DNA from: Flavobacteriaceae bacterium YJPT1-3
GTDB lineage: Bacteria > Bacteroidota > Bacteroidia > Flavobacteriales > Flavobacteriaceae
Length of the DNA: 64,000 nucleotides
Direction of reading: 5' to 3'
NCBI GenBank assembly: GCA_029866965.1
Contig: CP123444.1
Span: 971,501-1,035,500, forward strand
Numbering within the stretch: the stretch's first letter is position 1; each line of letters starts with the position of its first letter. The position numbers were made by a program, and so were the translations under genes. The notes beneath the pieces are model-generated. The model worked only from the letters and a program-made list of their open reading frames with translations. It was not told the DNA's origin and did not search any database. Shown here piece after piece: positions 1-64,000 of the stretch.

Positions 1-482
1 ACCAAGTAGTGATCTTCTCCGGTGTTCGCTTTATAATTTCCACTTCGCAGATCGTAGACCGGTTGACCCAGAACCAATCGCTGCACTTGTTCATAGCTTA
101 GTTCGGTCCCCAAAAAATCACTGATAAAACGAAAATCTCCGTCAAAATAGGAACGATTCACTTTTTCATAATAGCTCACTTTATCCGGTGTAAGCAGGGC
201 CTTCCCTACGGTAATTCCGAGAAAAGAAGCACTGATCCATAAAGTCTCATCTTTCTCCATCCGGAGACTCACCCCGGCACTCTGACTCGTGTTTTCATCG
301 CGATAGCGGACTCTAAGACGTTCCACCAATGTTTGAAATACAGGTTGTGAGCGATAATGGTTTTTAATGACTCGCGCAGTCGTCAGCTCTTCCAGGTTTC
401 CCTCCCTTGCTGTTTTGGTTGATTTACAACCGGCCATAGCCAAGACCAGGGTGAGGATCACAATCCATTTTATTTTTCTCAT
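1..482 (-). CDS. DUF4292-family lipoprotein (3' end outside window)
   Basis: The minus strand reads open from an ATG at 482 to the window edge, giving about 160 residues. The N-terminus is a lipoprotein signal, with a charged start, a hydrophobic stretch and a lipobox ending LAMAGC at about residue 18. The following sequence (NHYRSQPVFQTL, then LWISASFLGITVGKALLTPDKV) matches what I know of the Bacteroidota DUF4292 family, thought to be envelope lipoproteins with a LolA/LolB-like fold. The start lies one base after the stop of the TPR gene, so the two are almost certainly co-transcribed. The function is unknown. The C-terminus is missing only because the window ends. Confidence 0.8.
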   Translation of the reverse strand, partial: MRKIKWIVILTLVLAMAGCKSTKTAREGNLEELTTARVIKNHYRSQPVFQTLVERLRVRYRDENTSQSAGVSLRMEKDETLWISASFLGITVGKALLTPDKVSYYEKVNRSYFDGDFRFISDFLGTELSYEQVQRLVLGQPVYDLRSGNYKANTGEDHYL

Positions 483-483
483 A

Positions 484-1881
484 TTACTGCGTCAATGCGG
501 CTGCTTTTTTTCTATATTCTTCTGCTTTATCCTGCTGTCCCGAGGCACCATAGGAGCGCTCTAACGCTTTATAAAAGGCACTTTCCAAACTTGGATTGTC
601 AAATACATAATCCAGTCCGTATAGCAAACTTTCTACGGCTTGATCAGACTGGTTCGTCTCTAGAGAGGCGTTGCCGTAAATGAGATATAGCATCGGTTGC
701 GCTGGATATAATTCGAGAGCATTTTTACTCCCTTCAATAGCCTGTTCGAAGTGGCCTAATTCCATCTGCAGGGCCAGTGTCTCTTTGATCAAAACCAGAT
801 TGTCCGGTGCACGAAGAAGGGCCAATTGATAATAGTTCAACGCTTGTTCTGTATCCCCTCGATTCTTATAGTAAGCCGCTAGAGACTGGTAGATATCAAT
901 TTCTACTTCTTCTTCTGCAAATAGCTTTACAGCCTCTTCCAATTCAGGCTCGTAATCGGGATTTTCATTGACGAATAGCAAAAAGTCATTCAACACTTTG
1001 TGCTTGACCTGTGCGGTAATCTTATCGCTTTTCAAAACCTCCTGCATACTGGCAACCGCATCGTCTGTATTGCCGTCCTCCAGATAAAACTTATACAACG
1101 CCAGATGCACCACTTTTGATTCCGGATTGACCTTCAGTAACTCTTGTGCGGTGTCAAATGCTTTCTGGACGGCACCTTGCTCTGTGTACAGATAGATCAG
1201 TTTAAGATATTCTTCCTCGTTTTTTGGGTTGGTGCTGATTTGCTCGGTAAGGCGGTTGATCTGAGCCGATTTATCGGTGCTGCGATCATAGATCTCCTGC
1301 CTCAGGCTGTTGCGATAAGCATCTTTGCCCCAGTCTCTCTCTAACTCATCAAGCAGGGCCAGACCTTCCTCGTAACGCCCTGTGGCCGTATATAAGCGTA
1401 CCAAATGCTCTTTCCAAATGTCGTCGTAACCAATCAGCTTAAGCAATACTGCTTCTGCTTGCTCTGTGTCCTGTTGAGCGTAATATACTTCGTATAACAA
1501 TTCAAATACGTCCTCACGGGCTCCATCCAGATCTAGTGTTTTCTGGAAAGCCCGGGCAGCGGCAGGGTATTGTTTGAGGGCTAAATGATTCTTTCCTTTT
1601 TCGAAATATAATACGGCGCGTTGGGGCGCTATAGCAATACAGGCGTCTAAAGCAATTAGCGCTCGGTCGTAATTCTCGATGCCCTTTTGTTTCAAGGCTT
1701 CGAAAAAATTCTCCTGGAATTCATCAGAAACATTGCCCAGATCATCCACGTTCACATCCGCAAAGGGTGAAATTTCCTGAGCAAGACTAGTGCTTGTAGT
1801 TGCTAACATACAAAGCAAAAGAATCCCAAGTCCTTGTATCAAGGACGCTGAACTTCTTTTCCAAGCGTTGCCTCTGCTCAT
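484..1881 (-). CDS. TPR-repeat periplasmic protein
   Basis: 465 residues. An N-terminal signal peptide (hydrophobic LIQGLGILLLCMLATTSTSLAQ, cleavage expected after the AQ) is followed by consecutive tetratricopeptide repeats to the C-terminus. Helical pairs such as AVLYFEKGKNHLALKQYPAA and EQALNYYQLALLRAPDNLVL carry the small/large residue pattern of TPRs. It should be an exported scaffold for protein-protein contacts. It sits between a sugar nucleotidyltransferase and a DUF4292 lipoprotein, 30 bp and 1 bp away, an arrangement I recall from other Flavobacteriia. No enzymatic domain is visible and the partner is unknown. Confidence 0.8.
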   Translation of the reverse strand: MSRGNAWKRSSASLIQGLGILLLCMLATTSTSLAQEISPFADVNVDDLGNVSDEFQENFFEALKQKGIENYDRALIALDACIAIAPQRAVLYFEKGKNHLALKQYPAAARAFQKTLDLDGAREDVFELLYEVYYAQQDTEQAEAVLLKLIGYDDIWKEHLVRLYTATGRYEEGLALLDELERDWGKDAYRNSLRQEIYDRSTDKSAQINRLTEQISTNPKNEEEYLKLIYLYTEQGAVQKAFDTAQELLKVNPESKVVHLALYKFYLEDGNTDDAVASMQEVLKSDKITAQVKHKVLNDFLLFVNENPDYEPELEEAVKLFAEEEVEIDIYQSLAAYYKNRGDTEQALNYYQLALLRAPDNLVLIKETLALQMELGHFEQAIEGSKNALELYPAQPMLYLIYGNASLETNQSDQAVESLLYGLDYVFDNPSLESAFYKALERSYGASGQQDKAEEYRKKAAALTQ

Positions 1882-1911
1882 TTCTTTTAACTATTGGATC
1901 CTACGGATTAC

Positions 1912-2931
1912 CTACTCCAGCACACTGTAATCTCCTATGCTGATCGCTTTGAAATTGCCGTTATACTGGACATGATTACCAATCATTGCCTGATCCAACT
2001 GGGCATTCTTGATGGTTGTCTGTGTCTGGATCAAACTATTTTTGACCGTACTGTTTTCAATAACTGTGCCTTCCCCCACTGAAACGAAAGGCCCGAGGGT
2101 CGTATTGCGCAAAACCACCTTTTCCCCTACGTAACAGGGCGGTATGATGGACGCATTCTCCAGAGTGGCTGATGAAGCGATCAATTGTTCTTCTCCATCT
2201 TTTTTCAAAAACTCAAGCATTTTAGCATTGGTGTCCAGTGCTACTTCCTTATTCCCACAATCCATCCATTCGTCTACGGTACCGGTTTTAAAGATTTTGC
2301 CCTTGGCCATCATGCCTTTGATCCCGTCATTGATCTGATATTCTCCGCCGTGCACAATGTTGTTATCCAGTACTTGCTGTAGCTCTTGCTTCAATACTGC
2401 GATATCCTTAAAATAATAAATTCCTATGACTGCCTGGTCAGAAACGAACGATTTGGGTTTTTCCACCAGTTCTACAATTTCGTCCTGATCATTCAATTTA
2501 ACCACTCCATACGCCTCCGGATGATCCACTTGCTTGGTCCATATCACCGCATCAGCCTCTTTATCTAAGGTAAAGCTTGCGCGAATCAGTGTATCGGCGT
2601 AGGCCACGACAGCAGGGCCCTTCAGAGAAGGCTCAGCACACATAATCGCGTGTCCGGTGCCCAAGGGTTGATCCTGTCTGTAGATCGTTCCTTTGGCTCC
2701 CAGGCTTTCAGCTAAGGCTTTTAAATGCCTTACCACATCGTCTCCAAACCAGGCGGGATCACCCAGGATAAAGGCAATCTCATCAACCGGTTCTTCCAGT
2801 ATCTTAGCAATATCAGTCACCAATCGATGAACGATGGGCTTTCCGGCGATCGGAATTAAGGGTTTAGGAACGGTTAAGCTATGGGGTCGCAACCGGCTTC
2901 CCCGGCCGGCCATAGGGACAATTATTTTCAT
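1912..2931 (-). CDS. Sugar-phosphate nucleotidyltransferase with left-handed beta-helix tail
   Basis: 339 residues. The N-terminal NTP-transferase domain starts with the nucleotide-binding signature MAGRGSRLRPHSLTVPKPLI, including the conserved Lys of VPKP, and later has the metal-binding YAD motif in VVAYADTLI. The last ~90 residues are hexapeptide-like repeats (ATLENASIIPPCYVGEKVVL) typical of a left-handed beta-helix. It should join a nucleotide to a sugar 1-phosphate for polysaccharide or envelope sugar synthesis; the sugar cannot be told from sequence. It lies 35 bp downstream of dut in a five-gene minus-strand run. Confidence 0.85.
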   Translation of the reverse strand: MKIIVPMAGRGSRLRPHSLTVPKPLIPIAGKPIVHRLVTDIAKILEEPVDEIAFILGDPAWFGDDVVRHLKALAESLGAKGTIYRQDQPLGTGHAIMCAEPSLKGPAVVAYADTLIRASFTLDKEADAVIWTKQVDHPEAYGVVKLNDQDEIVELVEKPKSFVSDQAVIGIYYFKDIAVLKQELQQVLDNNIVHGGEYQINDGIKGMMAKGKIFKTGTVDEWMDCGNKEVALDTNAKMLEFLKKDGEEQLIASSATLENASIIPPCYVGEKVVLRNTTLGPFVSVGEGTVIENSTVKNSLIQTQTTIKNAQLDQAMIGNHVQYNGNFKAISIGDYSVLE

Positions 2932-2966
2932 CTATGCTATTTGAGTATTCAATTTTAATGTATGTC

Positions 2967-3401
2967 TTACTGCACTCCGGTACTGCCAAATCCTCCTTCT
3001 CCGCGGTCAGTAGTCGTTAAATCGGCTACTTCTTCCCAGCTTGCGCGTTCGTGTTTGGCGATCACCAATTGGGCGATTCGATCTCCCGAGTGTACGGTAA
3101 AGTCCTCCTGACTTAGATTGATCAATATCACTCCAACGTCTCCGCGATAATCGGCATCTATGGTTCCCGGTGCATTCAAAACAGTCACTCCTTTTTTGGC
3201 TGCTAATCCACTTCTGGGACGTACCTGAGCCTCTATGCCTACTGGTAGTTCCAGATGTAATCCGGTGGAGATGATCTTTCGCTCCATAGGGACCAAGGTT
3301 ACTGGCGATTCCAAATGGGCTCTGAGATCCATCCCGGCAGACGCTAAGGTTTCATAGGCGGGTAACTCATGTGAAGAACGGTTGATGATCTTTATTTTCA
3401 T
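2967..3401 (-). CDS. dut: Deoxyuridine 5'-triphosphate nucleotidohydrolase (dUTPase)
   Basis: 144 residues, the normal length for trimeric dUTPases. The family motifs appear in order: AGMDLRA (motif 1), [11 protein letters not shown] (motif 2), [17 protein letters not shown] (motif 3, with the uracil-binding Tyr and catalytic Asp), RIAQLVI (motif 4) and [10 protein letters not shown] (motif 5, the flexible C-terminal arm). It hydrolyses dUTP to dUMP and pyrophosphate, keeping uracil out of DNA and supplying dTMP synthesis. It lies directly after the flippase gene (8 bp gap) and before the nucleotidyltransferase. Confidence 0.97.
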
Positions 3402-3409
3402 AGTTCTTG

Positions 3410-4836
3410 TTATCGTCTTAGAATTGCTAGGAGGCGTTTACGCTCACCGATATAAATGGCACTCAAAAACACCACTAGCAAGATACCACTTACCCTAAAG
3501 TTTTCTCTAAAAACCAGATAGGAAATCGCTGCAAAGGAGATAGCCAACAGCAGATAAATCCCAATACGGGGCCATTCATAGGGCACAGGGTAATGCTTTT
3601 TACCAAATACATATGAAAGCAAAAGCATCATTCCGTAGGCTGCAAAGGTAGCATAGGCTGAAGCCATAAAACCAATGATCGGAATCAAAAGAACGTTAAG
3701 TAGTATGGTGATCAAGGCGCCAAAAAGAGAGAAATACATGCCGTAGTGGGTACGATCTGTGAGTTTGTACCAGATCGCCAGGTTGTGGTACATACCCAGA
3801 AAGAGGTTAGCGAGTAAGATAATCGGTACAATATCGATTGCTTTCCAGTATTCCGGATCACGGACGACAAAGGCTTTTAAGGGGTCAATAAAGGCCACGA
3901 TGATCAGGAATCCCAGCGCACCGGTGATCACAAAATAAGTCATGATGGTCGCATAGGTTTGTTTGGCATTCTTAGCGGAGGCATGATTGAAAAAAAGGGT
4001 TCGGCGCCCAGCCGAAAGGCTTGAATAAAAATGGTCATGAATACGGCCAGCTTATAACATCCCGCATACGAACCCATAATATCGTCATCCAGCATCTTAC
4101 CGAGAAGAAGCTTGTCGAGATTTTCATTGACCACAAAGGCAAGTCCGGCAATCATGATGGGCCAACCGTATTGCCAGAGCTGCATAAAGAGTTTGCGGTC
4201 AAACACCCATTGGATCTTAAAGAAATCCGGAACGATCAATAGAAAGGTTACCAGGCTAGCGGCCACATTGGCGATAAAAATGTATTGCACCTGTTGATTG
4301 CCATCGTACCAGGAAAATTGCCAGCCGTAAAAGGGTATTGCCCAAAGAAAAAAGAAATTGAGCACTACATAAATGGCCAGGTTACTGAGTTTAATACCCG
4401 CGAACTTTAAGGCTTTCCCCTGAGCTCGAAGATGCGCAAAGGGAGCGACCACCAAAGTATCCAGCATGAGAATCAGAATGAGGTAAATAAAGAACTTCAC
4501 GTCCAGATCCAGCCACAGCGACAAGTCGTTCCTAAAGAAAAGAACGATTAGAAAAAAGGTGATGGTGCTACTGGTCAGGGCGATCAATACGGTAGCATAC
4601 ACCCTATTTTTGGCCTCCTGCTTTGCAAAAAAGCGAAAGAAAGCCGTTTCCATACCGTAGGTCAACAACACATTGAAGAAGGCTGCCCATACGTAAAAGC
4701 GGGTATTCACCGCATACCCCGTGGTCGCTAAAATATCGGTATGTAAACCCAGGAGAATGATATTCATGACCCGGGGTAAGGTGGTTGCCAGTCCGTAAAT
4801 GGCCGTATCCTTAACAAAGCGTTTGAGAGTGCTCAA
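3410..4836 (-). pseudogene. Oligosaccharide flippase (MATE/Wzx-like), split by a -1 frameshift
   Basis: Two frames together encode one ~475-residue polytopic membrane protein of the MviN/Wzx type. The first frame (4836 to about 3997) begins MSTLKRFVKDTAIYGLATTL and runs through about nine membrane helices to LGAEPFF. It then passes into a nonsense tail ending near 3940. The other frame resumes exactly there with FNHASAKNAKQTYATIMTYF and continues to 3410. The switch point is a run of seven A on the plus strand at 3990-3996; eight would restore the frame. It would export lipid-linked oligosaccharide. It may be a sequencing error, a pseudogene or a phase-variable gene. Confidence 0.85.
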
Positions 4837-4932
4837 GGCGAAAGGTGAATTTATGCGGTAAAAGTACTCATTCTACCTGGGGCGAACAATCACAATGATT
4901 CCTGGTTGCAAAGCGGCCTGTACCGTTTCTAA

Positions 4933-5511
4933 TTACTGGCCTTCCGCTTTGTGATCGAAAGCAGACATGCTCTTGATCTCGGCCAACTCCCGTTGCATCA
5001 AATTCCAGAAGAAGACAATAGCGATGCCCAGTAGAATTAGTGCTGAGATCCAAATGTAGCTGTAGAATCCGGGAGATACGGAGGCCTCAAAATAGGGTAG
5101 AAGGAGAATAAAGCCCCAGCTATACGCTCCCAAACAGACCGGGGTCAACAGATAATGCACCCAGGTCCGGCTTTTATAAAATCGCGATAGTTTTTGGGCA
5201 TAGGCCACTGCAGGCAGCCCCGGATCCAAATTGCGTAATTGATATTGATGCCAGGCTTCTATTCCTCCCCTGAGCAGGAGCGCCGCGATCATCAGGCCAA
5301 AGCCCAGGCTTGATCGCCGTTGGGAAAAGCCAGAAACAAAGACTGCAAATACCACCAGGCCCAGAATGGTCACTCCTAAAATGAGGTGAGTCCAGGTATA
5401 CTTTCGCGAAAGCGTTTCTACCTTCTTTTGGATATCAGCGCTATCGCCAGGAATTCCTTTATCCAGCGGTTGTGCAGACCACAATTCTTCAATTTGATCA
5501 TAATTTTTCAT
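4933..5511 (-). CDS. Four-helix membrane protein, possible anti-sigma-like partner
   Basis: 193 residues from the ATG at 5511 (MKNYDQIEELW), chosen because it overlaps the end of the sigma factor gene by 14 bp; an in-frame start further upstream would overlap more. A ~40-residue soluble N-terminus with a short helix is followed by four hydrophobic helices: THLILGVTILGLVVFAVFV, LGFGLMIAALLL, LLTPVCLGAYSWGFILLL and IWISALILLGIAIVFFW. Position directly after an ECF sigma gene and a soluble-plus-membrane layout suggest it restrains that sigma factor, but I see no known anti-sigma motif, so this is inference. A near-copy of the GCTTTCGCGAAAGC palindrome lies inside at 5401-5413. Confidence 0.65.
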   Translation of the reverse strand: MKNYDQIEELWSAQPLDKGIPGDSADIQKKVETLSRKYTWTHLILGVTILGLVVFAVFVSGFSQRRSSLGFGLMIAALLLRGGIEAWHQYQLRNLDPGLPAVAYAQKLSRFYKSRTWVHYLLTPVCLGAYSWGFILLLPYFEASVSPGFYSYIWISALILLGIAIVFFWNLMQRELAEIKSMSAFDHKAEGQ

Positions 5512-5988
5512 GTTGCGTACATTGAATAAGTTCTTTTTTAATGCGATGCATTTTAACCCGTACGGCCTCATGAGAAAGGCCCACTATGGTGGCAATTTCC
5601 TTTTGTGGGGTTTTCTCCAGGCTAAGCAAGAGGATGGTTTTGTTCAAAGGATCTAGTTTTTCGATACAGTGATACAGCAGTTGCCATTGTAATTCACTCT
5701 GCTGACTGTCAGTTTCCGGACTGCTCATTACCTGGTATTCATTATAGGATGTTGGCCATTTTTTTTCTTCCGAAGAAAGGCCAAACAGGTGTTTACCGTG
5801 ATGCGATAGATCCAGGTACCCAAAGCGGCTTCCTGACGAAAAGACGGGAGGTTCTGAAATACCTTGACGAAGGATTCTTGCGTCAGGTCTTTGGCCGTAT
5901 CCTCATCGCCGGACACATAACCCAAACACAACCTAAATACGGCATCGTAGTGGTCTTTATATATGGAGTCAAAATCCGTCGCTGTCAT
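5498..5988 (-). pseudogene. ECF-type RNA polymerase sigma factor, split by a -1 frameshift
   Basis: The first frame (start 5988) gives sigma region 2: FRLCLGYVSGDEDTAKDLTQ, ESFVKVFQNL, then GTWIYRITVNTCLAFLRKKK. It then runs out of frame to a stop at 5728. The second frame gives region 4: LDPLNKTILLLSLEKTPQKE, IATIVGLSHEAVRVKMHRIK, ending at 5498. Translating the second frame upstream continues as KKWPTSYNEYQVMSS, joining smoothly to region 2. The junction is a run of eight T (plus strand) at 5759-5766; nine would restore a ~163-residue ECF factor, a normal length. An ATG at 5728 could also let region 4 be made separately by stop-start coupling (TAATG). Confidence 0.8.
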
Positions 5989-5994
5989 TTGGGG

Positions 5995-6840
5995 TTATTG
6001 CAATAAAAAGGCTTGGGTGATCTGGTCCTTAAACCATTCTGGTTTGTCAAACATAATGAAATGAGCGGAGCCCTCAGCAAAATGGAGTTCGTAGTCTTTG
6101 AGACCTTCATACTGGGTCTTATAAGTCTGCTCAGCCGCGGCACGTCCGTACGGTACTGTAGCCGCCAACAGCGTGACTTTATTTTTGATTTTAGGGAGTC
6201 CTTCCCGCATGTCCATTTTGAGTAAATCAGTGTAGCCGTAAACGTAAGTCTCCCGGTCGGTTTGTTCAATCCAGTTGGCAATTTTCGTTCGTTTGGATTC
6301 GTCCGTAGTCATTCCCGTAGCCATTTGCACTGCCATTTGCCCGAAGGCCTCCTCACTCATGGCCAACATTTGTTTGTTGTAGGGCGTATCATAAGCGATG
6401 TGTTCCGCTTTGAAATTAGGGATCATCAACGCACCCATGGCCGGCAAGGCATCAACGACCACCAACTCACCAAACTGATCACCATGTTCTGCAGCTAACC
6501 ACAGGGATAAGGTGCCTCCCAGACTGTGGCCAAGCAGATGTGGCTGTTCCAAATGGTTGGAAGTTACATACTGCAGGAGTTGCTCTTTGATGGTATCTAG
6601 CCAGGGCGAATCTATTGGAGGTACTTCGCCAAAGCCGGCAAAGGTAAAAGCGTGACATTCATACTGTTCAGAGAGCGTTGCGATCGTTTCCTTCCAGACC
6701 TCCTGAGTACAACTAAAACCGGGGAAAAGGAGAATAGGATCACCGCTTCCGGTCACCTTTACCTCAAAGGCGGTGAACTCTTGCTGTGCCCAGGAGCATG
6801 ATAAAACTAGGGTGAATACGAGGGTAATCAAGGTTTTCAT
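5995..6840 (-). CDS. Secreted alpha/beta-hydrolase
   Basis: 281 residues from the ATG at 6840, preferred because it begins a clean signal peptide (MKTLITLVFTLVLSCSWAQQ); an ATG 12 codons upstream would only add a charged leader. The fold is indicated by the oxyanion region GDPILLFPGFSC and the nucleophile elbow LLGHSLGGTL (GHSxGG, Ser nucleophile). An acidic residue in VVVDALPAMG and a C-terminal His in EGSAHFIMFDKP complete a plausible triad. It should be an exported esterase or peptidase-like enzyme; the substrate is unknown. It ends 6 bp before the ECF sigma gene, so the two are likely in one transcript. Confidence 0.8.
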   Translation of the reverse strand: MKTLITLVFTLVLSCSWAQQEFTAFEVKVTGSGDPILLFPGFSCTQEVWKETIATLSEQYECHAFTFAGFGEVPPIDSPWLDTIKEQLLQYVTSNHLEQPHLLGHSLGGTLSLWLAAEHGDQFGELVVVDALPAMGALMIPNFKAEHIAYDTPYNKQMLAMSEEAFGQMAVQMATGMTTDESKRTKIANWIEQTDRETYVYGYTDLLKMDMREGLPKIKNKVTLLAATVPYGRAAAEQTYKTQYEGLKDYELHFAEGSAHFIMFDKPEWFKDQITQAFLLQ

Positions 6841-6910
6841 ACTTATGTTTTTAAATGATTTTCCCTTTAGATGCACTCCTTCGAAAATGTTACAAAAAAA
6901 TAGTAGGCAT

Positions 6911-6936
6911 AAAAAAAGCCCCGCTATTGCGGAGCT
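6911..6936 (-). terminator. Intrinsic terminator after atpG
   Basis: On the minus strand a GC-rich inverted repeat (GAGCTCCGC, loop AATA, GCGGGGC) is followed by seven T. It lies 26 bp past the atpG stop and marks the end of the ATP synthase operon. Confidence 0.8.
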
Positions 6937-6961
6937 CTTGTTATTTGGGTGTAATCAATTT

Positions 6962-7828
6962 CTATCCATTCAAGGCTTCTGCACCACCTACAATCTCTAA
7001 GATCTCGTTGGTAATGGATGCCTGACGGGCTTTGTTATATTGTAACTTTAATTCGTCACGCAGTTCAGTAGCGTTATCCGTAGCCTTGTGCATGGCGGTC
7101 ATACGCGCACCGTGCTCACTGGCGACAGAATCACGAATACCTTTGAACAATTGTGTTTTTAAGGCTTTAGGGATCAGCTCCTCTACGATTTGCTCTTTAG
7201 AAGGCTCGAAGATGTAGTCTTGAGCCGTCGTGCTCGCTCCTTCTATGACCTTAGGCTGAATGGGTAAGTATTGCTCGGTCATCACCAACTGGGTAGCGGC
7301 ATTCTTAAAGCTGTTGTACACCATGTCGATCTGGTCGTACTCCCTTTCGGTAAAAAGCGTCATCAATTCTTCAGCAATTGCTGCTACCTGATCAAAGGTC
7401 AGATCGTCAAAAATCTCACTATTCCGCTTCACTACTTGATGCGACTTGACCAGGATATCTCCGGCCTTCTTACCGATGGTGTAGAAGGACACGTCCTGAT
7501 TTGCGTATTTCTCTTCGGCCAATTGCTTACACTCCTTTACGATGTTGGAGTTAAACGCGCCTGCCAGTCCACGATTGGAGGAAATGGCCACGATAAGCAC
7601 CTTTTTCACCGGCCTGGTTTCTGCAAACTTACTCCCGGAGTCTCCGTCCAAAGTGGCGCTCAGGCTCTGCAACAATTCGGTCAACTTGTCCGAATACGGC
7701 CGCATCGCCGTAATAGCATCCTGTGCTTTCTTCAATTTAGCAGCAGAAACCATTTTCATGGCACTGGTGATCTGCATGGTTGAAGAAACCGAGGATATTC
7801 TGTTACGTATTTCCTTTAAATTCGCCAT
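6962..7828 (-). CDS. atpG: ATP synthase F1 subunit gamma
   Basis: 288 residues. The N-terminal coiled-coil helix (MANLKEIRNRISSVSSTMQI, TSAMKMVSAAKLKKAQ) and the C-terminal helix (YNKARQASITNEILEIVGGA) are the hallmark paired ends of the central rotor shaft. It turns inside the alpha3beta3 ring, coupling proton flow to ATP synthesis. It is the last gene of the operon, 60 bp after atpA and followed by a terminator. The genes for beta and epsilon do not follow, in line with the separate atpDC location I know from Bacteroidota. Confidence 0.97.
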   Translation of the reverse strand: MANLKEIRNRISSVSSTMQITSAMKMVSAAKLKKAQDAITAMRPYSDKLTELLQSLSATLDGDSGSKFAETRPVKKVLIVAISSNRGLAGAFNSNIVKECKQLAEEKYANQDVSFYTIGKKAGDILVKSHQVVKRNSEIFDDLTFDQVAAIAEELMTLFTEREYDQIDMVYNSFKNAATQLVMTEQYLPIQPKVIEGASTTAQDYIFEPSKEQIVEELIPKALKTQLFKGIRDSVASEHGARMTAMHKATDNATELRDELKLQYNKARQASITNEILEIVGGAEALNG

Positions 7829-7840
7829 TGTTTATTATTT

Positions 7841-7854
7841 GCTTTCGCGAAAGC
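7841..7854. repeat. GCTTTCGCGAAAGC palindrome, copy 1
   Basis: Exact copy, in the 60-bp spacer between atpA and atpG. Confidence 0.95.
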
Positions 7855-7888
7855 GTCTCCAGCTCCCTTTCGACGGCTTCCTAGCGAT

Positions 7889-9469
7889 TTACTTTTTGTA
7901 ATTCGCGGCTAAGTCCTTAGCTACTTTTGTCAACGTATTGGTCACCTCATCGGTTAGCTTACCCGCCTTCAGGGTGTCCAGCACGTCTCTGTGCTGTGCA
8001 TTTAAGAATTCCAAATACTCCGCTTCGAACTGCTTTACTTTATCAACCGGTACATCACGCAATAAGTTCTTAGAACCTGCATAGATGATCGCGATTTGGT
8101 CTTCTACGGTATAGGGGTCGTTTTGCGCTTGCTTTAGAATCTCTACATTACGACGACCTTTCTCGATCACGTTTTGTGTAGCGGCATCCAGATCCGATCC
8201 GAATTTCGCGAAAGCTTCCAGTTCACGGAACTGTGCCTGATCCAGTTTCAAGGTACCAGCAACTTTCTTCATGGATTTGATCTGTGCAGATCCACCCACA
8301 CGAGATACAGAGATACCTACGTTAATCGCAGGGCGTACTCCGGAGTTAAAGAGGTCAGACTCCAAAAAAATCTGTCCGTCAGTAATCGAAATTACATTGG
8401 TTGGAATATAGGCCGATACGTCACCCGCCTGTGTTTCAATAATAGGAAGTGCAGTTAAAGAACCTCCTCCTTTGACGATAGGCTTTAGGGAGTCCGGAAG
8501 ATCGTTCATGTTCTTCGCCAACTCGTCATCAGCGATCACTTTTGCAGAACGCTCTAACAAGCGCGAGTGCAAATAGAAAACATCTCCAGGATAAGCCTCA
8601 CGTCCCGGTGGACGACGGAGCAAAAGGGAAACCTCACGGTAAGCAACCGCCTGCTTCGATAAATCATCGTAGATGATCAGTGCAGGACGCCCGGTGTCAC
8701 GGAAGTACTCTCCAATAGCCGCTCCGGCAAAAGGAGCATATACCTGCATTGGAGCCGGGTCAGAAGCGTTTGCGGCTACGATGGTCGTGTAGGCCAGGGC
8801 TCCTTTTTCTTCCAGTACTTTGGCAATATTAGCGACCGTAGACGCCTTTTGGCCAATAGCTACATAAATACAGTATACTGGATTACCAGCGTCGTAAAAC
8901 TCTTTTTGGTTCAGGATGGTGTCAATACAAACGGTGGTCTTCCCTGTTTGACGGTCACCAATAACCAGCTCACGCTGACCACGACCCACAGGGATCATCG
9001 CGTCAATTGACTTGATTCCGGTTTGGAGGGGCTCGTTTACCGGCTGACGGTAAATTACTCCCGGAGCTTTACGCTCCAAAGGCATCTCGTAAAGCTTGCC
9101 TTCAATATTGCCCTTTCCGTCGATGGGTTGCCCCAGAGTGTTGACTACACGTCCTACGATGCCTTCTCCTACATTGATAGAAGCGATTCGCTGGGTACGC
9201 TTTACCGTTGCACCTTCCTTAATTTCTTTGGAGGGGCCTAAAAGTACTACCCCAACGTTATCTTCTTCCAGGTTAAGAACAATTCCTTCTAAACCGCCGT
9301 CAAACTCAACAAGTTCACCGTATTCGGCATTAGCAAGGCCATACACACGGGCGATACCATCTCCCACGGTAAGTACTGTTCCTACTTCGTCTAAAGTTGC
9401 TTCTACTTTAGCTCCTGATAATTGCTCTTTTAAAATTGCTGAAATCTCAGCGGGCTTTACTTCGGCCAT
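7889..9469 (-). CDS. atpA: ATP synthase F1 subunit alpha
   Basis: 526 residues, normal for the family. The P-loop GDRQTGKT lies at about residues 171-178 and the conserved alpha arginine finger region is visible in [14 protein letters not shown]. The N-terminal beta-barrel domain contains DGIARVYGL, and the C-terminal helical domain contains [16 protein letters not shown]. It forms the non-catalytic nucleotide-binding subunit alternating with beta in F1. A partial copy of the window's recurrent palindrome (TTTCGCGAAAGC, 8204-8215) encodes the AFAKF part of a normally conserved segment. Confidence 0.98.
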
Positions 9470-9526
9470 AACTCACTAATTAATTTTGCTTTCGCCTTCT
9501 TTATATGGATACTCAATACCTGCGTA

Positions 9527-10063
9527 TTAAGCGTCAACCAATGTTCTTTTTAAGTTACTCAATTTGTTTGCGATGCTGGCATTGTATTGCAGGTCGCCTA
9601 CACGTAATATGAATCCACCAATAATATCCGGATCTACTTCCTGGTGTAATTTTACTTCATTGCAATCGGTCAAGGATTTCACCTTCGCCAATACTTCTTT
9701 TTCCAACTCTGGTGTCAGTGCTACTGCGGTAGTTACCGTAGCTGCCTGAATTCCTGCTTCTGCATTGCTCAGGGCAATGTAATTTTCACTGATGGAAGCC
9801 AGTAAATCAGTCCTGTTGTTTTTAGCCAACAAGTGAAATAGCTCTTGCGCCTCCTCCATCTTGGCAAAGATCCCTTTCAATGCATCCCCTTTCTTGGAGG
9901 TGTTAATAATGGGATTGCCTAAAAACAGGCGTAATTCTTTACTGTTCTCCAAAGTAGCAGCAATGTCTTTCATTTCACTCAACATAGCAGCTTCCCTTCC
10001 ACGCTCTTTTGCGAGGCTGATTAGGGCTTTGGCGTATCGGATGGATGCTCTGGAACCGGACAT
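9527..10063 (-). CDS. atpH: ATP synthase F1 subunit delta
   Basis: 178 residues. The N-terminal six-helix OSCP/delta domain begins SIRYAKALISLAKERG; the C-terminal domain ends GGFILRVGDLQYNASIANKL, the classic delta signature. It joins the peripheral stalk (b subunits) to the top of F1. It starts 5 bp after the atpF stop and ends 57 bp before atpA, in the usual order b-delta-alpha-gamma. Confidence 0.96.
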   Translation of the reverse strand: MSGSRASIRYAKALISLAKERGREAAMLSEMKDIAATLENSKELRLFLGNPIINTSKKGDALKGIFAKMEEAQELFHLLAKNNRTDLLASISENYIALSNAEAGIQAATVTTAVALTPELEKEVLAKVKSLTDCNEVKLHQEVDPDIIGGFILRVGDLQYNASIANKLSNLKRTLVDA

Positions 10064-10068
10064 AAGAC

Positions 10069-10572
10069 TTATGCGTTTAAGGTCGCTTTATTCAACAACT
10101 CGTCTACCAATTGGAGTTGCTGATCTTTGCTTGACAATTCTTTGGTTAGCACTTTCTCTGCGATCTCGATAGACAAGGCAGCTACCTGCTCTTTTAATTC
10201 TGCAACTGCTGCATTCTTTTCACTTTGAATGGCTATCTGCGCCTGAGCAATCGTCTTGTCAGCTTCAGCTTTAGCTTCTTCTTTGGCGTCTGCGATCATT
10301 TTCGCTTTCACTTCACGAGCTTCTTTCAGCATCGCCTCCCGTTCTGCACGAGCCTCTTTCAACAACTTATCATTATCCGCCTGGAGGTTTTCCATTTCCT
10401 TCTTAGCGTTCTCAGCGGCCAATAAAGCGTTTTTGATCCCTTCTTCGCGCTCATTGACTGCGTTCAGGATAGGCTTCCATGCGAATTTGCGCAATAAGAA
10501 AAGTAGCAACACGAACAATACGGCTTGCCAGAAGAACAATCCTATTGAAAACTCACCTATTAATTTTTCCAT
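10069..10572 (-). CDS. atpF: ATP synthase F0 subunit b
   Basis: 167 residues. One N-terminal membrane helix (GLFFWQAVLFVLLLFLLRKF) is followed by a long charged Ala/Glu/Lys-rich coiled coil (ENAKKEMENLQADNDKLLKE) that forms the peripheral stalk. A single b gene is present, so a homodimer is expected. It lies 85 bp downstream of atpE. Confidence 0.96.
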   Translation of the reverse strand: MEKLIGEFSIGLFFWQAVLFVLLLFLLRKFAWKPILNAVNEREEGIKNALLAAENAKKEMENLQADNDKLLKEARAEREAMLKEAREVKAKMIADAKEEAKAEADKTIAQAQIAIQSEKNAAVAELKEQVAALSIEIAEKVLTKELSSKDQQLQLVDELLNKATLNA

Positions 10573-10657
10573 AATCTTTAAATACTAAGCAATGTTTAAT
10601 CTCAATAAACAGGCAGCTGCAACCAACCGTTACAGCTGTCTGTCTGTTTAATACCGA

Positions 10658-10903
<246 letters not shown>

Positions 10904-12052
10904 CTATAGATGAGAAAGCTCTGCTTCTCCTTCATGTTCGTGATCATGATCATGCTCTTCTACGGCAAACCCGAAATATAAGGCACTCAACATGGTGAAA
11001 ATATAAGCCTGCAATAAGGCCACTAAAACTTCGATCAATGAAATGGCGAACGCCAGTCCGAAGGATAAGGTTCCACCCACCCAGTTTTGGAAAATAAAGA
11101 TCAGTCCGATCAAACTTCCCAGTACGACGTGTCCTGCTGTCATGTTTGCATACAAACGGATAAGCAGTGCGAAAGGCTTAATGAAAATCCCGAGGATCTC
11201 AATAGGCACGAGGATGATGTAGATCACCATTTTTCCATACCACGGCATTCCATCTCCCAAAGGATCGAATATGTGTTTCCAGTAATCTTTTTTACCGCTG
11301 AAGGTGGTAATCACAAATACGATGATCGCCAGGGCGGTGGTGATGGCAATATTGCCGGTCACGTTAACTCCAAAAGGCGTCAATCCAAATATGTTCAGGA
11401 ACCAGATAAAGAAAAAGATGGTCAACAAGAACGGCATGAACTTTCGGTAATGCTTTTCTCCAATATTAGCCACGGCGATGTCATCACGGATATAGAGCAC
11501 GATCGGCTCAAAGAAGCGACCAAAACCGGTAGCGATCCCGTTATTGTTCTTGTAGCTCTTGGCTAAGCTTCTGAACAAGAAGAACATTAAAATACCGGTA
11601 AGGATGATCATAAAGACTCCTTTGGTGATAGAAAGGTCGATCAACGGTTTTTCATTGGTCACATGTCCTTCCTCATCGTAATTCAAATCGCCGGCTGCAT
11701 TGGTCTTATAGATCTTAGCGTGGTGCAAAGCGTAATAATCGCCATCTACCTCAGCTACTGTTTCTCCGTGGTGAAATTTCCCGGAAGAAAATACTTTTAG
11801 GCCGTCATCCCAAAGAATGACCGGAAGTGGGAACCCCACATGATGTACCTCTCCACTATCATCAGTGTAAGAGAATAAGCTAAAGTCGTGAGAATCTAAA
11901 AGGTGATGTTGAACGTATTCTTTTACCTCTTGTTTTCGGCTTTCAGGAGTAGAGTCCTGACCGGTTGACGAAGCCCCATCTTTTGCAAAAGCTGAAGCTG
12001 CGGTAAAGAACATTAATAACGCAAGTAAGTGTACTCGTCTTTTTCCTAGCAT
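10904..12052 (-). CDS. atpB: ATP synthase F0 subunit a, long N-terminus
   Basis: 382 residues, about 110 more than the E. coli protein. It begins with a signal-like segment (LLALLMFFTAASAFAKDG), then ~110 residues of periplasmic-looking sequence (LLDSHDFSLFSYTDDSGEVH). The canonical five-helix a subunit follows, with the essential arginine in LLIRLYANMTAGHVVLGSL. The C-terminus is His/Asp/Glu-rich (EEHDHDHEHEGE). The extended N-terminus is common in Bacteroidota. A TACTTTTG promoter element at 12087-12094 on the minus strand suggests that atpB can be transcribed separately from the upstream genes. Confidence 0.96.
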   Translation of the reverse strand: MLGKRRVHLLALLMFFTAASAFAKDGASSTGQDSTPESRKQEVKEYVQHHLLDSHDFSLFSYTDDSGEVHHVGFPLPVILWDDGLKVFSSGKFHHGETVAEVDGDYYALHHAKIYKTNAAGDLNYDEEGHVTNEKPLIDLSITKGVFMIILTGILMFFLFRSLAKSYKNNNGIATGFGRFFEPIVLYIRDDIAVANIGEKHYRKFMPFLLTIFFFIWFLNIFGLTPFGVNVTGNIAITTALAIIVFVITTFSGKKDYWKHIFDPLGDGMPWYGKMVIYIILVPIEILGIFIKPFALLIRLYANMTAGHVVLGSLIGLIFIFQNWVGGTLSFGLAFAISLIEVLVALLQAYIFTMLSALYFGFAVEEHDHDHEHEGEAELSHL

Positions 12053-12086
12053 AACGCGAACAAATAAGATGTCCTTAAAATCCGTG

Positions 12087-12094
12087 CAAAAGTA
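12087..12094 (-). promoter_or_regulatory. Likely -7 element upstream of atpB
   Basis: The minus strand reads TACTTTTG, matching the Bacteroidota -7 consensus TAnnTTTG, 34 bp before the atpB ATG. No clear TTG at -33 was found, so the match rests on the -7 box alone. Confidence 0.45.
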
Positions 12095-12136
12095 CGCCTA
12101 TAAAAGGGAAATAGAAAAGAAAAGATGGTGATTTTT

Positions 12137-12160
12137 TTTAGGCTTTCGCGAAAGCCTAAA
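12137..12160. repeat. GCTTTCGCGAAAGC palindrome, copy 2, within a 24-bp perfect palindrome
   Basis: The core is at 12142-12155; symmetry extends five more bases each side (TTTAG/CTAAA). It covers the stop codon of the gene at 12156-12545. On the minus strand it is followed by A, not T, so it is not a standard terminator for that gene. Confidence 0.95.
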
Positions 12161-12545
12161 TCCCCTGATTATTGAGGAGTTTAGCGAGGTATCTTACTTC
12201 CAAAAACAAGCAACAAACGTAGGGAACGAAGAAGGCGAAAAACTCCAATAAGGTCAACTGATCATCCGCCTTGTATTCTGGATAGAACAACAAAAAGAAA
12301 AGCACGAACTTCAGACCGCTTCCCGCAATGAAAATAAAGCCCAGGCTGTTTTTCATGCGATGAAGTACCGCATTGATCGTGAGTACGACCCCAAGGGCAA
12401 TGATCATGTTCACCGCATAAGCCAGGATCAATTGATTGTCAAAAGGCGGGTGATCATAGTGTTGAAGCAGAAAAACCTGAATCAGGAACACCAGGGTGCA
12501 CACCAATGCCAATTGCACCATAAATTGTCTTGCACTCATTTTCAT
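12156..12545 (-). CDS. Small membrane protein of the atp locus (DUF6168-like)
   Basis: 129 residues with four predicted helices: FMVQLALVCTLVFLIQVFLL, ILAYAVNMIIALGVVLTINA, LGFIFIAGSGLKFVLFFLLF and FFAFFVPYVCCLFLEVRYLA. I recognise it as the small conserved membrane protein that sits between atpZ/atpI-like genes and atpB in flavobacteria. A role in F0 assembly is plausible from position only. The start lies one base after the atpZ-like stop. Its stop codon is embedded in a 24-bp perfect palindrome (12137-12160). Confidence 0.65.
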   Translation of the reverse strand: MKMSARQFMVQLALVCTLVFLIQVFLLQHYDHPPFDNQLILAYAVNMIIALGVVLTINAVLHRMKNSLGFIFIAGSGLKFVLFFLLFYPEYKADDQLTLLEFFAFFVPYVCCLFLEVRYLAKLLNNQGI

Positions 12546-12546
12546 C

Positions 12547-12768
12547 TTAGGAGTTCATGCGATTGGCCTGCTTGAGAATAAGGAAGAGCGACCCACCTAC
12601 AGCGGCGAGGATAAGAACGACCATAAAGGCCTTGCCTCCTTCATTGTAGCGGGCATCTAACCAGGCTCCACCCCGGGCCGCCAGATAAACCAGCACGCCC
12701 ATTTGGATGGCGAGACCGGAAAAAATGGCCCAATTCTTAAGCTGTTTTTTCGGCTCCTTGGGGATCAT
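12547..12768 (-). CDS. AtpZ/AtpI-family ATP synthase-associated protein
   Basis: 73 residues, two membrane helices (WAIFSGLAIQMGVLVYLAA and AFMVVLILAAVGGSLFLIL) joined by a short Arg/Asp-containing loop (RGGAWLDARYNEGG), the signature of AtpZ/AtpI-type proteins. Known relatives help assemble the c-ring or move Mg/Ca. The start overlaps the 3' end of the bactofilin gene by 32 bp, so translation is probably coupled. Confidence 0.8.
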   Translation of the reverse strand: MIPKEPKKQLKNWAIFSGLAIQMGVLVYLAARGGAWLDARYNEGGKAFMVVLILAAVGGSLFLILKQANRMNS

Positions 12769-13198
12769 TGATTTTTTTACTGGCTGTTGGGCTGGTCATA
12801 GGTCGGTCTGCACTGGGTGCTGAGATTCCTTTAGAAGTGGCTGAGCTTCCCATGGTACAGGAGGCATTGAAACTCGCTCCAGGCTCTACAGCTAGCTTTT
12901 TCGTGTTGACATCGCCTTCGATGTGGGCAGAACTCTTCAGGGACAGCAAATCTTTGATATTGAGAGTCCCTTTAATAGAGCCTTCGATATCTGCATTTTC
13001 ACAATTGATCGTGCCATTTACTTTGCCGGCTTGTCCTACCACCACCTTTCCGGGGGTATTGATATTGCCTTCGATGGTTCCGTCTATACGAAATCCTCCC
13101 TGGGAGGTAATATCACCGACGATCTTAGTGCCTTCGGCGATGCGGTTCTGAGAATTGGTGGGCTCACCCACTCGTGCTTTTTTATTATCTGAAAACAT
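12737..13198 (-). CDS. Bactofilin-type polymer-forming cytoskeletal protein
   Basis: 153 residues. A disordered N-terminus precedes a central beta-helix of short repeats: NRIAEGTKIVGDITSQGGFR, IDGTIEGNINTPGKVVVGQA, GKVNGTINCENADIEGSIKG. The tail is Ser/Pro/Ala-rich and disordered. Bactofilins self-assemble without nucleotide into membrane-associated filaments that position envelope proteins. It lies between the sprE-like gene (19 bp gap) and the atpZ-like gene (32 bp overlap), so production is likely tied to both. Confidence 0.93.
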   Translation of the reverse strand: MFSDNKKARVGEPTNSQNRIAEGTKIVGDITSQGGFRIDGTIEGNINTPGKVVVGQAGKVNGTINCENADIEGSIKGTLNIKDLLSLKSSAHIEGDVNTKKLAVEPGASFNASCTMGSSATSKGISAPSADRPMTSPTASKKINDPQGAEKTA

Positions 13199-13217
13199 AA
13201 TGGATACATTTAGGGAG

Positions 13218-15752
13218 TTAGTCTAGTTGTTCTTCGCGATAAGCGCTTAAGTTCTTGTGAATCTGTATTATACGATAATTTTCTGAGGAAATGGGAATGG
13301 ATTCTCGCTTAATTGCGTAGGTCTTATCAGTCCTCAGAAGCTCTGCAAAACCCTGCGCCCCCATCTGGGTATTAAAGCCGTGCACCACCACAAAAAGGGT
13401 ATCCCGATTATAAACATCCACAGAGGCTGTGCTCTTCCTATACCCCAGGGTGTCTACCGCCTGGCTTATTTTTTCTCGCAGGAGCTGCGCTTGTTCCCGT
13501 TCGTCTTTGGCGAGGGGAAACAGCAATTTCCATTTACGTGAAATTGTTTCGTCTGCAAAGGTCGTAAATGCCAGTTGAGGCACTTGTGTTTTTAATAATT
13601 GTTGCGCCTGTTTGCCCTCAGCGCTGTTCGGATAGGTCACCGCAATAAAATTCAAGGCTTTTGCATAAGCCTCCTGTCCTTCCAGTCGGCCCAGGGCCAT
13701 GGCCTTGAGTAGTTCAAGTTTGGGCACGCTTGGCAGTCCGGTATAGGCGTCAATCAGCACATCGGCTTCTGTCAGCACCGCTTCATATTCCTGAGCTTCA
13801 AACTGCTTATACAGTTTTTTGTACTGGGCTTCCGGGGTGTCTGTGGCTGCTTCCAGCTGCGCATTGGGATTGCTGATGATCGCTGCATAGCGCGAGTCGG
13901 GGTAGTTGAGCAGGAGTTCTTCTTTGAGGGATTCCGCTTTCGCGAAAGCGTTTTCTGCCCGATACAGCTGATACAAATAGTACTTTGCAGGAAGAATCAA
14001 TCGCTCTGCCGGCTCATTGGCCAGTAGCTGCTCCAGACGTGCAATAGCAAGATTGTTCTCTTTAAATTTTTCTTTGTAGATCAATCCCAGTTGATAATAG
14101 GCCTGGTCACGCTCCTGGATCAAACTGTCGAGGATCACCGGATCTTGTGGTACTTCAGCCATATAAACATCCCGGTCGAAACGGGAGGCCTGATCAGCGG
14201 GAATGTCTGCGGTAATGTCCGGCAAACCAGGTACTCCCGCATTTTGTACCGGCCGCGTGGTGGAGAATCTCCAATTATCTTGTAGGGGTCGATCGCCCCA
14301 TTTTTGGCGGAAACGGTCTTTGCCGTAGGCCGTTGCCGTCGTGTTGTAGAAATAAAAGGCTCCTCCGGCTTGACTCTGCTGCTGTTTTTGGTAAAACTCA
14401 TCATTACGAATCCCAGCGTCCTGTGTTGCTGCCGCCTTTTCTTCTGCCGCTTTCAACTCGGCAATATAGTCATCAAAGTAAGCCTCCCGCTCCGGTACAC
14501 TCATTCGGGCCAGGCGAAGTATGCTGTCGTTGGTCGTAGCCAGGGTTTCTAATCGAATCACCTCGGTGAGGTTATCCTTTTTCTTTTTAATTTGTCGATA
14601 GGCACGATCTCTGGCATCCAGTGCAGTGAGGGTACTGTCGTAATACGCTCCCGCCTGCAGGTAGGCCGCCTGATCAAAATTCAGATCGCCCAGAGCGACG
14701 TAGTTCAGTGATTTTAAATACGTATCCCGCCCCGGACTGCGCAGGGATTTATTGTAGTAGACCACGGCGCTGTCTTGTTGATCCTGTGCAGCAAAATACA
14801 GGGCCGTCTGATAATAGATTTTATCCAGGAAGGGTCTGTTCTCGCGATTTTCCTCGAGCTCGGTGAGCAGTTCGCGAACCAGTTCCACTTCCCCTCGATC
14901 GGCGTCGAAATTGTCAATCTGTCTGAGTTGGGCATTGATCAGGTATTCTCTGGGTGTTTTACGATTCAGAGCGATCACTTCCTCATAAGCCATGGTCGCC
15001 GTATCCACGTGGCCTAATTGTTCGTACAGTTGTCCGGTAATGTACCAAAACCGACCTTTCTGTTCATTATTTCTGGTACTCTGGGCTGCTCGCACCATGT
15101 ATACGGCAGCACTATCCGGTTGATCTGTATTGATAAATGCCTGCGCCAGAGTCGATGTAGCATCGGCGTAATCCTGATCACTGAGGTTCTTTTCTTCTAA
15201 TTCGAGCAGACGACGTAAGTTTTTAATCGCTACCTCTTCATTGTTCAAGCGAAGATTCGTTTTGGCCTTCCAGACGTTAGCCTGAGCAATGTTGTTGCTT
15301 AAGGGATTGGTGGCCAGAATGTAGTTAAAGGACTCCAGCGCCGGAATAAAGCGCCCATCGTAATAGCGTGCCTTTCCTAACATCATGAACGCCTCATCGA
15401 TTTGCGGGTTGCGTTCCTTACCGTCAATTTCCATGCTGTGCTTCTGGATGGCCTTGATGGCTTTCTCTTCAGCGCGTTCAAAGCTGGGAGTTTTAGATTT
15501 TCCCGGAAGTGCAATAGTCTCAAACTGCTCCAGGCGCTCTACCGGAAGAAGCTCCCAAAAATTGTCCTGATAATTGGCTACCACTGTTTCCAGACCTTCT
15601 TCAAGCGCTAAATTTCCATTATAGAGCGTATTGTACTCTGTAGTAACGGCATGAAAGTTCCTGTTGATGAACGTATCGTTCTTTCGCGAACACCCCCAGG
15701 CAGCGGCAATGAGGAGGATTAAGAGAATTATGTAGGTGGTGTGTTTATTCAA
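13218..15752 (-). CDS. sprE: SprE/PorW-like TPR lipoprotein of gliding motility and type IX secretion
   Basis: 844 residues. The lipoprotein signal ends AAAWGC with Cys at about residue 21. The next segment (FINRNFHAVTTEYNTLYNGN) and the long array of TPR helices resemble Flavobacterium johnsoniae SprE and Porphyromonas PorW, outer-membrane lipoproteins needed for type IX secretion and gliding. The C-terminus has a short globular domain (VVVHGFNTQMGAQGFAELLR). Synteny with a bactofilin and the atp genes agrees with my memory of flavobacterial genomes. A copy of the recurrent palindrome (13936-13949) encodes AFAKA. No other type IX gene is in the window. Confidence 0.82.
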   Translation of the reverse strand: MNKHTTYIILLILLIAAAWGCSRKNDTFINRNFHAVTTEYNTLYNGNLALEEGLETVVANYQDNFWELLPVERLEQFETIALPGKSKTPSFERAEEKAIKAIQKHSMEIDGKERNPQIDEAFMMLGKARYYDGRFIPALESFNYILATNPLSNNIAQANVWKAKTNLRLNNEEVAIKNLRRLLELEEKNLSDQDYADATSTLAQAFINTDQPDSAAVYMVRAAQSTRNNEQKGRFWYITGQLYEQLGHVDTATMAYEEVIALNRKTPREYLINAQLRQIDNFDADRGEVELVRELLTELEENRENRPFLDKIYYQTALYFAAQDQQDSAVVYYNKSLRSPGRDTYLKSLNYVALGDLNFDQAAYLQAGAYYDSTLTALDARDRAYRQIKKKKDNLTEVIRLETLATTNDSILRLARMSVPEREAYFDDYIAELKAAEEKAAATQDAGIRNDEFYQKQQQSQAGGAFYFYNTTATAYGKDRFRQKWGDRPLQDNWRFSTTRPVQNAGVPGLPDITADIPADQASRFDRDVYMAEVPQDPVILDSLIQERDQAYYQLGLIYKEKFKENNLAIARLEQLLANEPAERLILPAKYYLYQLYRAENAFAKAESLKEELLLNYPDSRYAAIISNPNAQLEAATDTPEAQYKKLYKQFEAQEYEAVLTEADVLIDAYTGLPSVPKLELLKAMALGRLEGQEAYAKALNFIAVTYPNSAEGKQAQQLLKTQVPQLAFTTFADETISRKWKLLFPLAKDEREQAQLLREKISQAVDTLGYRKSTASVDVYNRDTLFVVVHGFNTQMGAQGFAELLRTDKTYAIKRESIPISSENYRIIQIHKNLSAYREEQLD
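13936..13949. repeat. GCTTTCGCGAAAGC palindrome, copy 3
   Basis: Exact copy with flanking C/G (16-bp palindrome), inside the sprE-like gene; encodes AFAKA. Confidence 0.95.
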
Positions 15753-16070
15753 GCCAAACCGGTTCGATGGATACTACTACTAACTGATTCGCACCCTGTT
15801 TAGTATAAAGGGCTTAAAAATACGTTTCTTTTAGTAGTTACCGCACTTAAGCGCAAAAAGGAGGGGCTATAAAAGAGAAATGTCCTTGTACCGTTCTATT
15901 TTTTTAACGCTTCGACTTGAAAAGACTACCGTTAATCGAAAAGGGGGTTTTTCTCCTTGGTTCGAAAATTTATCACTTGTATATTGCAGCGTATTCTAAC
16001 AAAACATTAACATTTTAAGAATACTTAGTTAAGTTGGGGAAAATCGGCTTCTGTACAAGGAGGCCGATTT
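15753..16070. other. 318-bp gene-free region
   Basis: The longest stretch without a coding gene. Its left part must hold the promoter of the sprE-like gene (minus strand), though I see no clean TAnnTTTG box there. Its right part holds a plus-strand promoter-like element and a strong hairpin, described separately as a candidate small RNA. No open frame of useful length is visible. Confidence 0.6.
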
Positions 16071-16074
16071 TTAT
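15992..16074 (+). ncRNA. Candidate small RNA with its own promoter and terminator
   Basis: A TTG at 15957-15959 is followed after 20 bp by TATATTGC (15980-15987), an imperfect version of the flavobacterial -7 box, predicting transcription from about 15992. The transcript would contain an inverted repeat GTATTC/GAATAC (15991-15996 and 16019-16024). It ends in a long hairpin (stem AAAATCGGC at 16040-16048 with GCCGATTTT at 16063-16071, extended by inner pairs around the loop GTACAA) followed by T-rich sequence. No gene on the plus strand precedes this hairpin, so it would otherwise terminate nothing on that strand. It could instead serve only as the minus-strand terminator of the ABC operon. 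Confidence 0.35.
16040..16073. terminator. Bidirectional hairpin terminator
   Basis: Stem AAAATCGGC/GCCGATTTT with T runs on both strands. On the minus strand it closes the ABC transporter pair ending at 16071; on the plus strand it would end the candidate small RNA. Confidence 0.65.
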
Positions 16075-16778
16075 TTAACTAGCGCCTCTGAAAAGTAATC
16101 TTCCAATTCTTTAAGTGTAGCTTCGCTTTTCATAATATCTTTTACCACATTCCCTTTTTCAAGCACTACGATCCGCTGACAAACTTCGGTCACATGCATG
16201 AGATCATGGCTGGATATCAGGACGGTCACTTCAGGATCGGCAGCCATCTCTTTGATGATGCCCTTTAGACGAATTTGAGTTGTGGGGTCCAGATTGGCGA
16301 AGGGTTCGTCCAGAATGATCACTTCAGGCTGACCCAAAAGGGCAGCTACTATTCCCACTTTCTTCTGGTTACCTTTAGACAAATCACGCAAGTATTTGCG
16401 CTTACCCAGGATCTCATCATTGAAGAAATCAGAGAAGGACGTGACCATCTTATCCACGTCTGCTTTGTTTTGGCCACGTAACTCGCCAATAAAATAGAAG
16501 TATTCTTCCGGGGTCAGGTACCCAATCAGAAAGCTTTCGTCAATAAAAGAAGAGGTGAATGGTTTCCAGGCTTCGCTCTGGGACACGGTCACTCCTTGAT
16601 TCACAACCTCTCCAGTGGTGGGCTGAATCAAATCCAATAGCAAACTAAAATACGTGGTCTTTCCCGCTCCGTTATTCCCCACCAAACCAAAGGCTTGCCC
16701 TCGGGGAATTTCTAACTGATCGATCCGTAAAACCTCAACTCCCTTATAGCTCTTCGATAAATTGTTTGTAGTAATCAT
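16071..16778 (-). CDS. ABC transporter ATP-binding protein
   Basis: 235 residues with Walker A (GLVGNNGAGKTT, residues ~33-44), a signature motif LSKGNQKKVG, Walker B plus catalytic Glu (VIILDEPFANLD) and the switch His (VLISSHDLMH). It belongs to the ABC-2 exporter-type ATPases. It starts 20 bp after the stop of the DUF5687-like permease, with which it should form a transporter. The substrate is unknown. Confidence 0.92.
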   Translation of the reverse strand: MITTNNLSKSYKGVEVLRIDQLEIPRGQAFGLVGNNGAGKTTYFSLLLDLIQPTTGEVVNQGVTVSQSEAWKPFTSSFIDESFLIGYLTPEEYFYFIGELRGQNKADVDKMVTSFSDFFNDEILGKRKYLRDLSKGNQKKVGIVAALLGQPEVIILDEPFANLDPTTQIRLKGIIKEMAADPEVTVLISSHDLMHVTEVCQRIVVLEKGNVVKDIMKSEATLKELEDYFSEALVK

Positions 16779-16798
16779 AATTTCTTGTTCTATTCGTG

Positions 16799-18286
16799 TT
16801 ATTCCCCTTCTTCTTTAAAACCACTAATCATGGCGTATTTGCGCTTGGCATACGCTTCTGTGATCTTTTGCATAAAAGGCCTTCTCAAGAGCAATCCAAC
16901 AATCCCGCATAAGGCTAAGGCAATGAGCCCGGCATTGAAGGAGATCAACATCTGAAAAGGAATAAAGACCAGCAATGGAAATACCATAAGCGGTAAAATG
17001 ATTAGAAATTGAGCAGCGCCAGTTCCCTGAGTATTCATAAAAGGACTCTTTTCGAGATCAATCCGTTTTTTATTAAAACTGCCGGCATAAATGATCATAG
17101 GCACATTAACCCCTAGATTGTACAAGGCACAAACCAGGTTCATCATTAAGATATCGTATCCAAAATACACATAGGGGGTGGTCAGTATTCCCAAAACCAC
17201 CACACTGAAGGACATCAGAAAGGCTTTCGATTCTAAATATTTTCGCAGTGGAATATTCTGCGCCATCATCATGCTGTAGTAACTACTGTCCCAGGAGGGC
17301 ACAAACTGTCCAAAATTCACCATAAAGATCCCAGTCATAAAAATGCCCACGAAGACAAAAAAGAAAGGCATGCGTTCTGCATAAATGTCGTTGGTGTAAA
17401 AGATGAGGCCATAAGCCAAAATAAGAATTGATAGGATGACCGTGGTGCGCGGTCTTTTGTTTCTCCAGATGAGTTTAAGGTCTAGCTGTAAAAAAGCCGC
17501 CATGTCTCCAAAACGTCGAGTCCAGGCAAAATCAGAGCCGCTGACTTGTTTGGCCTTCGATTTGAGCCCGGCATCCAGGTAAAACTTCTCTCTCAGATTT
17601 CGCAGATTCCAGGCGTAGAGCATCAAAACCATAAGTAGAGGAACAACTACCAGGTAGGGAAGCGTAATGACATAGTTGAGAGCGGTTCCTAACAGCTCGC
17701 GGATGGAGAAAAGATCAAAGTACTCTAATAGGCCCAAAAGGAGTGCCCCTGCCAAAAAAGGAATTAAGCCTTTTAGGTTATCAGTAAATCGCTTTTTGAT
17801 GATGAAATTGGCATAATTGATCACCAGAGACAGGAGGAATACGGCGAGTAGCCATACCAGCATCTGGCTCCAGGTATATTCCGTCTTATAGGCGACAATC
17901 GCGGCAAAAGGCCCTGCAATACATAGAACGATCAGGTTGTAAAACGAAAAGAGCGATTTGAGCAGTACGTAATGAACCACCGTATTCCGCTTGATGGGCA
18001 TGATCATCAGCGGTTTGATCTTAACAACAGGCAAGGTTTGCAAGAAAAATCGGTAAACCAGTTCAAACAACAACCAAAGCAGAAAGAAGCCGTTGATTAC
18101 TTCCACAGGGTTTTGTTCGGGAACTAGTTTATTGAGGATGGGATACAGCCCTGCGCCCAGGGATAATAGGGCGACAGTCATGTAAACGGATAAGAAAAGC
18201 ATAAAGATTCGCATCCCCAGACTTTTGCCGAAACTGGCGGATCGGAAGAATCCCTTCCATTCTAGACGCAAAAAGTGTTTAAACAT
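16799..18286 (-). CDS. DUF5687-like ABC transporter permease
   Basis: 495 residues with about 10-12 hydrophobic helices, for example MRIFMLFLSVYMTVALLSLG and LVICGPF-like segments in the middle, and a basic N-terminus (MFKHFLRLEWKGFFRSASFG) typical of ABC-2 permeases. I recognise the length and start as the DUF5687 family of Bacteroidota, usually paired with an ABC ATPase as here. The function is export of an unknown substrate or membrane remodelling. It is the first gene of a two-gene minus-strand unit. Confidence 0.75.
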   Translation of the reverse strand: MFKHFLRLEWKGFFRSASFGKSLGMRIFMLFLSVYMTVALLSLGAGLYPILNKLVPEQNPVEVINGFFLLWLLFELVYRFFLQTLPVVKIKPLMIMPIKRNTVVHYVLLKSLFSFYNLIVLCIAGPFAAIVAYKTEYTWSQMLVWLLAVFLLSLVINYANFIIKKRFTDNLKGLIPFLAGALLLGLLEYFDLFSIRELLGTALNYVITLPYLVVVPLLMVLMLYAWNLRNLREKFYLDAGLKSKAKQVSGSDFAWTRRFGDMAAFLQLDLKLIWRNKRPRTTVILSILILAYGLIFYTNDIYAERMPFFFVFVGIFMTGIFMVNFGQFVPSWDSSYYSMMMAQNIPLRKYLESKAFLMSFSVVVLGILTTPYVYFGYDILMMNLVCALYNLGVNVPMIIYAGSFNKKRIDLEKSPFMNTQGTGAAQFLIILPLMVFPLLVFIPFQMLISFNAGLIALALCGIVGLLLRRPFMQKITEAYAKRKYAMISGFKEEGE

Positions 18287-18379
18287 ATCGCAATTTAAAT
18301 TCTGAGCTATTAGTGGCTAAAAATAGGCTTTTGTTACTCGAAAAATTGGCAGGGTCGTATTTTAGCGAAAATTTGATGC

Positions 18380-19432
18380 ATGTCACCATTCTATACCCTC
18401 CGAATCAACAAAATCGAACGAGCTACTGATCTAGCGGTAGCTATTGGCTTTGAACTCCCAACAGAACTTCAAAAGGTTTTCGCCTATGAAGCCGGACAAT
18501 ACGTTACTCTAAAAACAACCATAAACGGTTCTGAGGTTCGCAGAGCCTATTCGCTCTGTTCGTCGCCTCATTCCGGCGAATGGACTGTAGCGGTCAAAGA
18601 GGTTCCGGATGGTACTTTTTCGGCTTTGGCCAATAACCAATTGCAGGTGGGTGACACCCTGGAAGTACATCCACCTGAAGGGAAATTTATCTTGAAAACG
18701 GATCCCGCCAATGAAAAATGCTATGCCGCTTTCGCTGCAGGAAGTGGGATTACCCCTATACTCTCCATGATCAGGGCGGTCTTGAATCAAGAGCCCAAAA
18801 GCAAGTTTGTCTTAGTTTACGGGAACCGATCTGTCAAAGAAACCATGTTTCATAAAGAGTTACTGGAATTGCAACTGGATCATCCGGAGCAACTACACAT
18901 CGAGTTCATCTACAGTCGGACTCAGGAGCAAGACGCCCGATTTGGTCGAATTGAACGCTCTACGGTGAATTACGTGATTAAGAATAAATTTAGTGATTTT
19001 GATTTTGATCAGTATTTTTTATGTGGTCCTGAGCCCATGATCGATGAGGTGTCCTCAGTGTTGAAATCGCAGGGAGTTCCTGAGGATAAGATCGCCTTCG
19101 AGCTATTTACGAGCAGCCAGGAGGAAGCTGTTCCTGAGGAAGCCCGAGAAGGGGAAAGCAAGCTACAAGTGGTCGTTGATGAGGAGACTTTTGAGTTCAG
19201 CATGAAGCAGGATCAGGTCATTTTAGATGCCGTCCTGGAAGAGGGTATTGATGCGCCTTATTCCTGTCAGGGCGGTATATGCAGCAGCTGTATCGCCAGA
19301 ATCACAGCAGGAAGCGCCACCATGCGCAAGAATCAGATATTGACCGACGGGGAGGTTGCTGAAGGGCTGGTCCTAACCTGTCAGGCACACCCCACCACTC
19401 CTAAAGTAATCGTAAATTACGACGAGGTGTAA
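18380..19432 (+). CDS. Ferredoxin-type NAD(P)H oxidoreductase (PaaE-like, FAD plus 2Fe-2S)
   Basis: 350 residues in three domains. The FAD-binding barrel carries RRAYSLCSSP (the RxYS flavin motif). The NAD(P)-binding domain carries AAGSGITPILSMIRAVL and the C-terminal-side CGPEPMID. The C-terminal plant-type ferredoxin domain carries CQGGICSSCIARI and a later LTCQA, giving four Cys ligands. It passes electrons from NAD(P)H through FAD and the cluster to an oxygenase or other acceptor. No phenylacetate oxygenase genes are nearby, so the partner is unknown. The gene is divergent from the ABC permease gene, with a 93-bp intergenic space. Confidence 0.88.
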   Translation: MSPFYTLRINKIERATDLAVAIGFELPTELQKVFAYEAGQYVTLKTTINGSEVRRAYSLCSSPHSGEWTVAVKEVPDGTFSALANNQLQVGDTLEVHPPEGKFILKTDPANEKCYAAFAAGSGITPILSMIRAVLNQEPKSKFVLVYGNRSVKETMFHKELLELQLDHPEQLHIEFIYSRTQEQDARFGRIERSTVNYVIKNKFSDFDFDQYFLCGPEPMIDEVSSVLKSQGVPEDKIAFELFTSSQEEAVPEEAREGESKLQVVVDEETFEFSMKQDQVILDAVLEEGIDAPYSCQGGICSSCIARITAGSATMRKNQILTDGEVAEGLVLTCQAHPTTPKVIVNYDEV

Positions 19433-19442
19433 CTTAAATGGG

Positions 19443-19748
19443 ATGTGGAAATACTATCTAGACGTAACCGCGTACAACACCGCTATTTCATTACTTGTGG
19501 GCGGCTGGCTAGCCATTTCCAATTATTCACTGGCCATTGGATTGCTCTATGGCGGATTTTTTTTCGCGGTGTTTGGTACCGGTTTGGGAATTTTAGCATT
19601 CAATTACTTTCAGTCCAATCAGTATTATCTGTATCATAATCTGGGCTTCACCCGCAAACGTCTTTACCTCTTATCCTGGCTATTTAATGCGCTGCTTGGG
19701 ATTCCCCTCATCGTATTGGCTCTCATCCTACAGGCATGGCTGAATTAG
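19443..19748 (+). CDS. Small integral membrane protein paired with an ABC ATPase
   Basis: 101 residues with three hydrophobic helices (AISLLVGGWLAISNYSLAIG, LLYGGFFFAVFGTGLGILAF, LLSWLFNALLGIPLIVLALI) and a conserved-looking cytoplasmic loop NLGFTRKRLYLLS. Its stop overlaps the start of the following ATPase gene by 13 bp, a strong sign of a shared complex. It is too short to be an ordinary ABC permease; I do not recognise a named family with certainty. Confidence 0.65.
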   Translation: MWKYYLDVTAYNTAISLLVGGWLAISNYSLAIGLLYGGFFFAVFGTGLGILAFNYFQSNQYYLYHNLGFTRKRLYLLSWLFNALLGIPLIVLALILQAWLN

Positions 19749-20395
19749 TCATCCAAAACGCCATCCATTCCTTTGGATGGAAACAGCTGATCTCTGGGAT
19801 CGATTTGCGGTGTGCAACAGGAGACCTTATTGGGATTTATGGACGCAACGGCAGTGGAAAATCTACGTTGCTCAAACTCATTTTTGGCACCCTGAGGGCT
19901 GATCACCTCAGCCTAAAAATCGATGATGTTTCCATAAGGCCCTGGCAGATAATCCCCCATCGTTGGATCGGTTATCTTCCGCAAGATCCTTTTCTTCCGG
20001 CCCATCTCAAAGTGCGTGATGTCATTCCGCTCTGCTTTTCTAGAGGGGTTGCTCAGGATGCGGTATTCCATGCGCCCTTCATTGAGCGTATGGCCACTAA
20101 AAAAATAGGCAACCTGTCTTTAGGTGAGCGTCGATATTTAGAAGTGGTTCTTATCGGGCAAATGGAGCATCCCTTCCTGTTATTGGATGAACCCTTTTCC
20201 ATGATTGAACCGCTCTATAAAGATCAGATCAAGGAATTCCTTCATCGTTTGGCAAGCAGAAAAGGCATCATCATGACTGATCACTATTACCAGGATGTAC
20301 TGGCGATCGCCAACAAGAATTACGTGCTCTCCGCAGGGAAATTACTGCCTATTCAGGATGAACAAGATCTACAAGAACACGGGTATTTGCGTTAG
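19736..20395 (+). CDS. ABC-type ATPase partnered with a mini membrane protein
   Basis: 219 residues. Walker A is IYGRNGSGKSTLLK (~residues 34-47), the signature is NLSLGERRYLEVV and Walker B LLLDEPFS. The switch region is IIMTDHYYQD, with His present. All catalytic residues are intact. The short length and the 101-residue partner suggest a small transporter or a membrane-linked regulator. The 3' end overlaps the convergent GT9 gene by 4 bp. Confidence 0.85.
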   Translation: MAELVIQNAIHSFGWKQLISGIDLRCATGDLIGIYGRNGSGKSTLLKLIFGTLRADHLSLKIDDVSIRPWQIIPHRWIGYLPQDPFLPAHLKVRDVIPLCFSRGVAQDAVFHAPFIERMATKKIGNLSLGERRYLEVVLIGQMEHPFLLLDEPFSMIEPLYKDQIKEFLHRLASRKGIIMTDHYYQDVLAIANKNYVLSAGKLLPIQDEQDLQEHGYLR

Positions 20396-21450
20396 TCCAA
20401 ATGTTCAAGAACTGATTTCAGCTTGTCTACGACCTGCTCCGGTTTAATGGTTCGCATGGCGTCTTCATAGCCCTCAGGAACCTGATTTCCGTAGACAGAA
20501 GTGGGTATTCGTGGATAGCGCTTACGATCGGCTAACAATACGTGTTTCTCCTGGCCGTAAGGGGCAAACCCGGCATAGGGATGGGTGACCCCCCAAAGCG
20601 TGATCGTGGGCACTCCATACATAGCCGCAAGATGCGCATTCCCGCTGTCCATAGCCAGCATGAGGTCCAGATTTGAGATTAGGGTCAGCTCTTCTTTAAA
20701 ACTCAGTTTTCCAGCCATGTTCAGGGTATTGGGAAGGCTGTTGGCCCATGCTGTCAATCGTTGGGCCTCCTCACCAGGCGCTCCGAAAAGAAAGATACGG
20801 GTGTTCTTTAAGGACGAACATTGGGTGAGGACTTCCTGCATCAAATCGGTGGGATACTGCTTCCCCAGATGCGCTGCGAAAGGTGCAACCCCTACCCAGT
20901 TGTGGTCTTTAGACCCGGAGAGTTTAATAGTCTTTTTGCTCAGGGCTAACACCTTACGTTCTAACTGATTGGATAAGTCCAGAGCAAATCCAAGCTTCGC
21001 GAATACATCGGCATAGCGCTGGGCCGATGTTTTTAAAGGTTTAAATGATTTTGCACTGCTGCGGGTCAAGGCCTTTTTTTCCTTACGTCCCTTGTCGATA
21101 ACGCCTATTTCAAGACCGCTAACCTTCCAGCGCAGGAAAGTGCGGACAGCTTTGGAGCGCAGTACATCGTGCAGATCAGCAAAGGCATCCGGTTTTAAAT
21201 GAGCCAGTTCTTTAGCCAACTTTTTAAGTCCGATGATCCCCTGGTGACGCTCTTTGACATCCACAGCGACAACCTGTATGCCTTTCAAATGATCAAATAC
21301 GGGGGTGAAGAATGACTTGGTAACGACAATGAGCTTGATTTCCGGATACGCTTTCGCGAAAGCTTCCAAAACCGGAACCGTGATGGCCACATCACCCATG
21401 GCGGATAACCGAAAAGCGATAAGGCGTTGAATACGATTATTTTTTAGCAC
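20392..21450 (-). CDS. Glycosyltransferase family 9 (heptosyltransferase-like)
   Basis: 352 residues with a two-domain GT-B layout. The N-terminal FRLSAMGDVAITVPVLEAF is the GT9 acceptor-domain start. The C-terminal donor domain has VGVAPFAAHLGKQYP, then LMLAMDSGNAHLAAMYGVPT with the conserved D-S-G-N-A-H-L-A-A pattern, and TLWGVTHPYAGFAPY. It should add a sugar to a lipopolysaccharide-type core. It overlaps the end of the DUF4254 gene by 14 bp. The recurrent palindrome (21350-21363) encodes AFAKA near residue 29. Confidence 0.9.
   Translation of the reverse strand: MLKNNRIQRLIAFRLSAMGDVAITVPVLEAFAKAYPEIKLIVVTKSFFTPVFDHLKGIQVVAVDVKERHQGIIGLKKLAKELAHLKPDAFADLHDVLRSKAVRTFLRWKVSGLEIGVIDKGRKEKKALTRSSAKSFKPLKTSAQRYADVFAKLGFALDLSNQLERKVLALSKKTIKLSGSKDHNWVGVAPFAAHLGKQYPTDLMQEVLTQCSSLKNTRIFLFGAPGEEAQRLTAWANSLPNTLNMAGKLSFKEELTLISNLDLMLAMDSGNAHLAAMYGVPTITLWGVTHPYAGFAPYGQEKHVLLADRKRYPRIPTSVYGNQVPEGYEDAMRTIKPEQVVDKLKSVLEHLD
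21350..21363. repeat. GCTTTCGCGAAAGC palindrome, copy 4
   Basis: Exact copy inside the GT9 gene; encodes AFAKA. Confidence 0.95.
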
Positions 21451-22045
21451 GTAAGACGGGATTGAGTTCGTCGTCGTTGTACATTTTCATTTGCTTGTAG
21501 ACCTTCATGTACTTGTCTCCATGGGCAATATCACGAAGTAAGGTGTCGATGGCTTGAGAGAGGTCTTCACGCTGTTCCAATAAAACGTTCAGCTTTTTAT
21601 TACAGCTTTCACGATGCGCTAAGGCCGCGTCCTCCCGTGTCGCTTCTTCATGCATGTGATAAATTTTAAGCGCTAGTATGCTTAAGCGATCGATCCCCCA
21701 CGCCGGACTTTCGGTATTGATGGTCGCATCCGCCTTAGGACTGACTTCCTTGTACTTATCGAGAAAATAACTGTCAATGTATTCGACCATATCGGTTCGG
21801 TCCTGATTTGAGGCGTCGATTTTCCGCTTTAGTTTAAGGGCCGCAACCGGGTCGATATTGGGGTCTCTGATCAGGTCTTCATAATGCCATTGAACCGTAT
21901 CGATCCAACATTTACGGTAGAGCAAATGGGCCAAGAGATCTTCCTGTTCGGAGTAGGGATTTTGGAAAGGTTGATCAGTGGTATTAGCAATATGATAGTG
22001 CTTGATTACCTCATCAAAAATAGCATTGGCTTTTTCAGAAAACAT
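21437..22045 (-). CDS. DUF4254 family protein
   Basis: 202 residues from the ATG at 22045 (MFSEKANAIFDEVIKHYH); the longer reading from 22075 adds ten residues that start inside the spacer after the DUF6427-like gene. The sequence is helical and soluble, with a Trp-rich motif LLYRKCWIDTVQWHYEDLIR and the segment PAWGIDRLSILALKIYHMHE. I recognise DUF4254, regularly found beside GT9 genes in Bacteroidota. The function is unknown; a role in core sugar assembly is inferred from the overlap with the GT9 gene. Confidence 0.82.
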   Translation of the reverse strand: MFSEKANAIFDEVIKHYHIANTTDQPFQNPYSEQEDLLAHLLYRKCWIDTVQWHYEDLIRDPNIDPVAALKLKRKIDASNQDRTDMVEYIDSYFLDKYKEVSPKADATINTESPAWGIDRLSILALKIYHMHEEATREDAALAHRESCNKKLNVLLEQREDLSQAIDTLLRDIAHGDKYMKVYKQMKMYNDDELNPVLRAKK

Positions 22046-22076
22046 AGTCCGTTGTTTATGCTGCAAAGGTAGCATT

Positions 22077-23012
22077 TTATGCCTGCATAAAGATCACTGC
22101 ACTTAAGGGCGCCAACAACAGGAGCCATAGCCAAAATTCCGTAATCCACTTTTTTTTATTGGTGCGAAGGTATTTTGCGATGATCATGGCCAGAGGGGCA
22201 AACACAAAGTAGAGGTGGATCAACTTGTTTTCCGGTTGGAAAATCATGGCGATCAATCCCACCAAAACGGCCCAAAGCACCAGATAGTTATTGGGGCGGT
22301 CCTGCCGGATTACCCGTTCTCTGATGACCTTGAAATACCGCAGGATCGCCAGCGCACTGAGTAGGCCTAAAATGATTAACATCCCTTGGATCTCAGTAGC
22401 CTGGATGAAGTCAAAATTGAATGCCGGAGTAAGGCTGGAAAGTCCATCTAGCGATAGCGTCCACAAATCCATTACGGCACCGGTCAAGGCCAAGATACTG
22501 ATGGTAATCACGCCCATAAATGGTATTAGCCACAAGCGATAATTCCCATTGCCATGCATGGAAATTCCAATGAAAAGCAATAGAAAATAAAAGATACAGC
22601 CGGGCTCAAAAAGGGTAGCCATACCGATCCAAAGGGAAGCGTCAAATACTTTCTTGTAAAGATCCAGACCCGATTTCATGGTGATGATGCGCCTTAAAGC
22701 CAGTCCAATGAACACCAACGCGACAAGCGCTTGATACTCCAATAAGGCAGGAGCCAGCGCTCCGGTAAGGCCGCAATAACTTACAATGTTAAAGGAATTC
22801 TTTTTGGTAAGCTTATTTTTCTTGGCGATAAAGTCTAAGACCACCAGACTCAGCAGATACATGACCAGGTAGAAAAGCAGCGTCATCGTTTGCCCCAGAC
22901 CGGGATCCTGCCACCAGAGGGGACCGCAAACCGCTAAAAAGACAAGCGTCATGTACAGCAGGATCAGGACAAAATTTATGGGTTTTGCTGTACCGAAAAA
23001 GCTTGTTAGCAT
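22077..23012 (-). CDS. DUF6427-like polytopic membrane protein
   Basis: 311 residues with about eight or nine membrane helices, for example INFVLILLYMTLVFLAVCGP, YLVLWAVLVGLIAMIF and FWLWLLLLAPLSAVIFMQA. I recall this family beside DUF4254 and GT9 genes in flavobacteria. It may be an envelope biosynthesis component, but no catalytic motif is visible. Its start region is divergent from the small membrane protein gene at 23092, and a plus-strand promoter TTG overlaps its first codons. Confidence 0.65.
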   Translation of the reverse strand: MLTSFFGTAKPINFVLILLYMTLVFLAVCGPLWWQDPGLGQTMTLLFYLVMYLLSLVVLDFIAKKNKLTKKNSFNIVSYCGLTGALAPALLEYQALVALVFIGLALRRIITMKSGLDLYKKVFDASLWIGMATLFEPGCIFYFLLLFIGISMHGNGNYRLWLIPFMGVITISILALTGAVMDLWTLSLDGLSSLTPAFNFDFIQATEIQGMLIILGLLSALAILRYFKVIRERVIRQDRPNNYLVLWAVLVGLIAMIFQPENKLIHLYFVFAPLAMIIAKYLRTNKKKWITEFWLWLLLLAPLSAVIFMQA

Positions 23013-23032
23013 GGTGGTTTTTTATATTTTTG
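23003..23032 (+). promoter_or_regulatory. Promoter of the small membrane protein gene at 23092
   Basis: A complete match to the flavobacterial promoter: TTG at 23003-23005, 19 bp, then TATTTTTG at 23025-23032 (consensus TAnnTTTG). Transcription should begin near 23039, giving a ~53-nt leader. Confidence 0.7.
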
Positions 23033-23091
23033 CAGTCGATGATGGGCAACCGTTGTCAAAGCTAGTAAAATAAGATTGTAAAAACCGCACT

Positions 23092-23337
23092 ATGAGTTGG
23101 GAAGCATTTTTTAGAGGAATTGAAGATTTTTTTGTCAATGTGGCCTTTGCCCCGTTAGACTATCTCCGTCAGCTGGAGTTGGAAAGCTGGGTTGCAGCCA
23201 ACGCCCTGAACTGGATCTTCCTGCTTATTGGATTTGTCGCTTTTGGTTACTGGATGAAGCAGCTGAAAGAATACAACAACAACGACACTGAAGATCGTAG
23301 CGTGGTGGCTCATCCCTTTTTAGGGAATAAATCATAG
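23092..23337 (+). CDS. Small single-helix membrane protein (DUF6341-like)
   Basis: 81 residues: an amphipathic N-terminus (MSWEAFFRGIEDFFVNVAFA), one membrane helix (ALNWIFLLIGFVAFGYWM) and a short charged tail. It closely resembles a small uncharacterised protein encoded between purD and the DUF6427-like gene in flavobacteria. It has a well-formed promoter of its own. The 3' end overlaps purD by 6 bp in convergent orientation. Confidence 0.7.
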   Translation: MSWEAFFRGIEDFFVNVAFAPLDYLRQLELESWVAANALNWIFLLIGFVAFGYWMKQLKEYNNNDTEDRSVVAHPFLGNKS

Positions 23338-24603
23338 GTCGAAACCGATATCCTTTCGATAATTCATCCTATCAAACTGGATTTTTTCCAGATTTTGATA
23401 GGATTTTTTTAGTGCCTTTCTGAAGTCGGTATCCAACGAGGTCACGGCCAACACTCGTCCGCCATTAGTCACCACTTCATTACCCTTCAAGGCCGTGCCG
23501 GCGTGAAATACCGTTGACCCTTCTACCCGTTCCAATCCGCTAATCACCTTTCCTTTTTCATAAGCTTCCGGATATCCTCCCGATACCGCCATCACCGTGG
23601 TCGCTGCCCGTTCATCAATCGTTACTTGAGCACTCCCTAATTTTCCTTGAGCCGCCAGGCTCAACAAGCTAACCAGGTCTGAAGCGATTCTGGGCAGTAC
23701 GACTTCTGTTTCCGGATCACCCATACGTACATTGTATTCGATCACCATCGGATCTCCCTTGACGCGAATCAAGCCAAAGAAGATAAAGCCAACATAGTCT
23801 ATTCCTTCTTTCTTTAATCCGTTGACCGTAGGCTTGACGATGCGCTCTTCTATTTTTTGCATGAACTCCTGGTCAGCAAAGGGAACCGGAGAGATGGCCC
23901 CCATGCCTCCGGTGTTTAGACCGGTATCGCCTTCTCCAATTCGCTTATAATCCTTGGCCGTGGGGAGTAAAACGTAGTCTTTACCGTCGGTTAAGGCGAA
24001 AACGCTGAGTTCAATCCCGTCCAAAAATTCTTCAATGACCACGGTGGCGCTAGCCGCACCAAACTTTTGATCGTTGAGCATGGCGGCTAATTCTTGCTTG
24101 GCTTCTTCCAGATCATTGATAATAAGCACTCCCTTCCCGGCGGCCAGACCATCGGCCTTTAAAACGTAAGGAGGCTTGAGGGTTTCTAAAAAATCGTATC
24201 CTGCTTCTAGAGTTGCAGCCGTGAAACTTTGATAAGCTGCGGTGGGAATCCCGTGGGCCTGCATGAATTCTTTGGCCCGCTCCTTACTCCCTTCCAAAGT
24301 GGCTCCGGCCTTGGAGGGCCCTATGATATGAACGTGCTTCAGCGATTCATCAGCTTTAAAAAAATCTGAAATGCCTTGTACCAGTGGATCTTCAGGACCT
24401 ACCACGACCATGTCGATCTGGTGTTTCAGCACCTTTTCTTTGATGGCTTCAAAGTCGGTCACCTTCAGCTCCAGGTTGGTAGCCAGGCTAGCAGTACCGG
24501 CATTTCCCGGGCCAACGAAAAGGGCTTCACACTGTGGACTTTGCTTAAGCTGATGCGCTAATGCGTGCTCTCTTCCTCCAGATCCTAATACAAGTATATT
24601 CAT
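23332..24603 (-). CDS. purD: Phosphoribosylamine--glycine ligase (GAR synthetase)
   Basis: 423 residues. It begins MNILVLGSGGREHALAHQLK, the PurD N-terminal signature, followed by VGPEDPLVQGISDFF, an ATP-grasp domain (YVLKADGLAAGKGVLI) and the metal-binding IEYNVRMGDPETEVVLPRI. It makes GAR from phosphoribosylamine, glycine and ATP in purine synthesis. A TATTTTTG box on the minus strand at 24630-24637 may be its promoter, 26 bp before the ATG. Confidence 0.97.
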   Translation of the reverse strand: MNILVLGSGGREHALAHQLKQSPQCEALFVGPGNAGTASLATNLELKVTDFEAIKEKVLKHQIDMVVVGPEDPLVQGISDFFKADESLKHVHIIGPSKAGATLEGSKERAKEFMQAHGIPTAAYQSFTAATLEAGYDFLETLKPPYVLKADGLAAGKGVLIINDLEEAKQELAAMLNDQKFGAASATVVIEEFLDGIELSVFALTDGKDYVLLPTAKDYKRIGEGDTGLNTGGMGAISPVPFADQEFMQKIEERIVKPTVNGLKKEGIDYVGFIFFGLIRVKGDPMVIEYNVRMGDPETEVVLPRIASDLVSLLSLAAQGKLGSAQVTIDERAATTVMAVSGGYPEAYEKGKVISGLERVEGSTVFHAGTALKGNEVVTNGGRVLAVTSLDTDFRKALKKSYQNLEKIQFDRMNYRKDIGFDL

Positions 24604-24655
24604 GCGGTGCTAATCAAATGTTGTGGAGGCAAAAATATGTAAATTGAGCCAGTCT

Positions 24656-25990
24656 ATGTCTCGAATAAACTTCTTTGATCTCGCCTTACGTCTGCAAGGT
24701 TTTGATATCGCTTTCGCGAAAGCGGAACTACAGCGCTTGCACGAGCTATCAGATGCCGATTTTGAGGCTTATCAAGCCAGACAGCGAAGTGCCATTCTTG
24801 ACCATCACCTCCAGCAGAATCGATTTTATCAAAGGTTGGCAGGAAGTAACAGGCGCTGGGAGGATCTACCGGTGCTCACCAAGGCAGATCTGCAAATTCC
24901 CTTATCGCAACGGTTATCCAACGGGTTTTCCCTCAAGCAAGTACATCAACATAAAACCTCGGGCTCTGGCGGTCATCCTTTTGTCTTTGCTAAAGACAAG
25001 CTCACGCATGCCCTTTCCTGGGCTTCGTTTTATCACTATTATGAGCAACAGGGCATCGATCTTTCAGGCAGTCTTGAAGCTCGTTTTTACGGCATTCCAT
25101 TAGATTTCTTGGGGTATCGAAAGGAGCGTCTTAAGGACTGGTTGAGCGCTCGTTATCGCTTTCCTGTTTTTGACCTCAGCAAAAGGCAATTGGAGCGTAT
25201 CCAAACCCAGTTCGAGAAAAGACCTTTTGCCTACATCAATGGCTATACGAGCAGTATTCTCTTGTTCGCAAGGCATCTGCTGGAGCAGGATCTGGTGCTC
25301 ACCAAGCTTTGTCCTACGCTACAATGTTGCATTGTGACCAGCGAGGTGCTCTTTGACGACGACCGGATAACGCTCGAGAAGGCATTAGGGGTGCCGGTGA
25401 TCAATGAGTACGGCGCCTCAGAAATTGGATTGATCGCCATGGATACTCCAGAACACCTGCTCTTGATCGATAGCCCGTTGATCTATCTGGAAATCTTAGA
25501 TGAAGATGATCAACCGCTTCCGGAGGGTGAAACCGGCCGTATCGTGATCACTTCCCTCTACAATAAAGCCCATCCCTTTATTCGCTATGATATAGGAGAT
25601 ACGGGCGCCCTATCCAGCACCTCCAATCAACGTAAGGTGCAGCTGGAACGTTTAGAAGGTCGTACCAATGATATTGCCCATTTGCCCAGTGGTAAAACCG
25701 TACCGGGATTGACTTTTTATTACGTGACCAAAAAGGTCATGGAGGCAAGTGGCAATGTCAAGGAGTTTGTGGTCCAGCAGACCCATCCGCATCGTTTTCA
25801 TATGAAATACGTGGCTGATCGTGCCCTGACCTCCAACGAAAAAGAACACGTAGCACAGGCGGTAGAGCAGTATCTCGAACCCGGACTGGAGTTGGTTTTT
25901 GAGCGTTTAACGCATTCGGATCGCAGTCGGCGAGGAAAACTCAAACAGTTTACGACTTTGGTAGGTAAGGCACCGTCTGACGAGGCTTGA
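24656..25990 (+). CDS. PaaK/CapK-type adenylate-forming enzyme
   Basis: 444 residues from the ATG at 24656; an in-frame GTG at 24623 would add 11 residues inside a divergent promoter. ANL-superfamily motifs are present: phosphate-binding HKTSGSGGHPFVF, the adenylate-binding INEYGASEIGLIA and FIRYDIGDTG before the C-terminal domain. This is the phenylacetate-CoA-ligase-like subgroup often placed in capsule loci (CapK), which activates a carboxylate with ATP. It opens the polysaccharide cluster and its last 41 bp overlap the convergent glycosyltransferase gene. The recurrent palindrome at 24710-24723 encodes AFAKA. Confidence 0.85.
   Translation: MSRINFFDLALRLQGFDIAFAKAELQRLHELSDADFEAYQARQRSAILDHHLQQNRFYQRLAGSNRRWEDLPVLTKADLQIPLSQRLSNGFSLKQVHQHKTSGSGGHPFVFAKDKLTHALSWASFYHYYEQQGIDLSGSLEARFYGIPLDFLGYRKERLKDWLSARYRFPVFDLSKRQLERIQTQFEKRPFAYINGYTSSILLFARHLLEQDLVLTKLCPTLQCCIVTSEVLFDDDRITLEKALGVPVINEYGASEIGLIAMDTPEHLLLIDSPLIYLEILDEDDQPLPEGETGRIVITSLYNKAHPFIRYDIGDTGALSSTSNQRKVQLERLEGRTNDIAHLPSGKTVPGLTFYYVTKKVMEASGNVKEFVVQQTHPHRFHMKYVADRALTSNEKEHVAQAVEQYLEPGLELVFERLTHSDRSRRGKLKQFTTLVGKAPSDEA
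24710..24723. repeat. GCTTTCGCGAAAGC palindrome, copy 5
   Basis: Exact copy with flanking C/G, inside the PaaK/CapK-like gene; encodes AFAKA. Confidence 0.95.
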
Positions 25991-26747
25991 TCATGAGCTG
26001 TTCCCGAAGAAAAACAAGCATACAACCCAGACTTTTCACCAGGGGATAGTCTAAAAAGGAATAATAGATCAAAAAATTATACTTCAGCAGGGCCAGTTTG
26101 TTGGCTGAAATCGACCCTTTTCGTTTTCGATAGACGGCCAGCGGTTGCTGTATCCCAACCGCTGATCCGCCTTTTCGGATCACCTCCAGCCACAAGGCCC
26201 AGTCTTGTCGCTTACGCAGCAGGGGGGAATAGCATTTTCCCAGCTTCTGGGTGTCATACGCTCCGGTCAGATTTCCAATGTAATTCGCCTTGAGCAATTT
26301 GCTGTAGGGCAGTTCTGGAAAAGCCTGGACTTTTTGATGGAGCAATTCTCCGGTTTCCTGCATGAGTACGTAGCTGGAAAAGCAAACCGCGGTCCCGGTG
26401 GTCATAAAACACTGGTATTGCTTTTCTAATTTTTCAGGCATCCAGCGATCGTCAGCGTCTAAAAAACAGATAAAACGTCCTTTTGCGCGCTCTATTCCGG
26501 CATTTCTTGCCTTTGCTGTGCCTTGATTGGACTTGAATTGAATGCATTGTATTTGTTGTGGATGCGCTTTCGCGAAAGCGGATATCAGGGCCTGACTGCC
26601 ATCGGTCGATGCGTCATCAATAAGAATCAGTTCCCAGGAGGCATAGGTTTGATCGATTACCGAGTTTACGGCGTCCTTCAAGAAATCCTCTGCGTTAAAC
26701 ACAGGCATGATCACTGAAAATACCGGGGCATCAGTAGGCTCGATCAT
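25950..26747 (-). CDS. Glycosyltransferase family 2
   Basis: 265 residues. It has the GT-A fold start FSVIMPVFNAEDFLKDAVNS, the nucleotide-binding ELILIDDASTDGSQAL and the DxD-type FICFLDADDRWMPEKLEKQ. It should transfer one sugar of the exopolysaccharide repeat unit on the cytoplasmic face. The start overlaps the end of the initiating transferase gene by 17 bp, so the two are translated together. The palindrome at 26566-26579 encodes AFAKA. Confidence 0.92.
   Translation of the reverse strand: MIEPTDAPVFSVIMPVFNAEDFLKDAVNSVIDQTYASWELILIDDASTDGSQALISAFAKAHPQQIQCIQFKSNQGTAKARNAGIERAKGRFICFLDADDRWMPEKLEKQYQCFMTTGTAVCFSSYVLMQETGELLHQKVQAFPELPYSKLLKANYIGNLTGAYDTQKLGKCYSPLLRKRQDWALWLEVIRKGGSAVGIQQPLAVYRKRKGSISANKLALLKYNFLIYYSFLDYPLVKSLGCMLVFLREQLMIKPRQTVPYLPKS
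26566..26579. repeat. GCTTTCGCGAAAGC palindrome, copy 6
   Basis: Exact copy with flanking C/G, inside the GT2 gene; encodes AFAKA. Confidence 0.95.
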
Positions 26748-28083
26748 CTCCGCGTAGGGTTTTAACTATGGTTTTAGCGATGATGCGAAGATCCATCAGC
26801 AGGGACCAGTTTTCCATATAAAAAATATCGTACCGCAGTCTGTTGATGATGTGGGCTTCATTCTCCACCTCTCCACGATAACCACTTACCTGTGCCAATC
26901 CTGTGATGCCCGGCTTAACGAAATGGCGCACCATAAATTTGTCGATGCGTTCGGCATACATCTCGGTGTGACTGACCATATGAGGTCTGGGACCAACCAC
27001 CGACATATCACCGATCAAGACATTGACGAATTGAGGAAGTTCATCGAGGCTGGTTTTCCTCAAAAATTGCCCCACGCGGGTGACCCTGACGTCATCCTTG
27101 GTGATTTGATCGACATGCGCCCGATCATTGGGGTACATGGACCGAAATTTAAAACAGTAGAATTCCCGATAATCCAAACCATTGCGACGCTGTTTAAAAA
27201 ATACAGGTCCCTTACTGTCCATTCGTATGGCCAGGGCGATAAGTGGAGTTAACCAAGAAAGCACACCCAAGAGCATCACCACAGCACACAGGACATCGAA
27301 ACTTCGTTTTACTCCCTGGTTGAAGGGTTGCTCTAAGGGGATTTCCCGTAACGAGAGTATAGGATGGATTCCATAGTACTGGTACTTTAGTTTCTTAGTG
27401 AAAATCTGGCGATTATCCGGTAGAAATTTAAGCACCTTGAGGTTGTTATCGACATAATCCACCAATTGCTTAAGCTCCTCATCGGTCAAGTCGGCCAACG
27501 AGCAATACAACTCGTCTATGTTATTAGCTCTGGCAAAGGCAATGGCTTCTTCCACTGAATCTTGAGAAGCATTGGGATCAAAGGCTCTTTTGAATTTATA
27601 GCCATATACTGGATTCTCGAGAAAAAATGATTCCAATTGCTGGGTTTTCTGCGTATCTCCAATAATGATCACATTTCTGAAATTCCCCTTGAAGACCCTA
27701 CGGTATTGCTTGAGCAGGTAGAATACGGCCAATTTATACAAAGCAAGGAAAAGCAGCACAAAGAGTGCATAATAGCCCAGATCCAGAGCCGAAATGGAGG
27801 GCTCAGGAAAAAGGCCAAAGTAAGCACAGACAGTCAATACATAAAAAAGGCATTGCCGGAATAAGAGCTCGATGATGCGCAATAAGGGGGTAAAGCGATA
27901 CACCTCGTAATAGCGGGAATAGGTTGCCGATACCACCCAGCTGACCACCACGATCAAAATAAATAAGACCTGTTCTACACTCTCAGGAATCAGCCAATAC
28001 GCCGTTCCCAAAAGAATACTCAAATCGACCGCGTACGAAAAAGGTCGAAGCAAGCCTGAATATCTCCCTACACGAGCGGTCAT
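26731..28083 (-). CDS. Undecaprenyl-phosphate sugar phosphotransferase (initiating enzyme)
   Basis: 450 residues. Four N-terminal helices and a CoA-binding-like middle domain ([18 protein letters not shown]) lead to the C-terminal catalytic domain: [60 protein letters not shown] and [17 protein letters not shown]. This is the WbaP/WcaJ-type polyisoprenyl-phosphate hexose-1-phosphate transferase. It starts repeat-unit synthesis by loading the first sugar phosphate on the lipid carrier. It overlaps the upstream UXS gene by 4 bp. Confidence 0.95.
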
Positions 28084-29075
28084 TGAGACTTTCTATTGTG
28101 TTTGCTAAAATCTTTGTGTTCACTTCGTTGGAGGTCTTCAGGACTTAATTCCTTAAAGAACTGATAGGTTTTTTTCATGCCCTCAGCTCGCGAGACTTGT
28201 GGCTCCCAGCCCAAGACTTGTTTGGCCCTGGTGATATCCGGTTGTCGTTGCATAGGATCGTCCTGCGGTAAGGGTTGATATACGATCTTTTGATCGGTGC
28301 CTGTTAGCTTGATGATCTCTTCGGCAAAATCTTTAATAGAGATCTCATCCGGATTGCCAATATTGACGGGGTCGGAATAATCGCTCAACAAGAGGCGGTA
28401 AATCCCTTCTACCTGATCATCTACATAACAAAACGATCGGGTTTGGGACCCATCGCCAAAAACCGTCAGATCTTCTCCGCGTAAGGCTTGCCCGATAAAA
28501 GCAGGGATCACACGTCCGTCATTCAATCGCATCCGGGGTCCATAGGTGTTGAAAATACGTGCGATACGCGTTTCCAGGCCATGAAAGCGGTGATAGGCCA
28601 TGGTGATCGACTCCTGAAAGCGTTTGGCTTCATCATAAACTCCTCGTGGTCCAATGGTGTTGACATTCCCGTAATAGTTTTCATCCTGAGGATGCACCAG
28701 GGGGTCTCCATAGACCTCAGAGGTAGAGGCGATCAAAATACGCGCCTGCTTGTTCATGGCCAGGCCCAGAAGATTATGGGTGCCTAGAGAACCGACCTTT
28801 AGGGTTTGAATCGGAATTTTTAAATAATCAATAGGGCTGGCCGGAGAGGCAAAATGCAAAATGTAGTCTAACCTTCCCGGAACGTGCACAAAGGTGGTGA
28901 CATCATGGTGATAAAACGTAAAACGATCCTCTTTGAACAGGTGTTCAATATTCCGACGATCCCCGGTGATCAAATTGTCCATGCCAATCACTTCGAAACC
29001 TTCTGCAAAGAAGCGATCGCATAGATGAGAGCCCAGAAAACCGGCAGCTCCAGTAATTAATATTCGTTTAGTCAT
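28080..29075 (-). CDS. UDP-glucuronate decarboxylase (UXS-like SDR)
   Basis: 331 residues from the ATG at 29075 ([20 protein letters not shown]). A longer reading from 29144 adds an unlikely 23-residue leader. It is an extended short-chain dehydrogenase: Rossmann GAAGFLGS, active-site STSEVYGDP and GVYDEAKR (YxxxK), and substrate-binding [10 protein letters not shown]. Overall similarity is to UDP-xylose synthase, which converts UDP-glucuronate to UDP-xylose with bound NAD. It would supply xylose (or 4-keto-pentose) to this polysaccharide. A TATCTTTC box at 29096-29103 (minus) is a near-consensus promoter. Confidence 0.88.
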
Positions 29076-29242
29076 CTCGATCTGGTTCTGGAGTTGAAAG
29101 ATAAGTGTTTTTATAAAGCTTGAACAGCTCTCTTCAGCCTTCATGCTCGATAGCGGATGATCATACGTGCTTAGCGCATATATCTCCTCTTTGATCGTTA
29201 GTATAGGCAGAAACCATTTATTTTTACCGCTAAAGGATTCAT

Positions 29243-30367
29243 GTGCAAAAACGACGAGTAGTTCATATCGTAGAAGCTCTGGGAGGTGGCGTGTATAGCT
29301 ATTTTATTGAACTGACTCAGGTGTTGGGACCTCATCCGGAGATAGCAACGACGATCATCTACAGTCCGTCACGCCAAGAGATCGATCCTGATCAGGTGGT
29401 CACCGACTTTCATCCTGCGGTTGAACTCATCGCCCTGCCTATGCAACGCAAACTGCACCCGCTGAAGGATTGGCAGACCCTTAATGAACTCACGCGATTG
29501 CTGGGACATCTACAACCCGACATTCTGCATTTACACTCCTCAAAAATCAGTGTTTTAGGACGTCTCGCTAAATCTCGGGCTCACCTGGATTGCCGCTGCT
29601 ATTACAGTCCACATGGCTACGCCTTCTTGCGCCAGGACATTTCCGGATGGAAGCGCGCATTCTATAAGCAGATCGAAAAGTGGATGGCCAAACACTATGG
29701 AGGGATTACCCTCGCCTGCGGAGATACAGAATGGGCCTATGCTCAGGAAATGGGTCCGGCCCTACTCATTCGAAATGGTGTCCCCATAGCGCGTGTAGAG
29801 CAATACCGCCGCAGCGCGAACACTAGTGGGCCTCTTCAGATTGGTATTCTAGGCCGGATCACGGAAGCGCGCGATCCCGCATTTTTCAACACCCTGGCTA
29901 AACGGCATCCCGAACTGGAGTTTATCTGGATTGGTGATGGGCATCAAAGGACCATATTGACCAGTCCGAACATCAAGGTCACCGGCTGGTTTATGGATCG
30001 AGAACAGGCCTGGGAATGCTTGAGTAGTTTAGATGTCTATTTGCAGATCTCGTTGTGGGAGGGATTGCCTCTAGCCCCCCTGGAAGCCATGGCCATGCAT
30101 TTACCGGTGATCGCTTCACGGGTGATCGGCAATCAGGACATCGTGAAGCACGGGGAAACCGGATACCTCTGTACGAGTCTTAACGAGTTTGACCAGGCGA
30201 TCGAAAAATTGAAAAGTCCGGAGCACCGACGAGAGCTCGGGCAGCAAGGGCGGGCACGTGTTGCTGATTTTTTTGACAGCACTAAAAATTTTAAACAGTT
30301 GATCGAGCTCTACCTCCAGACTGATGCAGCCAGCGATGTGCAAATAGGCTCATCCACAGCGCGCTAA
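29243..30367 (+). CDS. Glycosyltransferase family 4
   Basis: 374 residues from a GTG at 29243; the overlapping ATG two bases earlier hits a stop after six codons. The GT-B fold shows [16 protein letters not shown] at the N-terminus, [13 protein letters not shown], then [16 protein letters not shown] and the donor-binding [20 protein letters not shown]. It is the only plus-strand gene between 26 kb and 40 kb and has its own start region. Its 3' end overlaps the convergent O-antigen-ligase-like gene by 77 bp. Confidence 0.9.
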
Positions 30368-31580
30368 AGACGATGCCATCAAAACGAATTAGGAAATCGT
30401 CTACTAAATTTGCGGTCAGAAAGTTCCAAAAGAAAAAGAGCACAAGGGGATCCCGCAATTGAATCCCTAAATAAGCGGGAAAGCTCATAAAGAGCAGGGC
30501 CACCATTAACCCCAGAAAACCGAATTTGATGCTGAAGTCCAGAAACTGATTATGCGCCGGAAAGTCATAAGTTGCTAAAAACTGCTGATTGCTGTCCTCG
30601 TAGTATTGATTCAGAGCTTCTTTCCCATCCGCAGCTCCGGTACCCCAGGGAAGGTTGTTGCGGGCGACCTCTGACGCCGACTTCCATATACTTACTCTGG
30701 TGACCAGAGCATTGTAGACTGTCACTTCGGGACGATCGATCTCATCCAAACGGCCCACTTTATCCATATGTGCAAAGGTTACGGTGCTATACTTTTCGAG
30801 AATGTGCGGAAACGCTTTCGCGAAAGCGAAAAATAACCCTGCACAGATCGCTAAACTGATAAACGCCAAATTGAGGGCTTTTCTGCTTGAACTTGCTTTC
30901 CACAGATAAAAAACCAGAATCAAAAGAATACCCAGCAAGGCATTGACTATGGCTAAACGGGTGTTGACGAAAAGCAACATAAACGCTGACACTACAAAAA
31001 GAAGTAACCGGCCACCAATCAAAAGAGCTTTATGTTTTTTCCAGTAGGCCTGTGCCAAAAGAAAGAAATTGACAACCACCAAAAACGCGATGTGCAGATT
31101 TAGAGCGGGGGCATGACTTCGCAGGGATTTCGCAAAGACATATCCCATTTCCCAAAGCTCACGCCCGGCAAGATACTTTACAAAAAATTCACTTTTAGCC
31201 AAAGCGAACCAGCCCAGGCAGCCTATCAAGACCAAGGTAAAAATCAAAGAATATCCACGCAGTATATAAAGCCAACGGATGGCCGGTTTCCTTCCAATCA
31301 GAAACAGAGGCACCAGGAACAGGGCCAATCGCTTTTCTCCGTGCTTAATGCCTTCGAGCCAGTCTGTATTGTTCCAGAAAAAGAGTATATCCAGCAAGAG
31401 AGGAGCCGCGATGATGGCTATGCATATCCATTGCCATTTTCCGTACTGAAGTTGTTTGTACTGCCCTACATTAAAAGCAACAAAGACAAATAACAAAGCG
31501 GTTGCCGGAATGCGAAATACCGCCAAACTCAGCAACAGAATGAGGATTATCTCAAAATAATTAATCTTTCTTTCCTCCAA
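30291..31580 (-). CDS. O-antigen ligase/polymerase family membrane protein
   Basis: About 429 residues with ten or more helices and a large extracytoplasmic loop containing NNLPWGTGAADGKEALNQYY and YDFPAHNQFLDFSIKFGFLG, the Wzy_C/WaaL-type motif. It would polymerise repeat units or ligate them. No ATG is available near the expected start: a TTG at 31580 gives MEERKINYFEIILILLLSL. A GTG at 31667 would lie deep in the upstream gene, and an ATT at 31565 follows a GGAGG at ideal spacing. The palindrome at 30814-30827 encodes AFAKA. Confidence 0.8.
   Translation of the reverse strand: MEERKINYFEIILILLLSLAVFRIPATALLFVFVAFNVGQYKQLQYGKWQWICIAIIAAPLLLDILFFWNNTDWLEGIKHGEKRLALFLVPLFLIGRKPAIRWLYILRGYSLIFTLVLIGCLGWFALAKSEFFVKYLAGRELWEMGYVFAKSLRSHAPALNLHIAFLVVVNFFLLAQAYWKKHKALLIGGRLLLFVVSAFMLLFVNTRLAIVNALLGILLILVFYLWKASSSRKALNLAFISLAICAGLFFAFAKAFPHILEKYSTVTFAHMDKVGRLDEIDRPEVTVYNALVTRVSIWKSASEVARNNLPWGTGAADGKEALNQYYEDSNQQFLATYDFPAHNQFLDFSIKFGFLGLMVALLFMSFPAYLGIQLRDPLVLFFFWNFLTANLVDDFLIRFDGIVFSALWMSLFAHRWLHQSGGRARSTV
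30814..30827. repeat. GCTTTCGCGAAAGC palindrome, copy 7
   Basis: Exact copy with flanking C/G, inside the O-antigen-ligase-like gene; encodes AFAKA. Confidence 0.95.
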
Positions 31581-32625
31581 AATAGTCAAAGTATAAACAG
31601 TAAAAAAACAGGGGGAACACCCCCAATTTATGGCGGATTGCTGAGCCCAGGTCGGGTTCAAAAACACCCTGAATGATCAGGTAAGAGAATACAAAAAAGA
31701 ACATCCAGAGGGCGTATGGATAGGCTTTTCGACGTCTCAGGCAAATGGCAAAATGATAGATGAGTATTCCCATCAAGACCAATTGCCAGAGTATAAAAGC
31801 CAGAATTTGTGGCTTCAAAAAATGAGTGATCCCATTAACCGGAAAATTCACCGTTAAGAAGCCGTAAACAATTCCAATGGATTCGCCGTACCAGGTATCG
31901 GTTTTTACCGGAGATACGATCATTGAACTGGCATCCGGACTGCCCTGGCGAAACACATTCAGCGCCTCACGGGTTTCTTCAGAAAAATTAGTGCCCTTGA
32001 CAAAACCGTAGGATAAGGAGAGTAGGATGATCACTCCAAGCGCTGCAGTAATGGCCGCTAATACCGGGGCTCGCATGGGTACCAGGCTAAACAGATAAAA
32101 GACCAGGGCCAACACCGGGATCAAGGCAAAATACGGTCGGAACCAAAGTCCGAAGAGCACCAATACTACGCACAGGATCAATACGGTATAGTTTCTGGGA
32201 TAGCGCTGACGCGAAAGAATATTGACCAGGGCCGCCATGACCAAAAAGGTAATAAACTCTTTGGAAGGCATAGCAATAAAGAATGCGATCAACAGCAGGG
32301 AGAGGTAGGTTACTGCATTGCGTAGCGTCCATTGATGGAAGACAGTGGGAATTCCAATTCGAGATAGGGCGTAGAAAAGTATGGGAATCTGTATACCGGC
32401 TATCAGCCAGAAAGGGAGCTGACCTAAACCTGTGTAGTGATAAAAGGACATACTTATCGGATAGCTTCCCCACCAGCCTTTTTCATTGTAGGTGTCGCGA
32501 GCAATAATCCAGGCATCATAAAAATAACGGTCGGGTAACAAAAAACTAGACATCATGCCTAGTGCGATAGTGAGAATCATGATCCCCAGGAAAACTGCCT
32601 TGTGCTGTTTGATCTGTAAGCCCAT
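31561..32625 (-). CDS. Polytopic membrane protein of the polysaccharide locus
   Basis: 354 residues with about ten hydrophobic helices, no soluble catalytic domain and a periplasmic-looking segment near residues 210-260 (EETREALNVFRQGSPDASSM). The layout resembles EpsG/Wzy-type polymerase subunits, but I cannot name a family. It lies between a GT2 gene (7-bp gap) and the ligase-like gene (20-bp overlap), so one of the two membrane proteins is probably the polymerase. Confidence 0.65.
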   Translation of the reverse strand: MGLQIKQHKAVFLGIMILTIALGMMSSFLLPDRYFYDAWIIARDTYNEKGWWGSYPISMSFYHYTGLGQLPFWLIAGIQIPILFYALSRIGIPTVFHQWTLRNAVTYLSLLLIAFFIAMPSKEFITFLVMAALVNILSRQRYPRNYTVLILCVVLVLFGLWFRPYFALIPVLALVFYLFSLVPMRAPVLAAITAALGVIILLSLSYGFVKGTNFSEETREALNVFRQGSPDASSMIVSPVKTDTWYGESIGIVYGFLTVNFPVNGITHFLKPQILAFILWQLVLMGILIYHFAICLRRRKAYPYALWMFFFVFSYLIIQGVFEPDLGSAIRHKLGVFPLFFYCLYFDYFGGKKD

Positions 32626-32632
32626 ACGAGCA

Positions 32633-33652
32633 TTAAAGGTACGTTTTCATTCGCTTCTGAAGTTGACGAAGACGGCTATACGCGAAGAGGGCGTTGGGAA
32701 GCAGGCTGTAAGGTATCACCCGACTCATACGAGCGACCTGGTCCATTTTCTTGCTTCTCCCTTTGCGGATCAGGTAAGCCCATTCTTTCAGGTACGGTTT
32801 GATTTTCACTCTAGCCTTTTTATTCAAGAGCGGGTAAAACATCAATAAATCGATAAAGTTGGTCGCCCAATAATTCTCCAATCCGGTTTTTAAGGAGGCA
32901 TCTGCTTGTCTCACTTGGCTCAGTCCATTTCGGATCATCTCAAAAACATTTTCAACGTGCTGGGAGGTTAAGTTTTGGGTCACTGAGCCCCCTCCACCTT
33001 GCCGATAATGGTAAAAGGCCGAGGGGAATAGCGCATAAGTGGAAAGAGGAGGGACCAGATCTGCACACCATTTCATGTCTTCCGCCCTGACGCCTTGTGG
33101 GAAAAAAAGGTGATGATTAGTAAGTAGTTCTCGTTTAATAATCTTATCCCAAGGGCTTGGTGCAAAAACGCCTTGATAGACCAACTCTTCAAAATGCTCC
33201 CCAAAAAATCCGTGGTTTGTAATACCCTCAGGAAAGAATTGGGACTCCATCTGTCGGGGAGCATAATAACGTATAACGGGATGCAGAATGATGTCCGGAG
33301 CCCTAGAAGCTATTAAATCATCCAGCTCATTCAGAATTTGTGTTCCCTTCCAAAAATCATCGGCATCCACAAAGAGAATATAGGTGCCGCGAGCTTCTTG
33401 TATTCCTAGGTTTCGTGCAGCTGAGGCACCTTGATTGGAGGGCAAATGATGTACCCGTACCTGGGGGTACGCAGCGGCATACTGATCGCAGATCGCGCCA
33501 GAGTCATCGGTAGAATGGTCGTCAATCAATAATACTTCGTAGTGCTTATGGGCTTGAACAAGCAGGCTGTCTACACAACTTTTAAGATAGGGCTGGGCAT
33601 TGAATACCGGAACGATGATACTGTATCGAATGTTTGTGGTCCCTTCAGCCAT
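32633..33652 (-). CDS. Glycosyltransferase family 2
   Basis: 339 residues. GT-A start YSIIVPVFNAQPYLKSCVDS, VLLIDDHSTDDSGAICDQYA and the DxD motif ILFVDADDFWKG are intact. The C-terminal ~100 residues are basic and helical (KARVKIKPYLKEWAYLIRKG), probably membrane-attaching. It should add a sugar to the lipid-linked repeat unit. Start and stop codons abut the flippase gene (shared base at 33652). Confidence 0.92.
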   Translation of the reverse strand: MAEGTTNIRYSIIVPVFNAQPYLKSCVDSLLVQAHKHYEVLLIDDHSTDDSGAICDQYAAAYPQVRVHHLPSNQGASAARNLGIQEARGTYILFVDADDFWKGTQILNELDDLIASRAPDIILHPVIRYYAPRQMESQFFPEGITNHGFFGEHFEELVYQGVFAPSPWDKIIKRELLTNHHLFFPQGVRAEDMKWCADLVPPLSTYALFPSAFYHYRQGGGGSVTQNLTSQHVENVFEMIRNGLSQVRQADASLKTGLENYWATNFIDLLMFYPLLNKKARVKIKPYLKEWAYLIRKGRSKKMDQVARMSRVIPYSLLPNALFAYSRLRQLQKRMKTYL

Positions 33653-34953
33653 CAGTGCAGAAATAGTTTAATCTGTCGACTTCGGTACGCATAGATCAGA
33701 GCCGCACTATTCCAGAACAGCACACTGATGGCCGAAGCCGCTGCAGCTCCCTCCATACCGTAAGTGGGCACCAGAAAGGCATTCAAAATGATATTGATAA
33801 GAACTGTTAGGATCATGATGTATTGAAAAACCTTTTGTTTTCCGGTCATGTTGAAGTATGGGGCTACGGTGCCGCATAGTGTACTTAGAAAATGACCGGC
33901 TAACAGCAGCAGTAAGGCGTCTCGACCTAGGGCATAGCCCGATCCAAACCAACCCATGATCCACTGAGCCCCGATGGCAATAAATAGCAGTATCGGGAAA
34001 GAAAGTATAAAGATTAAACGCGACGCTCGTTTCAACAAAAGCTTGAGTTGTACATGCTCGGCTTTTGAGTGAAGCTCGGCAATCTTGGGCGACACCAGAG
34101 CATTGATCGTATTGACAATCATGGCGATCAACAACATGATTTTTAAGGCAACCGCATAAATGGCAATTTCTGCAAAGTCCCTGTACTTCTTTAAAAAGAT
34201 GATGTCAATACTGACTAAGAGGAAAAAGCCCAAACCACTGATCATCATGGGGTAGGATTGACGAATGATTTTTGGAATGCTGATGGAGGTTTTAAAAACA
34301 GTTATTCGTTTTAGTAAACTCAAATGAACGGTTGAAACTAAAGCGAGTAGAATAAAACCGCCCAGAAAGACCTCTATCAAATACTCCTCCAGACCTAACA
34401 GATAAAGCGCGATTGCTCCGAGCAACAAAGGACTGTATTTTATTAAGCCCCGATAGCCTTCAGACCAATGCGTCTTGCCGAAGGCACGGAAGACCTCGGT
34501 ATTCAATAAGGTGAGGCCATAAAAAAAGAGTACGGATACGGTTTTGATTAGAAGGGTGCTTGTGGTCCGTTCTTCAAAGAAATACCATAAGGCTTCTTGT
34601 GGTATCATCAGGACAGCCAAAAGAACGAGCAAAGAGCTGATCAAAAGAAGCCCGACCATCCGTAAATACACAGCCAGAAGCTCGGCGAACACACCGCGAC
34701 TTTTCAGATATCCAGCAAAGTAAAGAATGGACTGGTCTGTCCCGATCAAAACGAAAGCCCCTAAAAGTAACAATAACGCTCTCGAAAACTCATAAGCTCC
34801 CACCACCTCGGTGGCGTAAAAATTGGTTAAAAACAGGGTGGTTCCAAACAAGAGCAGAACCCCCAAAAAGCGCAAGAGTAAGGCTGACAAACTCCCGCTC
34901 ATTTCGTGGGCTTGAAGTAGATCGAGAATTACCGTTTTTGCTTTATGGAACAT
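33652..34953 (-). CDS. Wzx-type oligosaccharide flippase
   Basis: 433 residues, about 12-14 membrane helices, with the MOP-superfamily start LLLRFLGVLLLFGTTLFLTN and the internal segment IIRQSYPMMISGLGFFLLVS. It should flip the completed lipid-linked repeat unit across the inner membrane. Unlike the first flippase gene in the window (3410-4836), this one is intact. It is the gene next after the chain-length protein (47-bp gap). Confidence 0.9.
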   Translation of the reverse strand: MFHKAKTVILDLLQAHEMSGSLSALLLRFLGVLLLFGTTLFLTNFYATEVVGAYEFSRALLLLLGAFVLIGTDQSILYFAGYLKSRGVFAELLAVYLRMVGLLLISSLLVLLAVLMIPQEALWYFFEERTTSTLLIKTVSVLFFYGLTLLNTEVFRAFGKTHWSEGYRGLIKYSPLLLGAIALYLLGLEEYLIEVFLGGFILLALVSTVHLSLLKRITVFKTSISIPKIIRQSYPMMISGLGFFLLVSIDIIFLKKYRDFAEIAIYAVALKIMLLIAMIVNTINALVSPKIAELHSKAEHVQLKLLLKRASRLIFILSFPILLFIAIGAQWIMGWFGSGYALGRDALLLLLAGHFLSTLCGTVAPYFNMTGKQKVFQYIMILTVLINIILNAFLVPTYGMEGAAAASAISVLFWNSAALIYAYRSRQIKLFLH

Positions 34954-35000
34954 GAATGGGTCAATGAATGGGTCCGCTCAGCAAAGATCGGCCCCGGCCG

Positions 35001-35990
35001 TTAATCAGATTCGTGGGCGTATCCCTCTACGATTTTATAACACCAGATAAGAAAATTGAAAAGTAGAAAGAGCAGCACCAGGACAACAGGGGTAAATAAG
35101 AATTTATTACGAACAACGACCTGATTCTTGATCACTTCAGGATCATTAATCACGTAGAGCAAACGGTCTAATTGGATCAGCTCCGAGCGCAACTTCGTAT
35201 TCTCCTCAAGCAGCCGTTCTTTTTGCTCTAAGATGCCTTCCATGCCTGCAGCATCACTCCCAAAAGCGATTAATTGTTGTCCCTTAAAATCATTTTTATC
35301 CGCCAATGTAGCATTGACATTGACCAGCAAGCTGTCAACTTGAGCTAAGGTGAATGCATTACTTTTCAATCGCTCTCGATAGGAACTTACCAATTGACCC
35401 CGCTCTTTTTGAAGCGCATCGTTTTTTTCTACAAAGTCCAGCAACGGCTGTAGGCTTTCCTCGGTTCCTTTTGGACCCAGGGTGAGTGTGACCGTGTGGT
35501 ATTTATAATCGTAATGAAAAGTTTCATTTTGAGAGAAGTCCTCTTCATCATTCAGATTTTTCAAGAGCTGTATGGTCTGACCCTCGCTATAGCCTTGGTA
35601 TTTATCCAGAATATCCCGCACATTAATTACAGGATCTATGGATATCTCTTTCAAGCTTTTCAAGGCCTTGGAAGAAACTCCCGTCTGTAAAAGAAACACC
35701 GTATCCTTCTGCTTGATCTTGGAGTTGAGTAATGAGATCGCATCATAAACGTAAGGCGTGCTATTGACATTGGGTTGTACCAGCAGATTGATCGATCGTT
35801 TAGGGTTTTCGAAGCTGTCCCAGACCAAACCAATTCCTAAGCCGACCAAAAAAAGGACCATAAGAATTACGGCCTTGCGAACAATAAAACTGACCCCGTG
35901 GTAGATGGCTACAAGAATGCCTTTAAAGAATTTTTTGATCCCATTCAGCACATGGGTGAGATCGAGATCGTGCACTTCATTTTCTTTCAT
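35001..35990 (-). CDS. Wzz-like chain-length/export protein
   Basis: 329 residues. A membrane helix near residues 41-57 and another near 297-317 flank a large periplasmic domain with coiled coil (MEGILEQKERLLEENTKLRS). This is the layout of polysaccharide co-polymerases, though the usual Pro-Gly-rich motif before the second helix is not obvious. It should set polymer length together with the Wzy-type protein. The start overlaps the end of the upstream gene by 4 bp (ATGA). Confidence 0.7.
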   Translation of the reverse strand: MKENEVHDLDLTHVLNGIKKFFKGILVAIYHGVSFIVRKAVILMVLFLVGLGIGLVWDSFENPKRSINLLVQPNVNSTPYVYDAISLLNSKIKQKDTVFLLQTGVSSKALKSLKEISIDPVINVRDILDKYQGYSEGQTIQLLKNLNDEEDFSQNETFHYDYKYHTVTLTLGPKGTEESLQPLLDFVEKNDALQKERGQLVSSYRERLKSNAFTLAQVDSLLVNVNATLADKNDFKGQQLIAFGSDAAGMEGILEQKERLLEENTKLRSELIQLDRLLYVINDPEVIKNQVVVRNKFLFTPVVLVLLFLLFNFLIWCYKIVEGYAHESD

Positions 35991-37672
35991 GTGGCGTTGA
36001 ATATTTGTTCCAGAATCTTTTCAGTGATCAAATAGGTAGGCTTAACACCGGTAGTTCCCAGGCCTCCTGATGCTAAGGTGCTTCCTGTCTCCAGGGGGTT
36101 GTCAGAAGCGTAATAGGCATAACGCACTTTTACGTCCTCTCGTATATTTCCGCGTAAGCGAGCTGCCGCCTGAATGGCTTTTTGATAATGGGCTCCCTCC
36201 ATCTCTAGTCCAATGACATTCCAACTGCTCTCGTAAAAGAATTTTAAAATATCCTTGTTCTGCAAGGAGGTCCCGAGTACGGTGATCATCGCGCCTTCAT
36301 AGACTCCAATGTCATGTCCCAGAAGGTCTTCTTTTTGTAATTCGTTTTGGAAGGGATAGTTATCAGCAGTGCCTTCAAACAAATGGGCCGAGGGGATCAT
36401 GATGTCTCCTTTTCCACCTTCCAGAATGCCCGCTTTTCCCATGATGGACACGGAACACACATTTAGGAACAAGTCTTTTTGACCGGTATCATAAGGTTTA
36501 AGCAACTCCTCCATGGTCTCATAGGCCTGCTCACCAAACGCATAATCCATGACTATGATCACGGGCTGATCTTCTTCCGATTGCTTTACCCCGCAAAAAT
36601 GATTGTCTTCAAAGGGCAGCTTGGTGGTGTCGAATATCTGCACATCAATGTTGGTCCCACTACGGTCTTTAATGAAGGTCATGCCGTGTTTTAGCGCAAT
36701 TTTCTCCACCTTTGCCCGCAGTTTTCCATTGGCAGGATTGCTCAAAGCCTCATAGATGGCCAGATTCTTTTTGCCCTTCATTTCCGTTTTAAGAGCCAGA
36801 GGTGCGAACAGCGTGTTCATTACGCTGTGCATATTGGCGCTGATGATGTGTAAGGGTCTGTCTAAAAGCTGCTGTTCCAGAAGGACTGATTTGATATCGT
36901 TGGCCCAAACTTCCCCGTGAATGTGGTGTCCCAGACGTTCTCGAAGCACTGGAGTGAAGGTGACTATTCTTTTTTTATTGTCGATGGCTTCTGCTATGGC
37001 CAGTTTGCCAAGCCAATAAATGATATGTAAAAAGCGCTTGTTGTTAGAAGAGGTGGAGAATTTTGAATAAATAGCACTGACCTCTTTGAAGGTCCGGCCT
37101 AGTATGTTGGCACAGTGCGACAGGGCAATCTCTCGCTGCGTGTCTGAGAGTTCGTCTTCAGACAGCACGGCCATCTCGAGCTTCTTCCAGTCGCGGGTGA
37201 CGTCGCCTCCTTCGTCAATCACGATACGTCGCATGATCTTGTGTGATTCGATAAAGAGAAAGGTCAAGTGGGTGAGTATGTCGTAGATCTCTGAACGACC
37301 TCGGGTTATCTCAATATTCATCTGCTCCTCATCGATACGATAGCAGTTTCGACGTCTTTTCGGGGGTATGATCGGGCGGAAATGAGAATCCTGATAGCCT
37401 TCGTCACTGGTCAGGTTGATGAATCGGCATTCCTCAATGCCTTCCGGCAGTCGGTCCATCACGTAGAGCAGTCCGTTGAGTTCCACTTTTTCCTCGGCAA
37501 TGGCGCCGTAGATCTCCGGGCGCAATATCAACAGGGCTTCCCGCAAGGTTTCTCCAGAAACGCCCATGGGCTTGTAAAAGCCACGATTGAAGAGATGTCT
37601 CATGGTGATGTACATCCGCTCAATGGCTCCAGAGCTCTCTTGCGCACGCGTTCGTCCTGAACCTGTATCCAT
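35987..37672 (-). CDS. DUF6909-like protein with nucleoside-phosphorylase-like C-terminus
   Basis: 561 residues, soluble, no signal peptide. I recognise it as a conserved Bacteroidota protein of unknown function. The C-terminal ~230 residues carry features of the purine nucleoside phosphorylase/MTA nucleosidase superfamily: glycine-rich KAGILEGGKGDIMIPSAHLF, GAMITVLGTS, the substrate-binding VIGLEMEGAHYQKA (EME at ~490-492) and an SD dipeptide in YYASDNPLETG (~523-524). The N-terminal 320 residues match nothing I know. It overlaps the Wzz-like gene by 4 bp and has its own TATCTTTG promoter box 16 bp upstream. Confidence 0.7.
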   Translation of the reverse strand: MDTGSGRTRAQESSGAIERMYITMRHLFNRGFYKPMGVSGETLREALLILRPEIYGAIAEEKVELNGLLYVMDRLPEGIEECRFINLTSDEGYQDSHFRPIIPPKRRRNCYRIDEEQMNIEITRGRSEIYDILTHLTFLFIESHKIMRRIVIDEGGDVTRDWKKLEMAVLSEDELSDTQREIALSHCANILGRTFKEVSAIYSKFSTSSNNKRFLHIIYWLGKLAIAEAIDNKKRIVTFTPVLRERLGHHIHGEVWANDIKSVLLEQQLLDRPLHIISANMHSVMNTLFAPLALKTEMKGKKNLAIYEALSNPANGKLRAKVEKIALKHGMTFIKDRSGTNIDVQIFDTTKLPFEDNHFCGVKQSEEDQPVIIVMDYAFGEQAYETMEELLKPYDTGQKDLFLNVCSVSIMGKAGILEGGKGDIMIPSAHLFEGTADNYPFQNELQKEDLLGHDIGVYEGAMITVLGTSLQNKDILKFFYESSWNVIGLEMEGAHYQKAIQAAARLRGNIREDVKVRYAYYASDNPLETGSTLASGGLGTTGVKPTYLITEKILEQIFNAT

Positions 37673-37688
37673 ACGTAGTGTTTATCCC

Positions 37689-37696
37689 CAAAGATA
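37689..37696 (-). promoter_or_regulatory. -7 promoter element upstream of the DUF6909-like gene
   Basis: TATCTTTG on the minus strand, a perfect TAnnTTTG match, placed in the 28-bp gap between the GH3 stop and the next start. It predicts a leader of about 10 nt and an independent transcription start for the DUF6909-like gene and possibly the polysaccharide genes behind it. Confidence 0.6.
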
Positions 37697-37700
37697 GGGT

Positions 37701-39194
37701 TTACCCCTCTACCTCGAGAAGTTGATCGGCGATTTTCCGGTCATTGGTCAATCGGGGAATCTTATTTTGACCCCCTAATTTGCCCTGTGTTTTCATATAC
37801 TGTTGAAAGCCTCCGCGGGAAATGGGAGTGATCACCAAAGGGCGAAGCACTTTCCCGTTGATCAGATCAAAATAATAACTGTTTTGGTCTTGTAGCGACT
37901 GGTCGAGCGCTTTCGCGAAAGCCTCCTCATCCTTCGGTCGCTGCTCAAATTCGATCAGCCATTCGTGATAGGGTAGGCCCTGCTGCGGATTGATCTGCGG
38001 CGCCACTGTAAACTCGGTCACCACGCCTCCATGGGCGTCTACTGCTGCTTTCAGCGCATGTTCCACCTCTTTGCCGATCACGTGCTCACCAAAGGCAGAG
38101 ATGTAATGTTTGATTCGGCCGGAAACGATCACGCGATAGGGATGCAGACTGGTGAATTGAACCGTATCTCCCAGATTGTAGGCCCAGAGTCCGGCATTGG
38201 AGCTGATCAGCATGACGTAATTGACCCCCAATTCGACCTCCCCGATGGTCATCCGCTGTGGATGTTCTTCAAAAAACGAATCTGCTCTTACAAATTCATA
38301 GAAGATCCCGGCGTCCAGGCGCAAGAGCATACCCGGATCCCCTTGCTGATCCTGATAGGCAAAAAAACCTTCACTGGCCGGGAACAATTCAATGCTGTCC
38401 ACTTTTCGACCAATGAGCTTATCGAACTTGGCCCGATAGGGTTCAAAATTGACACCCCCATAAATGAACAAACGGAAATTCGGGAAAAGTTCACCCACCG
38501 GTTTACCGGTTTTCGCGATCAAGCGTTCGAAGTACATTTGCACCCAGGATGGAATTCCGCTGATGACGGTCATATCCAATTGATGGGTTTCTTCTACGAT
38601 GGCGTCTACCTTGGTCTCCCAGTCTTCGATGCAATTCGTTTCCCAGCTGGGCACGCGATTGCGCTGCAGATAAGCGGGCACATAATGGGCCACAATACCG
38701 GAAAGTCGACCCAATTTGATCCCGTTCTTTTCCTCCAACTCCGGACTCCCTTGCAAAAAGATCATCTTGCCGTCCACAAAGTCGGTATGTCCGGTTTGGT
38801 TAATGTACAGCAAGATCGCATTGCGCGCAGCCTCCGTATGCGAAGGCATAGACACTTTAGTGATAGGGATGTATTTGGCTCCGGAGGTGGTGCCGGAAGT
38901 CTTGGCAAAATAGAGGGGTTTTCCGGGCCAAAGAATGTCTTTTTCGCTCGCCACCACGCGATCCACATAAGGGCGCAGCGCTTCATAATCGCGGATAGGC
39001 ACCTGCTGAATAAAGTCGGTGTGGGAATGGATCTGATCGAAGTGATGGTCCTGACCAAAGACCGTGGTACGCGCTGTCTTAATCAGTTCTTTAAATACCT
39101 TTCGCTGTGCACTCACAGGATTGTTGGCCCATTGATCTACCTTGTATTTCACATACTTCGCAAACAGTCGGGCTCCCCATCGCTTGATCTTCAT
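37701..39194 (-). CDS. GH3-family acyl-adenylating protein
   Basis: 497 residues from the ATG at 39194 (MKIKRWGARLFAKYVKYKVD), directly after the M23 peptidase stop; a longer reading from 39248 would overlap that gene by 52 bp. The adenylation motifs are FAKTSGTTSGAKYIPI, FPASEGFFAYQD and YNLGDTVQF. The family is named for plant GH3 enzymes that join amino acids to acyl groups; bacterial members are uncharacterised and common in Bacteroidota. The recurrent palindrome (37909-37922) encodes AFAKA. Confidence 0.88.
   Translation of the reverse strand: MKIKRWGARLFAKYVKYKVDQWANNPVSAQRKVFKELIKTARTTVFGQDHHFDQIHSHTDFIQQVPIRDYEALRPYVDRVVASEKDILWPGKPLYFAKTSGTTSGAKYIPITKVSMPSHTEAARNAILLYINQTGHTDFVDGKMIFLQGSPELEEKNGIKLGRLSGIVAHYVPAYLQRNRVPSWETNCIEDWETKVDAIVEETHQLDMTVISGIPSWVQMYFERLIAKTGKPVGELFPNFRLFIYGGVNFEPYRAKFDKLIGRKVDSIELFPASEGFFAYQDQQGDPGMLLRLDAGIFYEFVRADSFFEEHPQRMTIGEVELGVNYVMLISSNAGLWAYNLGDTVQFTSLHPYRVIVSGRIKHYISAFGEHVIGKEVEHALKAAVDAHGGVVTEFTVAPQINPQQGLPYHEWLIEFEQRPKDEEAFAKALDQSLQDQNSYYFDLINGKVLRPLVITPISRGGFQQYMKTQGKLGGQNKIPRLTNDRKIADQLLEVEG
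37909..37922. repeat. GCTTTCGCGAAAGC palindrome, copy 8
   Basis: Exact copy inside the GH3 gene; encodes AFAKA. Confidence 0.95.
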
Positions 39195-39196
39195 GC

Positions 39197-40063
39197 TTAG
39201 TCGAAATCTATAAAGTTGGTGGGATTCAGGGGAAATCCATTGCTCCACAATTCAAAATGCAAATGGGGCCCTGTACTTAATTCTCCGGTAGAACCAACGG
39301 TGGCGATCACCTCACCCGCCGCAACGAGTTCCCCTTGTTGTTTGGACAAGGATTTATTGTGCTTATAGGCGGAGATCAGGTTATTCCCGTGTTCAATGAT
39401 GATTACGTGACCGGTGGCTGCGGTCCATTCTGCGAAAATGACCGTACCGTCAGTCACCGCCTTGACCGGAGCATCTTTCACGGTGACGATATCTACGGCA
39501 TAATGTTTTTTAGAGGCATCGTATCCATCACTGATGGTGCCACTTACGGGGGCATAGAGGGCAAAATTACCGGTCTCCACCTCACTTTCAAAAAGATTGT
39601 ATTTGTCTTCCTGTGCGACGATGGCACGCAGTAGGGAGTCTTCGGCAGAAGGGGCCAGATCAACCAGATCAGGATCCATACGTGCGGCCTCCATGATGCT
39701 GTCACGATTAAACTCGACGGTCTGAACGTCTCCGGTCAACACTTTTTTGATCGATTCATAATACTGCTCATTGATGCGCATGGCACGTTGCAGCGAATCG
39801 GTTTTAAAAGCAAGTATGGTGGCTCTTTTTTTCAAAGCTGTCGAGGAATATCCGGGAATGTATTCCCGTAGTGGCGTATAGGCTATAAGTACCGTAGTAA
39901 GCGTAATCAGGGTAATGATGCTTATTCCTGAAATAATGAAAACATTAAGTCGGGTCAACTTGAAGGATAGCCGCTCTTCAAAGGTGTCTTCGTTCAAGAT
40001 CACCAGCCGATACTTATGAAGCAGCTTTTTCTTTATTTCTTTTGTTTTCTTCCTTTTTGCCAT
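39197..40063 (-). CDS. M23-family peptidoglycan endopeptidase
   Basis: 288 residues from the ATG at 40063 (MAKRKKTKEIKKKLLHKYRL). A basic cytoplasmic head is followed by one membrane helix (VFIISGISIITLITLTTVLI), a coiled region, and a C-terminal lysostaphin-like domain with both zinc motifs (HYAVDIV and HLHFELWSNG). It should cut peptide cross-links in cell wall or act in wall remodelling. It starts 12 bp after a perfect TATCTTTG box and is followed within 2 bp by the GH3 gene. Confidence 0.93.
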   Translation of the reverse strand: MAKRKKTKEIKKKLLHKYRLVILNEDTFEERLSFKLTRLNVFIISGISIITLITLTTVLIAYTPLREYIPGYSSTALKKRATILAFKTDSLQRAMRINEQYYESIKKVLTGDVQTVEFNRDSIMEAARMDPDLVDLAPSAEDSLLRAIVAQEDKYNLFESEVETGNFALYAPVSGTISDGYDASKKHYAVDIVTVKDAPVKAVTDGTVIFAEWTAATGHVIIIEHGNNLISAYKHNKSLSKQQGELVAAGEVIATVGSTGELSTGPHLHFELWSNGFPLNPTNFIDFD

Positions 40064-40075
40064 GGCGCCTGGACA

Positions 40076-40083
40076 CAAAGATA
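40076..40083 (-). promoter_or_regulatory. -7 promoter element for the M23 peptidase gene
   Basis: TATCTTTG on the minus strand, 12 bp before the ATG at 40063. It is divergent from the tatA promoter. Confidence 0.6.
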
Positions 40084-40146
40084 AAATTTAAGGGTGGTGC
40101 ATGTGCGAAATCCCTCTGGAAAACGTTATAACTGTGCTTTTCTTGT

Positions 40147-40154
40147 TATCTTTG
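40147..40154 (+). promoter_or_regulatory. -7 promoter element for tatA
   Basis: TATCTTTG on the plus strand, 18 bp before the tatA ATG at 40173. It supports that start over upstream in-frame codons. Confidence 0.6.
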
Positions 40155-40172
40155 ATCTCTAAATTAAAAGAC

Positions 40173-40361
40173 ATGGAATTTTCTGCACTATTCTTAGGCA
40201 TGGTTGGTCCCTGGCAAATCGTCTTGATCGTTTTGGTGGTTTTATTACTTTTTGGAGGTAAGAAAATACCGGAATTGATGCGCGGATTGGGAAGTGGAAT
40301 CAAAGAATTCAAAGATGCTTCTAAGGATGAAAACAAAGAACAACTAGAAGAAAAGAAATAA
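40173..40361 (+). CDS. tatA: Twin-arginine translocase subunit TatA/TatE
   Basis: 62 residues from the ATG at 40173. A short periplasmic N-terminus and one membrane helix ([20 protein letters not shown]) carry the conserved FGxxKIPEL hinge. The amphipathic helix ([17 protein letters not shown]) and an acidic/basic tail follow. TatA forms the pore-like assembly for folded protein export. TatC is not in the window. A strong terminator follows at 40388. Confidence 0.95.
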
Positions 40362-40387
40362 ATTTTCTACTGAATCCAATAAAAAAA

Positions 40388-40412
40388 GCACGGCTTCGAG
40401 CCGTGCTTTTTT
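40388..40412. terminator. Bidirectional terminator between tatA and the DUF4837 gene
   Basis: Perfect stem GCACGGC/GCCGTGC around a TTCGA loop, flanked by A7 on one side and T6 on the other, so it works on both strands. The two convergent genes end at 40361 and 40434. Confidence 0.9.
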
Positions 40413-40433
40413 ATTTAGATCTAGTGTTGTTCA

Positions 40434-41399
40434 TCAATTGATCTTGGCCGATCGTAAGATGGATTCCAATTCAAACATATTGTCTCGCTTTTCCACATTA
40501 GGGGCAAAAACAAAGCCTTCTAAAATTACGTAGCGATTATTTTCTTCGTCGCGAATGGCATAGTTTACAAACGGACCGGCCATGTATTTGTTCAACACTT
40601 CCCAGGTGCCTTTGGTCTCATACGCGAATTTACCGTCAATGTTGGTCTCAAAAATGTAGGGAAAATAGGCCGCCTCTGTAATAAATCGGCCGCCTTCATC
40701 AACGGTCACGTTACGGCCGCCAATGGAGTCACGCATCCGTACGATATTGGCAATGCGGCTGGTGTCTTTATCGATCACTGATAGGGGTACCTCGTATGCG
40801 ATGATATTCATGCCTCCGTTCTGAATATCCTTGCGGATCCAGAAAAAATCGTCCTCGGTCTTGGCATAGCGATAAGCGGTGGGAAATTTCAACGAGACCC
40901 CCAGGTTTTTCTTTAAAAGTTCGTCGTCTTTTAGCGATAAGCTGATTCGACGCTGTTTTTCCTTGATCTCCCGGTTCTTAAATTCAGCGATGATGTCATC
41001 AGCATGTTCGTCCAGTAAATTGATGATCTCTTCGTTGGTCGTGCCGGTAATAATGGCTCCGGTTTGCGGTTTAGCATACACATTTTCTACCATGCTGAAT
41101 CCTGTACTATCCGCTTGGGCCACCTTCAAATAGATGCGGTTCTTACGCATAAAATCGGTGAAGGCAGATTCAGGCATTTGATTTAAGGTGAATAACGGCT
41201 CTTCCTGAGGTAATCCGTCAACGGGAGCGGCAAATAGGGAGCGGATGGTGTCTCCCACGGTTCCTTTCCATAATTCATTGTCGATCACGATATGGAGGCC
41301 ATTAATGCCCCCTACGGAGTCGTCAATAATACGTTCTGAAGGTTTGTCATTGCACGCGGCCAGAAGCACCACGCTAAGGAGAAGTATTAATTTTCGCAT
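40434..41399 (-). CDS. DUF4837-family lipoprotein
   Basis: 321 residues. The lipoprotein signal ends LLAACND with Cys at about 16. The body (NDELWKGTVGDTI-like N-terminal part, then SLKFPTAYRYAKTEDDFFWI) matches the DUF4837 family of Bacteroidota as I remember it. It is an envelope protein of unknown role. It follows the lytic transglycosylase by 9 bp, suggesting a shared operon and possibly cell-wall function. Confidence 0.8.
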   Translation of the reverse strand: MRKLILLLSVVLLAACNDKPSERIIDDSVGGINGLHIVIDNELWKGTVGDTIRSLFAAPVDGLPQEEPLFTLNQMPESAFTDFMRKNRIYLKVAQADSTGFSMVENVYAKPQTGAIITGTTNEEIINLLDEHADDIIAEFKNREIKEKQRRISLSLKDDELLKKNLGVSLKFPTAYRYAKTEDDFFWIRKDIQNGGMNIIAYEVPLSVIDKDTSRIANIVRMRDSIGGRNVTVDEGGRFITEAAYFPYIFETNIDGKFAYETKGTWEVLNKYMAGPFVNYAIRDEENNRYVILEGFVFAPNVEKRDNMFELESILRSAKIN

Positions 41400-41408
41400 A
41401 GTTTTAGA

Positions 41409-43001
41409 TTATGATTTTGAAACAATTAAGGTCATTCCCGGTTTGAGATTATTACCGCGAATACCGTTCCAAGATTTTAATTTTTCCACCGTGGTCCCCG
41501 GAAATTTCTGAGAAATCTTCCACAGAGAATCCCCCGACTGCACGGTATACCGTTTGCCTGAGGCTGTATTGGTGGTCACTGTAGCGGCTTGAGTGACCGC
41601 TGGAGCAGGTTTTCTTGGATAAATGGTTAGCCGTTGTCCAATCCGCAAATTGGTGCTTCGGAGTCCATTCCAACTTTTGATCTGACTCACACTAACCCCA
41701 TAGCGCTCAGCGATTTTTCCAAGGTAATCTCCGCTGCGAACGCGGTAGCGGATGCGACTTTCGGCTTCCTGAAAAGCGGGTAAGGGTTGCTCCCGTGCTT
41801 CTAATTCTGCTTTCGCGAAAGCGTAGATCGCCGTTTCATTGTTGACGAACGGGCCTACCGCCTCTACGGGCAGCCGAAGTACATAATTCTCATCGTGCAC
41901 GAAGGGAATGATGTCCAGTTTATAGGAAGGATTTAAAAATTGCAGCTCATCCAAGGGCAGGCCGGTGATCTTAGCCACCTGAGGCAAGGTGATCATTTGC
42001 TTTACCCGAATGGTGTCTGTTTTGTAAAAGTTGATAGGCGGTGCCAGTTTTTTGTAGCCGTGTTCTTCTGCATACTCAAAAAGGTACATGGTGGCGAGGA
42101 AGGCTGGCACGTAGCCGGCAGTTTCTCGAGGCAAATTATGACGGATATTCCAGTAATTCTTTCTTCCTCCACTGCGACGAATGGCTTTGGAGACATTTCC
42201 GGGGCCGCTGTTGTAGGAGGCTAAGGCCAGGTCCCAATCATCGAACATTTCATACAGCTTAGACAGGTATTGGGAAGCGGCTTCAGTGGCCAACAACGGA
42301 TCCATGCGCTCATCAACGTAAGAGCTGACATCCAGTCCGTACATTTTTCCGGTTCCGAACATGAATTGCCACAAGCCGGTAGCACCAACCCGAGAGCGCG
42401 CTCTGGGTCTTAAGGCTGATTCTACAATGGCCAGGTACTTCATTTCTAAAGGGATGTCGTACCGGTCCAGAGTTTCCTCAAACATGGGAAAGTAAAATTC
42501 ACTGACCGCCATCAGACGCTCCATAGTCGGGCGATGCCTTTTCAAATACCGCTTGATCACGCTTTCCAGAGCCGGGTTGTATTCGACATTAAATGGGGTT
42601 CGGGCATTAATGGCTGCCAAGCGCTTTTTTAAGGTATCCGTAGGTAATTCTTCATACTCCACTGCGCTATAGTCCAGATTATGCACCATTTCAGCAATGG
42701 TATCATACAGGCTGTAGTCAACCAATTCATTGACCCAGAGCGAATCAAGGCGGTGTGCGTAGGCATTATCTTCCAATCGAAATATTACGGAATCTTTCTT
42801 ACTGGTGGCTACCGTGGTGAAGCTAAACTCTCGATCGACTATGGTGGTAGTCAGGGTGTCGATCACGGTCAGGGTGTCGCTGGCAATCTCGGCGATCTCC
42901 TCCTGAACAGGAGCCGGACTTCCTGAAATAGGCGTATCCTGGGCGGAAAGTAGACAACCGCACAGAAAAAAGGTGCACGCACACCAAAAGTGTTTATTCA
43001 T
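41409..43001 (-). CDS. MltD-like lytic transglycosylase with two LysM domains
   Basis: 530 residues with an N-terminal signal peptide. The catalytic SLT domain contains YLAIVESALRPRARSRVGAT (catalytic Glu in VES) and GLWQFMFGTGKMYGL, then the goose-lysozyme-like SYNSGPGNVSKAIRRSGG. Two C-terminal LysM domains (YRVRSGDYLGKIAERYGVSV and YTVQSGDSLWKISQKFPGTT) bind peptidoglycan. It cleaves glycan strands with 1,6-anhydro product formation. The recurrent palindrome at 41809-41822 encodes AFAKA in the linker before the first LysM. Confidence 0.94.
   Translation of the reverse strand: MNKHFWCACTFFLCGCLLSAQDTPISGSPAPVQEEIAEIASDTLTVIDTLTTTIVDREFSFTTVATSKKDSVIFRLEDNAYAHRLDSLWVNELVDYSLYDTIAEMVHNLDYSAVEYEELPTDTLKKRLAAINARTPFNVEYNPALESVIKRYLKRHRPTMERLMAVSEFYFPMFEETLDRYDIPLEMKYLAIVESALRPRARSRVGATGLWQFMFGTGKMYGLDVSSYVDERMDPLLATEAASQYLSKLYEMFDDWDLALASYNSGPGNVSKAIRRSGGRKNYWNIRHNLPRETAGYVPAFLATMYLFEYAEEHGYKKLAPPINFYKTDTIRVKQMITLPQVAKITGLPLDELQFLNPSYKLDIIPFVHDENYVLRLPVEAVGPFVNNETAIYAFAKAELEAREQPLPAFQEAESRIRYRVRSGDYLGKIAERYGVSVSQIKSWNGLRSTNLRIGQRLTIYPRKPAPAVTQAATVTTNTASGKRYTVQSGDSLWKISQKFPGTTVEKLKSWNGIRGNNLKPGMTLIVSKS
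41809..41822. repeat. GCTTTCGCGAAAGC palindrome, copy 9
   Basis: Exact copy inside the lytic transglycosylase gene; encodes AFAKA. Confidence 0.95.
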
Positions 43002-43099
43002 AATGATATATCGTTGTATAAGCTTGATTTTGAGGCAGGACTAAAGTCGGCATTTTCATTTAATCCCTCAAATTCAGCACGTTAAAACAAGTTGGTTCC

Positions 43100-44287
43100 T
43101 TAATCACGTATGGCCGCAATACCCGGCAAGGTCTTGCCTTCCAGCATTTCAAGCATGGCTCCTCCGCCGGTAGAAACGTAGCTCACCTTATCTTCAAAGC
43201 CAAACTGCTTGACGGCCGCCACGCTGTCACCGCCACCCACTAACGAATAAGCACCATTCTTTGTTGCTTTAGCGATAGCCTTTCCGAGGGTGATGGTTCC
43301 TTCCGCAAACGGCTCCATTTCAAAGACCCCTAAAGGGCCATTCCAAAGGATGATTTTGGCCTGGTTAACGATTTCTTCGAAGAGCGCCAAAGATTTTGGT
43401 CCGGCGTCCAGACCCTGCCATCCGTCTGCGATGTCATAAATATCAGACTCTTGAGTGTTTGCAAATTCTGAGAAGGCATCCGCAGCGATCACATCGACCG
43501 GTAAATGAACCTGAACTCCTTTTTCTTTGGCTTTCTCCAATATGTTCAGGGCCAGTTCTTGCTTGTCTTCTTCACAGATCGAGCTGCCTATATGACCACC
43601 TTTTGCTTTGATGAACGTATAAGCCATACCGCCTCCAATGATGAGATGGTCAACCTTATTGAGCATACGCTGAATGACCGTAATCTTGGACGATACTTTG
43701 GCCCCGCCAAGAATAGCGAGTACGGGTTTCTCATCACTGTTCAACACCCGGTCGAGGCTTTTGATCTCATTGGCAATAAGATAACCGAAGCAGCGATTTT
43801 TCGGAAAAAATTGAGCAACTACCGTGGTAGAGGCGTGGGCACGATGCGCGGTTCCAAACGCGTCATTGACGTAAATATCGCCCAGTTTGGATAGCGCTTT
43901 CGCGAAAGCGGTGTCTCCTTCAGTCTCCTCCTCATGGAATCTGAGGTTTTCCAGCAGAAGCAAGGTGCCTGGCTCCAGGTTACTGGCAGCTTTGGTGGCC
44001 TCAGGCCCTACACAGTCGTTGACAAAGTGTACCTGAACTCCTAAAATTTCAGAGACCGTATTGCAGATGTGTTTTAGAGAAAATTCATCTTCCTGGTGTT
44101 TGGGACGACCTAAATGCGACATCAGTACCGCACTGCCCCCGTCTTCAAGAATTTTTAGGATGGTGGGCTTGGCCGCTTCAATTCGTGTAGTGTCGGTCAC
44201 CTCTAGATTTTCATCCAAGGGCACATTAAAATCCACACGGACCAAGGCTCGTTTATTTTCAAAATTAAAGTCGTCTACCGTTTTCAT
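43100..44287 (-). CDS. pgk: Phosphoglycerate kinase
   Basis: 395 residues from the ATG at 44287 ([20 protein letters not shown]); longer readings would run into the divergent promoter region. Signatures: [40 protein letters not shown] and the nucleotide-binding [16 protein letters not shown]. It makes ATP from 1,3-bisphosphoglycerate in glycolysis. A TATATTTG promoter box lies 18 bp upstream. The palindrome at 43896-43909 encodes AFAKA in the segment before the conserved VNDAF. Confidence 0.98.
43896..43909. repeat. GCTTTCGCGAAAGC palindrome, copy 10
   Basis: Exact copy with flanking C/G, inside pgk; encodes AFAKA. Confidence 0.95.
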
Positions 44288-44305
44288 AGCGTGTTTCTTA
44301 GAGGG

Positions 44306-44313
44306 CAAATATA
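44306..44313 (-). promoter_or_regulatory. -7 promoter element for pgk
   Basis: TATATTTG on the minus strand, a perfect TAnnTTTG match, 18 bp before the pgk ATG. Confidence 0.65.
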
Positions 44314-44346
44314 ATGGATAAGCCAGTAAAACTAGTGTGCTTAGGC

Positions 44347-44354
44347 TATATTTG
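44347..44354 (+). promoter_or_regulatory. -7 promoter element for the delta-prime gene
   Basis: TATATTTG on the plus strand, only 3 bp before the ATG at 44358. If used, transcription would start at or within a few bases of the ATG, giving a leaderless message. It lies 33 bp from the divergent pgk element. Confidence 0.5.
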
Positions 44355-44357
44355 CGC

Positions 44358-45509
44358 ATGCACTTTGAGCACGTTATTGGACAGGATTTTTTAAAAGCAC
44401 ATTTAATACAAAGTGCTGAGCGCGGGCGCATTCCTCACGCTCAACTATTTATTGGCAGTCATGGAAGCGGTGTGCTTCCCATGGCCATTGCCTATGCGCA
44501 ATACATACTGTGCTCCATTACTAAGGAGCAAGAGTCAGCGAGAAAAAAAGCCTGTGAAACAAAATTTTCACAATTAACCCATCCCGATTTACATTTTGTA
44601 TACCCAGTAGCCACTACAGATAAGGTGAAAAGCCATCCAGTATCTACTCATTTTGCCGCAGAGTGGCGGGAGTTTGTGAAAAACAATGCTTATGGGAGCC
44701 TATATGAATGGTATCAGCATTTGGGTATTGCTAAAAAACAGGGTCAAATAGGGGTGGATGAAGCCGCTGATCTGGTAAAAACTCTTTCGCTAACGTCCTA
44801 TGAAGGGGGATACAAAATCATCATCATCTGGATGGCGGAAAAAATGAATACGGCGGCCGCCAACAAACTTTTAAAATTGATTGAAGAACCGCCTAAGAAC
44901 AGTTTGTTTCTTTTGCTTGCGGAAGAGGAAGAGCAGATCTTAGAAACCATTAAATCCCGCTGTCAGGTACTTCATTTTCCAAAATTGAGTGAAGTGATTA
45001 TTGCACAAGCCTTGATTGAAAGGTTGGGGGTAAATTCAGACATGGCGCAGCACCTCGCTCATCAAGCCGATGGCAACTACAATCAGGCCTTACATTTATT
45101 AAATAAGGATGCCGGTGATGCGCAATTTGAAGCCTGGTTTATTCAATGGGTGCGTACGGCTTTTCAAGCTAAAGGCAATAAAAAAGCGGTGCTTGACCTG
45201 ATCTATTGGAGCAATACGCTCGCATCGGAAATGCGCGAAACCCAAAAGAATTTTCTTCAGTTCTGTATTCAGTTCTTCAGACAGGCCCTCTTGCTGAATT
45301 ACGGCGCAGAGGAATTGGTGTATTTAGAAACCGGAGATCATTTTGATCTGGCTAAATTTGCCCCCTACGTCCATGGTAACAACATACGGGAGATCACAGA
45401 AGAATTAGAAGCAGCCGCCTATCATATCGAACGCAATGGAAATGCCAAGATCATTCTTACCGACTTATCTATTAAATTAACCCGATTACTACATAAAAAA
45501 TCAGCCTAA
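44358..45509 (+). CDS. holB: DNA polymerase III delta-prime-like clamp-loader subunit
   Basis: 383 residues from the ATG at 44358 ([20 protein letters not shown]). AAA+ layout: [19 protein letters not shown] in place of a Walker A (the Lys is missing, as in other delta-prime proteins), [40 protein letters not shown] and the sensor-like [15 protein letters not shown]. It is the non-hydrolysing stator of the clamp loader. The zinc-binding cysteines of some homologues are absent. Its stop overlaps the next start (ATGA). Confidence 0.88.
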
Positions 45510-45910
45510 TGAATAACATCGTTGAATACATGACCGAAGTTTTGATCCTGCTCTTTGTGGTCATTACCTTCTTGCAATCTGGAATCGACAAGATGACCGA
45601 TTGGAAAGGAAATGTGAGCTGGCTTCAGGAGCATTTTAAAGAGACCTTTATGGGAGGCATGGTCCCGCTTTTGGTAGGCGTCATCACGCTACTCGAGCTG
45701 CTGGCTGGGGGCATGGCCTTGGTGGGGATCATCACCGTTGCCATTTCGGGCACCACCTTGTTGGCCTTTTATTCGCTGGTTATTGCTGCGATTACTTTGC
45801 TATTGCTGTTATTCGGACAGCGTGTGGCTAAAGATTATGCCGGAGCCTTCACTATTGTTGGCTACTTTATCGTTGTTGTTTTAGGAGTTTTTCTACTGAG
45901 CTGGCAATAA
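45509..45910 (+). CDS. DoxX-like four-helix membrane protein
   Basis: 133 residues, four membrane helices (VLILLFVVITFLQSGIDKMT, VPLLVGVITLLELLAGGMAL, LLAFYSLVIAAITLLLLLFG, GYFIVVVLGVFLLSW) with the early SGIDKMTDW segment typical of DoxX/DoxD-type proteins. The function in flavobacteria is unknown. It overlaps the delta-prime gene by one base, so both are on one transcript. Confidence 0.75.
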   Translation: MNNIVEYMTEVLILLFVVITFLQSGIDKMTDWKGNVSWLQEHFKETFMGGMVPLLVGVITLLELLAGGMALVGIITVAISGTTLLAFYSLVIAAITLLLLLFGQRVAKDYAGAFTIVGYFIVVVLGVFLLSWQ

Positions 45911-45911
45911 A

Positions 45912-45934
45912 AAAGCCTCCCAGAAGGAGGCTCT
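45912..45934 (-). terminator. Terminator after the Skp-like gene
   Basis: On the minus strand GAGCCTCC, loop TTCT, GGGAGGC, then six T. It closes the minus-strand unit ending at 45957 and lies directly past the stop of the convergent DoxX-like gene. Confidence 0.8.
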
Positions 45935-45956
45935 TGCGTTGATAAGCGCTGGTCAA

Positions 45957-46475
45957 TTATTCCTGACCGGCCTTGTACTGATCATTCAGATCTTTGAGAA
46001 TCGCTTCTGTTAGATCGAGCTCCTCTTTTCCATAAAGTACGCTACCGGCTTCATTTTGCCCGTAGATGTAGGTATATCCATTATTCTTACCGTAGGTCTT
46101 TACATACTTCTTGACTTTGGTAATGATGGAATCAATAACACGCTGGCTCTCTAATTGCAGTTTTTGAGTTCGGCCCTGTTGTTCCTGTTGCAATTCGTTT
46201 CGCTCCGCAATTAATTCACTTTCCTTTTCCTGACGCTTTGCATTGCTCATGCTAGAACCATTCTTTTGATACTGCTCTACCTTAATTTGAAAAGCCTGGG
46301 CACGAAGTTCAAGGGAGCTGATGATCTCATCATTCTCCTTTTGAAAACGCTGCTGGGCGTCAGACATTTCTTTATAATCTTTAATCAGATCCTCGGTATT
46401 GACAAATCCGGTTTTTTGTTGGGTGCAGCTAGTAATTAAAAAAGCTACCACCAATAAGCTAATTATTTTTTTCAT
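45957..46475 (-). CDS. OmpH/Skp-like periplasmic chaperone, apparently a lipoprotein
   Basis: 172 residues. The coiled-coil core (EMSDAQQRFQKENDEIISSL, then SELIAERNELQQEQQGRTQK) and the C-terminal KYGKNNGYTYIYGQNEAGSV-type segment match the OmpH/Skp family, which holds unfolded outer-membrane proteins. The signal ends FLITSCTQQ, with a lipobox Cys at about residue 17, so this copy should be anchored by lipid rather than soluble. A TAATTTTG box (46495-46502, minus) lies 19 bp before the ATG. Confidence 0.8.
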   Translation of the reverse strand: MKKIISLLVVAFLITSCTQQKTGFVNTEDLIKDYKEMSDAQQRFQKENDEIISSLELRAQAFQIKVEQYQKNGSSMSNAKRQEKESELIAERNELQQEQQGRTQKLQLESQRVIDSIITKVKKYVKTYGKNNGYTYIYGQNEAGSVLYGKEELDLTEAILKDLNDQYKAGQE

Positions 46476-46677
46476 CCTTGATTTTAATTTGCGGCAAAAT
46501 TAGACATCCAAGACCAAGTTTGCTAAAATATTTCAATATATATAAATCTTATAGCGTCGATATACAATTATAAGATATACTTATAAAAATTGAAGGTGTC
46601 ACGAGCCCAATAAGGGCCTTAATTAAATTGCCCCCCTGGCTTCTATGGTCCTTAAGATAAAAAACCCTTAAAACGGC

Positions 46678-47547
46678 TTATTTCGCTTTTTTAGCGATAT
46701 ACAGCAGGGAAGAATAATTTCCGGTTCGCCTAGCCAGCCTATTGGATCGAAAACCCGTCTTTAAGGCATGTAGTATTCGTTTACTCCCGGTTTTAAATTC
46801 TTCCGAGAGCAGGCTTACATAAAAAGCATCAAACCACAAGGGTTTGATGGTCTCAAGCTTAAATCCATGCTCCCTTAGTATCCTACGCATTCCTTCCGGT
46901 GAAAAATGCCAAAGATGCCGGGGCACATCATAAGCCGCCCAAAACGATTGGTAATAAGATGCATCAAAGGATTTCCAGTTGGGGACTGCGATAAAAACGA
47001 CACCCTCTGTCTCGAGGTGATCGTGAATCCACTTCAACGTCTCTTCGGGGTGATAGACGTGTTCTAAAACATGCCAAAGCATGATGCCTTTATAGTGACC
47101 GTCCATTTCATCAACGGTCTCAAAAACGGGCACCCCTTTTTTCAGCGCTTTAACCCGGGCATCCTCATTGGGTTCAAATCCATGTGTTGGCCAACCCTGA
47201 TCATTAAGATAGCGGGCCAATTCACCCGTGCCACAGCCATAGTCCAAGAGTAATTCTTTATTGGGAATGTACTGGCGAATCCAGGAGCGCTTTCGCGAAA
47301 GCATAATCCTTTTTACAAAACCGTACACATGCTCTACCAACGATTGACGCTTATCCTCGTGGGAGATGTAGTTGTCCTTTGGATAATAAGAGCCTATACT
47401 ACTAGAATCAGGCTGAGGGATGGTCTTCAGTATATCGCCAAAAGAATTGGCCTGAAGTTCAAAAAGCGCTCCGCTTACCCCATGATCCTTAACATGAGTA
47501 GGGAATTGGCCTGGAGGTGTACGGGTGTAATCTGCTTCTTTAGCCAT
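46678..47547 (-). CDS. Class I SAM-dependent methyltransferase
   Basis: 289 residues from the ATG at 47547 (MAKEADYTRTPPGQFPTHVK). An ATG at 47568 would add MFHVKQS, but those codons are simply the parS-like site read as protein. Motif I is ELLLDYGCGTGELARYL, followed by GFEPNED and the post-motif MLWHVLEHVYHPEETLKWIH. The C-terminal DVPRHLWHFSPEGMRRILRE resembles methyltransferases acting on sugars or lipids. The substrate is unknown. The palindrome at 47289-47302 is read here as LSRKR, not AFAKA. Confidence 0.85.
   Translation of the reverse strand: MAKEADYTRTPPGQFPTHVKDHGVSGALFELQANSFGDILKTIPQPDSSSIGSYYPKDNYISHEDKRQSLVEHVYGFVKRIMLSRKRSWIRQYIPNKELLLDYGCGTGELARYLNDQGWPTHGFEPNEDARVKALKKGVPVFETVDEMDGHYKGIMLWHVLEHVYHPEETLKWIHDHLETEGVVFIAVPNWKSFDASYYQSFWAAYDVPRHLWHFSPEGMRRILREHGFKLETIKPLWFDAFYVSLLSEEFKTGSKRILHALKTGFRSNRLARRTGNYSSLLYIAKKAK
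47289..47302. repeat. GCTTTCGCGAAAGC palindrome, copy 11
   Basis: Exact copy inside the methyltransferase gene; read in a different frame as LSRK. Confidence 0.95.
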
Positions 47548-47551
47548 GCTT

Positions 47552-47567
47552 TGTTTCACGTGGAACA
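47552..47567 (+). other. parS-like ParB binding site
   Basis: TGTTTCACGTGGAACA, 15 of 16 bases identical to the widely conserved parS consensus TGTTTCACGTGAAACA. It is the exact reverse complement of the site at 49451-49466. Confidence 0.8.
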
Positions 47568-47572
47568 TCTAC

Positions 47573-49450
47573 TTATCTACCCATGTAGACCAGCATAACC
47601 GAAATGTCACTCGGACTGACCCCGCTAATTCGAGAGGCCTGAGATATGGTCGCGGGCTGAATTTCGCTTAGCTTTTCGCAAGCCTCGTAGGACAAGGATT
47701 TTAATTTCTTATAATCAAAATCTCTAGGGATCTTGATGTTTTCTAAACGCTGCAACTTGTCTGCATTCGCCCGCTCTTTTTCAATATAACCGGAGTACTT
47801 TATTTGGATGGCTGCTTGCTCTAAAACATCGCGGTCTAAACCTTCTTCGGCCACATAAGCTTGAACACGATCAATCTTAAGCATGTCATCCAACGTAATT
47901 TGAGGCCTTGAAAAGAGCTTAAACATCTTATCCGATTGACTCATTACTGAGCTCTTTTTTTCCTCTAGTATGGGATTGGCTTCTTCAGGTGCCACAGACG
48001 TATTTCTAAAGAAATGAACCAGGCGCTCTGTTTCGTTTTGCCTTTTCTCCATGACCCTCAAACGATGCTCCGACGCTAATCCAATCTTATACGATTTGGT
48101 GGTCAAACGCTCGTCTGCATTATCCTGGCGCAACAAAGTGCGGTACTCCGCCCTGGAGGTAAACATCCGATAAGGCTCCTCGGTGCCTTTGGTAATCAAA
48201 TCGTCTATGAGTACGCCTATATAAGCTTCATCTCGTTTCAAAATAAAAGGATCTTCCTCCTGCACTTTTAAATGAGCGTTGATCCCTGCCATGAGTCCTT
48301 GACTGGCCGCTTCCTCATAGCCTGTGGTTCCGTTGATCTGACCTGCAAAGAAGAGATGCTCGACCAATTTAGTTTCTAAGGTGTGGGTAAGCTGAGTGGG
48401 TGGAAAATAGTCGTATTCAATGGCATATCCCGGTCTAAAAAACTTAACCTGTTCAAATCCGGCCACTGAGCGAAGGGCTTTAAATTGGACTTCTTCAGGG
48501 AGGCTGGTGCTGAAACCATTGACGTAAATCTCTACGGTATTCCAACCCTCCGGTTCTACGAAAAGCTGATGCCTATCCTTATCGGCAAAACGATTGATCT
48601 TATCTTCAATACTGGGACAGTATCGCGGACCGATACTTTGAATACGTCCATTGAACATGGGTGATCGATCAAACCCCTCCCGCAATAAATCATGTACCTC
48701 TGGCGAGGTATAAGTCATATGACAGGCCTTCTGCTTGCTTAATGGCTTTGTTTCCGGTAAATAGCTAAACTTCTCCGGTTGTTCATCTCCGGGTTGAACG
48801 ATCATTTTACTATAATCCAGACTACGACCATCCACCCGGGGTGGCGTACCCGTCTTCATACGGCCACTGTCAAAACCGAAATCGACCAGCTGCTCTGTAA
48901 TTCCCACAGCAGCTCTTTCTCCAGCACGACCTCCTCCAAAATTCTTATCTCCGATGTGAATTAGTCCGTTGAGAAAAGTACCGTTGGTTAAGACTACCGC
49001 ATGAGCTGCAACCTTAATTCCTAGCGAAGTCACTACACCGGTAACTCGTCCATTCTTTGTTTCCAATCCGGTCACCATATCCTGATAAAAATCCAGATTG
49101 GCTGTATTCTCTAGACGCAGTCTCCAGACCTCTGCGAAACGCATTCTATCGCTCTGCACTCGAGGACTCCACATGGCGGGTCCTTTAGACTTATTGAGCA
49201 TTTTAAACTGAATTGCGGTTTCGTCTGAAACGATCCCGCTATATCCTCCCAACGCATCGATTTCCCTTACTATTTGGCCCTTAGCAATCCCACCCATAGC
49301 CGGATTGCACGACATCTGCGCTATATTTTGCAGATTCATGGTGATCAGTAGGGTCTTTGACCCCATATTAGCAGCAGCAGCAGCGGCTTCACAACCCGCG
49401 TGTCCGCCGCCAACCACTATTACGTCGTAGGTGTCTTGAAATAAACTCAT
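47573..49450 (-). CDS. mnmG: tRNA uridine-34 carboxymethylaminomethyl modification enzyme MnmG (GidA)
   Basis: 625 residues. FAD-binding VIVVGGGHAGCEAAAAAANM at the N-terminus, then QMSCNPAMGGIAKGQIVREI, DALGGYSG, GTPPRVDGRSLDYS and INGTTGYEEAASQGLMAGIN are MnmG signatures. The C-terminal helical domain that contacts MnmE is complete. With MnmE it installs the cmnm5 group on wobble U34 of certain tRNAs. The gene is bracketed by two parS-like sites; the upstream one touches its ATG. Confidence 0.98.
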   Translation of the reverse strand: MSLFQDTYDVIVVGGGHAGCEAAAAAANMGSKTLLITMNLQNIAQMSCNPAMGGIAKGQIVREIDALGGYSGIVSDETAIQFKMLNKSKGPAMWSPRVQSDRMRFAEVWRLRLENTANLDFYQDMVTGLETKNGRVTGVVTSLGIKVAAHAVVLTNGTFLNGLIHIGDKNFGGGRAGERAAVGITEQLVDFGFDSGRMKTGTPPRVDGRSLDYSKMIVQPGDEQPEKFSYLPETKPLSKQKACHMTYTSPEVHDLLREGFDRSPMFNGRIQSIGPRYCPSIEDKINRFADKDRHQLFVEPEGWNTVEIYVNGFSTSLPEEVQFKALRSVAGFEQVKFFRPGYAIEYDYFPPTQLTHTLETKLVEHLFFAGQINGTTGYEEAASQGLMAGINAHLKVQEEDPFILKRDEAYIGVLIDDLITKGTEEPYRMFTSRAEYRTLLRQDNADERLTTKSYKIGLASEHRLRVMEKRQNETERLVHFFRNTSVAPEEANPILEEKKSSVMSQSDKMFKLFSRPQITLDDMLKIDRVQAYVAEEGLDRDVLEQAAIQIKYSGYIEKERANADKLQRLENIKIPRDFDYKKLKSLSYEACEKLSEIQPATISQASRISGVSPSDISVMLVYMGR

Positions 49451-49466
49451 TGTTCCACGTGAAACA
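49451..49466 (-). other. parS-like ParB binding site
   Basis: The minus strand reads TGTTTCACGTGGAACA, identical to the site at 47552-47567 but in inverted orientation. It abuts the mnmG start codon, so ParB binding could also affect mnmG transcription. Confidence 0.8.
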
Positions 49467-49516
49467 TTAGATTATTAATTTGCTAAAGGGCGGCAAAGAT
49501 ACTGATTTTTTGCTGA

Positions 49517-49930
49517 TTAGCGCCGACCTAAATAGTGATCCTCTTTTAAGCGCATACGCTTCCTTTCCTCTTTGGTACTGTCCGTGTACCCTATCAAATG
49601 TAGCACGCCATGGATCATTACCCGATGCAGCTCTTCAGCAAAAGACGCTTTGAATGCCTCCGCATTCTCAGCAACACGATCAGTTGATATATAGATCTCT
49701 CCTGACAGTACGTCCCCGTGCGTGTAGTCGAAGGTGATAATGTCTGTAAGTGTATCGTGATCAAGAAATTTAAGATTAATGGCATGTAAATACTCATCAG
49801 AACAAAACACGTAATTCAAGTCGCCTTCTTCCTTACCTTCTTCTGAAATACAATCTTGCAACCAACGACAGGCCTTTTCTTCCTCCAAAGCACTCCATTC
49901 GAAATCATGTTGCGTAGAAAAACTAATCAT
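49517..49930 (-). CDS. ybeY: Endoribonuclease YbeY (rRNA maturation factor)
   Basis: 137 residues. The core YBEY features are LNLKFL-type INLKFLDHDTLTDIITFDYT and the metal site MIHGVLHLIGYTDSTKEE. Two His ligands are in place, but the third ligand position, His in E. coli, is Asp here, which I believe is usual in Bacteroidota. It processes the 3' end of 16S rRNA and supports ribosome quality control. It overlaps the upstream DUF4175 gene by 8 bp. Confidence 0.92.
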   Translation of the reverse strand: MISFSTQHDFEWSALEEEKACRWLQDCISEEGKEEGDLNYVFCSDEYLHAINLKFLDHDTLTDIITFDYTHGDVLSGEIYISTDRVAENAEAFKASFAEELHRVMIHGVLHLIGYTDSTKEERKRMRLKEDHYLGRR

Positions 49931-52900
49931 TGTCCTGATTAAAGTACATTTTTACTCGTTTCTTGAACCCTTCGCGCATAGGCAATTTTTCCCGATTCAA
50001 AATTTCTGTAGTTCCAAAATAGGCTTTGGCCCGTTCTTGAAAATTATAGTTTACACCTGACTCATTTTGGGTCCCTGTTATGGATGTCCTTTGCGATTCT
50101 TGTTCTTGTTTAAAGGCGGCATTCTCCATTTCCAATAGTCTATGCTTTAAGATTTTCATCTGAGCCAAACTACGTTCGTTTAACTGACCATTTAAAGTGT
50201 TTCTTTCTAACTGCTCCAGTTGCCGGATTAGATTTTTTGATTCTGCTTCGATGCCAGATCTTTTAATTTCGTCTTGCAGTTGATTCCTTAGCTGTTGTTG
50301 TCTTTTATAAATTTCAAAAAGGAGTGCATTCAACTCCTCGGAGTTCTCCCCTTCCTCTGCTCCGTTGTTAGGGTTGTCTCCACCCTCCTGATTACCCTTC
50401 GAATTTTCCTGACCGCCTCGTTCGCCGTTTTCTCCATTATTCTTCCCTTCACCCTCTCCATTCTCATTCCCTTGGCTGTCCGATTGACTTTTACGCAACA
50501 TTTCTTCCATCATTTTCTGTAACTCTCCATGATTCTTGATAATATCAGACAGTTGTTTGCCATCGCCTTGTCCTTGTCCCATACCCTGACCACTCCCTTG
50601 CGCCTGCCCACTCATGGATAGCTGTCGGTTCATGTTATCTAGCACCTCGCTTAAAAAATCGGCTAAGGTGTTTGCCCCACTCACTACGTATTGCTGACTG
50701 GCAACACCACGAGAAATTTGATTTTCAGCAAGACGCTCCAGGGCTTTATCCAAGTTAAAATCAATCTCCGTAAGCTGTTTTGTGATCACTTCGTTAATTG
50801 CCGGCTGCCTCAATGCCAAGGCATACAAGCTATCATCCACATGTTCAAAATTCTGCCGTAAGGCATTTTGTTTACGCAATTTGCTGGCAAAAGAAGGGTT
50901 GCGGTTGTCAATGATCCGTAATTCCTCCATCAATGCCTCCTCCTCTTGAGAAAAGACGACCAGATTATCGAGAATTTGCCGCAACATGTCTCGATCCTCC
51001 TGCAAACTCTCCCCTGTCATCATTTGCATCTGTTGTTTCATTTCTTGAGACAACTGCTGCATTTTCTCCCCCGCTTGCTGTTGGCTTTGCCTCGCCTTGG
51101 AGCTTGGGCTCTGCTGATCCGGCTTTCGTAATTCCTCCAGAGCCTCTTGTTGTTCTTTCTTGATCTCTTCTAGGGCCCCTTCCGTCTCGGCTAATGCCAT
51201 GGGTTTCTTCAACTCCTCATTGGCTTTCTTTATTACTTCAAGATCATCCTCCAATTGCTCAAGAGCCTCATTCAATTCTTTTTGATCTTGAGGACCATTC
51301 TTAGGATCATCAGCTTGCATTTCCTGCTTCTTACCTAATTTATCGAGTTCTGAGGCCACTTTTTCCATCTTTTGGGTCACATAGTACCGCTTCGTAAGCT
51401 CCAGTAGCTGCTCGAGGTTCGTCTTATTATTTTTACTTTGTTTAGCCAGTTTCTCCAGCCGCTCGGAAAGCTCCTCCTTGCTGATCTTATCTCGTAGCTT
51501 CTCCAATTCCTCCAGCAACTGCTCATTTTTACTTAACTCTTCTTCATTTCGCGCTAAGCGTTCCTGCAATTGTTCTTTGTACGCGTCGTCCTTTTCACTC
51601 TGAAAATCCTCTAGATTGTTCTTTAGCTTTTCCGAATATTCCTGCATCAATTGATCTTGCTTGCTTTGTCGCTTTAAAAATTGTTCGAGCTTCTTTTGAT
51701 CATTGTAGTTCAGGCTGCTCTTTTCTTTTTGCATCTTTGACAACTCTTCCAAATCCCGCTCTTGATCTTTCCACTTATCCAATGATTTGTCCAATTCGTT
51801 CAACGTTTCTTTCTGCTGCTCTAATTGTCTTTGCTGCTGCTCCTCTGCTGTCTGCATTCGATAACCAAAGACACTGCTTTTCGCCGTCTTAAATCCGTGA
51901 AGCGCATCATTGTCCTTCACTTCAAAGTAATACTGATATACTTTTCCTCCCTCTAATATTAAGGTGCCGGGAAACACAAAAGTGAAGTTATGCACCGTGC
52001 TCCCAGGATTGGCGATAGGCACTTTCGTGGCTTCTTCTTCCTTTCCTGCTTCGAAATAAATCAAATCAACGGATCTCACTCCATAGTCGTCAGATACTAT
52101 TCCGTTATACAGTTGTTGGTCCTCCACACCGGGATCCATTGCCGTTTGCAACTCGATCTTGGGATAAGCATCCCGTATCACCTCCAGGTTGAAATCTAAA
52201 GATTCATACTGCTCCAGTTGACCATTGCTGGTGGTCACCGTATAGGCCCTTCGTTGAAACAGACGTTCACTCCGTTTAAACTCCGATTCCCCATCCCTCA
52301 GTGATGCATCACTTTTCTCCATTAGGAACACCGTATCCTTTAGGATCATTTCCACCGCATCGGCATGACGTGCTTTTAGGGTCCAATTCACCAGCGTTCC
52401 TTCAGGAATGATCGCATTTCCGGAATTACTGATCGTTTCCGACACCTTGTTGGTGTGCTTGGGGTACTTCAGTTGCATTGTAAATTGCGAAATCACCGGA
52501 GCTTGAATGACTTTTAGCTCGTAATTTTGAGACTGGACTTCGTTAGCCACCAATAGGAACTGCTCATCCTGCTGCGGTTGCTCGAAGGTATATTCAAAGC
52601 TTGCTGCGTCCTTTCGCCGCATCAAATAGCGTTCTCCATTTCGCATCAACACCACATTTTCTGGTAATGTTTTTCCGATAGTTTTTACCTGTAGTGTAAA
52701 GTTGGTACCTGAAACCGTTGTCATTTCTTGATTAACGATCACAAACTCGAAGGGAGCCGGAGGGGCATAGTGCCCGGCATAATTCACTACCCTCGAATAG
52801 CTTGAACCCCAGAGATCTTCCTTAGCGACCAAGCTTCCTAAAATCAGAATGGCGAAAGGAATAGCCGCATATTTTAAATAGTTGAGATTACTCTTGAAAT

Positions 52901-53336
52901 CGATCGCAAGGCTAAACGGCACAGGTTCCAATACGCTACATTTCTGGGCCACCCCTGCCATTCGAAGTTCGTCACCAGCAGCATCTTTCACCAGCTGTAG
53001 CGTATTAATCAGTTTATCCTCCACTTCCGGAAAGTGAGCGCCAATGTGAGTGGCGGCTGTGGTATAGTCTATCCCCTTCGTGACCTTTAATAATCTTAAA
53101 AGTGGGATTATAATAAAGCGGATCCCTAGCGCGAGTTCTACCAGGACAAAAGACCAGAATAATAATGCTCTCCCCGTAGAAGGAAGCCACAGTAGATATT
53201 CAATCAATAGAGCGATTAATAAATACAGCGCGCCTAATGCAATGAATAAAATGACCCCCTTGATCAGTTCATTGGTATAGTACTTTTTGATGTACTGATC
53301 CAACTTTTGTGTTATGTAGTCAAATGACGTTCTCAT
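49923..53336 (-). CDS. DUF4175-family giant membrane/coiled-coil protein
   Basis: 1137 residues. Two N-terminal membrane helices (GVILFIALGALYLLIALLIE and LLFWSFVLVELALGIRFIII) and a third near residue 165 precede a beta-rich periplasmic part (PAPFEFVIVNQEMTTVSGTN). A very long Gln/Glu/Lys coiled coil follows (~500-770), then a low-complexity Gly/Gln/Asn/Glu stretch around 905-980 and a final helical tail. I recognise the Bacteroidota DUF4175 family; the function is unknown. It is the first gene of a minus-strand unit with ybeY. Confidence 0.8.
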   Translation of the reverse strand: MRTSFDYITQKLDQYIKKYYTNELIKGVILFIALGALYLLIALLIEYLLWLPSTGRALLFWSFVLVELALGIRFIIIPLLRLLKVTKGIDYTTAATHIGAHFPEVEDKLINTLQLVKDAAGDELRMAGVAQKCSVLEPVPFSLAIDFKSNLNYLKYAAIPFAILILGSLVAKEDLWGSSYSRVVNYAGHYAPPAPFEFVIVNQEMTTVSGTNFTLQVKTIGKTLPENVVLMRNGERYLMRRKDAASFEYTFEQPQQDEQFLLVANEVQSQNYELKVIQAPVISQFTMQLKYPKHTNKVSETISNSGNAIIPEGTLVNWTLKARHADAVEMILKDTVFLMEKSDASLRDGESEFKRSERLFQRRAYTVTTSNGQLEQYESLDFNLEVIRDAYPKIELQTAMDPGVEDQQLYNGIVSDDYGVRSVDLIYFEAGKEEEATKVPIANPGSTVHNFTFVFPGTLILEGGKVYQYYFEVKDNDALHGFKTAKSSVFGYRMQTAEEQQQRQLEQQKETLNELDKSLDKWKDQERDLEELSKMQKEKSSLNYNDQKKLEQFLKRQSKQDQLMQEYSEKLKNNLEDFQSEKDDAYKEQLQERLARNEEELSKNEQLLEELEKLRDKISKEELSERLEKLAKQSKNNKTNLEQLLELTKRYYVTQKMEKVASELDKLGKKQEMQADDPKNGPQDQKELNEALEQLEDDLEVIKKANEELKKPMALAETEGALEEIKKEQQEALEELRKPDQQSPSSKARQSQQQAGEKMQQLSQEMKQQMQMMTGESLQEDRDMLRQILDNLVVFSQEEEALMEELRIIDNRNPSFASKLRKQNALRQNFEHVDDSLYALALRQPAINEVITKQLTEIDFNLDKALERLAENQISRGVASQQYVVSGANTLADFLSEVLDNMNRQLSMSGQAQGSGQGMGQGQGDGKQLSDIIKNHGELQKMMEEMLRKSQSDSQGNENGEGEGKNNGENGERGGQENSKGNQEGGDNPNNGAEEGENSEELNALLFEIYKRQQQLRNQLQDEIKRSGIEAESKNLIRQLEQLERNTLNGQLNERSLAQMKILKHRLLEMENAAFKQEQESQRTSITGTQNESGVNYNFQERAKAYFGTTEILNREKLPMREGFKKRVKMYFNQDND

Positions 53337-53448
53337 CGCTCCTCCTCTGTAACTTTTAAAATTACGATTTTATTGCCGACTCCCCTGATAGCGAATGCTC
53401 AGAACTTAAGTTGCCCAGGCCCATTAATGGGAAAGCCTTCGAAAATGG

Positions 53449-53456
53449 TATCTTTG
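53449..53456 (+). promoter_or_regulatory. -7 promoter element for gltX
   Basis: TATCTTTG, a perfect TAnnTTTG match, 18 bp before the ATG at 53475 (12 bp before the alternative ATG at 53469). It rules out the longer reading from 53373. Confidence 0.65.
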
Positions 53457-53474
53457 CGCCCAAAATCAATGACT

Positions 53475-54986
53475 ATGTCTACTGTTCGTGTTCGATTTGC
53501 TCCCAGTCCCACAGGCCCCTTGCATATAGGCGGGGTGCGTACGGCCCTGTACAACTATCTTTTTGCAAAAAAGCATCAAGGTACTTTTGTCTTGCGCATT
53601 GAGGACACCGATCAAAATCGGTTTGTGACCGGTGCAGAGCAGTACATCATTGACGCCTTGAACTGGTGCAATATTCCCTATGATGAAGGTCCCGGTAAAG
53701 CCGGTAATTACGGGCCCTATCGTCAAAGCGAGCGTAAAGATTTGTATGCAGCTTACGCGAAACAATTAGTTGATTCCGGACAGGCCTATTATGCTTTTGA
53801 CACTACAGAGGCACTCGATGCCCGTCGTCAGGAACTGGAGGCTCAAGGAGAAACTTTCATTTATAATTGGCACAATAGAGATCATTTAAATAATTCATTG
53901 TCCTTATCAGAGGCGGCCCTGGAAGATCGATTGAAGTCCGGCGCCCCTTATGTCATTCGTTTTAAGAGTCCCGCAAAGGAAGAACTCCAGCTGCATGATG
54001 AGATCCGGGGTTCTATAACTATAGATACCTCTACCTTGGACGATAAGGTCTTGTTCAAAGCAGATGGTATGCCCACCTACCACTTGGCCAATATTGTTGA
54101 TGATCACTTGATGGAGATTACGCATGTGATCCGGGGTGAGGAATGGCTGCCTTCTTTAGCCCTTCATGTGCTTCTTTACCGGGCCCTGGGCTGGAAAGCG
54201 CCTTCTTTCGCTCATTTACCATTGATTTTAAAGCCTACAGGCAAAGGAAAACTGAGCAAGCGGGATGGTGAAAAAATGGGATTCCCGGTCTTTCCTCTGG
54301 CGTGGACGGACCCTAAAACCAGTGAGACCTCCATGGGATATCGGGAAGAAAATTATTTGCCGCAGGCTGTTGTCAATATGCTTGCCTTTCTCGGTTGGAA
54401 TCCCGGTACCGAACAGGAACTGTTTTCTTTGGAAGCCCTGATCGACGCTTTTGACCTTGGCCAGGTCCACAAGGCAGGCGCTAAGTTCGATCCTGAAAAG
54501 ACCAAATGGTTTCAACAACAACACCTACAGGAAGTCTCTGACGACTACTTAGCGACGCAATTTCAGAAACAACTTGCAGATCACCAGCTTCAACCCGATC
54601 GAGATACCATTGATGTGGTCGTAAAATTAGTGCGTGAACGAGCCGTTTTTGCCAAAGACCTCTGGGAACTCAGTGACTACTTTTTTGTAACTCCAACGGC
54701 TTACGACCCATCGGCCGTTAAAAAAGCCTGGAAAGACAAAACACCGGCGATCATGACCGCATTAGCCGATAAGCTGTATACCCTGAATACCTGGACTGCT
54801 GAGGTTCTTCAGCAAGAGATAAAAGCGTGGATCGGCGAGTCAGAACTTGGATTTGGTGCAGTGATGATGCCTCTAAGACTCTGCCTGGTAGGAGCGTTGC
54901 GCGGGCCGGACGTTTTTGATATTGCAGCCGTTATTGGAAAAGAAGAGTCTCTTTTACGCATTGAAAAGGCCCTGGAATACTTATAG
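53475..54986 (+). CDS. gltX: Glutamyl-tRNA synthetase
   Basis: 503 residues from the ATG at 53475 (MSTVRVRFAPSPTGPLHIGG); the ATG two codons earlier is equally possible. The class I signature HIGG and the KMSKS-like KGKLSKRDGEKMG are intact, as are LRIEDTDQNR and the C-terminal anticodon-binding helices. It charges tRNA-Glu. The last 6 bp overlap the convergent barrel-protein gene. Confidence 0.97.
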   Translation: MSTVRVRFAPSPTGPLHIGGVRTALYNYLFAKKHQGTFVLRIEDTDQNRFVTGAEQYIIDALNWCNIPYDEGPGKAGNYGPYRQSERKDLYAAYAKQLVDSGQAYYAFDTTEALDARRQELEAQGETFIYNWHNRDHLNNSLSLSEAALEDRLKSGAPYVIRFKSPAKEELQLHDEIRGSITIDTSTLDDKVLFKADGMPTYHLANIVDDHLMEITHVIRGEEWLPSLALHVLLYRALGWKAPSFAHLPLILKPTGKGKLSKRDGEKMGFPVFPLAWTDPKTSETSMGYREENYLPQAVVNMLAFLGWNPGTEQELFSLEALIDAFDLGQVHKAGAKFDPEKTKWFQQQHLQEVSDDYLATQFQKQLADHQLQPDRDTIDVVVKLVRERAVFAKDLWELSDYFFVTPTAYDPSAVKKAWKDKTPAIMTALADKLYTLNTWTAEVLQQEIKAWIGESELGFGAVMMPLRLCLVGALRGPDVFDIAAVIGKEESLLRIEKALEYL

Positions 54987-55646
54987 ATAAAAAACGAGGC
55001 CTGCACTCAGTATGCCTAGATTTCCCTTAAGATCTCTAGCCTCCGGATCTTGTAGCGACACATTTTCTTTGTTCAATCGCTCAAAGGTGTTTAACACCCC
55101 ATATTGATATTGAGCGATCAGTCTAATTTTTTCAAGACCTCCTGCTATACCTACAGTGGCCAAAAGATGGAAACGCGATATGTCCTGTATATCCTGTGCC
55201 TGCAAGGTGGTGTAGCCGTCGAGCACATGACTAGCTTGATCGGCATTATCTAATTCCAATTCACCATTCAACATAAAAGTGGGTCCAGCAAAAATAGAAA
55301 GGTGCTGACCAAGGATGTTATAGGCCAACTGTAAGTTCACCTGTGCACCAATCATGCGGTATTCAATTTCTTCATTAACGCCCAGCAAAGACGTGCCTCT
55401 TGATGTGACTCCGGCCGACATCAAATCGATCCCAAAAATCATATCAAAATTATTGTACCACGCTCCTCTTCCGGTAAGTCCTCCTTGAAAACCCGTTGAT
55501 GATTCCATGACAAAATCATCGGTTTGAATATTCATGATGGCGTACTTGCCTTGTGCACCTAGAAGATTATATCCCTGACTTTGATATCCCTGGCTCCAGG
55601 CGGCTAGCGAAAAAAGAAAAAAGAGCAGCAGTGTTATTTGGCGCAT
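54981..55646 (-). CDS. Outer-membrane beta-barrel-like protein
   Basis: 221 residues. A signal peptide (MRQITLLLFFLFSLAAWSQG) is followed by alternating hydrophobic/polar strands such as GRGAWYNNFDMIFGIDLMSA, IGAQVNLQLAYNILGQHLSI and IRLIAQYQYGVLNTF. The end in LGILSAGLVFYL has an aromatic residue near the C-terminus, as in barrel proteins. It resembles PorT/OmpW-sized barrels; no specific function can be given. A TACATTTG promoter box lies 25 bp upstream. Confidence 0.65.
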   Translation of the reverse strand: MRQITLLLFFLFSLAAWSQGYQSQGYNLLGAQGKYAIMNIQTDDFVMESSTGFQGGLTGRGAWYNNFDMIFGIDLMSAGVTSRGTSLLGVNEEIEYRMIGAQVNLQLAYNILGQHLSIFAGPTFMLNGELELDNADQASHVLDGYTTLQAQDIQDISRFHLLATVGIAGGLEKIRLIAQYQYGVLNTFERLNKENVSLQDPEARDLKGNLGILSAGLVFYL

Positions 55647-55671
55647 CGTAACAATTGGTTGGATTAGGCGA

Positions 55672-55679
55672 CAAATGTA
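55672..55679 (-). promoter_or_regulatory. -7 promoter element for the barrel-protein gene
   Basis: TACATTTG on the minus strand, a TAnnTTTG match, 25 bp before the ATG at 55646. Confidence 0.5.
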
Positions 55680-55732
55680 TTGTTATTTTTCCTAATTTGA
55701 GGTAATTCACTAATTCCTAAACTATTCCGACC

Positions 55733-56674
55733 ATGGGCTACATCTTGCTTCCCCTTTTACTTTTTCTCTCGATCATCGCACTCTTCTCAGCCGTCTTTGT
55801 CGTCAAGCAGCAAACCGCGGCCATAGTCGAGCGTTTTGGAAAGTTTACCAGCGTCCGTAATTCCGGAATACAGCTCAAAATACCTGTTTTTGATCGCGTA
55901 GCCGGACGCATCAATTTGCGTATTCAACAATTAGACGTCATCGTAGAGACCAAGACCAAAGACGATGTGTTTGTTCGCCTTAAAATATCCGTACAATTCC
56001 AGGTAGTGAAATCCAATATTTACGATGCTTTCTATCAATTGGAGGATCCCCAATCACAAATCACCAGCTACGTTTTTGACGTCGTAAGGGCTGAAGTGCC
56101 AAAAATGAAATTGGACGATGTATTTGAGCGTAAAGATGATATTGCCATCGCCGTCAAACAGGAACTCAATGAGGCCATGACTGAGTATGGGTATGACATC
56201 ATCAAAACCCTGGTCACCGATATTGATCCCGATGTTCAGGTAAAAGCGGCGATGAACCGTATTAACGCTGCGGAGCGCGAAAAAACAGCCGCAGAATTTG
56301 AAGCAGAAGCTGAGCGTATTAAAATCGTTGCCAAGGCGAGAGCAGAGGCCGAAAGTAAACGCTTACAAGGACAAGGAATCGCCGATCAGCGACGGGAAAT
56401 AGCCCGCGGCTTAGAGGAGTCTGTTGATGTGTTAAATAATGTGGGTATCAACTCTCAGGAAGCTTCTGCCCTAATCGTGGTTACCCAGCATTACGATACA
56501 CTACAATCCATTGGAGAAGAATCTAAAACCAACCTGATCCTGTTGCCTAATGCGCCTCAGGCGGGTAGTGATATGCTAAATAACATGATCGCCTCCTTTA
56601 CCGCCTCTAATCAAATTGGAGAGGCCATGAAGAAACAGAATGAAGCACGCAGCCGGAAGAAAGAAGAGGAATAA
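55733..56674 (+). CDS. SPFH/Band-7 membrane protein (stomatin-like)
   Basis: 313 residues. One N-terminal membrane helix (LLPLLLFLSIIALFSAVFVV), then the Band-7 domain: QQTAAIVERFGKFTSVRNSG, DDVFVRLKISVQFQVV and MNRINAAEREKTAAEFEAEA. The long Ala/Glu coiled coil is typical of slipins and HflK/C-type proteins, and the tail is soluble. These form oligomeric rings in membrane microdomains and often regulate proteases. The gene stands alone, with a terminator just after it. Confidence 0.92.
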   Translation: MGYILLPLLLFLSIIALFSAVFVVKQQTAAIVERFGKFTSVRNSGIQLKIPVFDRVAGRINLRIQQLDVIVETKTKDDVFVRLKISVQFQVVKSNIYDAFYQLEDPQSQITSYVFDVVRAEVPKMKLDDVFERKDDIAIAVKQELNEAMTEYGYDIIKTLVTDIDPDVQVKAAMNRINAAEREKTAAEFEAEAERIKIVAKARAEAESKRLQGQGIADQRREIARGLEESVDVLNNVGINSQEASALIVVTQHYDTLQSIGEESKTNLILLPNAPQAGSDMLNNMIASFTASNQIGEAMKKQNEARSRKKEEE

Positions 56675-56675
56675 C

Positions 56676-56701
56676 AAAAAGAGGGCAATGCCCTCTTTTT
56701 T
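56676..56701. terminator. Bidirectional terminator after the SPFH gene
   Basis: Stem GAGGGC, loop AAT, GCCCTC with A5 before and T7 after. It serves the SPFH gene (ends 56674) and the convergent gene ending at 56723. Confidence 0.88.
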
Positions 56702-56722
56702 TATACTGTATAGTACGTTCTA

Positions 56723-56959
56723 CTAGTCTTCGTCTACCTCCTTGACTTTTTTATAGCCAAAGAGTTTGCTCACAATTTTGGCAACCAACACCTTTTGGAG
56801 AATACTACTGATCATACTTCCGGCTGTACTCATAAAAGAAAAACTTCCTTTGGTATTGTGTATACTTAATTTGATCTCCTCAGCAGCAATATCTTTTTGA
56901 AGCTTAAGAAGTTTTAAGTCTTTTTCGATCTCGTCAAAATTGGTGTAGATTCTACTCAT
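56723..56959 (-). CDS. Small protein of the YtxH/holin-like cassette
   Basis: 78 residues. An N-terminal charged helix (NFDEIEKDLKLLKLQKDIAA) precedes a weakly hydrophobic segment (FMSTAGSMISSILQKVLVAK) and a Lys/Glu tail. The start overlaps the upstream gene by 4 bp (ATGA). I do not recognise a named family. The gene order and overlaps suggest that it works with the two envelope proteins before it. Confidence 0.6.
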   Translation of the reverse strand: MSRIYTNFDEIEKDLKLLKLQKDIAAEEIKLSIHNTKGSFSFMSTAGSMISSILQKVLVAKIVSKLFGYKKVKEVDED

Positions 56960-57309
56960 TGTTCTTTAAAAAATGTTTTAGAAAATTTAACCAAAATTGC
57001 ACGCTCTATTTTTTGTCTACCAAAAAGATAGACTAGGATAAATACGACAAAGTAGATTCCGCCCACAATAAAATAGCCCCAACTGGGATGGTCCAAAATA
57101 CGACCTAAATAGATGGCAAAGCCTAAAGAAAGAAATACGAGTACCAATAAAGAAATGCCACCCAGAACTAGCAACTTGGCTAGTTCGGTGGCACTTCGCA
57201 TGGATTTTTCAAAGAGGTCAAGTTTATAATACTCAGCAGACTTGTTGGCGTACTGCTGCACATTATCACTTAACTCCTGAACATTTTTGGTTAGTTCGTC
57301 AAATGCCAT
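56956..57309 (-). CDS. Phage-holin-3_6/YqjE-like inner-membrane protein
   Basis: 117 residues: an amphipathic N-terminal helix (TKNVQELSDNVQQYANKSAE), two membrane helices (LLVLGGISLLVLVFLSLGFA and YFIVGGIYFVVFILVYLFG) and a short basic tail. This matches the Act-Holin 3_6/YqjE type, usually stress-related and not a true phage holin. It starts 3 bp after the YtxH-like stop. Confidence 0.75.
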   Translation of the reverse strand: MAFDELTKNVQELSDNVQQYANKSAEYYKLDLFEKSMRSATELAKLLVLGGISLLVLVFLSLGFAIYLGRILDHPSWGYFIVGGIYFVVFILVYLFGRQKIERAILVKFSKTFFKEQ

Positions 57310-57312
57310 AAA

Positions 57313-57675
57313 TTAGACCTTCTTCGGAAGCTTTACATTGTTTGCTTCCTTCTGCAATTTAGCATTTTGCTTGCGAAGATCTTCTAGTTTGTTTTCCATA
57401 GCCAAAAGAATATCATCGGCCTTATAGCTCGCATTACTTAGCGTTTCTTCTAATTTAGTCTCAAAATTAGTTCGTGCAGTTTGTGCTTTTTCACTAAGCT
57501 GTGCGCTCGCTTTTTGATATTCTTTATTCAGTTTCTCCTGCGCTTTTTGAGCATTCTTTTTAAGCTTCTTTCTCGTTTTGTCGCCACGATCCGGTGCGTA
57601 AAGAATTCCAACTCCGGCCCCAATAGCGGCTCCGGTTAATAAGGCGAGTAATGTATTTCCAGTGTTGCTTGACAT
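57313..57675 (-). CDS. YtxH-domain protein
   Basis: 120 residues. The glycine-rich membrane segment NTLLALLTGAAIGAGVGILY followed by APDRGDKTRKKLKK is the YtxH signature; the rest is an Ala/Lys/Glu coiled coil (QLSEKAQTARTNFETKLEET). Relatives respond to general stress. It is the first gene of a three-gene cassette. A near-consensus -7 box (TATCTTTA) lies about 35 bp upstream on the minus strand. Confidence 0.85.
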   Translation of the reverse strand: MSSNTGNTLLALLTGAAIGAGVGILYAPDRGDKTRKKLKKNAQKAQEKLNKEYQKASAQLSEKAQTARTNFETKLEETLSNASYKADDILLAMENKLEDLRKQNAKLQKEANNVKLPKKV

Positions 57676-57839
57676 AATAGTTCTGTTTTAAGTTAAATCT
57701 AGTTCTACATAAAGATAATCGCTGAATTGCTCAATCCCCGTTAAGGCTTGGTTAATAGACGCTTAGTGAACGCTAAAATCTTCTTAAAACGCAGGCTATT
57801 GGTGTTTTGATCAGACTTGACTCGTAAAAAACAATAGGC

Positions 57840-59879
57840 TTAGTCCAAGACAAAGTCTTTAGCGGCCTGATTCAGCAACTCGTTGCTGTCTTCCTGAGCT
57901 TCACGGATGAAGGTTCTTACCGCCTCATGCTTATTTAAGGCAGGATGATTCGCTTTCGCGAAAGCTTTCAACACTTCAAGTACAGCAAGGCGAGTCCCTA
58001 TTTTTTTAGCTGAGGTATTCAGTAGGGGTTCGATCTCCTCAAAACTGATGTGTTTAGCCCACTCCTGAATCTTTGCAATCATCATCACCCGCTTCTCTTC
58101 TGGAATTTGAGCGAGTTTTTTACCCGACCGTTTAACCTCATCAATAGGTTTTAATCTCGGAGCTCCTCCTTGCTTAGGTTTGGCTTGTGACTGTTTCTGC
58201 TGTTGCTGTTTTGACCAGGTATCCCGCAAAGTTACGGTGCGATTGAATACCAGCTGATCTCTTGAACTGTCTTGGTCAACGCAGAAATAACCCATCCGCT
58301 GAAATTGAAAACGCTCTCCTACGGCAGCCTCCTTTAAGCTGGGTTCGCAATAGGCGGTAATGACTTCTAAAGAATTCGGATTCACAAAATCCATAAAGTC
58401 CTTATCAGCATGACTGTCCGGTGCCTCTTCATTAAACAGGCGATCGTAGAGCCGAACTTCAGCTGGAACGGCATGGTCAGTAGAAACCCAGTGCAAGGTT
58501 CCCTTGACATGCCTTTTGGAGGCCTCGGTTCCACTTCCGCTGCGGGAATCGGGATCGTAAGTACAATGAATTTCCGTGATTTTTCCTGAAGCATCTTTAA
58601 CGACTTCCTGGCCTTTGATGATGTAGGCGTTTTTTAAACGAACCTCCTTGCCCAGGGTCAATCGAAAATACTTCTTGCCGGCTTGTTCTTTGAAGTCTTC
58701 CCGCTCGATATAAAGCTCACGCGAAAAAGGTACCTCTCTAAAGCCTGCAGCATCGTCCTCAGGATTGTTTTCAGCCTCTAACCACTCTACCTTATCTTCA
58801 GGATAGTTGGTTATAACCAATTTGACCGGATCCAATACGGCCATCACCCGTGGCGTCACCTGGTTCAGATGTTCTCTGATGTGAAATTCAAGAAGAGAGA
58901 CTTCAATGACATTATCCCGTTTGGCAACGCCTGCTGCCTCAATAAAATTGCGAATAGCCTCAGGGGTATACCCACGACGGCGTAAACCACTAATGGTCGG
59001 CATTCGCGGATCATCCCAGCCGGTCACAACTCCCTCTTCCACCAAACGCAGTAACTTGCGTTTGCTCATGATGGTGTAAGACAGATTCAGACGTGCAAAT
59101 TCGCGCTGTTTAGGAAGTAGGGTGCCCGGAGTGTGCACTTGCTCTTTAAACCAATCGTAGAGCGGCCTGTGGGGCTTAAATTCCAGAGAGCACAAGCTGT
59201 GCGAAATACGCTCTATGTAATCGCTTTCCCCGTGAGTCCAATCGTACATGGGATAGATACACCAATCCGTGCCCGTGCGATGATGGGCTTTGTGCATAAC
59301 ACGATACATGATGGGATCACGCATCAGCATGTTGGGGGATTTCATGTCAATCTTAGCGCGTAGTACGTGTTTTCCTTCGGGAATTTCACCCGACTTCATT
59401 TGTTCAAATAGACTTAGATTCTCAGCTACGCTACGATCACGGTAGGGACTGTTCACCCCGGGTTCAGTTGGAGTTCCCTTTTGCTCCGCCATAAGTTCAC
59501 TGGACTGAGAATCAACGTAGGCCTTCCCGTCCTTGATAAGTTCTACTGCCCAGTCATACAGCTGTTGAAAGTAATCAGAAGAAAAGCAAATCTGGTCCCA
59601 CTGGAATCCAAGCCAAGCGATATCCCGTTGAATTGCATCTACGTATTCTTGCTCCTCTTTGGCCGGGTTGGTATCATCAAATCGCAGATTTGTGGGCGCG
59701 TTGTAGCGCTCACCCAATCCAAAATTGATGCAGATAGCTTTGCAATGGCCTATATGAAGATAGCCGTTAGGCTCCGGAGGAAAGCGGAAGCGAAGATCTT
59801 CCTGACGGTATCCATTCTTAAGATCCTCCTCAATGATCTGTTCCAGGAAATTTAAAGGCTCGTGTTCCTCCTTGCTCAT
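57840..59879 (-). CDS. glnS: Glutaminyl-tRNA synthetase with C-terminal helical extension
   Basis: 679 residues, about 120 longer than E. coli GlnRS. HIGH motif PPEPNGYLHIGHCKAICINF, KMSKS-type YTIMSKRKLLRLV and the beta-barrel anticodon domains are intact. After FNRTVTLRDTWSK comes a Gln/Lys-rich linker and a helical tail (LNTSAKKIGTRLAVLEVLKA, AVRTFIREAQEDSNELLNQA). Related enzymes carry a YqeY-like tail that aids tRNA binding; I am not certain this is the same fold. The palindrome at 57952-57965 encodes AFAKA within the tail. Confidence 0.95.
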   Translation of the reverse strand: MSKEEHEPLNFLEQIIEEDLKNGYRQEDLRFRFPPEPNGYLHIGHCKAICINFGLGERYNAPTNLRFDDTNPAKEEQEYVDAIQRDIAWLGFQWDQICFSSDYFQQLYDWAVELIKDGKAYVDSQSSELMAEQKGTPTEPGVNSPYRDRSVAENLSLFEQMKSGEIPEGKHVLRAKIDMKSPNMLMRDPIMYRVMHKAHHRTGTDWCIYPMYDWTHGESDYIERISHSLCSLEFKPHRPLYDWFKEQVHTPGTLLPKQREFARLNLSYTIMSKRKLLRLVEEGVVTGWDDPRMPTISGLRRRGYTPEAIRNFIEAAGVAKRDNVIEVSLLEFHIREHLNQVTPRVMAVLDPVKLVITNYPEDKVEWLEAENNPEDDAAGFREVPFSRELYIEREDFKEQAGKKYFRLTLGKEVRLKNAYIIKGQEVVKDASGKITEIHCTYDPDSRSGSGTEASKRHVKGTLHWVSTDHAVPAEVRLYDRLFNEEAPDSHADKDFMDFVNPNSLEVITAYCEPSLKEAAVGERFQFQRMGYFCVDQDSSRDQLVFNRTVTLRDTWSKQQQQKQSQAKPKQGGAPRLKPIDEVKRSGKKLAQIPEEKRVMMIAKIQEWAKHISFEEIEPLLNTSAKKIGTRLAVLEVLKAFAKANHPALNKHEAVRTFIREAQEDSNELLNQAAKDFVLD
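57952..57965. repeat. GCTTTCGCGAAAGC palindrome, copy 12
   Basis: Exact copy inside glnS; encodes AFAKA in the C-terminal extension. Confidence 0.95.
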
Positions 59880-60032
59880 AGTACTGTTTTAAGGCCGTAA
59901 AAATAGCTAAAAAACAGGGATTTTAAGTCGTTTTCATTCGTTTGGAGCCCTACGTCCTCAGCGCTGATTGATCCAGCAGGACAAACCAGGTTTTCATCCA
60001 CACTCCCTTCCGTGAAATTTGATCAAAGCACT

Positions 60033-60040
60033 TACCTTTG
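60033..60040 (+). promoter_or_regulatory. -7 promoter element for folB
   Basis: TACCTTTG, a TAnnTTTG match, 21 bp before the TTG start at 60062. It argues against the longer reading from 60038. Confidence 0.5.
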
Positions 60041-60061
60041 AGTCCTAAAGAAATCATATTG

Positions 60062-60415
60062 GGACGTATAAAAGTTACGAATATCCGTGTGTACGCCTAC
60101 CACGGCTGCTTGGTGGAAGAAAAGAAAATTGGTTCAGACTATCGGGTGGATGTAGAGGTGGAGGCTGATCTTTCGCACTCCGCCAAAAGCGATCAGCTGA
60201 GTGACACTGTAGATTACGTGCTCTTGAATCGCATCGTTAAAGAAGAAATGGCGCAATCTTCCCATTTGTTGGAAACGGTAGCAGATCGGATTTTAAACCG
60301 CTTTTTAAAGGAAGAGCTCTTGATACAGAAAGGAACGGTTTGGGTTTCAAAATTAAATCCTCCTATTGGTGGTGATGTAGAGCGGGTAACCATCATACGC
60401 TCCAAATCGCGTTAA
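60062..60415 (+). CDS. folB: Dihydroneopterin aldolase
   Basis: 117 residues from a TTG at 60062 (MGRIKVTNIRVYAYHGCLVE), chosen because homologues begin in this way and a promoter box lies just upstream. The fold's signature residues are the Glu after YAYHGCLVEE and the Lys in VWVSKLNPPIGGDVERV. It makes 6-hydroxymethyl-dihydropterin in folate synthesis. It lies 56 bp before tRNA-Cys. Confidence 0.93.
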   Translation, partial: GRIKVTNIRVYAYHGCLVEEKKIGSDYRVDVEVEADLSHSAKSDQLSDTVDYVLLNRIVKEEMAQSSHLLETVADRILNRFLKEELLIQKGTVWVSKLNPPIGGDVERVTIIRSKSR

Positions 60416-60450
60416 TCAAAGCGATTTTTAGATAATACCGGGAAAATAAC

Positions 60451-60458
60451 TACATTTG
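60451..60458 (+). promoter_or_regulatory. -7 promoter element for tRNA-Cys
   Basis: TACATTTG, a TAnnTTTG match, 12 bp before the mature tRNA 5' end, so the precursor leader would be only about 6 nt. Confidence 0.55.
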
Positions 60459-60470
60459 CATCCCGAATTA

Positions 60471-60541
60471 GGTATCGTGGCCGAGTGGCTAGGCAGTGGT
60501 CTGCAACACCATCTACAGCGGTTCGAATCCGCTCGATACCT
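60471..60541 (+). tRNA. tRNA-Cys (anticodon GCA)
   Basis: The cloverleaf is complete: acceptor GGTATCG/CGATACC, D-arm GCC...GGC, anticodon stem GTGGT/ACCAT with loop CTGCAAC (anticodon GCA), T-stem AGCGG/CCGCT with loop TTCGAAT, and discriminator base T. CCA is not encoded (TCA follows the acceptor stem), so it must be added. Confidence 0.97.
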
Positions 60542-60542
60542 C

Positions 60543-60572
60543 AAAAAGGCGTTCCTCACTGAACGCCTTTTT
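60543..60572 (+). terminator. Terminator after tRNA-Cys
   Basis: A 12-bp perfect stem AAAAAGGCGTTC/GAACGCCTTTTT around a 6-nt loop, with a T5 end. It begins two bases after the tRNA. Confidence 0.92.
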
Positions 60573-60593
60573 CAATGTTTAATGGTCTTGTTT

Positions 60594-61292
60594 TTAGAGA
60601 TCGTCCATCGGGCTTTCCGGAGTCATTTTTTCAATCTGATCTTCCAATTGATGTGCTTCATCCGGGAAGAGTCCTTTCAACATAAAAATAATCCCGAATA
60701 CGATCATGATGATGCTGATCGTTTTCTTGATCCAATGTATTCGAATGGGGGTCAATTTCCGCTTAAGACGCTTCGCCAGCACAATTTTACCCACATCTGT
60801 CAATAAATACATCCCTAAGATCACGGCAAAGAAAAAGAAGATGCGACGCTCGTCCATTTCCATTTGCGGTCCGGCAACAATAAGTACACCCAGCCAAAAT
60901 GCAAGTACCCCTATATTGATGAAGTTGAGCAGAAAGCCTTTAGCCATTAAGCCCAGGTAATCCTTAGAATTCATGACCACGGTAGGATGAGGGGCATCGT
61001 GTTGGGGTTTCTTCTTCATTTTGAGTAATGATATCACTCCGTAAGCTGTAAGCAGCGTACCTCCAAAAATGAAGAGTCCGGGATCGTCTTTGATCTTTTC
61101 TAAAATCTGATTGGTACTGTAATAGGCAATAAGAATGAAAACGATATCAGCGGTCACCACTCCTAAATCGAAGGCTAGAGCAGAACGAAAACCTTTGAGT
61201 ACGGCGGTTTCCAAAAGCACGAAAAAAACCGGACCTACAAGAAAAGCCAATATAAAACCCATGGTAAGTGCCGTAGGGAGGTCTTGAAGCAT
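60594..61292 (-). CDS. LysE-family amino-acid exporter
   Basis: 232 residues from the ATG at 61292 (MLQDLPTALTMGFILAFLVG). The N-terminal PVFFVLLETAVLKGFRSALA, FDLGVVTADIVFIL and about six helices match the LysE/RhtB superfamily (GPxxxxxxxxxxxxGxxxGxxxxxG). The C-terminus is soluble and acidic. It probably exports amino acids or related small molecules. A TAAATTTG box (61311-61318, minus) fits 18 bp before this start. Confidence 0.85.
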   Translation of the reverse strand: MLQDLPTALTMGFILAFLVGPVFFVLLETAVLKGFRSALAFDLGVVTADIVFILIAYYSTNQILEKIKDDPGLFIFGGTLLTAYGVISLLKMKKKPQHDAPHPTVVMNSKDYLGLMAKGFLLNFINIGVLAFWLGVLIVAGPQMEMDERRIFFFFAVILGMYLLTDVGKIVLAKRLKRKLTPIRIHWIKKTISIIMIVFGIIFMLKGLFPDEAHQLEDQIEKMTPESPMDDL

Positions 61293-61310
61293 AAAACGCT
61301 GTGTTTCCCA

Positions 61311-61318
61311 CAAATTTA
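61311..61318 (-). promoter_or_regulatory. -7 promoter element for the LysE-like gene
   Basis: TAAATTTG on the minus strand, a TAnnTTTG match, 18 bp before the chosen ATG. Confidence 0.5.
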
Positions 61319-61402
61319 GGAAAACATTAGACTACATCCGGATGGTGTAGATATTAGCGTAGAAATAGATCAATTTAGGGTGATTCAGTACCGGCTCTCA
61401 GA

Positions 61403-62074
61403 CTACATGATTTTCACCCGACCTCCAAAAACACGGTCTTTGATCACCTGGTCTGGATTTCCATAAACATAGACATCACCACCGGCTCGAATTTTTATAT
61501 TCGCTATTTCAGAAGCAAAAAGAGAAACGTCACCACCAGCCTGAACTTTAACATTGGACGTTTTAGTCTCTAGCGATCGGCCTTCATATATACCTCCAGT
61601 ATTCACCTTGACATTCTGTGTGTCGGAGCGACCGGATATTTCAAGAATTCCCCCGGTCACTGCTCGTAAATTGGCCTCTTTAACCTGTAAACCTGCAGTA
61701 ATACGGGCGCCTTCCTGAACGCGTAATTCTATACGATCCTGCTCCAGTAATTCATTCGTAGTAATTACAGCACCCTCATTACCGTCTATGATTGCTATTT
61801 CCGTATAATGAACATGAATAAAAGTGCGGTTGCCGTCAAAAATTTTTTCGAAGTCCATACGGATCTTTAAAACGCCATCTTTGTTGATAACCACTACGTC
61901 TTCCGCATCCTCACCGGAAATGACGACTTTATTTGTTTCGCTCTTTACCAAATTGATCACCACGCGGTCAAAGGCTTTTACTGTCGTGAAATCGTCTAGC
62001 TGTCGAGTAATCGGATTTTGCGCAAAAAGAGCTGTAGTTAGGGTCAGAATAAAAAGGGTACAGATAGTTTTCAT
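61403..62074 (-). CDS. DUF2807 (GIN domain) exported protein
   Basis: 223 residues. A signal peptide (MKTICTLFILTLTTALFAQN) is followed by the head domain FTTVKAFDRVVINLVKSETN and a beta-helix of repeats such as VKVNTGGIYEGRSLETKTSN and VKVQAGGDVSLFASEIANIK. This is the GIN/DUF2807 family, widespread in Bacteroidota and thought to be adhesive or surface-associated. It lies 39 bp after the ribonuclease R stop. Confidence 0.87.
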   Translation of the reverse strand: MKTICTLFILTLTTALFAQNPITRQLDDFTTVKAFDRVVINLVKSETNKVVISGEDAEDVVVINKDGVLKIRMDFEKIFDGNRTFIHVHYTEIAIIDGNEGAVITTNELLEQDRIELRVQEGARITAGLQVKEANLRAVTGGILEISGRSDTQNVKVNTGGIYEGRSLETKTSNVKVQAGGDVSLFASEIANIKIRAGGDVYVYGNPDQVIKDRVFGGRVKIM

Positions 62075-62113
62075 GATGTGGTTTTTATCAAAGACCTCCT
62101 GCTGTGACCTTTG

Positions 62114-64000
62114 TTACGCTTTTGCCCTGGAATGTTTCTTTTTTCGGTCTGCCACGGTCTCAATCAAGGTGAAATCCAAATGCTTTTTCACCAGGTCAGC
62201 TTCTTTTACTTTCACATAAACCTCATCGCCTAAGGTGATGGTATGTCCGGTTTTCCGACCCACCACAGCATAACTCTGTTGATCAAAATCATAATGATCT
62301 CCTTTCAGATCTCTTAACCGTACCATGCCTTCACATTTATTCTCTACAATCTCTACATAAATACCCCACTCCGTTACACCGGAAATCACGCCCAGAAATT
62401 CTTCATCCTTGTGATCCTGCATAAATTTGATCTGCATATACTTGATCGAATCGCGTTCGGCGCTGGTAGCCAGTTGTTCCATTTGACTGCTGTGCCCACA
62501 TTTCGCTTCGTATTCAGATTCACTGGCCGATTTACCCTGATCCAAATAATGCTGAAGCAAACGGTGAACCATCACGTCAGGATAGCGACGGATGGGTGAG
62601 GTAAAATGCGTATAGTAGTCGAAAGCCAATCCGTAGTGACCAATATTTTCAGTCGTGTAAACTGCTTTACTCATGGTGCGTATCGCTAGCGTATCGACCA
62701 GATTTTGTTCTTTTTTTCCGTTGACATCCGCCAAAAGCTTATTTAACGATTGAGTGGTACTTCTTCGGTCCTTTAAGTTCAGTTGATAGCCAAACTTGTT
62801 GATTACCGTCTGTAAGGAAGCTAATTTCTCATCGTCCGGCTCGTCGTGTACCCGATAGACAAAGGTATGCTTGGGATCTCTCTTGCCGATAAACTCGGCT
62901 ACTTTGCGATTGGCTAATAGCATGAATTCCTCAATGAGCTTATTGGCATCCTGAGAGGTTTTAAAAAAGACCCCGGTAGGTTCATTATCCTCGTCCAAAT
63001 GAAATTTTACCTCCACCTTATCAAAGGAAATAGCTCCATCTTTCATGCGCTGTCTCCGCATGATCTTGGCCATGCGATTCAATTCCACTATAGCTTCGAC
63101 AATCTGATCATCAGCCTTGTATGCTTTTTCCCTGATGGAGACTTGCTCCGGAATTTGACCTTGTCGAGACTCAATGATATGTTGGGCTTCTTCATATGCA
63201 AAACGAGCATCACTATAAGTCACCGTTCGACCAAACCATTGTTTTTCCACTTTAGTGGTTTCCGGATTGATCTCAAAGACTGCGGAGAAGGTATATTTTT
63301 CTTCCTCTGGCCGTAGGGAACAGGCGTTGTTGGATAATACTTCTGGAAGCATCGGGACGACCCTATCCACCAGGTATACTGAAGTAGCGCGCTCATAAGC
63401 CTCCTCATCCAAAATGGTGTTGGGTTGCACGTAATGGGATACGTCAGCAATATGAATACCTACTTCATAGCGGCCATTGTCTAGTTTTTGAAAACTTAAG
63501 GCATCGTCAAAGTCTTTGGCATCCTTGGGATCGATCGTGAAGGTGAGAATATCGCGCATGTCTCTACGCTTTTTGATCTCTTTTTCCTGGATATCGGTAT
63601 TCAACTGATTGGCAAACTCTTCCACCTCTTTTGGGAATTCATGAGGGAGTCCATATTGAGCCAGAATAGAGTGGATTTCTGTATGATGTTCTCCCGGCTT
63701 TCCAAGCACACGGATTACCTCCCCGACAGGGGAATCGGCCTTGTTGGGCCACTCGATAATTTTCACCACTACTTTATCACCTTGTTGGGCTTTACCGTAG
63801 TTACTTCTGGGAACAAAAATGTCAGTGTACATTTTTCCTCCGGGAATGGTGACAAAGGCGAAATTATCCTGAATATTAATGATCCCTACAAATTCATCGG
63901 TCTTTTGGGTAATGACTTTGGTGATCTCTCCTTCGTGCTTTTGGCTACGGCGCTTTTTATAGATATAGACTTCTACCTCATCGCCATGAAAAGCTCCATT
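62114..64000 (-). CDS. rnr: Ribonuclease R (5' end outside window)
   Basis: 628 codons plus the stop are visible, open to the right edge. The cold-shock domain is partly present (VGIINIQDNFAFVTIPGGKM). The RNB catalytic domain has TIDPKDAKDFDDALSF with the clustered Asp residues, VGIHIADVSHYV, LPEVLSNNACSLRPEE and FTSPIRRYPDVMVHRLLQHY. A C-terminal S1 domain (EEFLGVISGVTEWGIYVEIV) and a Lys-rich tail follow. It degrades structured RNA 3' to 5'. Confidence 0.95.
   Translation of the reverse strand, partial: NGAFHGDEVEVYIYKKRRSQKHEGEITKVITQKTDEFVGIINIQDNFAFVTIPGGKMYTDIFVPRSNYGKAQQGDKVVVKIIEWPNKADSPVGEVIRVLGKPGEHHTEIHSILAQYGLPHEFPKEVEEFANQLNTDIQEKEIKKRRDMRDILTFTIDPKDAKDFDDALSFQKLDNGRYEVGIHIADVSHYVQPNTILDEEAYERATSVYLVDRVVPMLPEVLSNNACSLRPEEEKYTFSAVFEINPETTKVEKQWFGRTVTYSDARFAYEEAQHIIESRQGQIPEQVSIREKAYKADDQIVEAIVELNRMAKIMRRQRMKDGAISFDKVEVKFHLDEDNEPTGVFFKTSQDANKLIEEFMLLANRKVAEFIGKRDPKHTFVYRVHDEPDDEKLASLQTVINKFGYQLNLKDRRSTTQSLNKLLADVNGKKEQNLVDTLAIRTMSKAVYTTENIGHYGLAFDYYTHFTSPIRRYPDVMVHRLLQHYLDQGKSASESEYEAKCGHSSQMEQLATSAERDSIKYMQIKFMQDHKDEEFLGVISGVTEWGIYVEIVENKCEGMVRLRDLKGDHYDFDQQSYAVVGRKTGHTITLGDEVYVKVKEADLVKKHLDFTLIETVADRKKKHSRAKA

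Follow-up and report, generated by a model that had tools for sequence, protein, structure and literature searches.

Why should a perfect 14-bp palindrome, GCTTTCGCGAAAGC, occur in 12 exact copies within a window of 64 kb (the whole stretch of DNA that was analysed)? An earlier note on this DNA had drawn attention to the repeat, and all 12 of its exact copies are found where it had placed them (Table 1). Their mean spacing is 4.6 kb, close to the roughly 5 kb it had given, and 5 of the 12 do extend to the 16-mer CGCTTTCGCGAAAGCG. The note's partial copies fare less evenly, as two are genuine, with one and two mismatches, while the third, at 15681, reads only CTTTCGCGAA and is no useful copy. 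With up to two mismatches allowed, the window contains 15 matches, whereas dinucleotide shuffling predicts 0.37 and none of 100 shuffles gave more than 3.

Table 1. Copies of the palindrome in the 64-kb window, with the gene that holds each and the peptide it encodes
Position	Copy	Gene	Reads
5400-5413	one mismatch, ACTTTCGCGAAAGC, one half-site complete		
7841-7854	exact 14 bp	intergenic	
8202-8215	two mismatches, AATTTCGCGAAAGC, one half-site complete		
12142-12155	exact 14 bp	intergenic	
13936-13949	exact, 16-bp form	PorW/SprE-like, 13218-15752	AFAKA
21350-21363	exact	heptosyltransferase-like, 20392-21450	AFAKA
24710-24723	exact, 16-bp form	AMP-dependent CoA-ligase-like, 24623-25990	AFAKA
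26566-26579	exact, 16-bp form	glycosyltransferase, 25950-26747	AFAKA
30814-30827	exact, 16-bp form	Wzy_C (O-antigen ligase-like), 30291-31667	AFAKA
37909-37922	exact	OlsH/GH3-like, 37701-39248	AFAKA
41809-41822	exact	murein transglycosylase/LysM, 41409-43001	AFAKA
43896-43909	exact, 16-bp form	phosphoglycerate kinase-like, 43100-44431	AFAKA
47289-47302	exact	SAM-methyltransferase-like, 46678-47568	LSRK
57952-57965	exact	glutaminyl-tRNA synthetase/YqeY fusion, 57840-59879	AFAKA

Distribution among genomes and phages

The window's genome, one contig of 3.16 Mb that probably belongs to the Flavobacteriaceae, to judge by a type IX secretion protein, the size of that protein's family, and the named relatives, contains 408 exact copies of GCTTTCGCGAAAGC and none of the pattern read backwards, and 600 kb of it hold 81 copies where a fifth-order Markov model predicts 0.18. 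Clearly the genome-wide count does not lie near the Markov expectation, as it would if the window were a chance outlier. The element is also carried by all 23 Nonlabens species genomes sampled, in 288 to 857 copies. Its density is about 115 to 245 per Mb. In a family survey made up of one genome for each of 201 Flavobacteriaceae genera, only the window's genome and the Nonlabens representative (G010) have more than 17 copies, and a sample at class level gave 0 to 4 copies in each of its other 394 genomes. When the motif-rich genomes are set aside, the maximum in any genome examined is 26 copies. There are 26 exact copies in a Leeuwenhoekiella MAG (G238) and 9 in another genome (G161), with one-off copies equal or more numerous in both, a pattern that may reflect decay or a weaker system. 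Elsewhere in the family, TTTCGCGAAA is mostly below its control, the exceptions being a few genomes with about 20 to 35 copies. Flavobacterium sp. 28A (G241) carries 16 one-off variants, chiefly GCTTTGGCGAAAGC and GCTTTTGCGAAAGC, against 1 for the control. No alternative palindromes, or "dialects," were found in 20-kb samples of other genera, and no paper in the collection searched contains CTTTCGCGAAAG.

The ParB tree groups the window's genome with G238 and G161, and Nonlabens with G092, G117, and G057, with moderate support. Judged by that tree, a concatenated tree having no outgroup, the two motif-rich lineages appear not to be sisters. The system may have been transferred, or it may have been lost several times. 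In several other motif-poor genera the few copies present sit in an apparently transferred copper-efflux island. The island of G094 (L039:8-15685) has its copies among RND pumps, an outer-membrane efflux protein, and a multicopper oxidase, and its 933-bp site spacing recurs in G089 (L040), G103 (L037-L038), and G117 (L042). The spacing shared by these motif-poor genera looks like the trace of a motif-rich donor from which the island was transferred.

Phages were also searched. The lytic Nonlabens phages P12024S and P12024L, about 35 kb each, have no copy at up to two mismatches, where the site density of the host would predict about 7, and both carry their own ERF/YqaJ recombination genes. Viral contigs of 24 to 40 kb contain 3 to 5 copies each, although they were selected for holding the motif and the density in temperate phage contigs is therefore biased upwards. 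A tyrosine integrase or serine recombinase is encoded by three of the four contigs tested for recombinase-like genes. Three related viral contigs (L131:6842, L149:6377, and L135:2313) have one flank of the palindrome in common; in L135 the other flank is wholly different from the motif outwards, as if it had recombined at the motif.

Anatomy, placement, and origin of the sites

In Nonlabens, the core is nearly invariant across its 14 bp (185 exact copies against 21 one-off copies), and on 87% of sides the palindrome is lengthened by an outer C, which at the opposite end is a G. Each side of the core is followed by an arm of about 30 bp that is rich in T and G and nearly free of C on the strand entering the core, the G/T-rich strand running 5' to 3' into the core from both sides. 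The arms prefer T, G, or A at fixed positions, most strongly about 10, 20, and 31 bp from the dyad, and this signal has faded by about 35 to 40 bp from the core edge. In the window's genome these arms recur more weakly, and 200 of its 204 cores (1.06 Mb sampled) have one or both outer GCs complete, but, unlike in Nonlabens, 50 of the 204 have only a single one. With a quarter of cores built in this way, recognition seems looser in this genome, or half of the contacts made by the dimer are enough. Comparison with shuffled arms revealed no arm-arm pairing beyond the separate preferences of each side. A hairpin, cruciform, or RNA structure was rejected on these grounds, the arms pairing no more than shuffled arms do. 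Because the arms vary independently, they form no stem, and the element reads as two half-sites on duplex DNA; a symmetric protein complex on the duplex is the kind of ligand that such an arrangement of bases suggests.

Sites are spaced more evenly than random, with an interval coefficient of variation (CV) of 0.57 to 0.69, and three stretches together have 3 gaps shorter than 1 kb where about 36 would be expected. One genome (G216) has a CV of 0.92, and its long motif-free stretches may be islands. The same genome has two pairs of sites merely 223 to 270 bp apart (G216:C4 88660/88930 and 285704/285927), although short gaps are otherwise avoided, and an autoregulated gene is possible there. 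Density is flat around the chromosome, which rules out an ori- or ter-linked site. About 30% of Nonlabens sites fall in the 6 to 7% of sequence that lies between genes as called by a simple ORF method, mostly directly past stop codons in tandem regions and rarely in divergent regions. Within genes, AFAKA is the preferred reading. Transcription operators were considered and rejected because sites occupy coding as well as intergenic DNA, about 70% or more of them lying within genes, and are sparse in divergent promoter regions.

Orthologues lacking a site align gap-free and in frame with the Nonlabens genes, showing that sites arose by in-place substitution. The protein has changed to accommodate the site, reading SLSRK in place of the SITNK or SLTGK of motif-free relatives. 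Two Nonlabens genomes with 72% DNA identity agree exactly at 37 of 48 aligned sites, whereas an arbitrary aligned 14-mer has a 3.2% chance of doing so, a contrast that is somewhat generous as the alignments are partly motif-anchored. If the ratio of exact to one-off copies represents mutation-selection balance, it would correspond to a 2Ns of about 6 per site, or weak purifying selection on each. The element is real and conserved, and it is functional if selection or drive is taken as the criterion.

Possible functions

We favor, with a probability of roughly 0.45, a selected site for a putative and probably dimeric protein that acts on chromosome-resident DNA. Each copy would be the core of a symmetric site of about 75 bp, made up of the 14- to 16-bp palindrome and the two independent arms, and a sequence-specific dimer or dimer-based complex would lie along or wrap the DNA there. 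Binding every 3 to 8 kb or so would benefit chromosome-resident DNA through organization, segregation, or maintenance. Weak purifying selection would keep each site while point mutation added new ones, and since little would be gained from another site less than about 1 kb away, even spacing would follow. A dimer that binds double-stranded DNA and a function at the level of the chromosome are suggested by copy number, site conservation, gap-free origin, and the ratio of exact to one-off copies, together with the unpaired arms, even spacing, flat density, and non-operator placement. The presence of the motif on temperate phage contigs and its absence from lytic phages also count in favor of a protein site. 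To our knowledge, however, known nucleoid proteins seldom have sites so sharp. A further point against this reading is that DNA uptake sequences are likewise reported to be evenly spaced, highly conserved, and located in the core genome (PMC2397512).

A non-exhaustive search for a gene shared by the window's genome and Nonlabens found no candidate binding protein. ParB is single-copy in 25 of 28 genomes, whether motif-rich or motif-poor, no ParB paralogue among the 28 sets the motif-rich ones apart, and the ParB of motif-free relatives has a recognition helix identical to that of the window's ParB. Canonical parS or Noc sites were absent from the parB-bearing stretches examined in both kinds of genome. 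A ParB or Noc-type site, Noc sites being among the earlier note's comparisons, was rejected for want of an extra ParB or an altered helix. Of the three concrete options that the note put forward, binding by an abundant nucleoid protein has the most support, the protein itself being putative. A narrower version of the protein-site reading is a lineage-specific chromosome-organizing system, in which hundreds of identical, helically phased, regularly spaced sites of about 75 bp, imprinted on whole genomes, would serve as chromosomal landmarks for a protein possibly acquired horizontally in two flavobacterial lineages; this we offer tentatively.

Alternatively, the palindrome may be a DNA uptake sequence. 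A surface receptor would prefer DNA bearing it, and biased uptake with recombination (molecular drive) would keep the sites, with or without benefit to the cell. The number, even spacing, and high conservation of the sites resemble those of the Neisseria DUS, of which 71% are exactly conserved across aligned genomes and which show spacing like that of conversion fragments and a core-genome location (PMC2397512). The Haemophilus USS likewise combines a sharp core with AT-rich flanking tracts at a spacing of about 1 kb (PMC7811141), and natural competence is known from two Riemerella species, of which R. columbina favors its own DNA (PMC7965970). However, PF00437, the PilB/GspE-type ATPase, is absent from the window's genome and from 5 of 6 Nonlabens genomes in a search whose control was positive in 13 of 14 known genomes, leaving these hosts without a type IV pilus machine of known type and making uptake of the Neisseria or Haemophilus type unlikely. 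The sole such gene among the six Nonlabens genomes lies at 16568-17587 of contig C12 in G236. The several copies on temperate phage contigs also speak against uptake, and the uptake sequences known to us are non-palindromic. On balance we regard this explanation, which would call for a route other than a pilus, as unlikely, if still a serious competitor.

A Chi-like signal for recombination or repair, at which a nuclease-helicase or a bound protein alters end processing, is less probable again. Being a palindrome, it would act both ways, and its G/T-rich arm would favor RecA loading on the 3' strand, in keeping with the polarity of the arms into the core from both sides. Chi in Escherichia coli occurs about once per 4.6 kb, a density of the same order, short gaps would be redundant for such a signal, and the site-less lytic phages encode recombination genes of their own. 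Nevertheless, Chi sites are 5 to 8 nt long, asymmetric, and read as a single strand, while the invariant 14-bp dyad and 30-bp arms suggest duplex binding by a dimer.

There is little to recommend a HIP1-like product of methylation-directed mismatch repair, with a methyltransferase that would recognize the center of the palindrome. The element and HIP1 are both highly iterated palindromes limited to certain lineages, and Elhai has linked HIPs to methyltransferases (PMC4390886). Yet neither TCGCGA nor TTCGCGAA is enriched outside the 14-mer, and CGCG is only depleted, as elsewhere in the family. HIPs are also only 5 to 10 bp in length at 500 to 2500 per Mb, and such repair leaves the arms and the short-range exclusion unexplained. 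A methyltransferase or restriction site, the former being another of the earlier note's options, is accordingly disfavored, as 14 bp with 30-bp arms is too long for it. The last option, a very small mobile palindrome (REP- or MITE-like) inserted hundreds of times, would account for one identical sequence at high copy number but can be dismissed, as site-less orthologues show substitution without a gap or insertion in codon alignments, positions are kept between species, and no longer sequence is shared around the copies.

Comparison with known iterated sequences

In kind the element is one of the highly iterated sequences (HIP1, DUS/USS, and Chi), but none of their definitions fits it in full. 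The likeness to HIP1 and to architectural-protein sites that the earlier note drew was apt. Like HIP1 of cyanobacteria (GCGATCGC) and the alternate HIPs, it is a perfect palindrome found genome-wide far above expectation and in restricted lineages; unlike them, it is long and comparatively sparse, and has arms with position preferences and no enriched inner sub-motif that could be a methyltransferase target. With the Neisseria DUS and Haemophilus USS it shares hundreds of copies, a sharp core, conserved positions, and even spacing, and with the USS its flanking tracts, but it is palindromic, is present on temperate phage contigs, and resides in hosts without the type IV pilus ATPase family. 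Similarity to Chi lies in density, location in genes, a G/T-rich strand, and usefulness once per few kilobases. Chi is short and non-palindromic, whereas the element is a long dyad with extended symmetric arms and hardly any one-off copies. The parS and Noc-binding sites are 16-bp palindromes with TTTC...GAAA halves and so bear some likeness to it. They differ in having a four-base rather than a two-base center, its hundreds of evenly spread copies set it apart from them, and a ParB recognition helix common to motif-free genera is not what a site of that type would lead one to expect.

HIP1 is a long-standing puzzle without a clear protein or function. The palindrome described here is longer, more sharply defined, and better bounded, with 23 related species that have it, many related genera that do not, and an apparent second lineage. 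Its anatomy is precise enough for biochemical purification of the putative binding protein. That protein, once found, could reveal a new mode of chromosome organization, an uptake sequence that works without a type IV pilus in bacteria beyond the known groups, or a recombination signal that acts in both directions.

Follow-up and report, generated by a model that had tools for sequence, protein, structure and literature searches.

Does the spacer between two minus-strand genes of Flavobacteriaceae bacterium YJPT1-3 hold a small RNA gene of its own on the plus strand? The question was raised by a preliminary description of the 64,000-nucleotide stretch of DNA analysed here (the window), which pointed to a promoter-like TTG-N20-box, an inverted repeat and a strong plus-strand terminator and expected an RNA of about 83 nt. 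All of these elements are present at 15957-16076 (+), in the order TTG, N20, TATATTGC, a 7-bp stem-loop, an unpaired linker and a strong terminator hairpin, and our prediction of about 84 nt, from ~15991/15992 to ~16075 (+), agrees with the expected length. Judged from the sequence, the chances that a lineage-restricted intergenic sRNA gene with these ends lies here seem evenly balanced.

Layout of the locus

Both genes bordering the candidate RNA lie on the minus strand. The ABC ATPase gene adjoins a gene for a DUF5687 protein, and the best public matches of the ABC protein (71-78% identity) fall nearly all in Flavobacteriaceae genera. On the other side lies a gene that we take to be sprE/porW, as named in the preliminary description; its TPR repeats are consistent with the name. 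The features are as follows.

13218-15752, minus strand: sprE/porW-like TPR gene; a bactofilin gene comes next
15846-15956, no strand assigned: rest of the part of the spacer that, by eye, seems extra relative to 23 of 30 compared loci; no second genomic copy found
15880-15999, plus strand: ATG-started 39-codon open reading frame (ORF), the longest on this strand of the spacer
15957-15959, plus strand: TTG, a -33-like element read from the sequence, 20 nt ahead of the -7-like box
15980-15987, plus strand: TATATTGC, a -7-like box matching the SM5 motif (TAnnTTGY) rather than the sigma-A box (TAnnTTTG)
15991-16024, plus strand: stem-loop 1, 7 bp with a 20-nt A/T-rich loop, within one base of the predicted start at 15992
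16025-16038, plus strand: linker TTAGTTAAGTTGGG, 14 nt, single-stranded in the predicted fold; putative pairing region
16039-16072, plus strand: intrinsic terminator hairpin of 14 pairs, from the predicted fold and a shuffle test
16068-16076, plus strand: U-rich tail TTTTTATTT, overlapping the stem base and the ABC stop codon
16071-16073, minus strand: ABC ATPase stop codon; it overlaps the base of the terminator hairpin
16071-16778, minus strand: ABC ATPase gene (PF00005)

The terminator hairpin and its strand

On the plus strand the hairpin folds at -19.9 kcal/mol (16036-16078) with the tail UUUUUAUUU, and none of 200 shuffles was as good. The minus-strand fold (16030-16075) reaches -12.2 kcal/mol, weaker by 7.7 kcal/mol. 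The two tails contain 7 and 4 T in nine, respectively, where our criterion, with the stem trimmed to the last G-C pair, requires six. A generic terminator scan did not list the hairpin at 16039-16072, because that scan counts T only past the full stem and the T run mostly pairs in the stem base. If the hairpin served the minus strand, its core would begin 4 nt past the ABC stop codon. Considering the T content, the fold energy and this distance, the hairpin looks better suited to plus-strand transcription.

To place this hairpin among others of the same genome, the window and 55 further stretches were surveyed (1.164 Mb, 37% of the genome) with crude gene models made of ORFs of at least 80 codons. 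Among 210 terminator-like sites, 126 follow a gene of their own strand and 25 point away from both neighbours; the remainder lie after an opposite-strand gene and facing a same-strand one (7), inside gene models (46) or at edges (6). Five of the 25 wrong-way sites, the candidate among them, lack six or more T in nine on the other strand. Another of these five (L249) ends a tRNA gene and is preceded by TTG-N18-TATATTTG, and no promoter was called at the remaining three. The strand bias of the terminator, which is independent of the promoter, is the strongest argument for an RNA gene. The criteria for intergenic sRNAs in the excerpted text of PMC7366714 are a start site, read coverage and an intrinsic terminator, and the last of these is found here on the RNA strand.

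The main alternative is that the hairpin is the terminator, partly bidirectional, of a minus-strand DUF5687/ABC operon, with the promoter-like site and stem-loop 1 being due to chance and no plus-strand RNA being made. The hairpin does abut the ABC stop codon, its minus-strand fold still beats all 200 shuffles, and of the 25 wrong-way sites surveyed, 20 qualify on both strands. As for the distance of 4 nt, it is unusual against a median of 25 nt for same-strand gene terminators (n = 131), of which seven are equally close to the stop (at most 6 nt). Against it, the tail on the minus strand reads UUUUCCCC, and the stem is broken there. We regard this alternative as rather unlikely.

Further strand-specific terminators after an opposite-strand gene were seen at eight loci of the same genome and are candidate sRNAs or leaders: L251 11136-11161 (-), L243 6091-6110 (+), L267 15238-15253 (-), L211 19185-19213 (-), L223 6249-6265 (-), L254 17293-17317 (-), L255 1755-1773 (-) and L257 10102-10126 (+). 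An Rfam scan of L251, L211, L254, L255 and L257 gave no match near the terminator site.

Promoter-like elements

Taken as an SM5-like box, TATATTGC predicts a start at ~15992, which is one base away from where stem-loop 1 begins, and the N20 spacing falls inside the TTG-N17-23 range used in the pattern searches. The candidate does not carry the sigma-A promoter of Flavobacteriaceae, TTG-N17-23-TAnnTTTG, and a generic scan listed no sigma-70 promoter there. In Flavobacterium psychrophilum, according to the excerpted text of PMC9723704, the three commonest start motifs are variants of TAnnTTTG, and the SM5 motif is TAnnTTGY with the box at -12 to -5. Mutagenesis at one operon supported the role of SM5, the SM5-type regulon covers LPS, gliding and amino-acid scavenging, and SM4-6 jointly account for 7% of high-confidence starts (PMC9723704).

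Counts upstream of genes, made over 37% of the genome, show an enrichment of TAnnTTTG (114 vs 45.1 expected), also when combined with TTG at N19-21 (21 vs 2.5). For TAnnTTGY there was no enrichment (49 vs 53.6 expected; 3 vs 2.5 with TTG at N19-21), and the candidate's exact type, TAnnTTGC, was below expectation (14 vs 25.5). Besides the candidate, 55.8 kb of spacer strand from a 364-kb sample contain one further instance of the full pattern TTG-N17-23-TAnnTTGY; in 70.6 kb upstream of genes from a larger sample there are eight, against 6.3 expected. The rate is ~0.01-0.03 per 280 nt, or ~0.085 if the canonical box is also allowed. These motif counts lend the candidate promoter no independent support. 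An SM5 class stays compatible with this lack of enrichment because SM4-6 are rare in F. psychrophilum too. The candidate promoter is weak, and its pair of elements is a loose pattern.

The promoter evidence bears on a second alternative, in which plus-strand transcription that is longer or diffuse, running antisense to sprE or starting divergently from its promoter, would end at the hairpin, which would so insulate the ABC gene; there would be a transcript, but no discrete sRNA gene at 15991. This would account for a strand-specific terminator with no canonical promoter nearby: the 300 nt upstream of the terminator core (15745-16044) lack a plus-strand TAnnTTTG, the canonical sigma-A -7 box. 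The same 300 nt, however, contain neither TTG-N17-23-TAnnTTTG nor a second TTG-N17-23-TAnnTTGY, and TTG-N20-TAnnTTGC and the stem at the predicted start would both have to be coincidences. We consider such transcription improbable.

Hardly any weight can be given to a small protein gene, namely the 39-codon ORF followed by the terminator. The ORF has an ATG start and stops 39 nt ahead of the hairpin, but 98% of gene windows have a higher codon score, its own falling in the range of spacer ORFs. A search of 198 other genomes gave no relative at E <= 0.01, Pfam gave no match at E <= 1, and 15745-16044 contain no TAnnTTTG box. The ORF looks non-coding and was rejected as a gene on its codon score and the lack of relatives and of a Pfam match.

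Stem-loop 1 and the overall fold

The arms of stem-loop 1 are GTATTCT (15991-15997) and AGAATAC (16018-16024). Its energy of -5.0 kcal/mol was equalled by 2 of 200 shuffles in a tight 37-nt stretch; when 12 nt of the linker were included, 49 of 200 shuffles were as good and significance was lost. Over the whole of 15957-16038, 189 of 200 shuffles were at least as good, and this region shows no excess of folding. Stem-loop 1 is thus present, with modest strength. The whole 89 nt fold with z = -5.3 (0 of 200 shuffles as good), an excess to which the terminator contributes most.

Spacers in related genomes

The ABC gene was found in 144 of 199 genomes, and 90 of the 144 were examined (30 loci and 60 stretches). 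The gene order DUF5687 - ABC - sprE is common, with sprE beside ABC in 75 of 80 loci. In total, 151 spacers were measured, the window's own included, with 11 of 110 loci dropped (five without adjacent sprE, six with a spacer >700 nt) as well as 8 of 60 stretches that gave no sprE match; the ABC stop in the 60 stretches was set by a rule of thumb, and the two spacer collections overlap in some genomes. Six of the 151 spacers gave a plus-strand terminator call close to the ABC end; the window's own was missed, its stretch ending at the stop codon. A minus-strand terminator was called in 12 of 151, and TTG-N17-22-TAnnTTTG occurred on the plus strand of none of the 151.

Among the 30 loci with the most similar DUF5687 protein (at least 47% identity), 23 have a spacer of 84-142 nt without the candidate unit, five have a longer spacer and two lack an adjacent sprE; the spacers of L038 and L124 are identical. 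By eye, the first ~90 nt of the window spacer (15753-15845) correspond to these short spacers, and the other 225 nt, the candidate included, seem to be extra. None of the 23 short-spacer loci is among the six spacers with a plus-strand terminator. Conservation of the hairpin merely as a minus-strand terminator, which the preliminary description had named as counter-evidence, was therefore not seen. The same 23 loci argue against a DUF5687/ABC operon terminator, with the limit that the minus-strand calls are a total over the 151 spacers.

Searches for the RNA itself were made at several levels. In its own genome, no second copy of the candidate or of the extra segment was found at E <= 0.001, and a near-DNA search with 139 nt in 98 other genomes gave short scattered pieces with a best E of 0.001. 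A one-sequence covariance model was run on 397 sampled family genomes, the own one included, with the strict filters used above 40 genomes. It matched 21 other genomes at E <= 0.1 against ~40 expected on rough E-values, and three at E <= 0.0025 against ~1 expected. Nine of the loci, with 14 matches, were looked at; the eight alignments inspected are carried by the terminator hairpin, and stem 1 has non-pairs in seven of the eight. The match in L203 could form a short stem 1 and is located away from that genome's ABC gene. On 80 ABC-sprE loci the model gave one match, at E = 5, outside the spacer.

A DNA search with the extra segment (233 nt) in the 397 family genomes, with two candidates scored in each, gave nine other genomes at E <= 0.001 where ~0.4 would be expected from the E-values; the best match reached 1.8e-5, and what matches are short pieces (25-58 nt) from various parts of the query. 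In six of the nine genomes the piece overlaps the A/T-rich loop of stem 1. By eye, none of these six has the whole layout; L279 and L277 share part of the promoter-like stretch besides the loop. A 21-nt loop pattern with two mismatches gave 103 rows, the window included, against ~89 for a reversed control (hand count). In 1.164 Mb of the own genome, three other loop-like sites were found at up to four mismatches, against 0-2 in six spacer simulations. With some doubt, we attribute the loop-like matches to composition. Taken together, no convincing homologue was found in the 396 other sampled family genomes, a sample without a congener. The proposal of a free-standing sRNA is partly supported: it agrees with the anatomy and, most of all, with the terminator's strand bias, but its promoter class is unenriched here and no conservation was found.

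Several of the spacers show features of their own. In L040, a Dokdonia MAG, three successive plus-strand hairpins end in a strong terminator at the ABC stop, a layout like that of the window with a different sequence. The word AAGTTGGG occurs in 3 of 151 spacers, the window and L040 included, where shuffled words average 0.15. In L040 it sits inside another hairpin, and this locus was not counted as a homologue. A good plus-strand hairpin with a T run lies at the ABC stop of L057 (one of the 30 loci, with no sprE beside ABC), and a weak A/T-rich hairpin lies there in L038/L124. In L033 and L083 (Salinimicrobium), the ABC-sprE spacer seems by eye to hold a small extra reading frame of the ABC strand next to the ABC stop. 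Insertions into the ABC-sprE spacer may thus differ from lineage to lineage. Upstream of sprE, a motif like AAAAAGAnnTnTATTTTTAC/G (window ~15815-15845, minus strand) recurs by eye in many spacers, possibly as the promoter of sprE or as a site for a regulator. At ~500-540 of L279, a loop-like sequence with one mismatch in 21 stands directly behind TTGTATATTTG and ahead of an open frame, where it may belong to a promoter or leader.

Target screen and proposed mechanism

For possible targets, duplex energies were calculated between the first 50 nt of the candidate RNA and gene start regions. The best target was L213 10439-11773, in genome coordinates G000:C1:510439-511773, with -30.8 kcal/mol, the top of 308 and of 991 genes. 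Among base-shuffled queries, 8 of 133 (308 genes) and 5 of 104 (991 genes) did as well, and 83 of 138 random spacer 50-mers, unmatched in G+C, reached -30.8 kcal/mol or below. For this target the linker and the loop rank 1 and 2 of 308, and 2 and 10 of 991, respectively; the linker alone is unremarkable, its value being reached by 228 of 442 shuffles. The neighbouring sprE and ABC genes do not stand out as targets, with the linker ranking them 169 and 276 of 308. L213 8950-11773 comprises a SusD-like gene and, 7 nt on, a symporter-like gene (SSF, E 0.1, below the cut-off). The screen gave nothing convincing, and L213 is kept as a lead, not counted as evidence.

Neither Hfq nor RRM_1 proteins were found in the genome at E <= 0.001, with controls detected, so neither kind of chaperone would assist the pairing. 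The absence of Hfq and ProQ is discussed for Bacteroides in excerpts of PMC7366714. In the mechanism that seems most likely if the RNA is expressed, a non-standard, SM5-like and possibly alternative-sigma promoter would fire on the plus strand, and the 5' stem would protect or stabilise the transcript. Pairing with mRNAs in trans, independently of Hfq, would use two antisense seeds, the loop of stem 1 and the linker (UUAGUUAAGUUGGG), and the terminator hairpin would form the 3' end. Because the RNA end lies tail to tail with the ABC gene, the RNA might also insulate that gene from plus-strand read-through. The fullest version strikes us as very improbable: a trans-acting and Hfq-independent sRNA would be driven by an alternative-sigma promoter of SM5-like type, and both its linker and its loop would form duplexes across the start codon of the symporter-like gene in L213, so that an SM5-type regulon would be linked to nutrient uptake.

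If real, the candidate would be one more lineage-specific sRNA, in a genome without detectable Hfq, and a test case for the SM5 promoter class beyond Flavobacterium. It would also be an RNA gene beside a presumed type IX secretion gene, missing from the same spacer in the relatives examined. If not real, it shows how an orphan terminator and a weak promoter can mislead.

Comparison with known RNAs

The preliminary description had left open a membership in the Flavo-1 family (RF01705) and had suggested a covariance-model search against Rfam, which gave no family match for the candidate. At gathering thresholds, the sole match in the window is a tRNA at 60471-60541. A permissive search (E <= 10, 15750-16300) gave five sub-threshold matches, of which rli52 was the best (20.1 bits vs a cut-off of 70) and BTnc060 the only Bacteroides sRNA (17.9 bits vs 228.9). 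Flavo-1 is an orphan RNA of Bacteroidetes with a length similar to that of the candidate (76 positions), but is absent from the candidate's matches even at E <= 10, the threshold being 42 bits. The genome's own Flavo-1 over the cut-off lies elsewhere (C1:3129094-3129165, 44.5 bits), and membership is thus unsupported. A second, sub-threshold Flavo-1-like match of the same genome lies at G000:C1:920497-920573 (+) (L228; 33.2 bits vs 42).

In the literature on flavobacterial sRNAs or on sRNAs with SprE/PorW, the locus is unnamed among the matches listed, a comparison that covers PMC9723704 outside its supplementary sRNA tables. The independent transcribed regions of F. psychrophilum in the excerpted text (Rfp1-89, including Rfp18, Rfp36 and Rfp11; PMC9723704) are likewise short non-coding RNAs of Flavobacteriaceae. 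Rfp36 and Rfp11 carry the alternative-sigma motifs SM4 and SM6, respectively, whereas the candidate's box is SM5-like, as compared by description and not by sequence (PMC9723704).

The excerpts of PMC7366714 report 49 high-confidence sRNAs in Bacteroides thetaiotaomicron, with a start site and an intrinsic terminator, 27 of which are strain-specific; lineage-specific sRNAs of this make-up are therefore known from the phylum. GibS and the other high-confidence intergenic sRNAs share with the candidate an intergenic position, an intrinsic terminator, no obvious Hfq and a single-stranded stretch able to pair with start-codon regions (PMC7366714). GibS is ~145 nt long and its 5' part is mainly single-stranded, in contrast with the stem at the predicted 5' end of the candidate (PMC7366714). 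The candidate is a plausible new example of an ordinary kind of lineage-specific sRNA.

Follow-up and report, generated by a model that had tools for sequence, protein, structure and literature searches.

The gene at positions 35987–37672 of the window, by which the whole stretch of 64,000 nucleotides analysed here is meant, encodes a member of the Pfam family DUF6909 (PF21850). This family is probably a soluble N-glycosidase which does the job of the AMP nucleosidase Amn in the Flavobacteriaceae and in scattered other Bacteroidota. The reading builds on family membership, on the predicted fold, on the conservation of the core residues and on mutual exclusion with Amn across genomes. The gene and its neighbours in the window are:

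35001–35990, minus strand: gene for a chain-length-like membrane protein, the downstream neighbour, sharing a four-base overlap (ATGA) with the stop of the DUF6909 gene
35987–37672, minus strand: coding sequence of the DUF6909 protein (PF21850), 561 amino acids, an open reading frame with a Pfam match (1.3e-64, 219 bits)
37701–39248, minus strand: GH3-family gene, upstream (Pfam GH3, 3e-40), kept in 80 of 80 Flavobacteriaceae-type loci
39197–40078, minus strand: M23 gene, upstream on the same strand

The reading frame begins with ATG and ends with TGA, and its coordinates are those given in an earlier reading made from the letters alone (the sequence-only reading). That reading called the product uncharacterised, which is correct in that DUF6909, despite its very strong conservation, has no assigned function, but the product is no orphan: its 219 bits, in two stretches which together make up most of the 535-position profile, lie above the gathering threshold of the family (27 bits). 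That the reading frame is not a chance one is also shown by the 23 diverse homologues scanned, each of which matches DUF6909, and by the motif residues, none of which varies among the 127 aligned sequences. In all, 126 homologues were gathered, both from contigs of genomes and from whole genomes. Compared with the window protein, none of the members aligned falls below 54% identity, and about 130 positions are invariant in the diverse set of 23. In a sample of the phylum, DUF6909 is present in 44 of 297 genomes, including 31 out of 31 Flavobacteriaceae. An NCBIfam search with the window protein and the 23 members gave no match, a PDB sequence search with the protein or the alignment profile gave nothing above chance, and no relatives were found in the viral contigs searched. 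The only carriers retrieved by the plasmid search are two large Persicobacter replicons, and no mention of DUF6909 was found in the literature search. At the end of one contig (L071, 13275–13966, minus strand), two open reading frames resemble a second, broken copy of the gene, the intact one being also present.

The AlphaFold2 (AF2) model of the whole protein (pLDDT 80.9, pTM 0.63) matches the nucleoside phosphorylase superfamily when compared with the PDB using Foldseek. There are 141 matches at E ≤ 0.001, and the 50 that were listed all belong to this superfamily (PNP, UP and AMN). The top match is the Salmonella AMP nucleosidase (2guw_B, E = 2e-7), the Amn enzymes from E. coli (1t8s, 1t8w) and K. 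pneumoniae (7uwq) are among the first nine, and target-normalised TM-scores against the model reach 0.66 for single-domain phosphorylases. The strands of the model follow the superfamily order (274–278, 371–375, 405–416, 424–432, 457–464, 486–490 and 515–522), with a C-terminal helix (540–559) after the last one. These positions indicate that the domain starts well ahead of residue 320, so that the boundary drawn at about 320–330 in the sequence-only reading has to be moved to about 236–275, which divides the protein as follows:

35990–36967, minus strand: predicted catalytic domain of the phosphorylase superfamily, residues ~236–561 (AF2 model and Foldseek PDB matches)
36968–37672, minus strand: N-terminal region, residues 1–235 (AF2 secondary structure and fold search)

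According to the model, the N-terminal region opens with a lead segment, part of which is a short stretch of beta structure, and continues with a helical block (126–231). When residues 7–270 were modelled alone (pLDDT 75.9), the PDB fold search retrieved no relative (best E = 0.19); as this model is of moderate quality, a hidden fold relationship may remain. A collinear alignment of the region with the N-domain of Amn exists, but its score is within the decoy range. The description of the N-terminal 320 residues as unlike any domain is thus retained for residues ~1–235, but for a shorter region than was claimed.

At the level of sequence, weak matches to PF01048, below its cut-off, are found in 10 of the 23 DUF6909 members (best E = 0.0015), though not in the window protein. 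No other unrelated Pfam family turns up frequently amongst them, the runner-up being found in 3 of 23. With a superfamily HMM built for this study, DUF6909 proteins hold all of the first 50 ranks against 1133 unrelated open reading frames used as decoys. The hhalign register is as expected and pairs GKAGIL, EGTADNY, EME and SDNP of DUF6909 with GKCGGI, EGTSNDY, DME and SDQP of AMN; the score of this direct comparison is no higher than that of decoy families, both profiles being shallow. None of the AMN family models (TIGR01717, NF006142, TIGR01721 and NF005500) matches the 23 members at E ≤ 10, and the model for MTA/SAH nucleosidases (TIGR01704) gives no match in DUF6909 members. The earlier proposal of a phosphorylase-type fold for the C-terminal part is upheld by the model, the fold search, the weak PF01048 matches and the conserved pocket, in which the EME and SD residues are present. 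The likeness then seen to PNPs and MTA/SAH nucleosidases is justified at the level of the superfamily, but the closest comparison is with AMP nucleosidase.

The residues which could form the active site are located as follows:

36923–36937, minus strand: RLGHH, residues 246–250, a tentative assignment by positional comparison with E. coli Amn and long AMN sequences
36833–36835, minus strand: Asn280, after strand 1 (274–278), invariant in 127 of 127, putative counterpart of Amn Asn205
36422–36439, minus strand: GKAGIL, residues 412–417, aligned by hhalign and HMM to GKCGG(I/L) of the short AMP nucleosidases
36257–36271, minus strand: TSLQN, residues 468–472, placed by its spacing to the ME motif at the site of TT(D/N)R(R/N)xW in Amn
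36197–36205, minus strand: EME, residues 490–492, invariant, putative ribose-binding Met-Glu by hhalign register (M404-E405 in Amn)
36095–36106, minus strand: SDNP, residues 523–526, invariant, putative purine-binding Asp by hhalign register (D428 in Amn, SD[KQ]P)

The order in which the sequence-only reading saw the motifs is as it described, with VIGLEMEGA (486–494) and then SD (523–524), both after the glycine-rich IMGKAGIL (410–417). All 127 aligned sequences agree at N280, H250, K413, M491, E492 and D524, and within GKAGIL the invariant residues are G412, K413 and G415. The pocket of K. pneumoniae Amn is formed by N205, W383, M404, E405, D428, R381 and K436, while H188 and Y189 from the other chain contact the 5'-phosphate (PMC9584410). 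The counterparts of N205, M404, E405 and D428 in DUF6909 are N280, M491, E492 and D524, the match for N280 being positional. No clear counterpart was found for R381, W383 and K436: DUF6909 carries S469 and Q471, and has no Lys in the following loop. TSLQN, which stands at the Arg381/Trp383 site, has invariant T468, S469, Q471 and N472, and where Amn has its GxGxPxNA loop, DUF6909 reads DYAFGEQA. Judged by eye and by spacing, RLGHH could tentatively be the counterpart of the RLRHY segment which makes the partner-chain phosphate contact in Amn (its H250 is conserved in 127 of 127); the match is tentative since DUF6909 is about 14 residues longer between RLGHH and strand 1. Taken together, the retained and the absent residues suggest that the chemistry is kept, while the substrate contacts are partly different. 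The lack of conservation of Arg381, Trp383 and Lys436 also makes the substrate uncertain.

A further line of evidence is the distribution of the two genes amongst genomes. None of the 297 genomes of the phylum sample has both DUF6909 and the short AMP nucleosidase, strong TIGR01721 matches being confined to genomes that lack DUF6909, and all genomes but one of the window's own class in this sample have exactly one of the two genes. In a class set of 295 genomes, which partly shares genomes with the phylum set, 20 have DUF6909, 199 have AMN (NF005500), none has both and 76 have neither. Within one family sampled with one genome per genus (79 genera), 40 genomes have DUF6909 only, 33 AMN only, 1 both and 5 neither (Fisher p = 8e-16, before correction for kinship). 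The lone genome with both is a MAG of 82% completeness and 5% contamination, and owes this to a fragment of 88 codons. In an rpoB tree built from 75 genomes of the family, parsimony requires at least 15 label changes, 9 of them forced by well-supported branches, these counts being approximate since the tree is a quick one based on one gene. Of 9 independent pairs, an average of 7.6 show AMN changing in the direction opposite to DUF6909, and none shows both changing in the same direction (sign test p ~0.008). The control PNP (NF006054) shows no exclusion, as it was found in 37 of 41 genomes with DUF6909 and in 27 of 34 with AMN. The exclusion also holds in families outside the Flavobacteriaceae. 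The exclusion, the repeated switches and the behaviour of the control point to repeated replacement by an enzyme with the same job. This job is named here by annotation, as the literature search found no biochemistry for the short AMN family (including PDB 1ybf), and it must be dispensable, given that some genomes have neither gene.

Whether the shared job is the hydrolysis of AMP has to be weighed against other activities of the same superfamily. It is unlikely, though worth keeping in mind, that DUF6909 is a nucleotide or nucleoside N-ribosylhydrolase with another physiological substrate, such as a different purine 5'-nucleotide or one that carries a modification or damage, and that it excludes Amn because of a side role in which the two overlap. 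The loss of the counterparts of Arg381, Trp383 and Lys436 could be explained in this way, as could the different and fully invariant TSLQN and DYAFGEQA segments and the very strong sequence constraint, with no aligned member under 54% identity to the window protein. This reading is however difficult to reconcile with the reciprocal switches with AMN, of which at least 9 are supported, if the two do not have their main role in common. A phosphorylase releasing base and ribose 1-phosphate, or a nucleosidase of the MTA/SAH type, is considerably less probable than that. Such an enzyme would have the same fold, many PNP and UP structures are among the PDB matches, and the window's own genome has no recognisable MTA/SAH nucleosidase above cut-off. 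Nevertheless, DUF6909 reads SANMHS after strand 1, at the position of the catalytic Glu of MTA/SAH nucleosidases, which is absent. The phosphate-binding Arg of PNPs precedes the GS of RVGSCG, and this position reads Ile or Met in DUF6909. MTA/SAH nucleosidase was also considered as the function being replaced and was rejected: it shows no exclusion pattern with DUF6909, few genomes of the sample have it, and genome G076 has both DUF6909 and a strong MTA/SAH nucleosidase.

The genes surrounding DUF6909 could suggest a different role altogether, namely that of a nucleotide sensor which has no catalytic activity and is linked to the assembly of envelope or capsule by its GH3, M23 and chain-length neighbours. 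The order M23-GH3-DUF6909 is indeed found in 80 of 80 Flavobacteriaceae-type loci, with capsule or O-antigen genes often following, and a homologue of the chain-length-like gene is directly downstream in 27 of the 80. The GH3 and M23 genes lie upstream on the same strand, as the sequence-only reading had them. Its overlap with a polysaccharide chain-length gene is real as an overlap (at 35990), but the label of that gene derives solely from its setting and from the terminal hydrophobic segments of its product, which has no significant Pfam or NCBIfam match. The invariance of the superfamily core residues speaks against a dead protein. Moreover, none of the window's neighbour genes is found beside DUF6909 in families outside the Flavobacteriaceae; there, the adjoining reading frames are, as we take them to be from reading their sequences rather than from a search, MsrA in one family (f8) and glutamine synthetase III and pantothenate kinase in another (f2). 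Since the exclusion with AMN persists with these other neighbours, the envelope setting appears to be local synteny and not the core function. A dead sensor is accordingly the least credible explanation considered, and highly improbable; an envelope role for the whole family was rejected, and the envelope-polymer role suggested earlier is unsupported as a family function.

Some features of the locus are of separate interest. The GH3-family protein (37701–39248, minus strand) has a strong, though sub-cut-off, match to the lyso-ornithine lipid synthetase OlsH (401 bits against 620) and is possibly an amino-acid lipid synthetase. A DUF4837 lipoprotein (40434–41399, minus strand) adjoins a lytic transglycosylase with LysM repeats (41409–43001), and this pair is usually upstream of M23-GH3-DUF6909 in Flavobacteriaceae-type loci.

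For the reading as a nucleosidase with the job of Amn, we infer catalysis in which AMP, or a 5'-nucleotide closely related to it, would be hydrolysed at its N-glycosidic bond, yielding ribose 5-phosphate and the free base. Protonation of the leaving base would fall to Asp524 and binding of the ribose to Met491-Glu492; Asn280 would be placed at the base and sugar, and His249/His250 from the partner chain could meet the 5'-phosphate. For the N-terminal region, a part in assembly or regulation is probable. The adenine released could be recycled by adenine phosphoribosyltransferase, whose gene (apt) is present in the window's genome, which is compatible with an AMP nucleosidase role without being diagnostic. 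The same genome has three PF01048 proteins, none of which is an AMN or an MTA/SAH nucleosidase above cut-off, so the disposal of 5'-deoxyadenosine and MTA is not accounted for. One of the three is uridine-phosphorylase-like, below the cut-off of that family. It is possible, albeit doubtful, that DUF6909 evolved separately as a nucleotide nucleosidase, with a substrate-recognition loop of its own and an undescribed N-terminal fold, and that it has displaced AMN many times in the Bacteroidota and acts on, or is regulated by, a nucleotide that may not be AMP. If DUF6909 does carry out the step of Amn, the AMP nucleosidase gap would be filled in a major bacterial group, and it would present a clear case of two unlike enzymes being repeatedly swapped for one step. 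Together, fold, pocket and replacement pattern make the proposal amenable to a concrete and cheap enzymatic test.

With regard to known systems, DUF6909 shares its fold and the Met-Glu and Asp positions with MTA/SAH nucleosidase and the purine nucleoside and uridine phosphorylases (PF01048), but it has neither the catalytic Glu after strand 1 nor the phosphate-binding Arg, and the PNP control is not exclusive with it. The E. coli-type Amn (TIGR01717/NF006142; PDB 1t8r, 2guw, 7uwq) is its best fold match, and both combine an N-terminal region with a C-terminal phosphorylase-fold domain and have an Asn after strand 1, Met-Glu, SDxP and, tentatively, RLxH(Y/H) before strand 1. DUF6909 differs from it in that Arg381, Trp383 and Lys436 are not conserved and no N-domain fold match was found, and by a helical block of about 100 residues which long AMNs seem to be without. 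The short AMP nucleosidase of Bacteroidota (TIGR01721/NF005500; PDB 1ybf) is only 258 amino acids long, against 561, has TTNRRxW in its substrate loop where DUF6909 has LGTSLQN, and gives a pairwise profile score which is not significant; it nevertheless has GK(C/A)G, an EGT(S/A)xDY-like segment, ME and SD(Q/N)P in the same order, and occupies the same phyletic slot as DUF6909.
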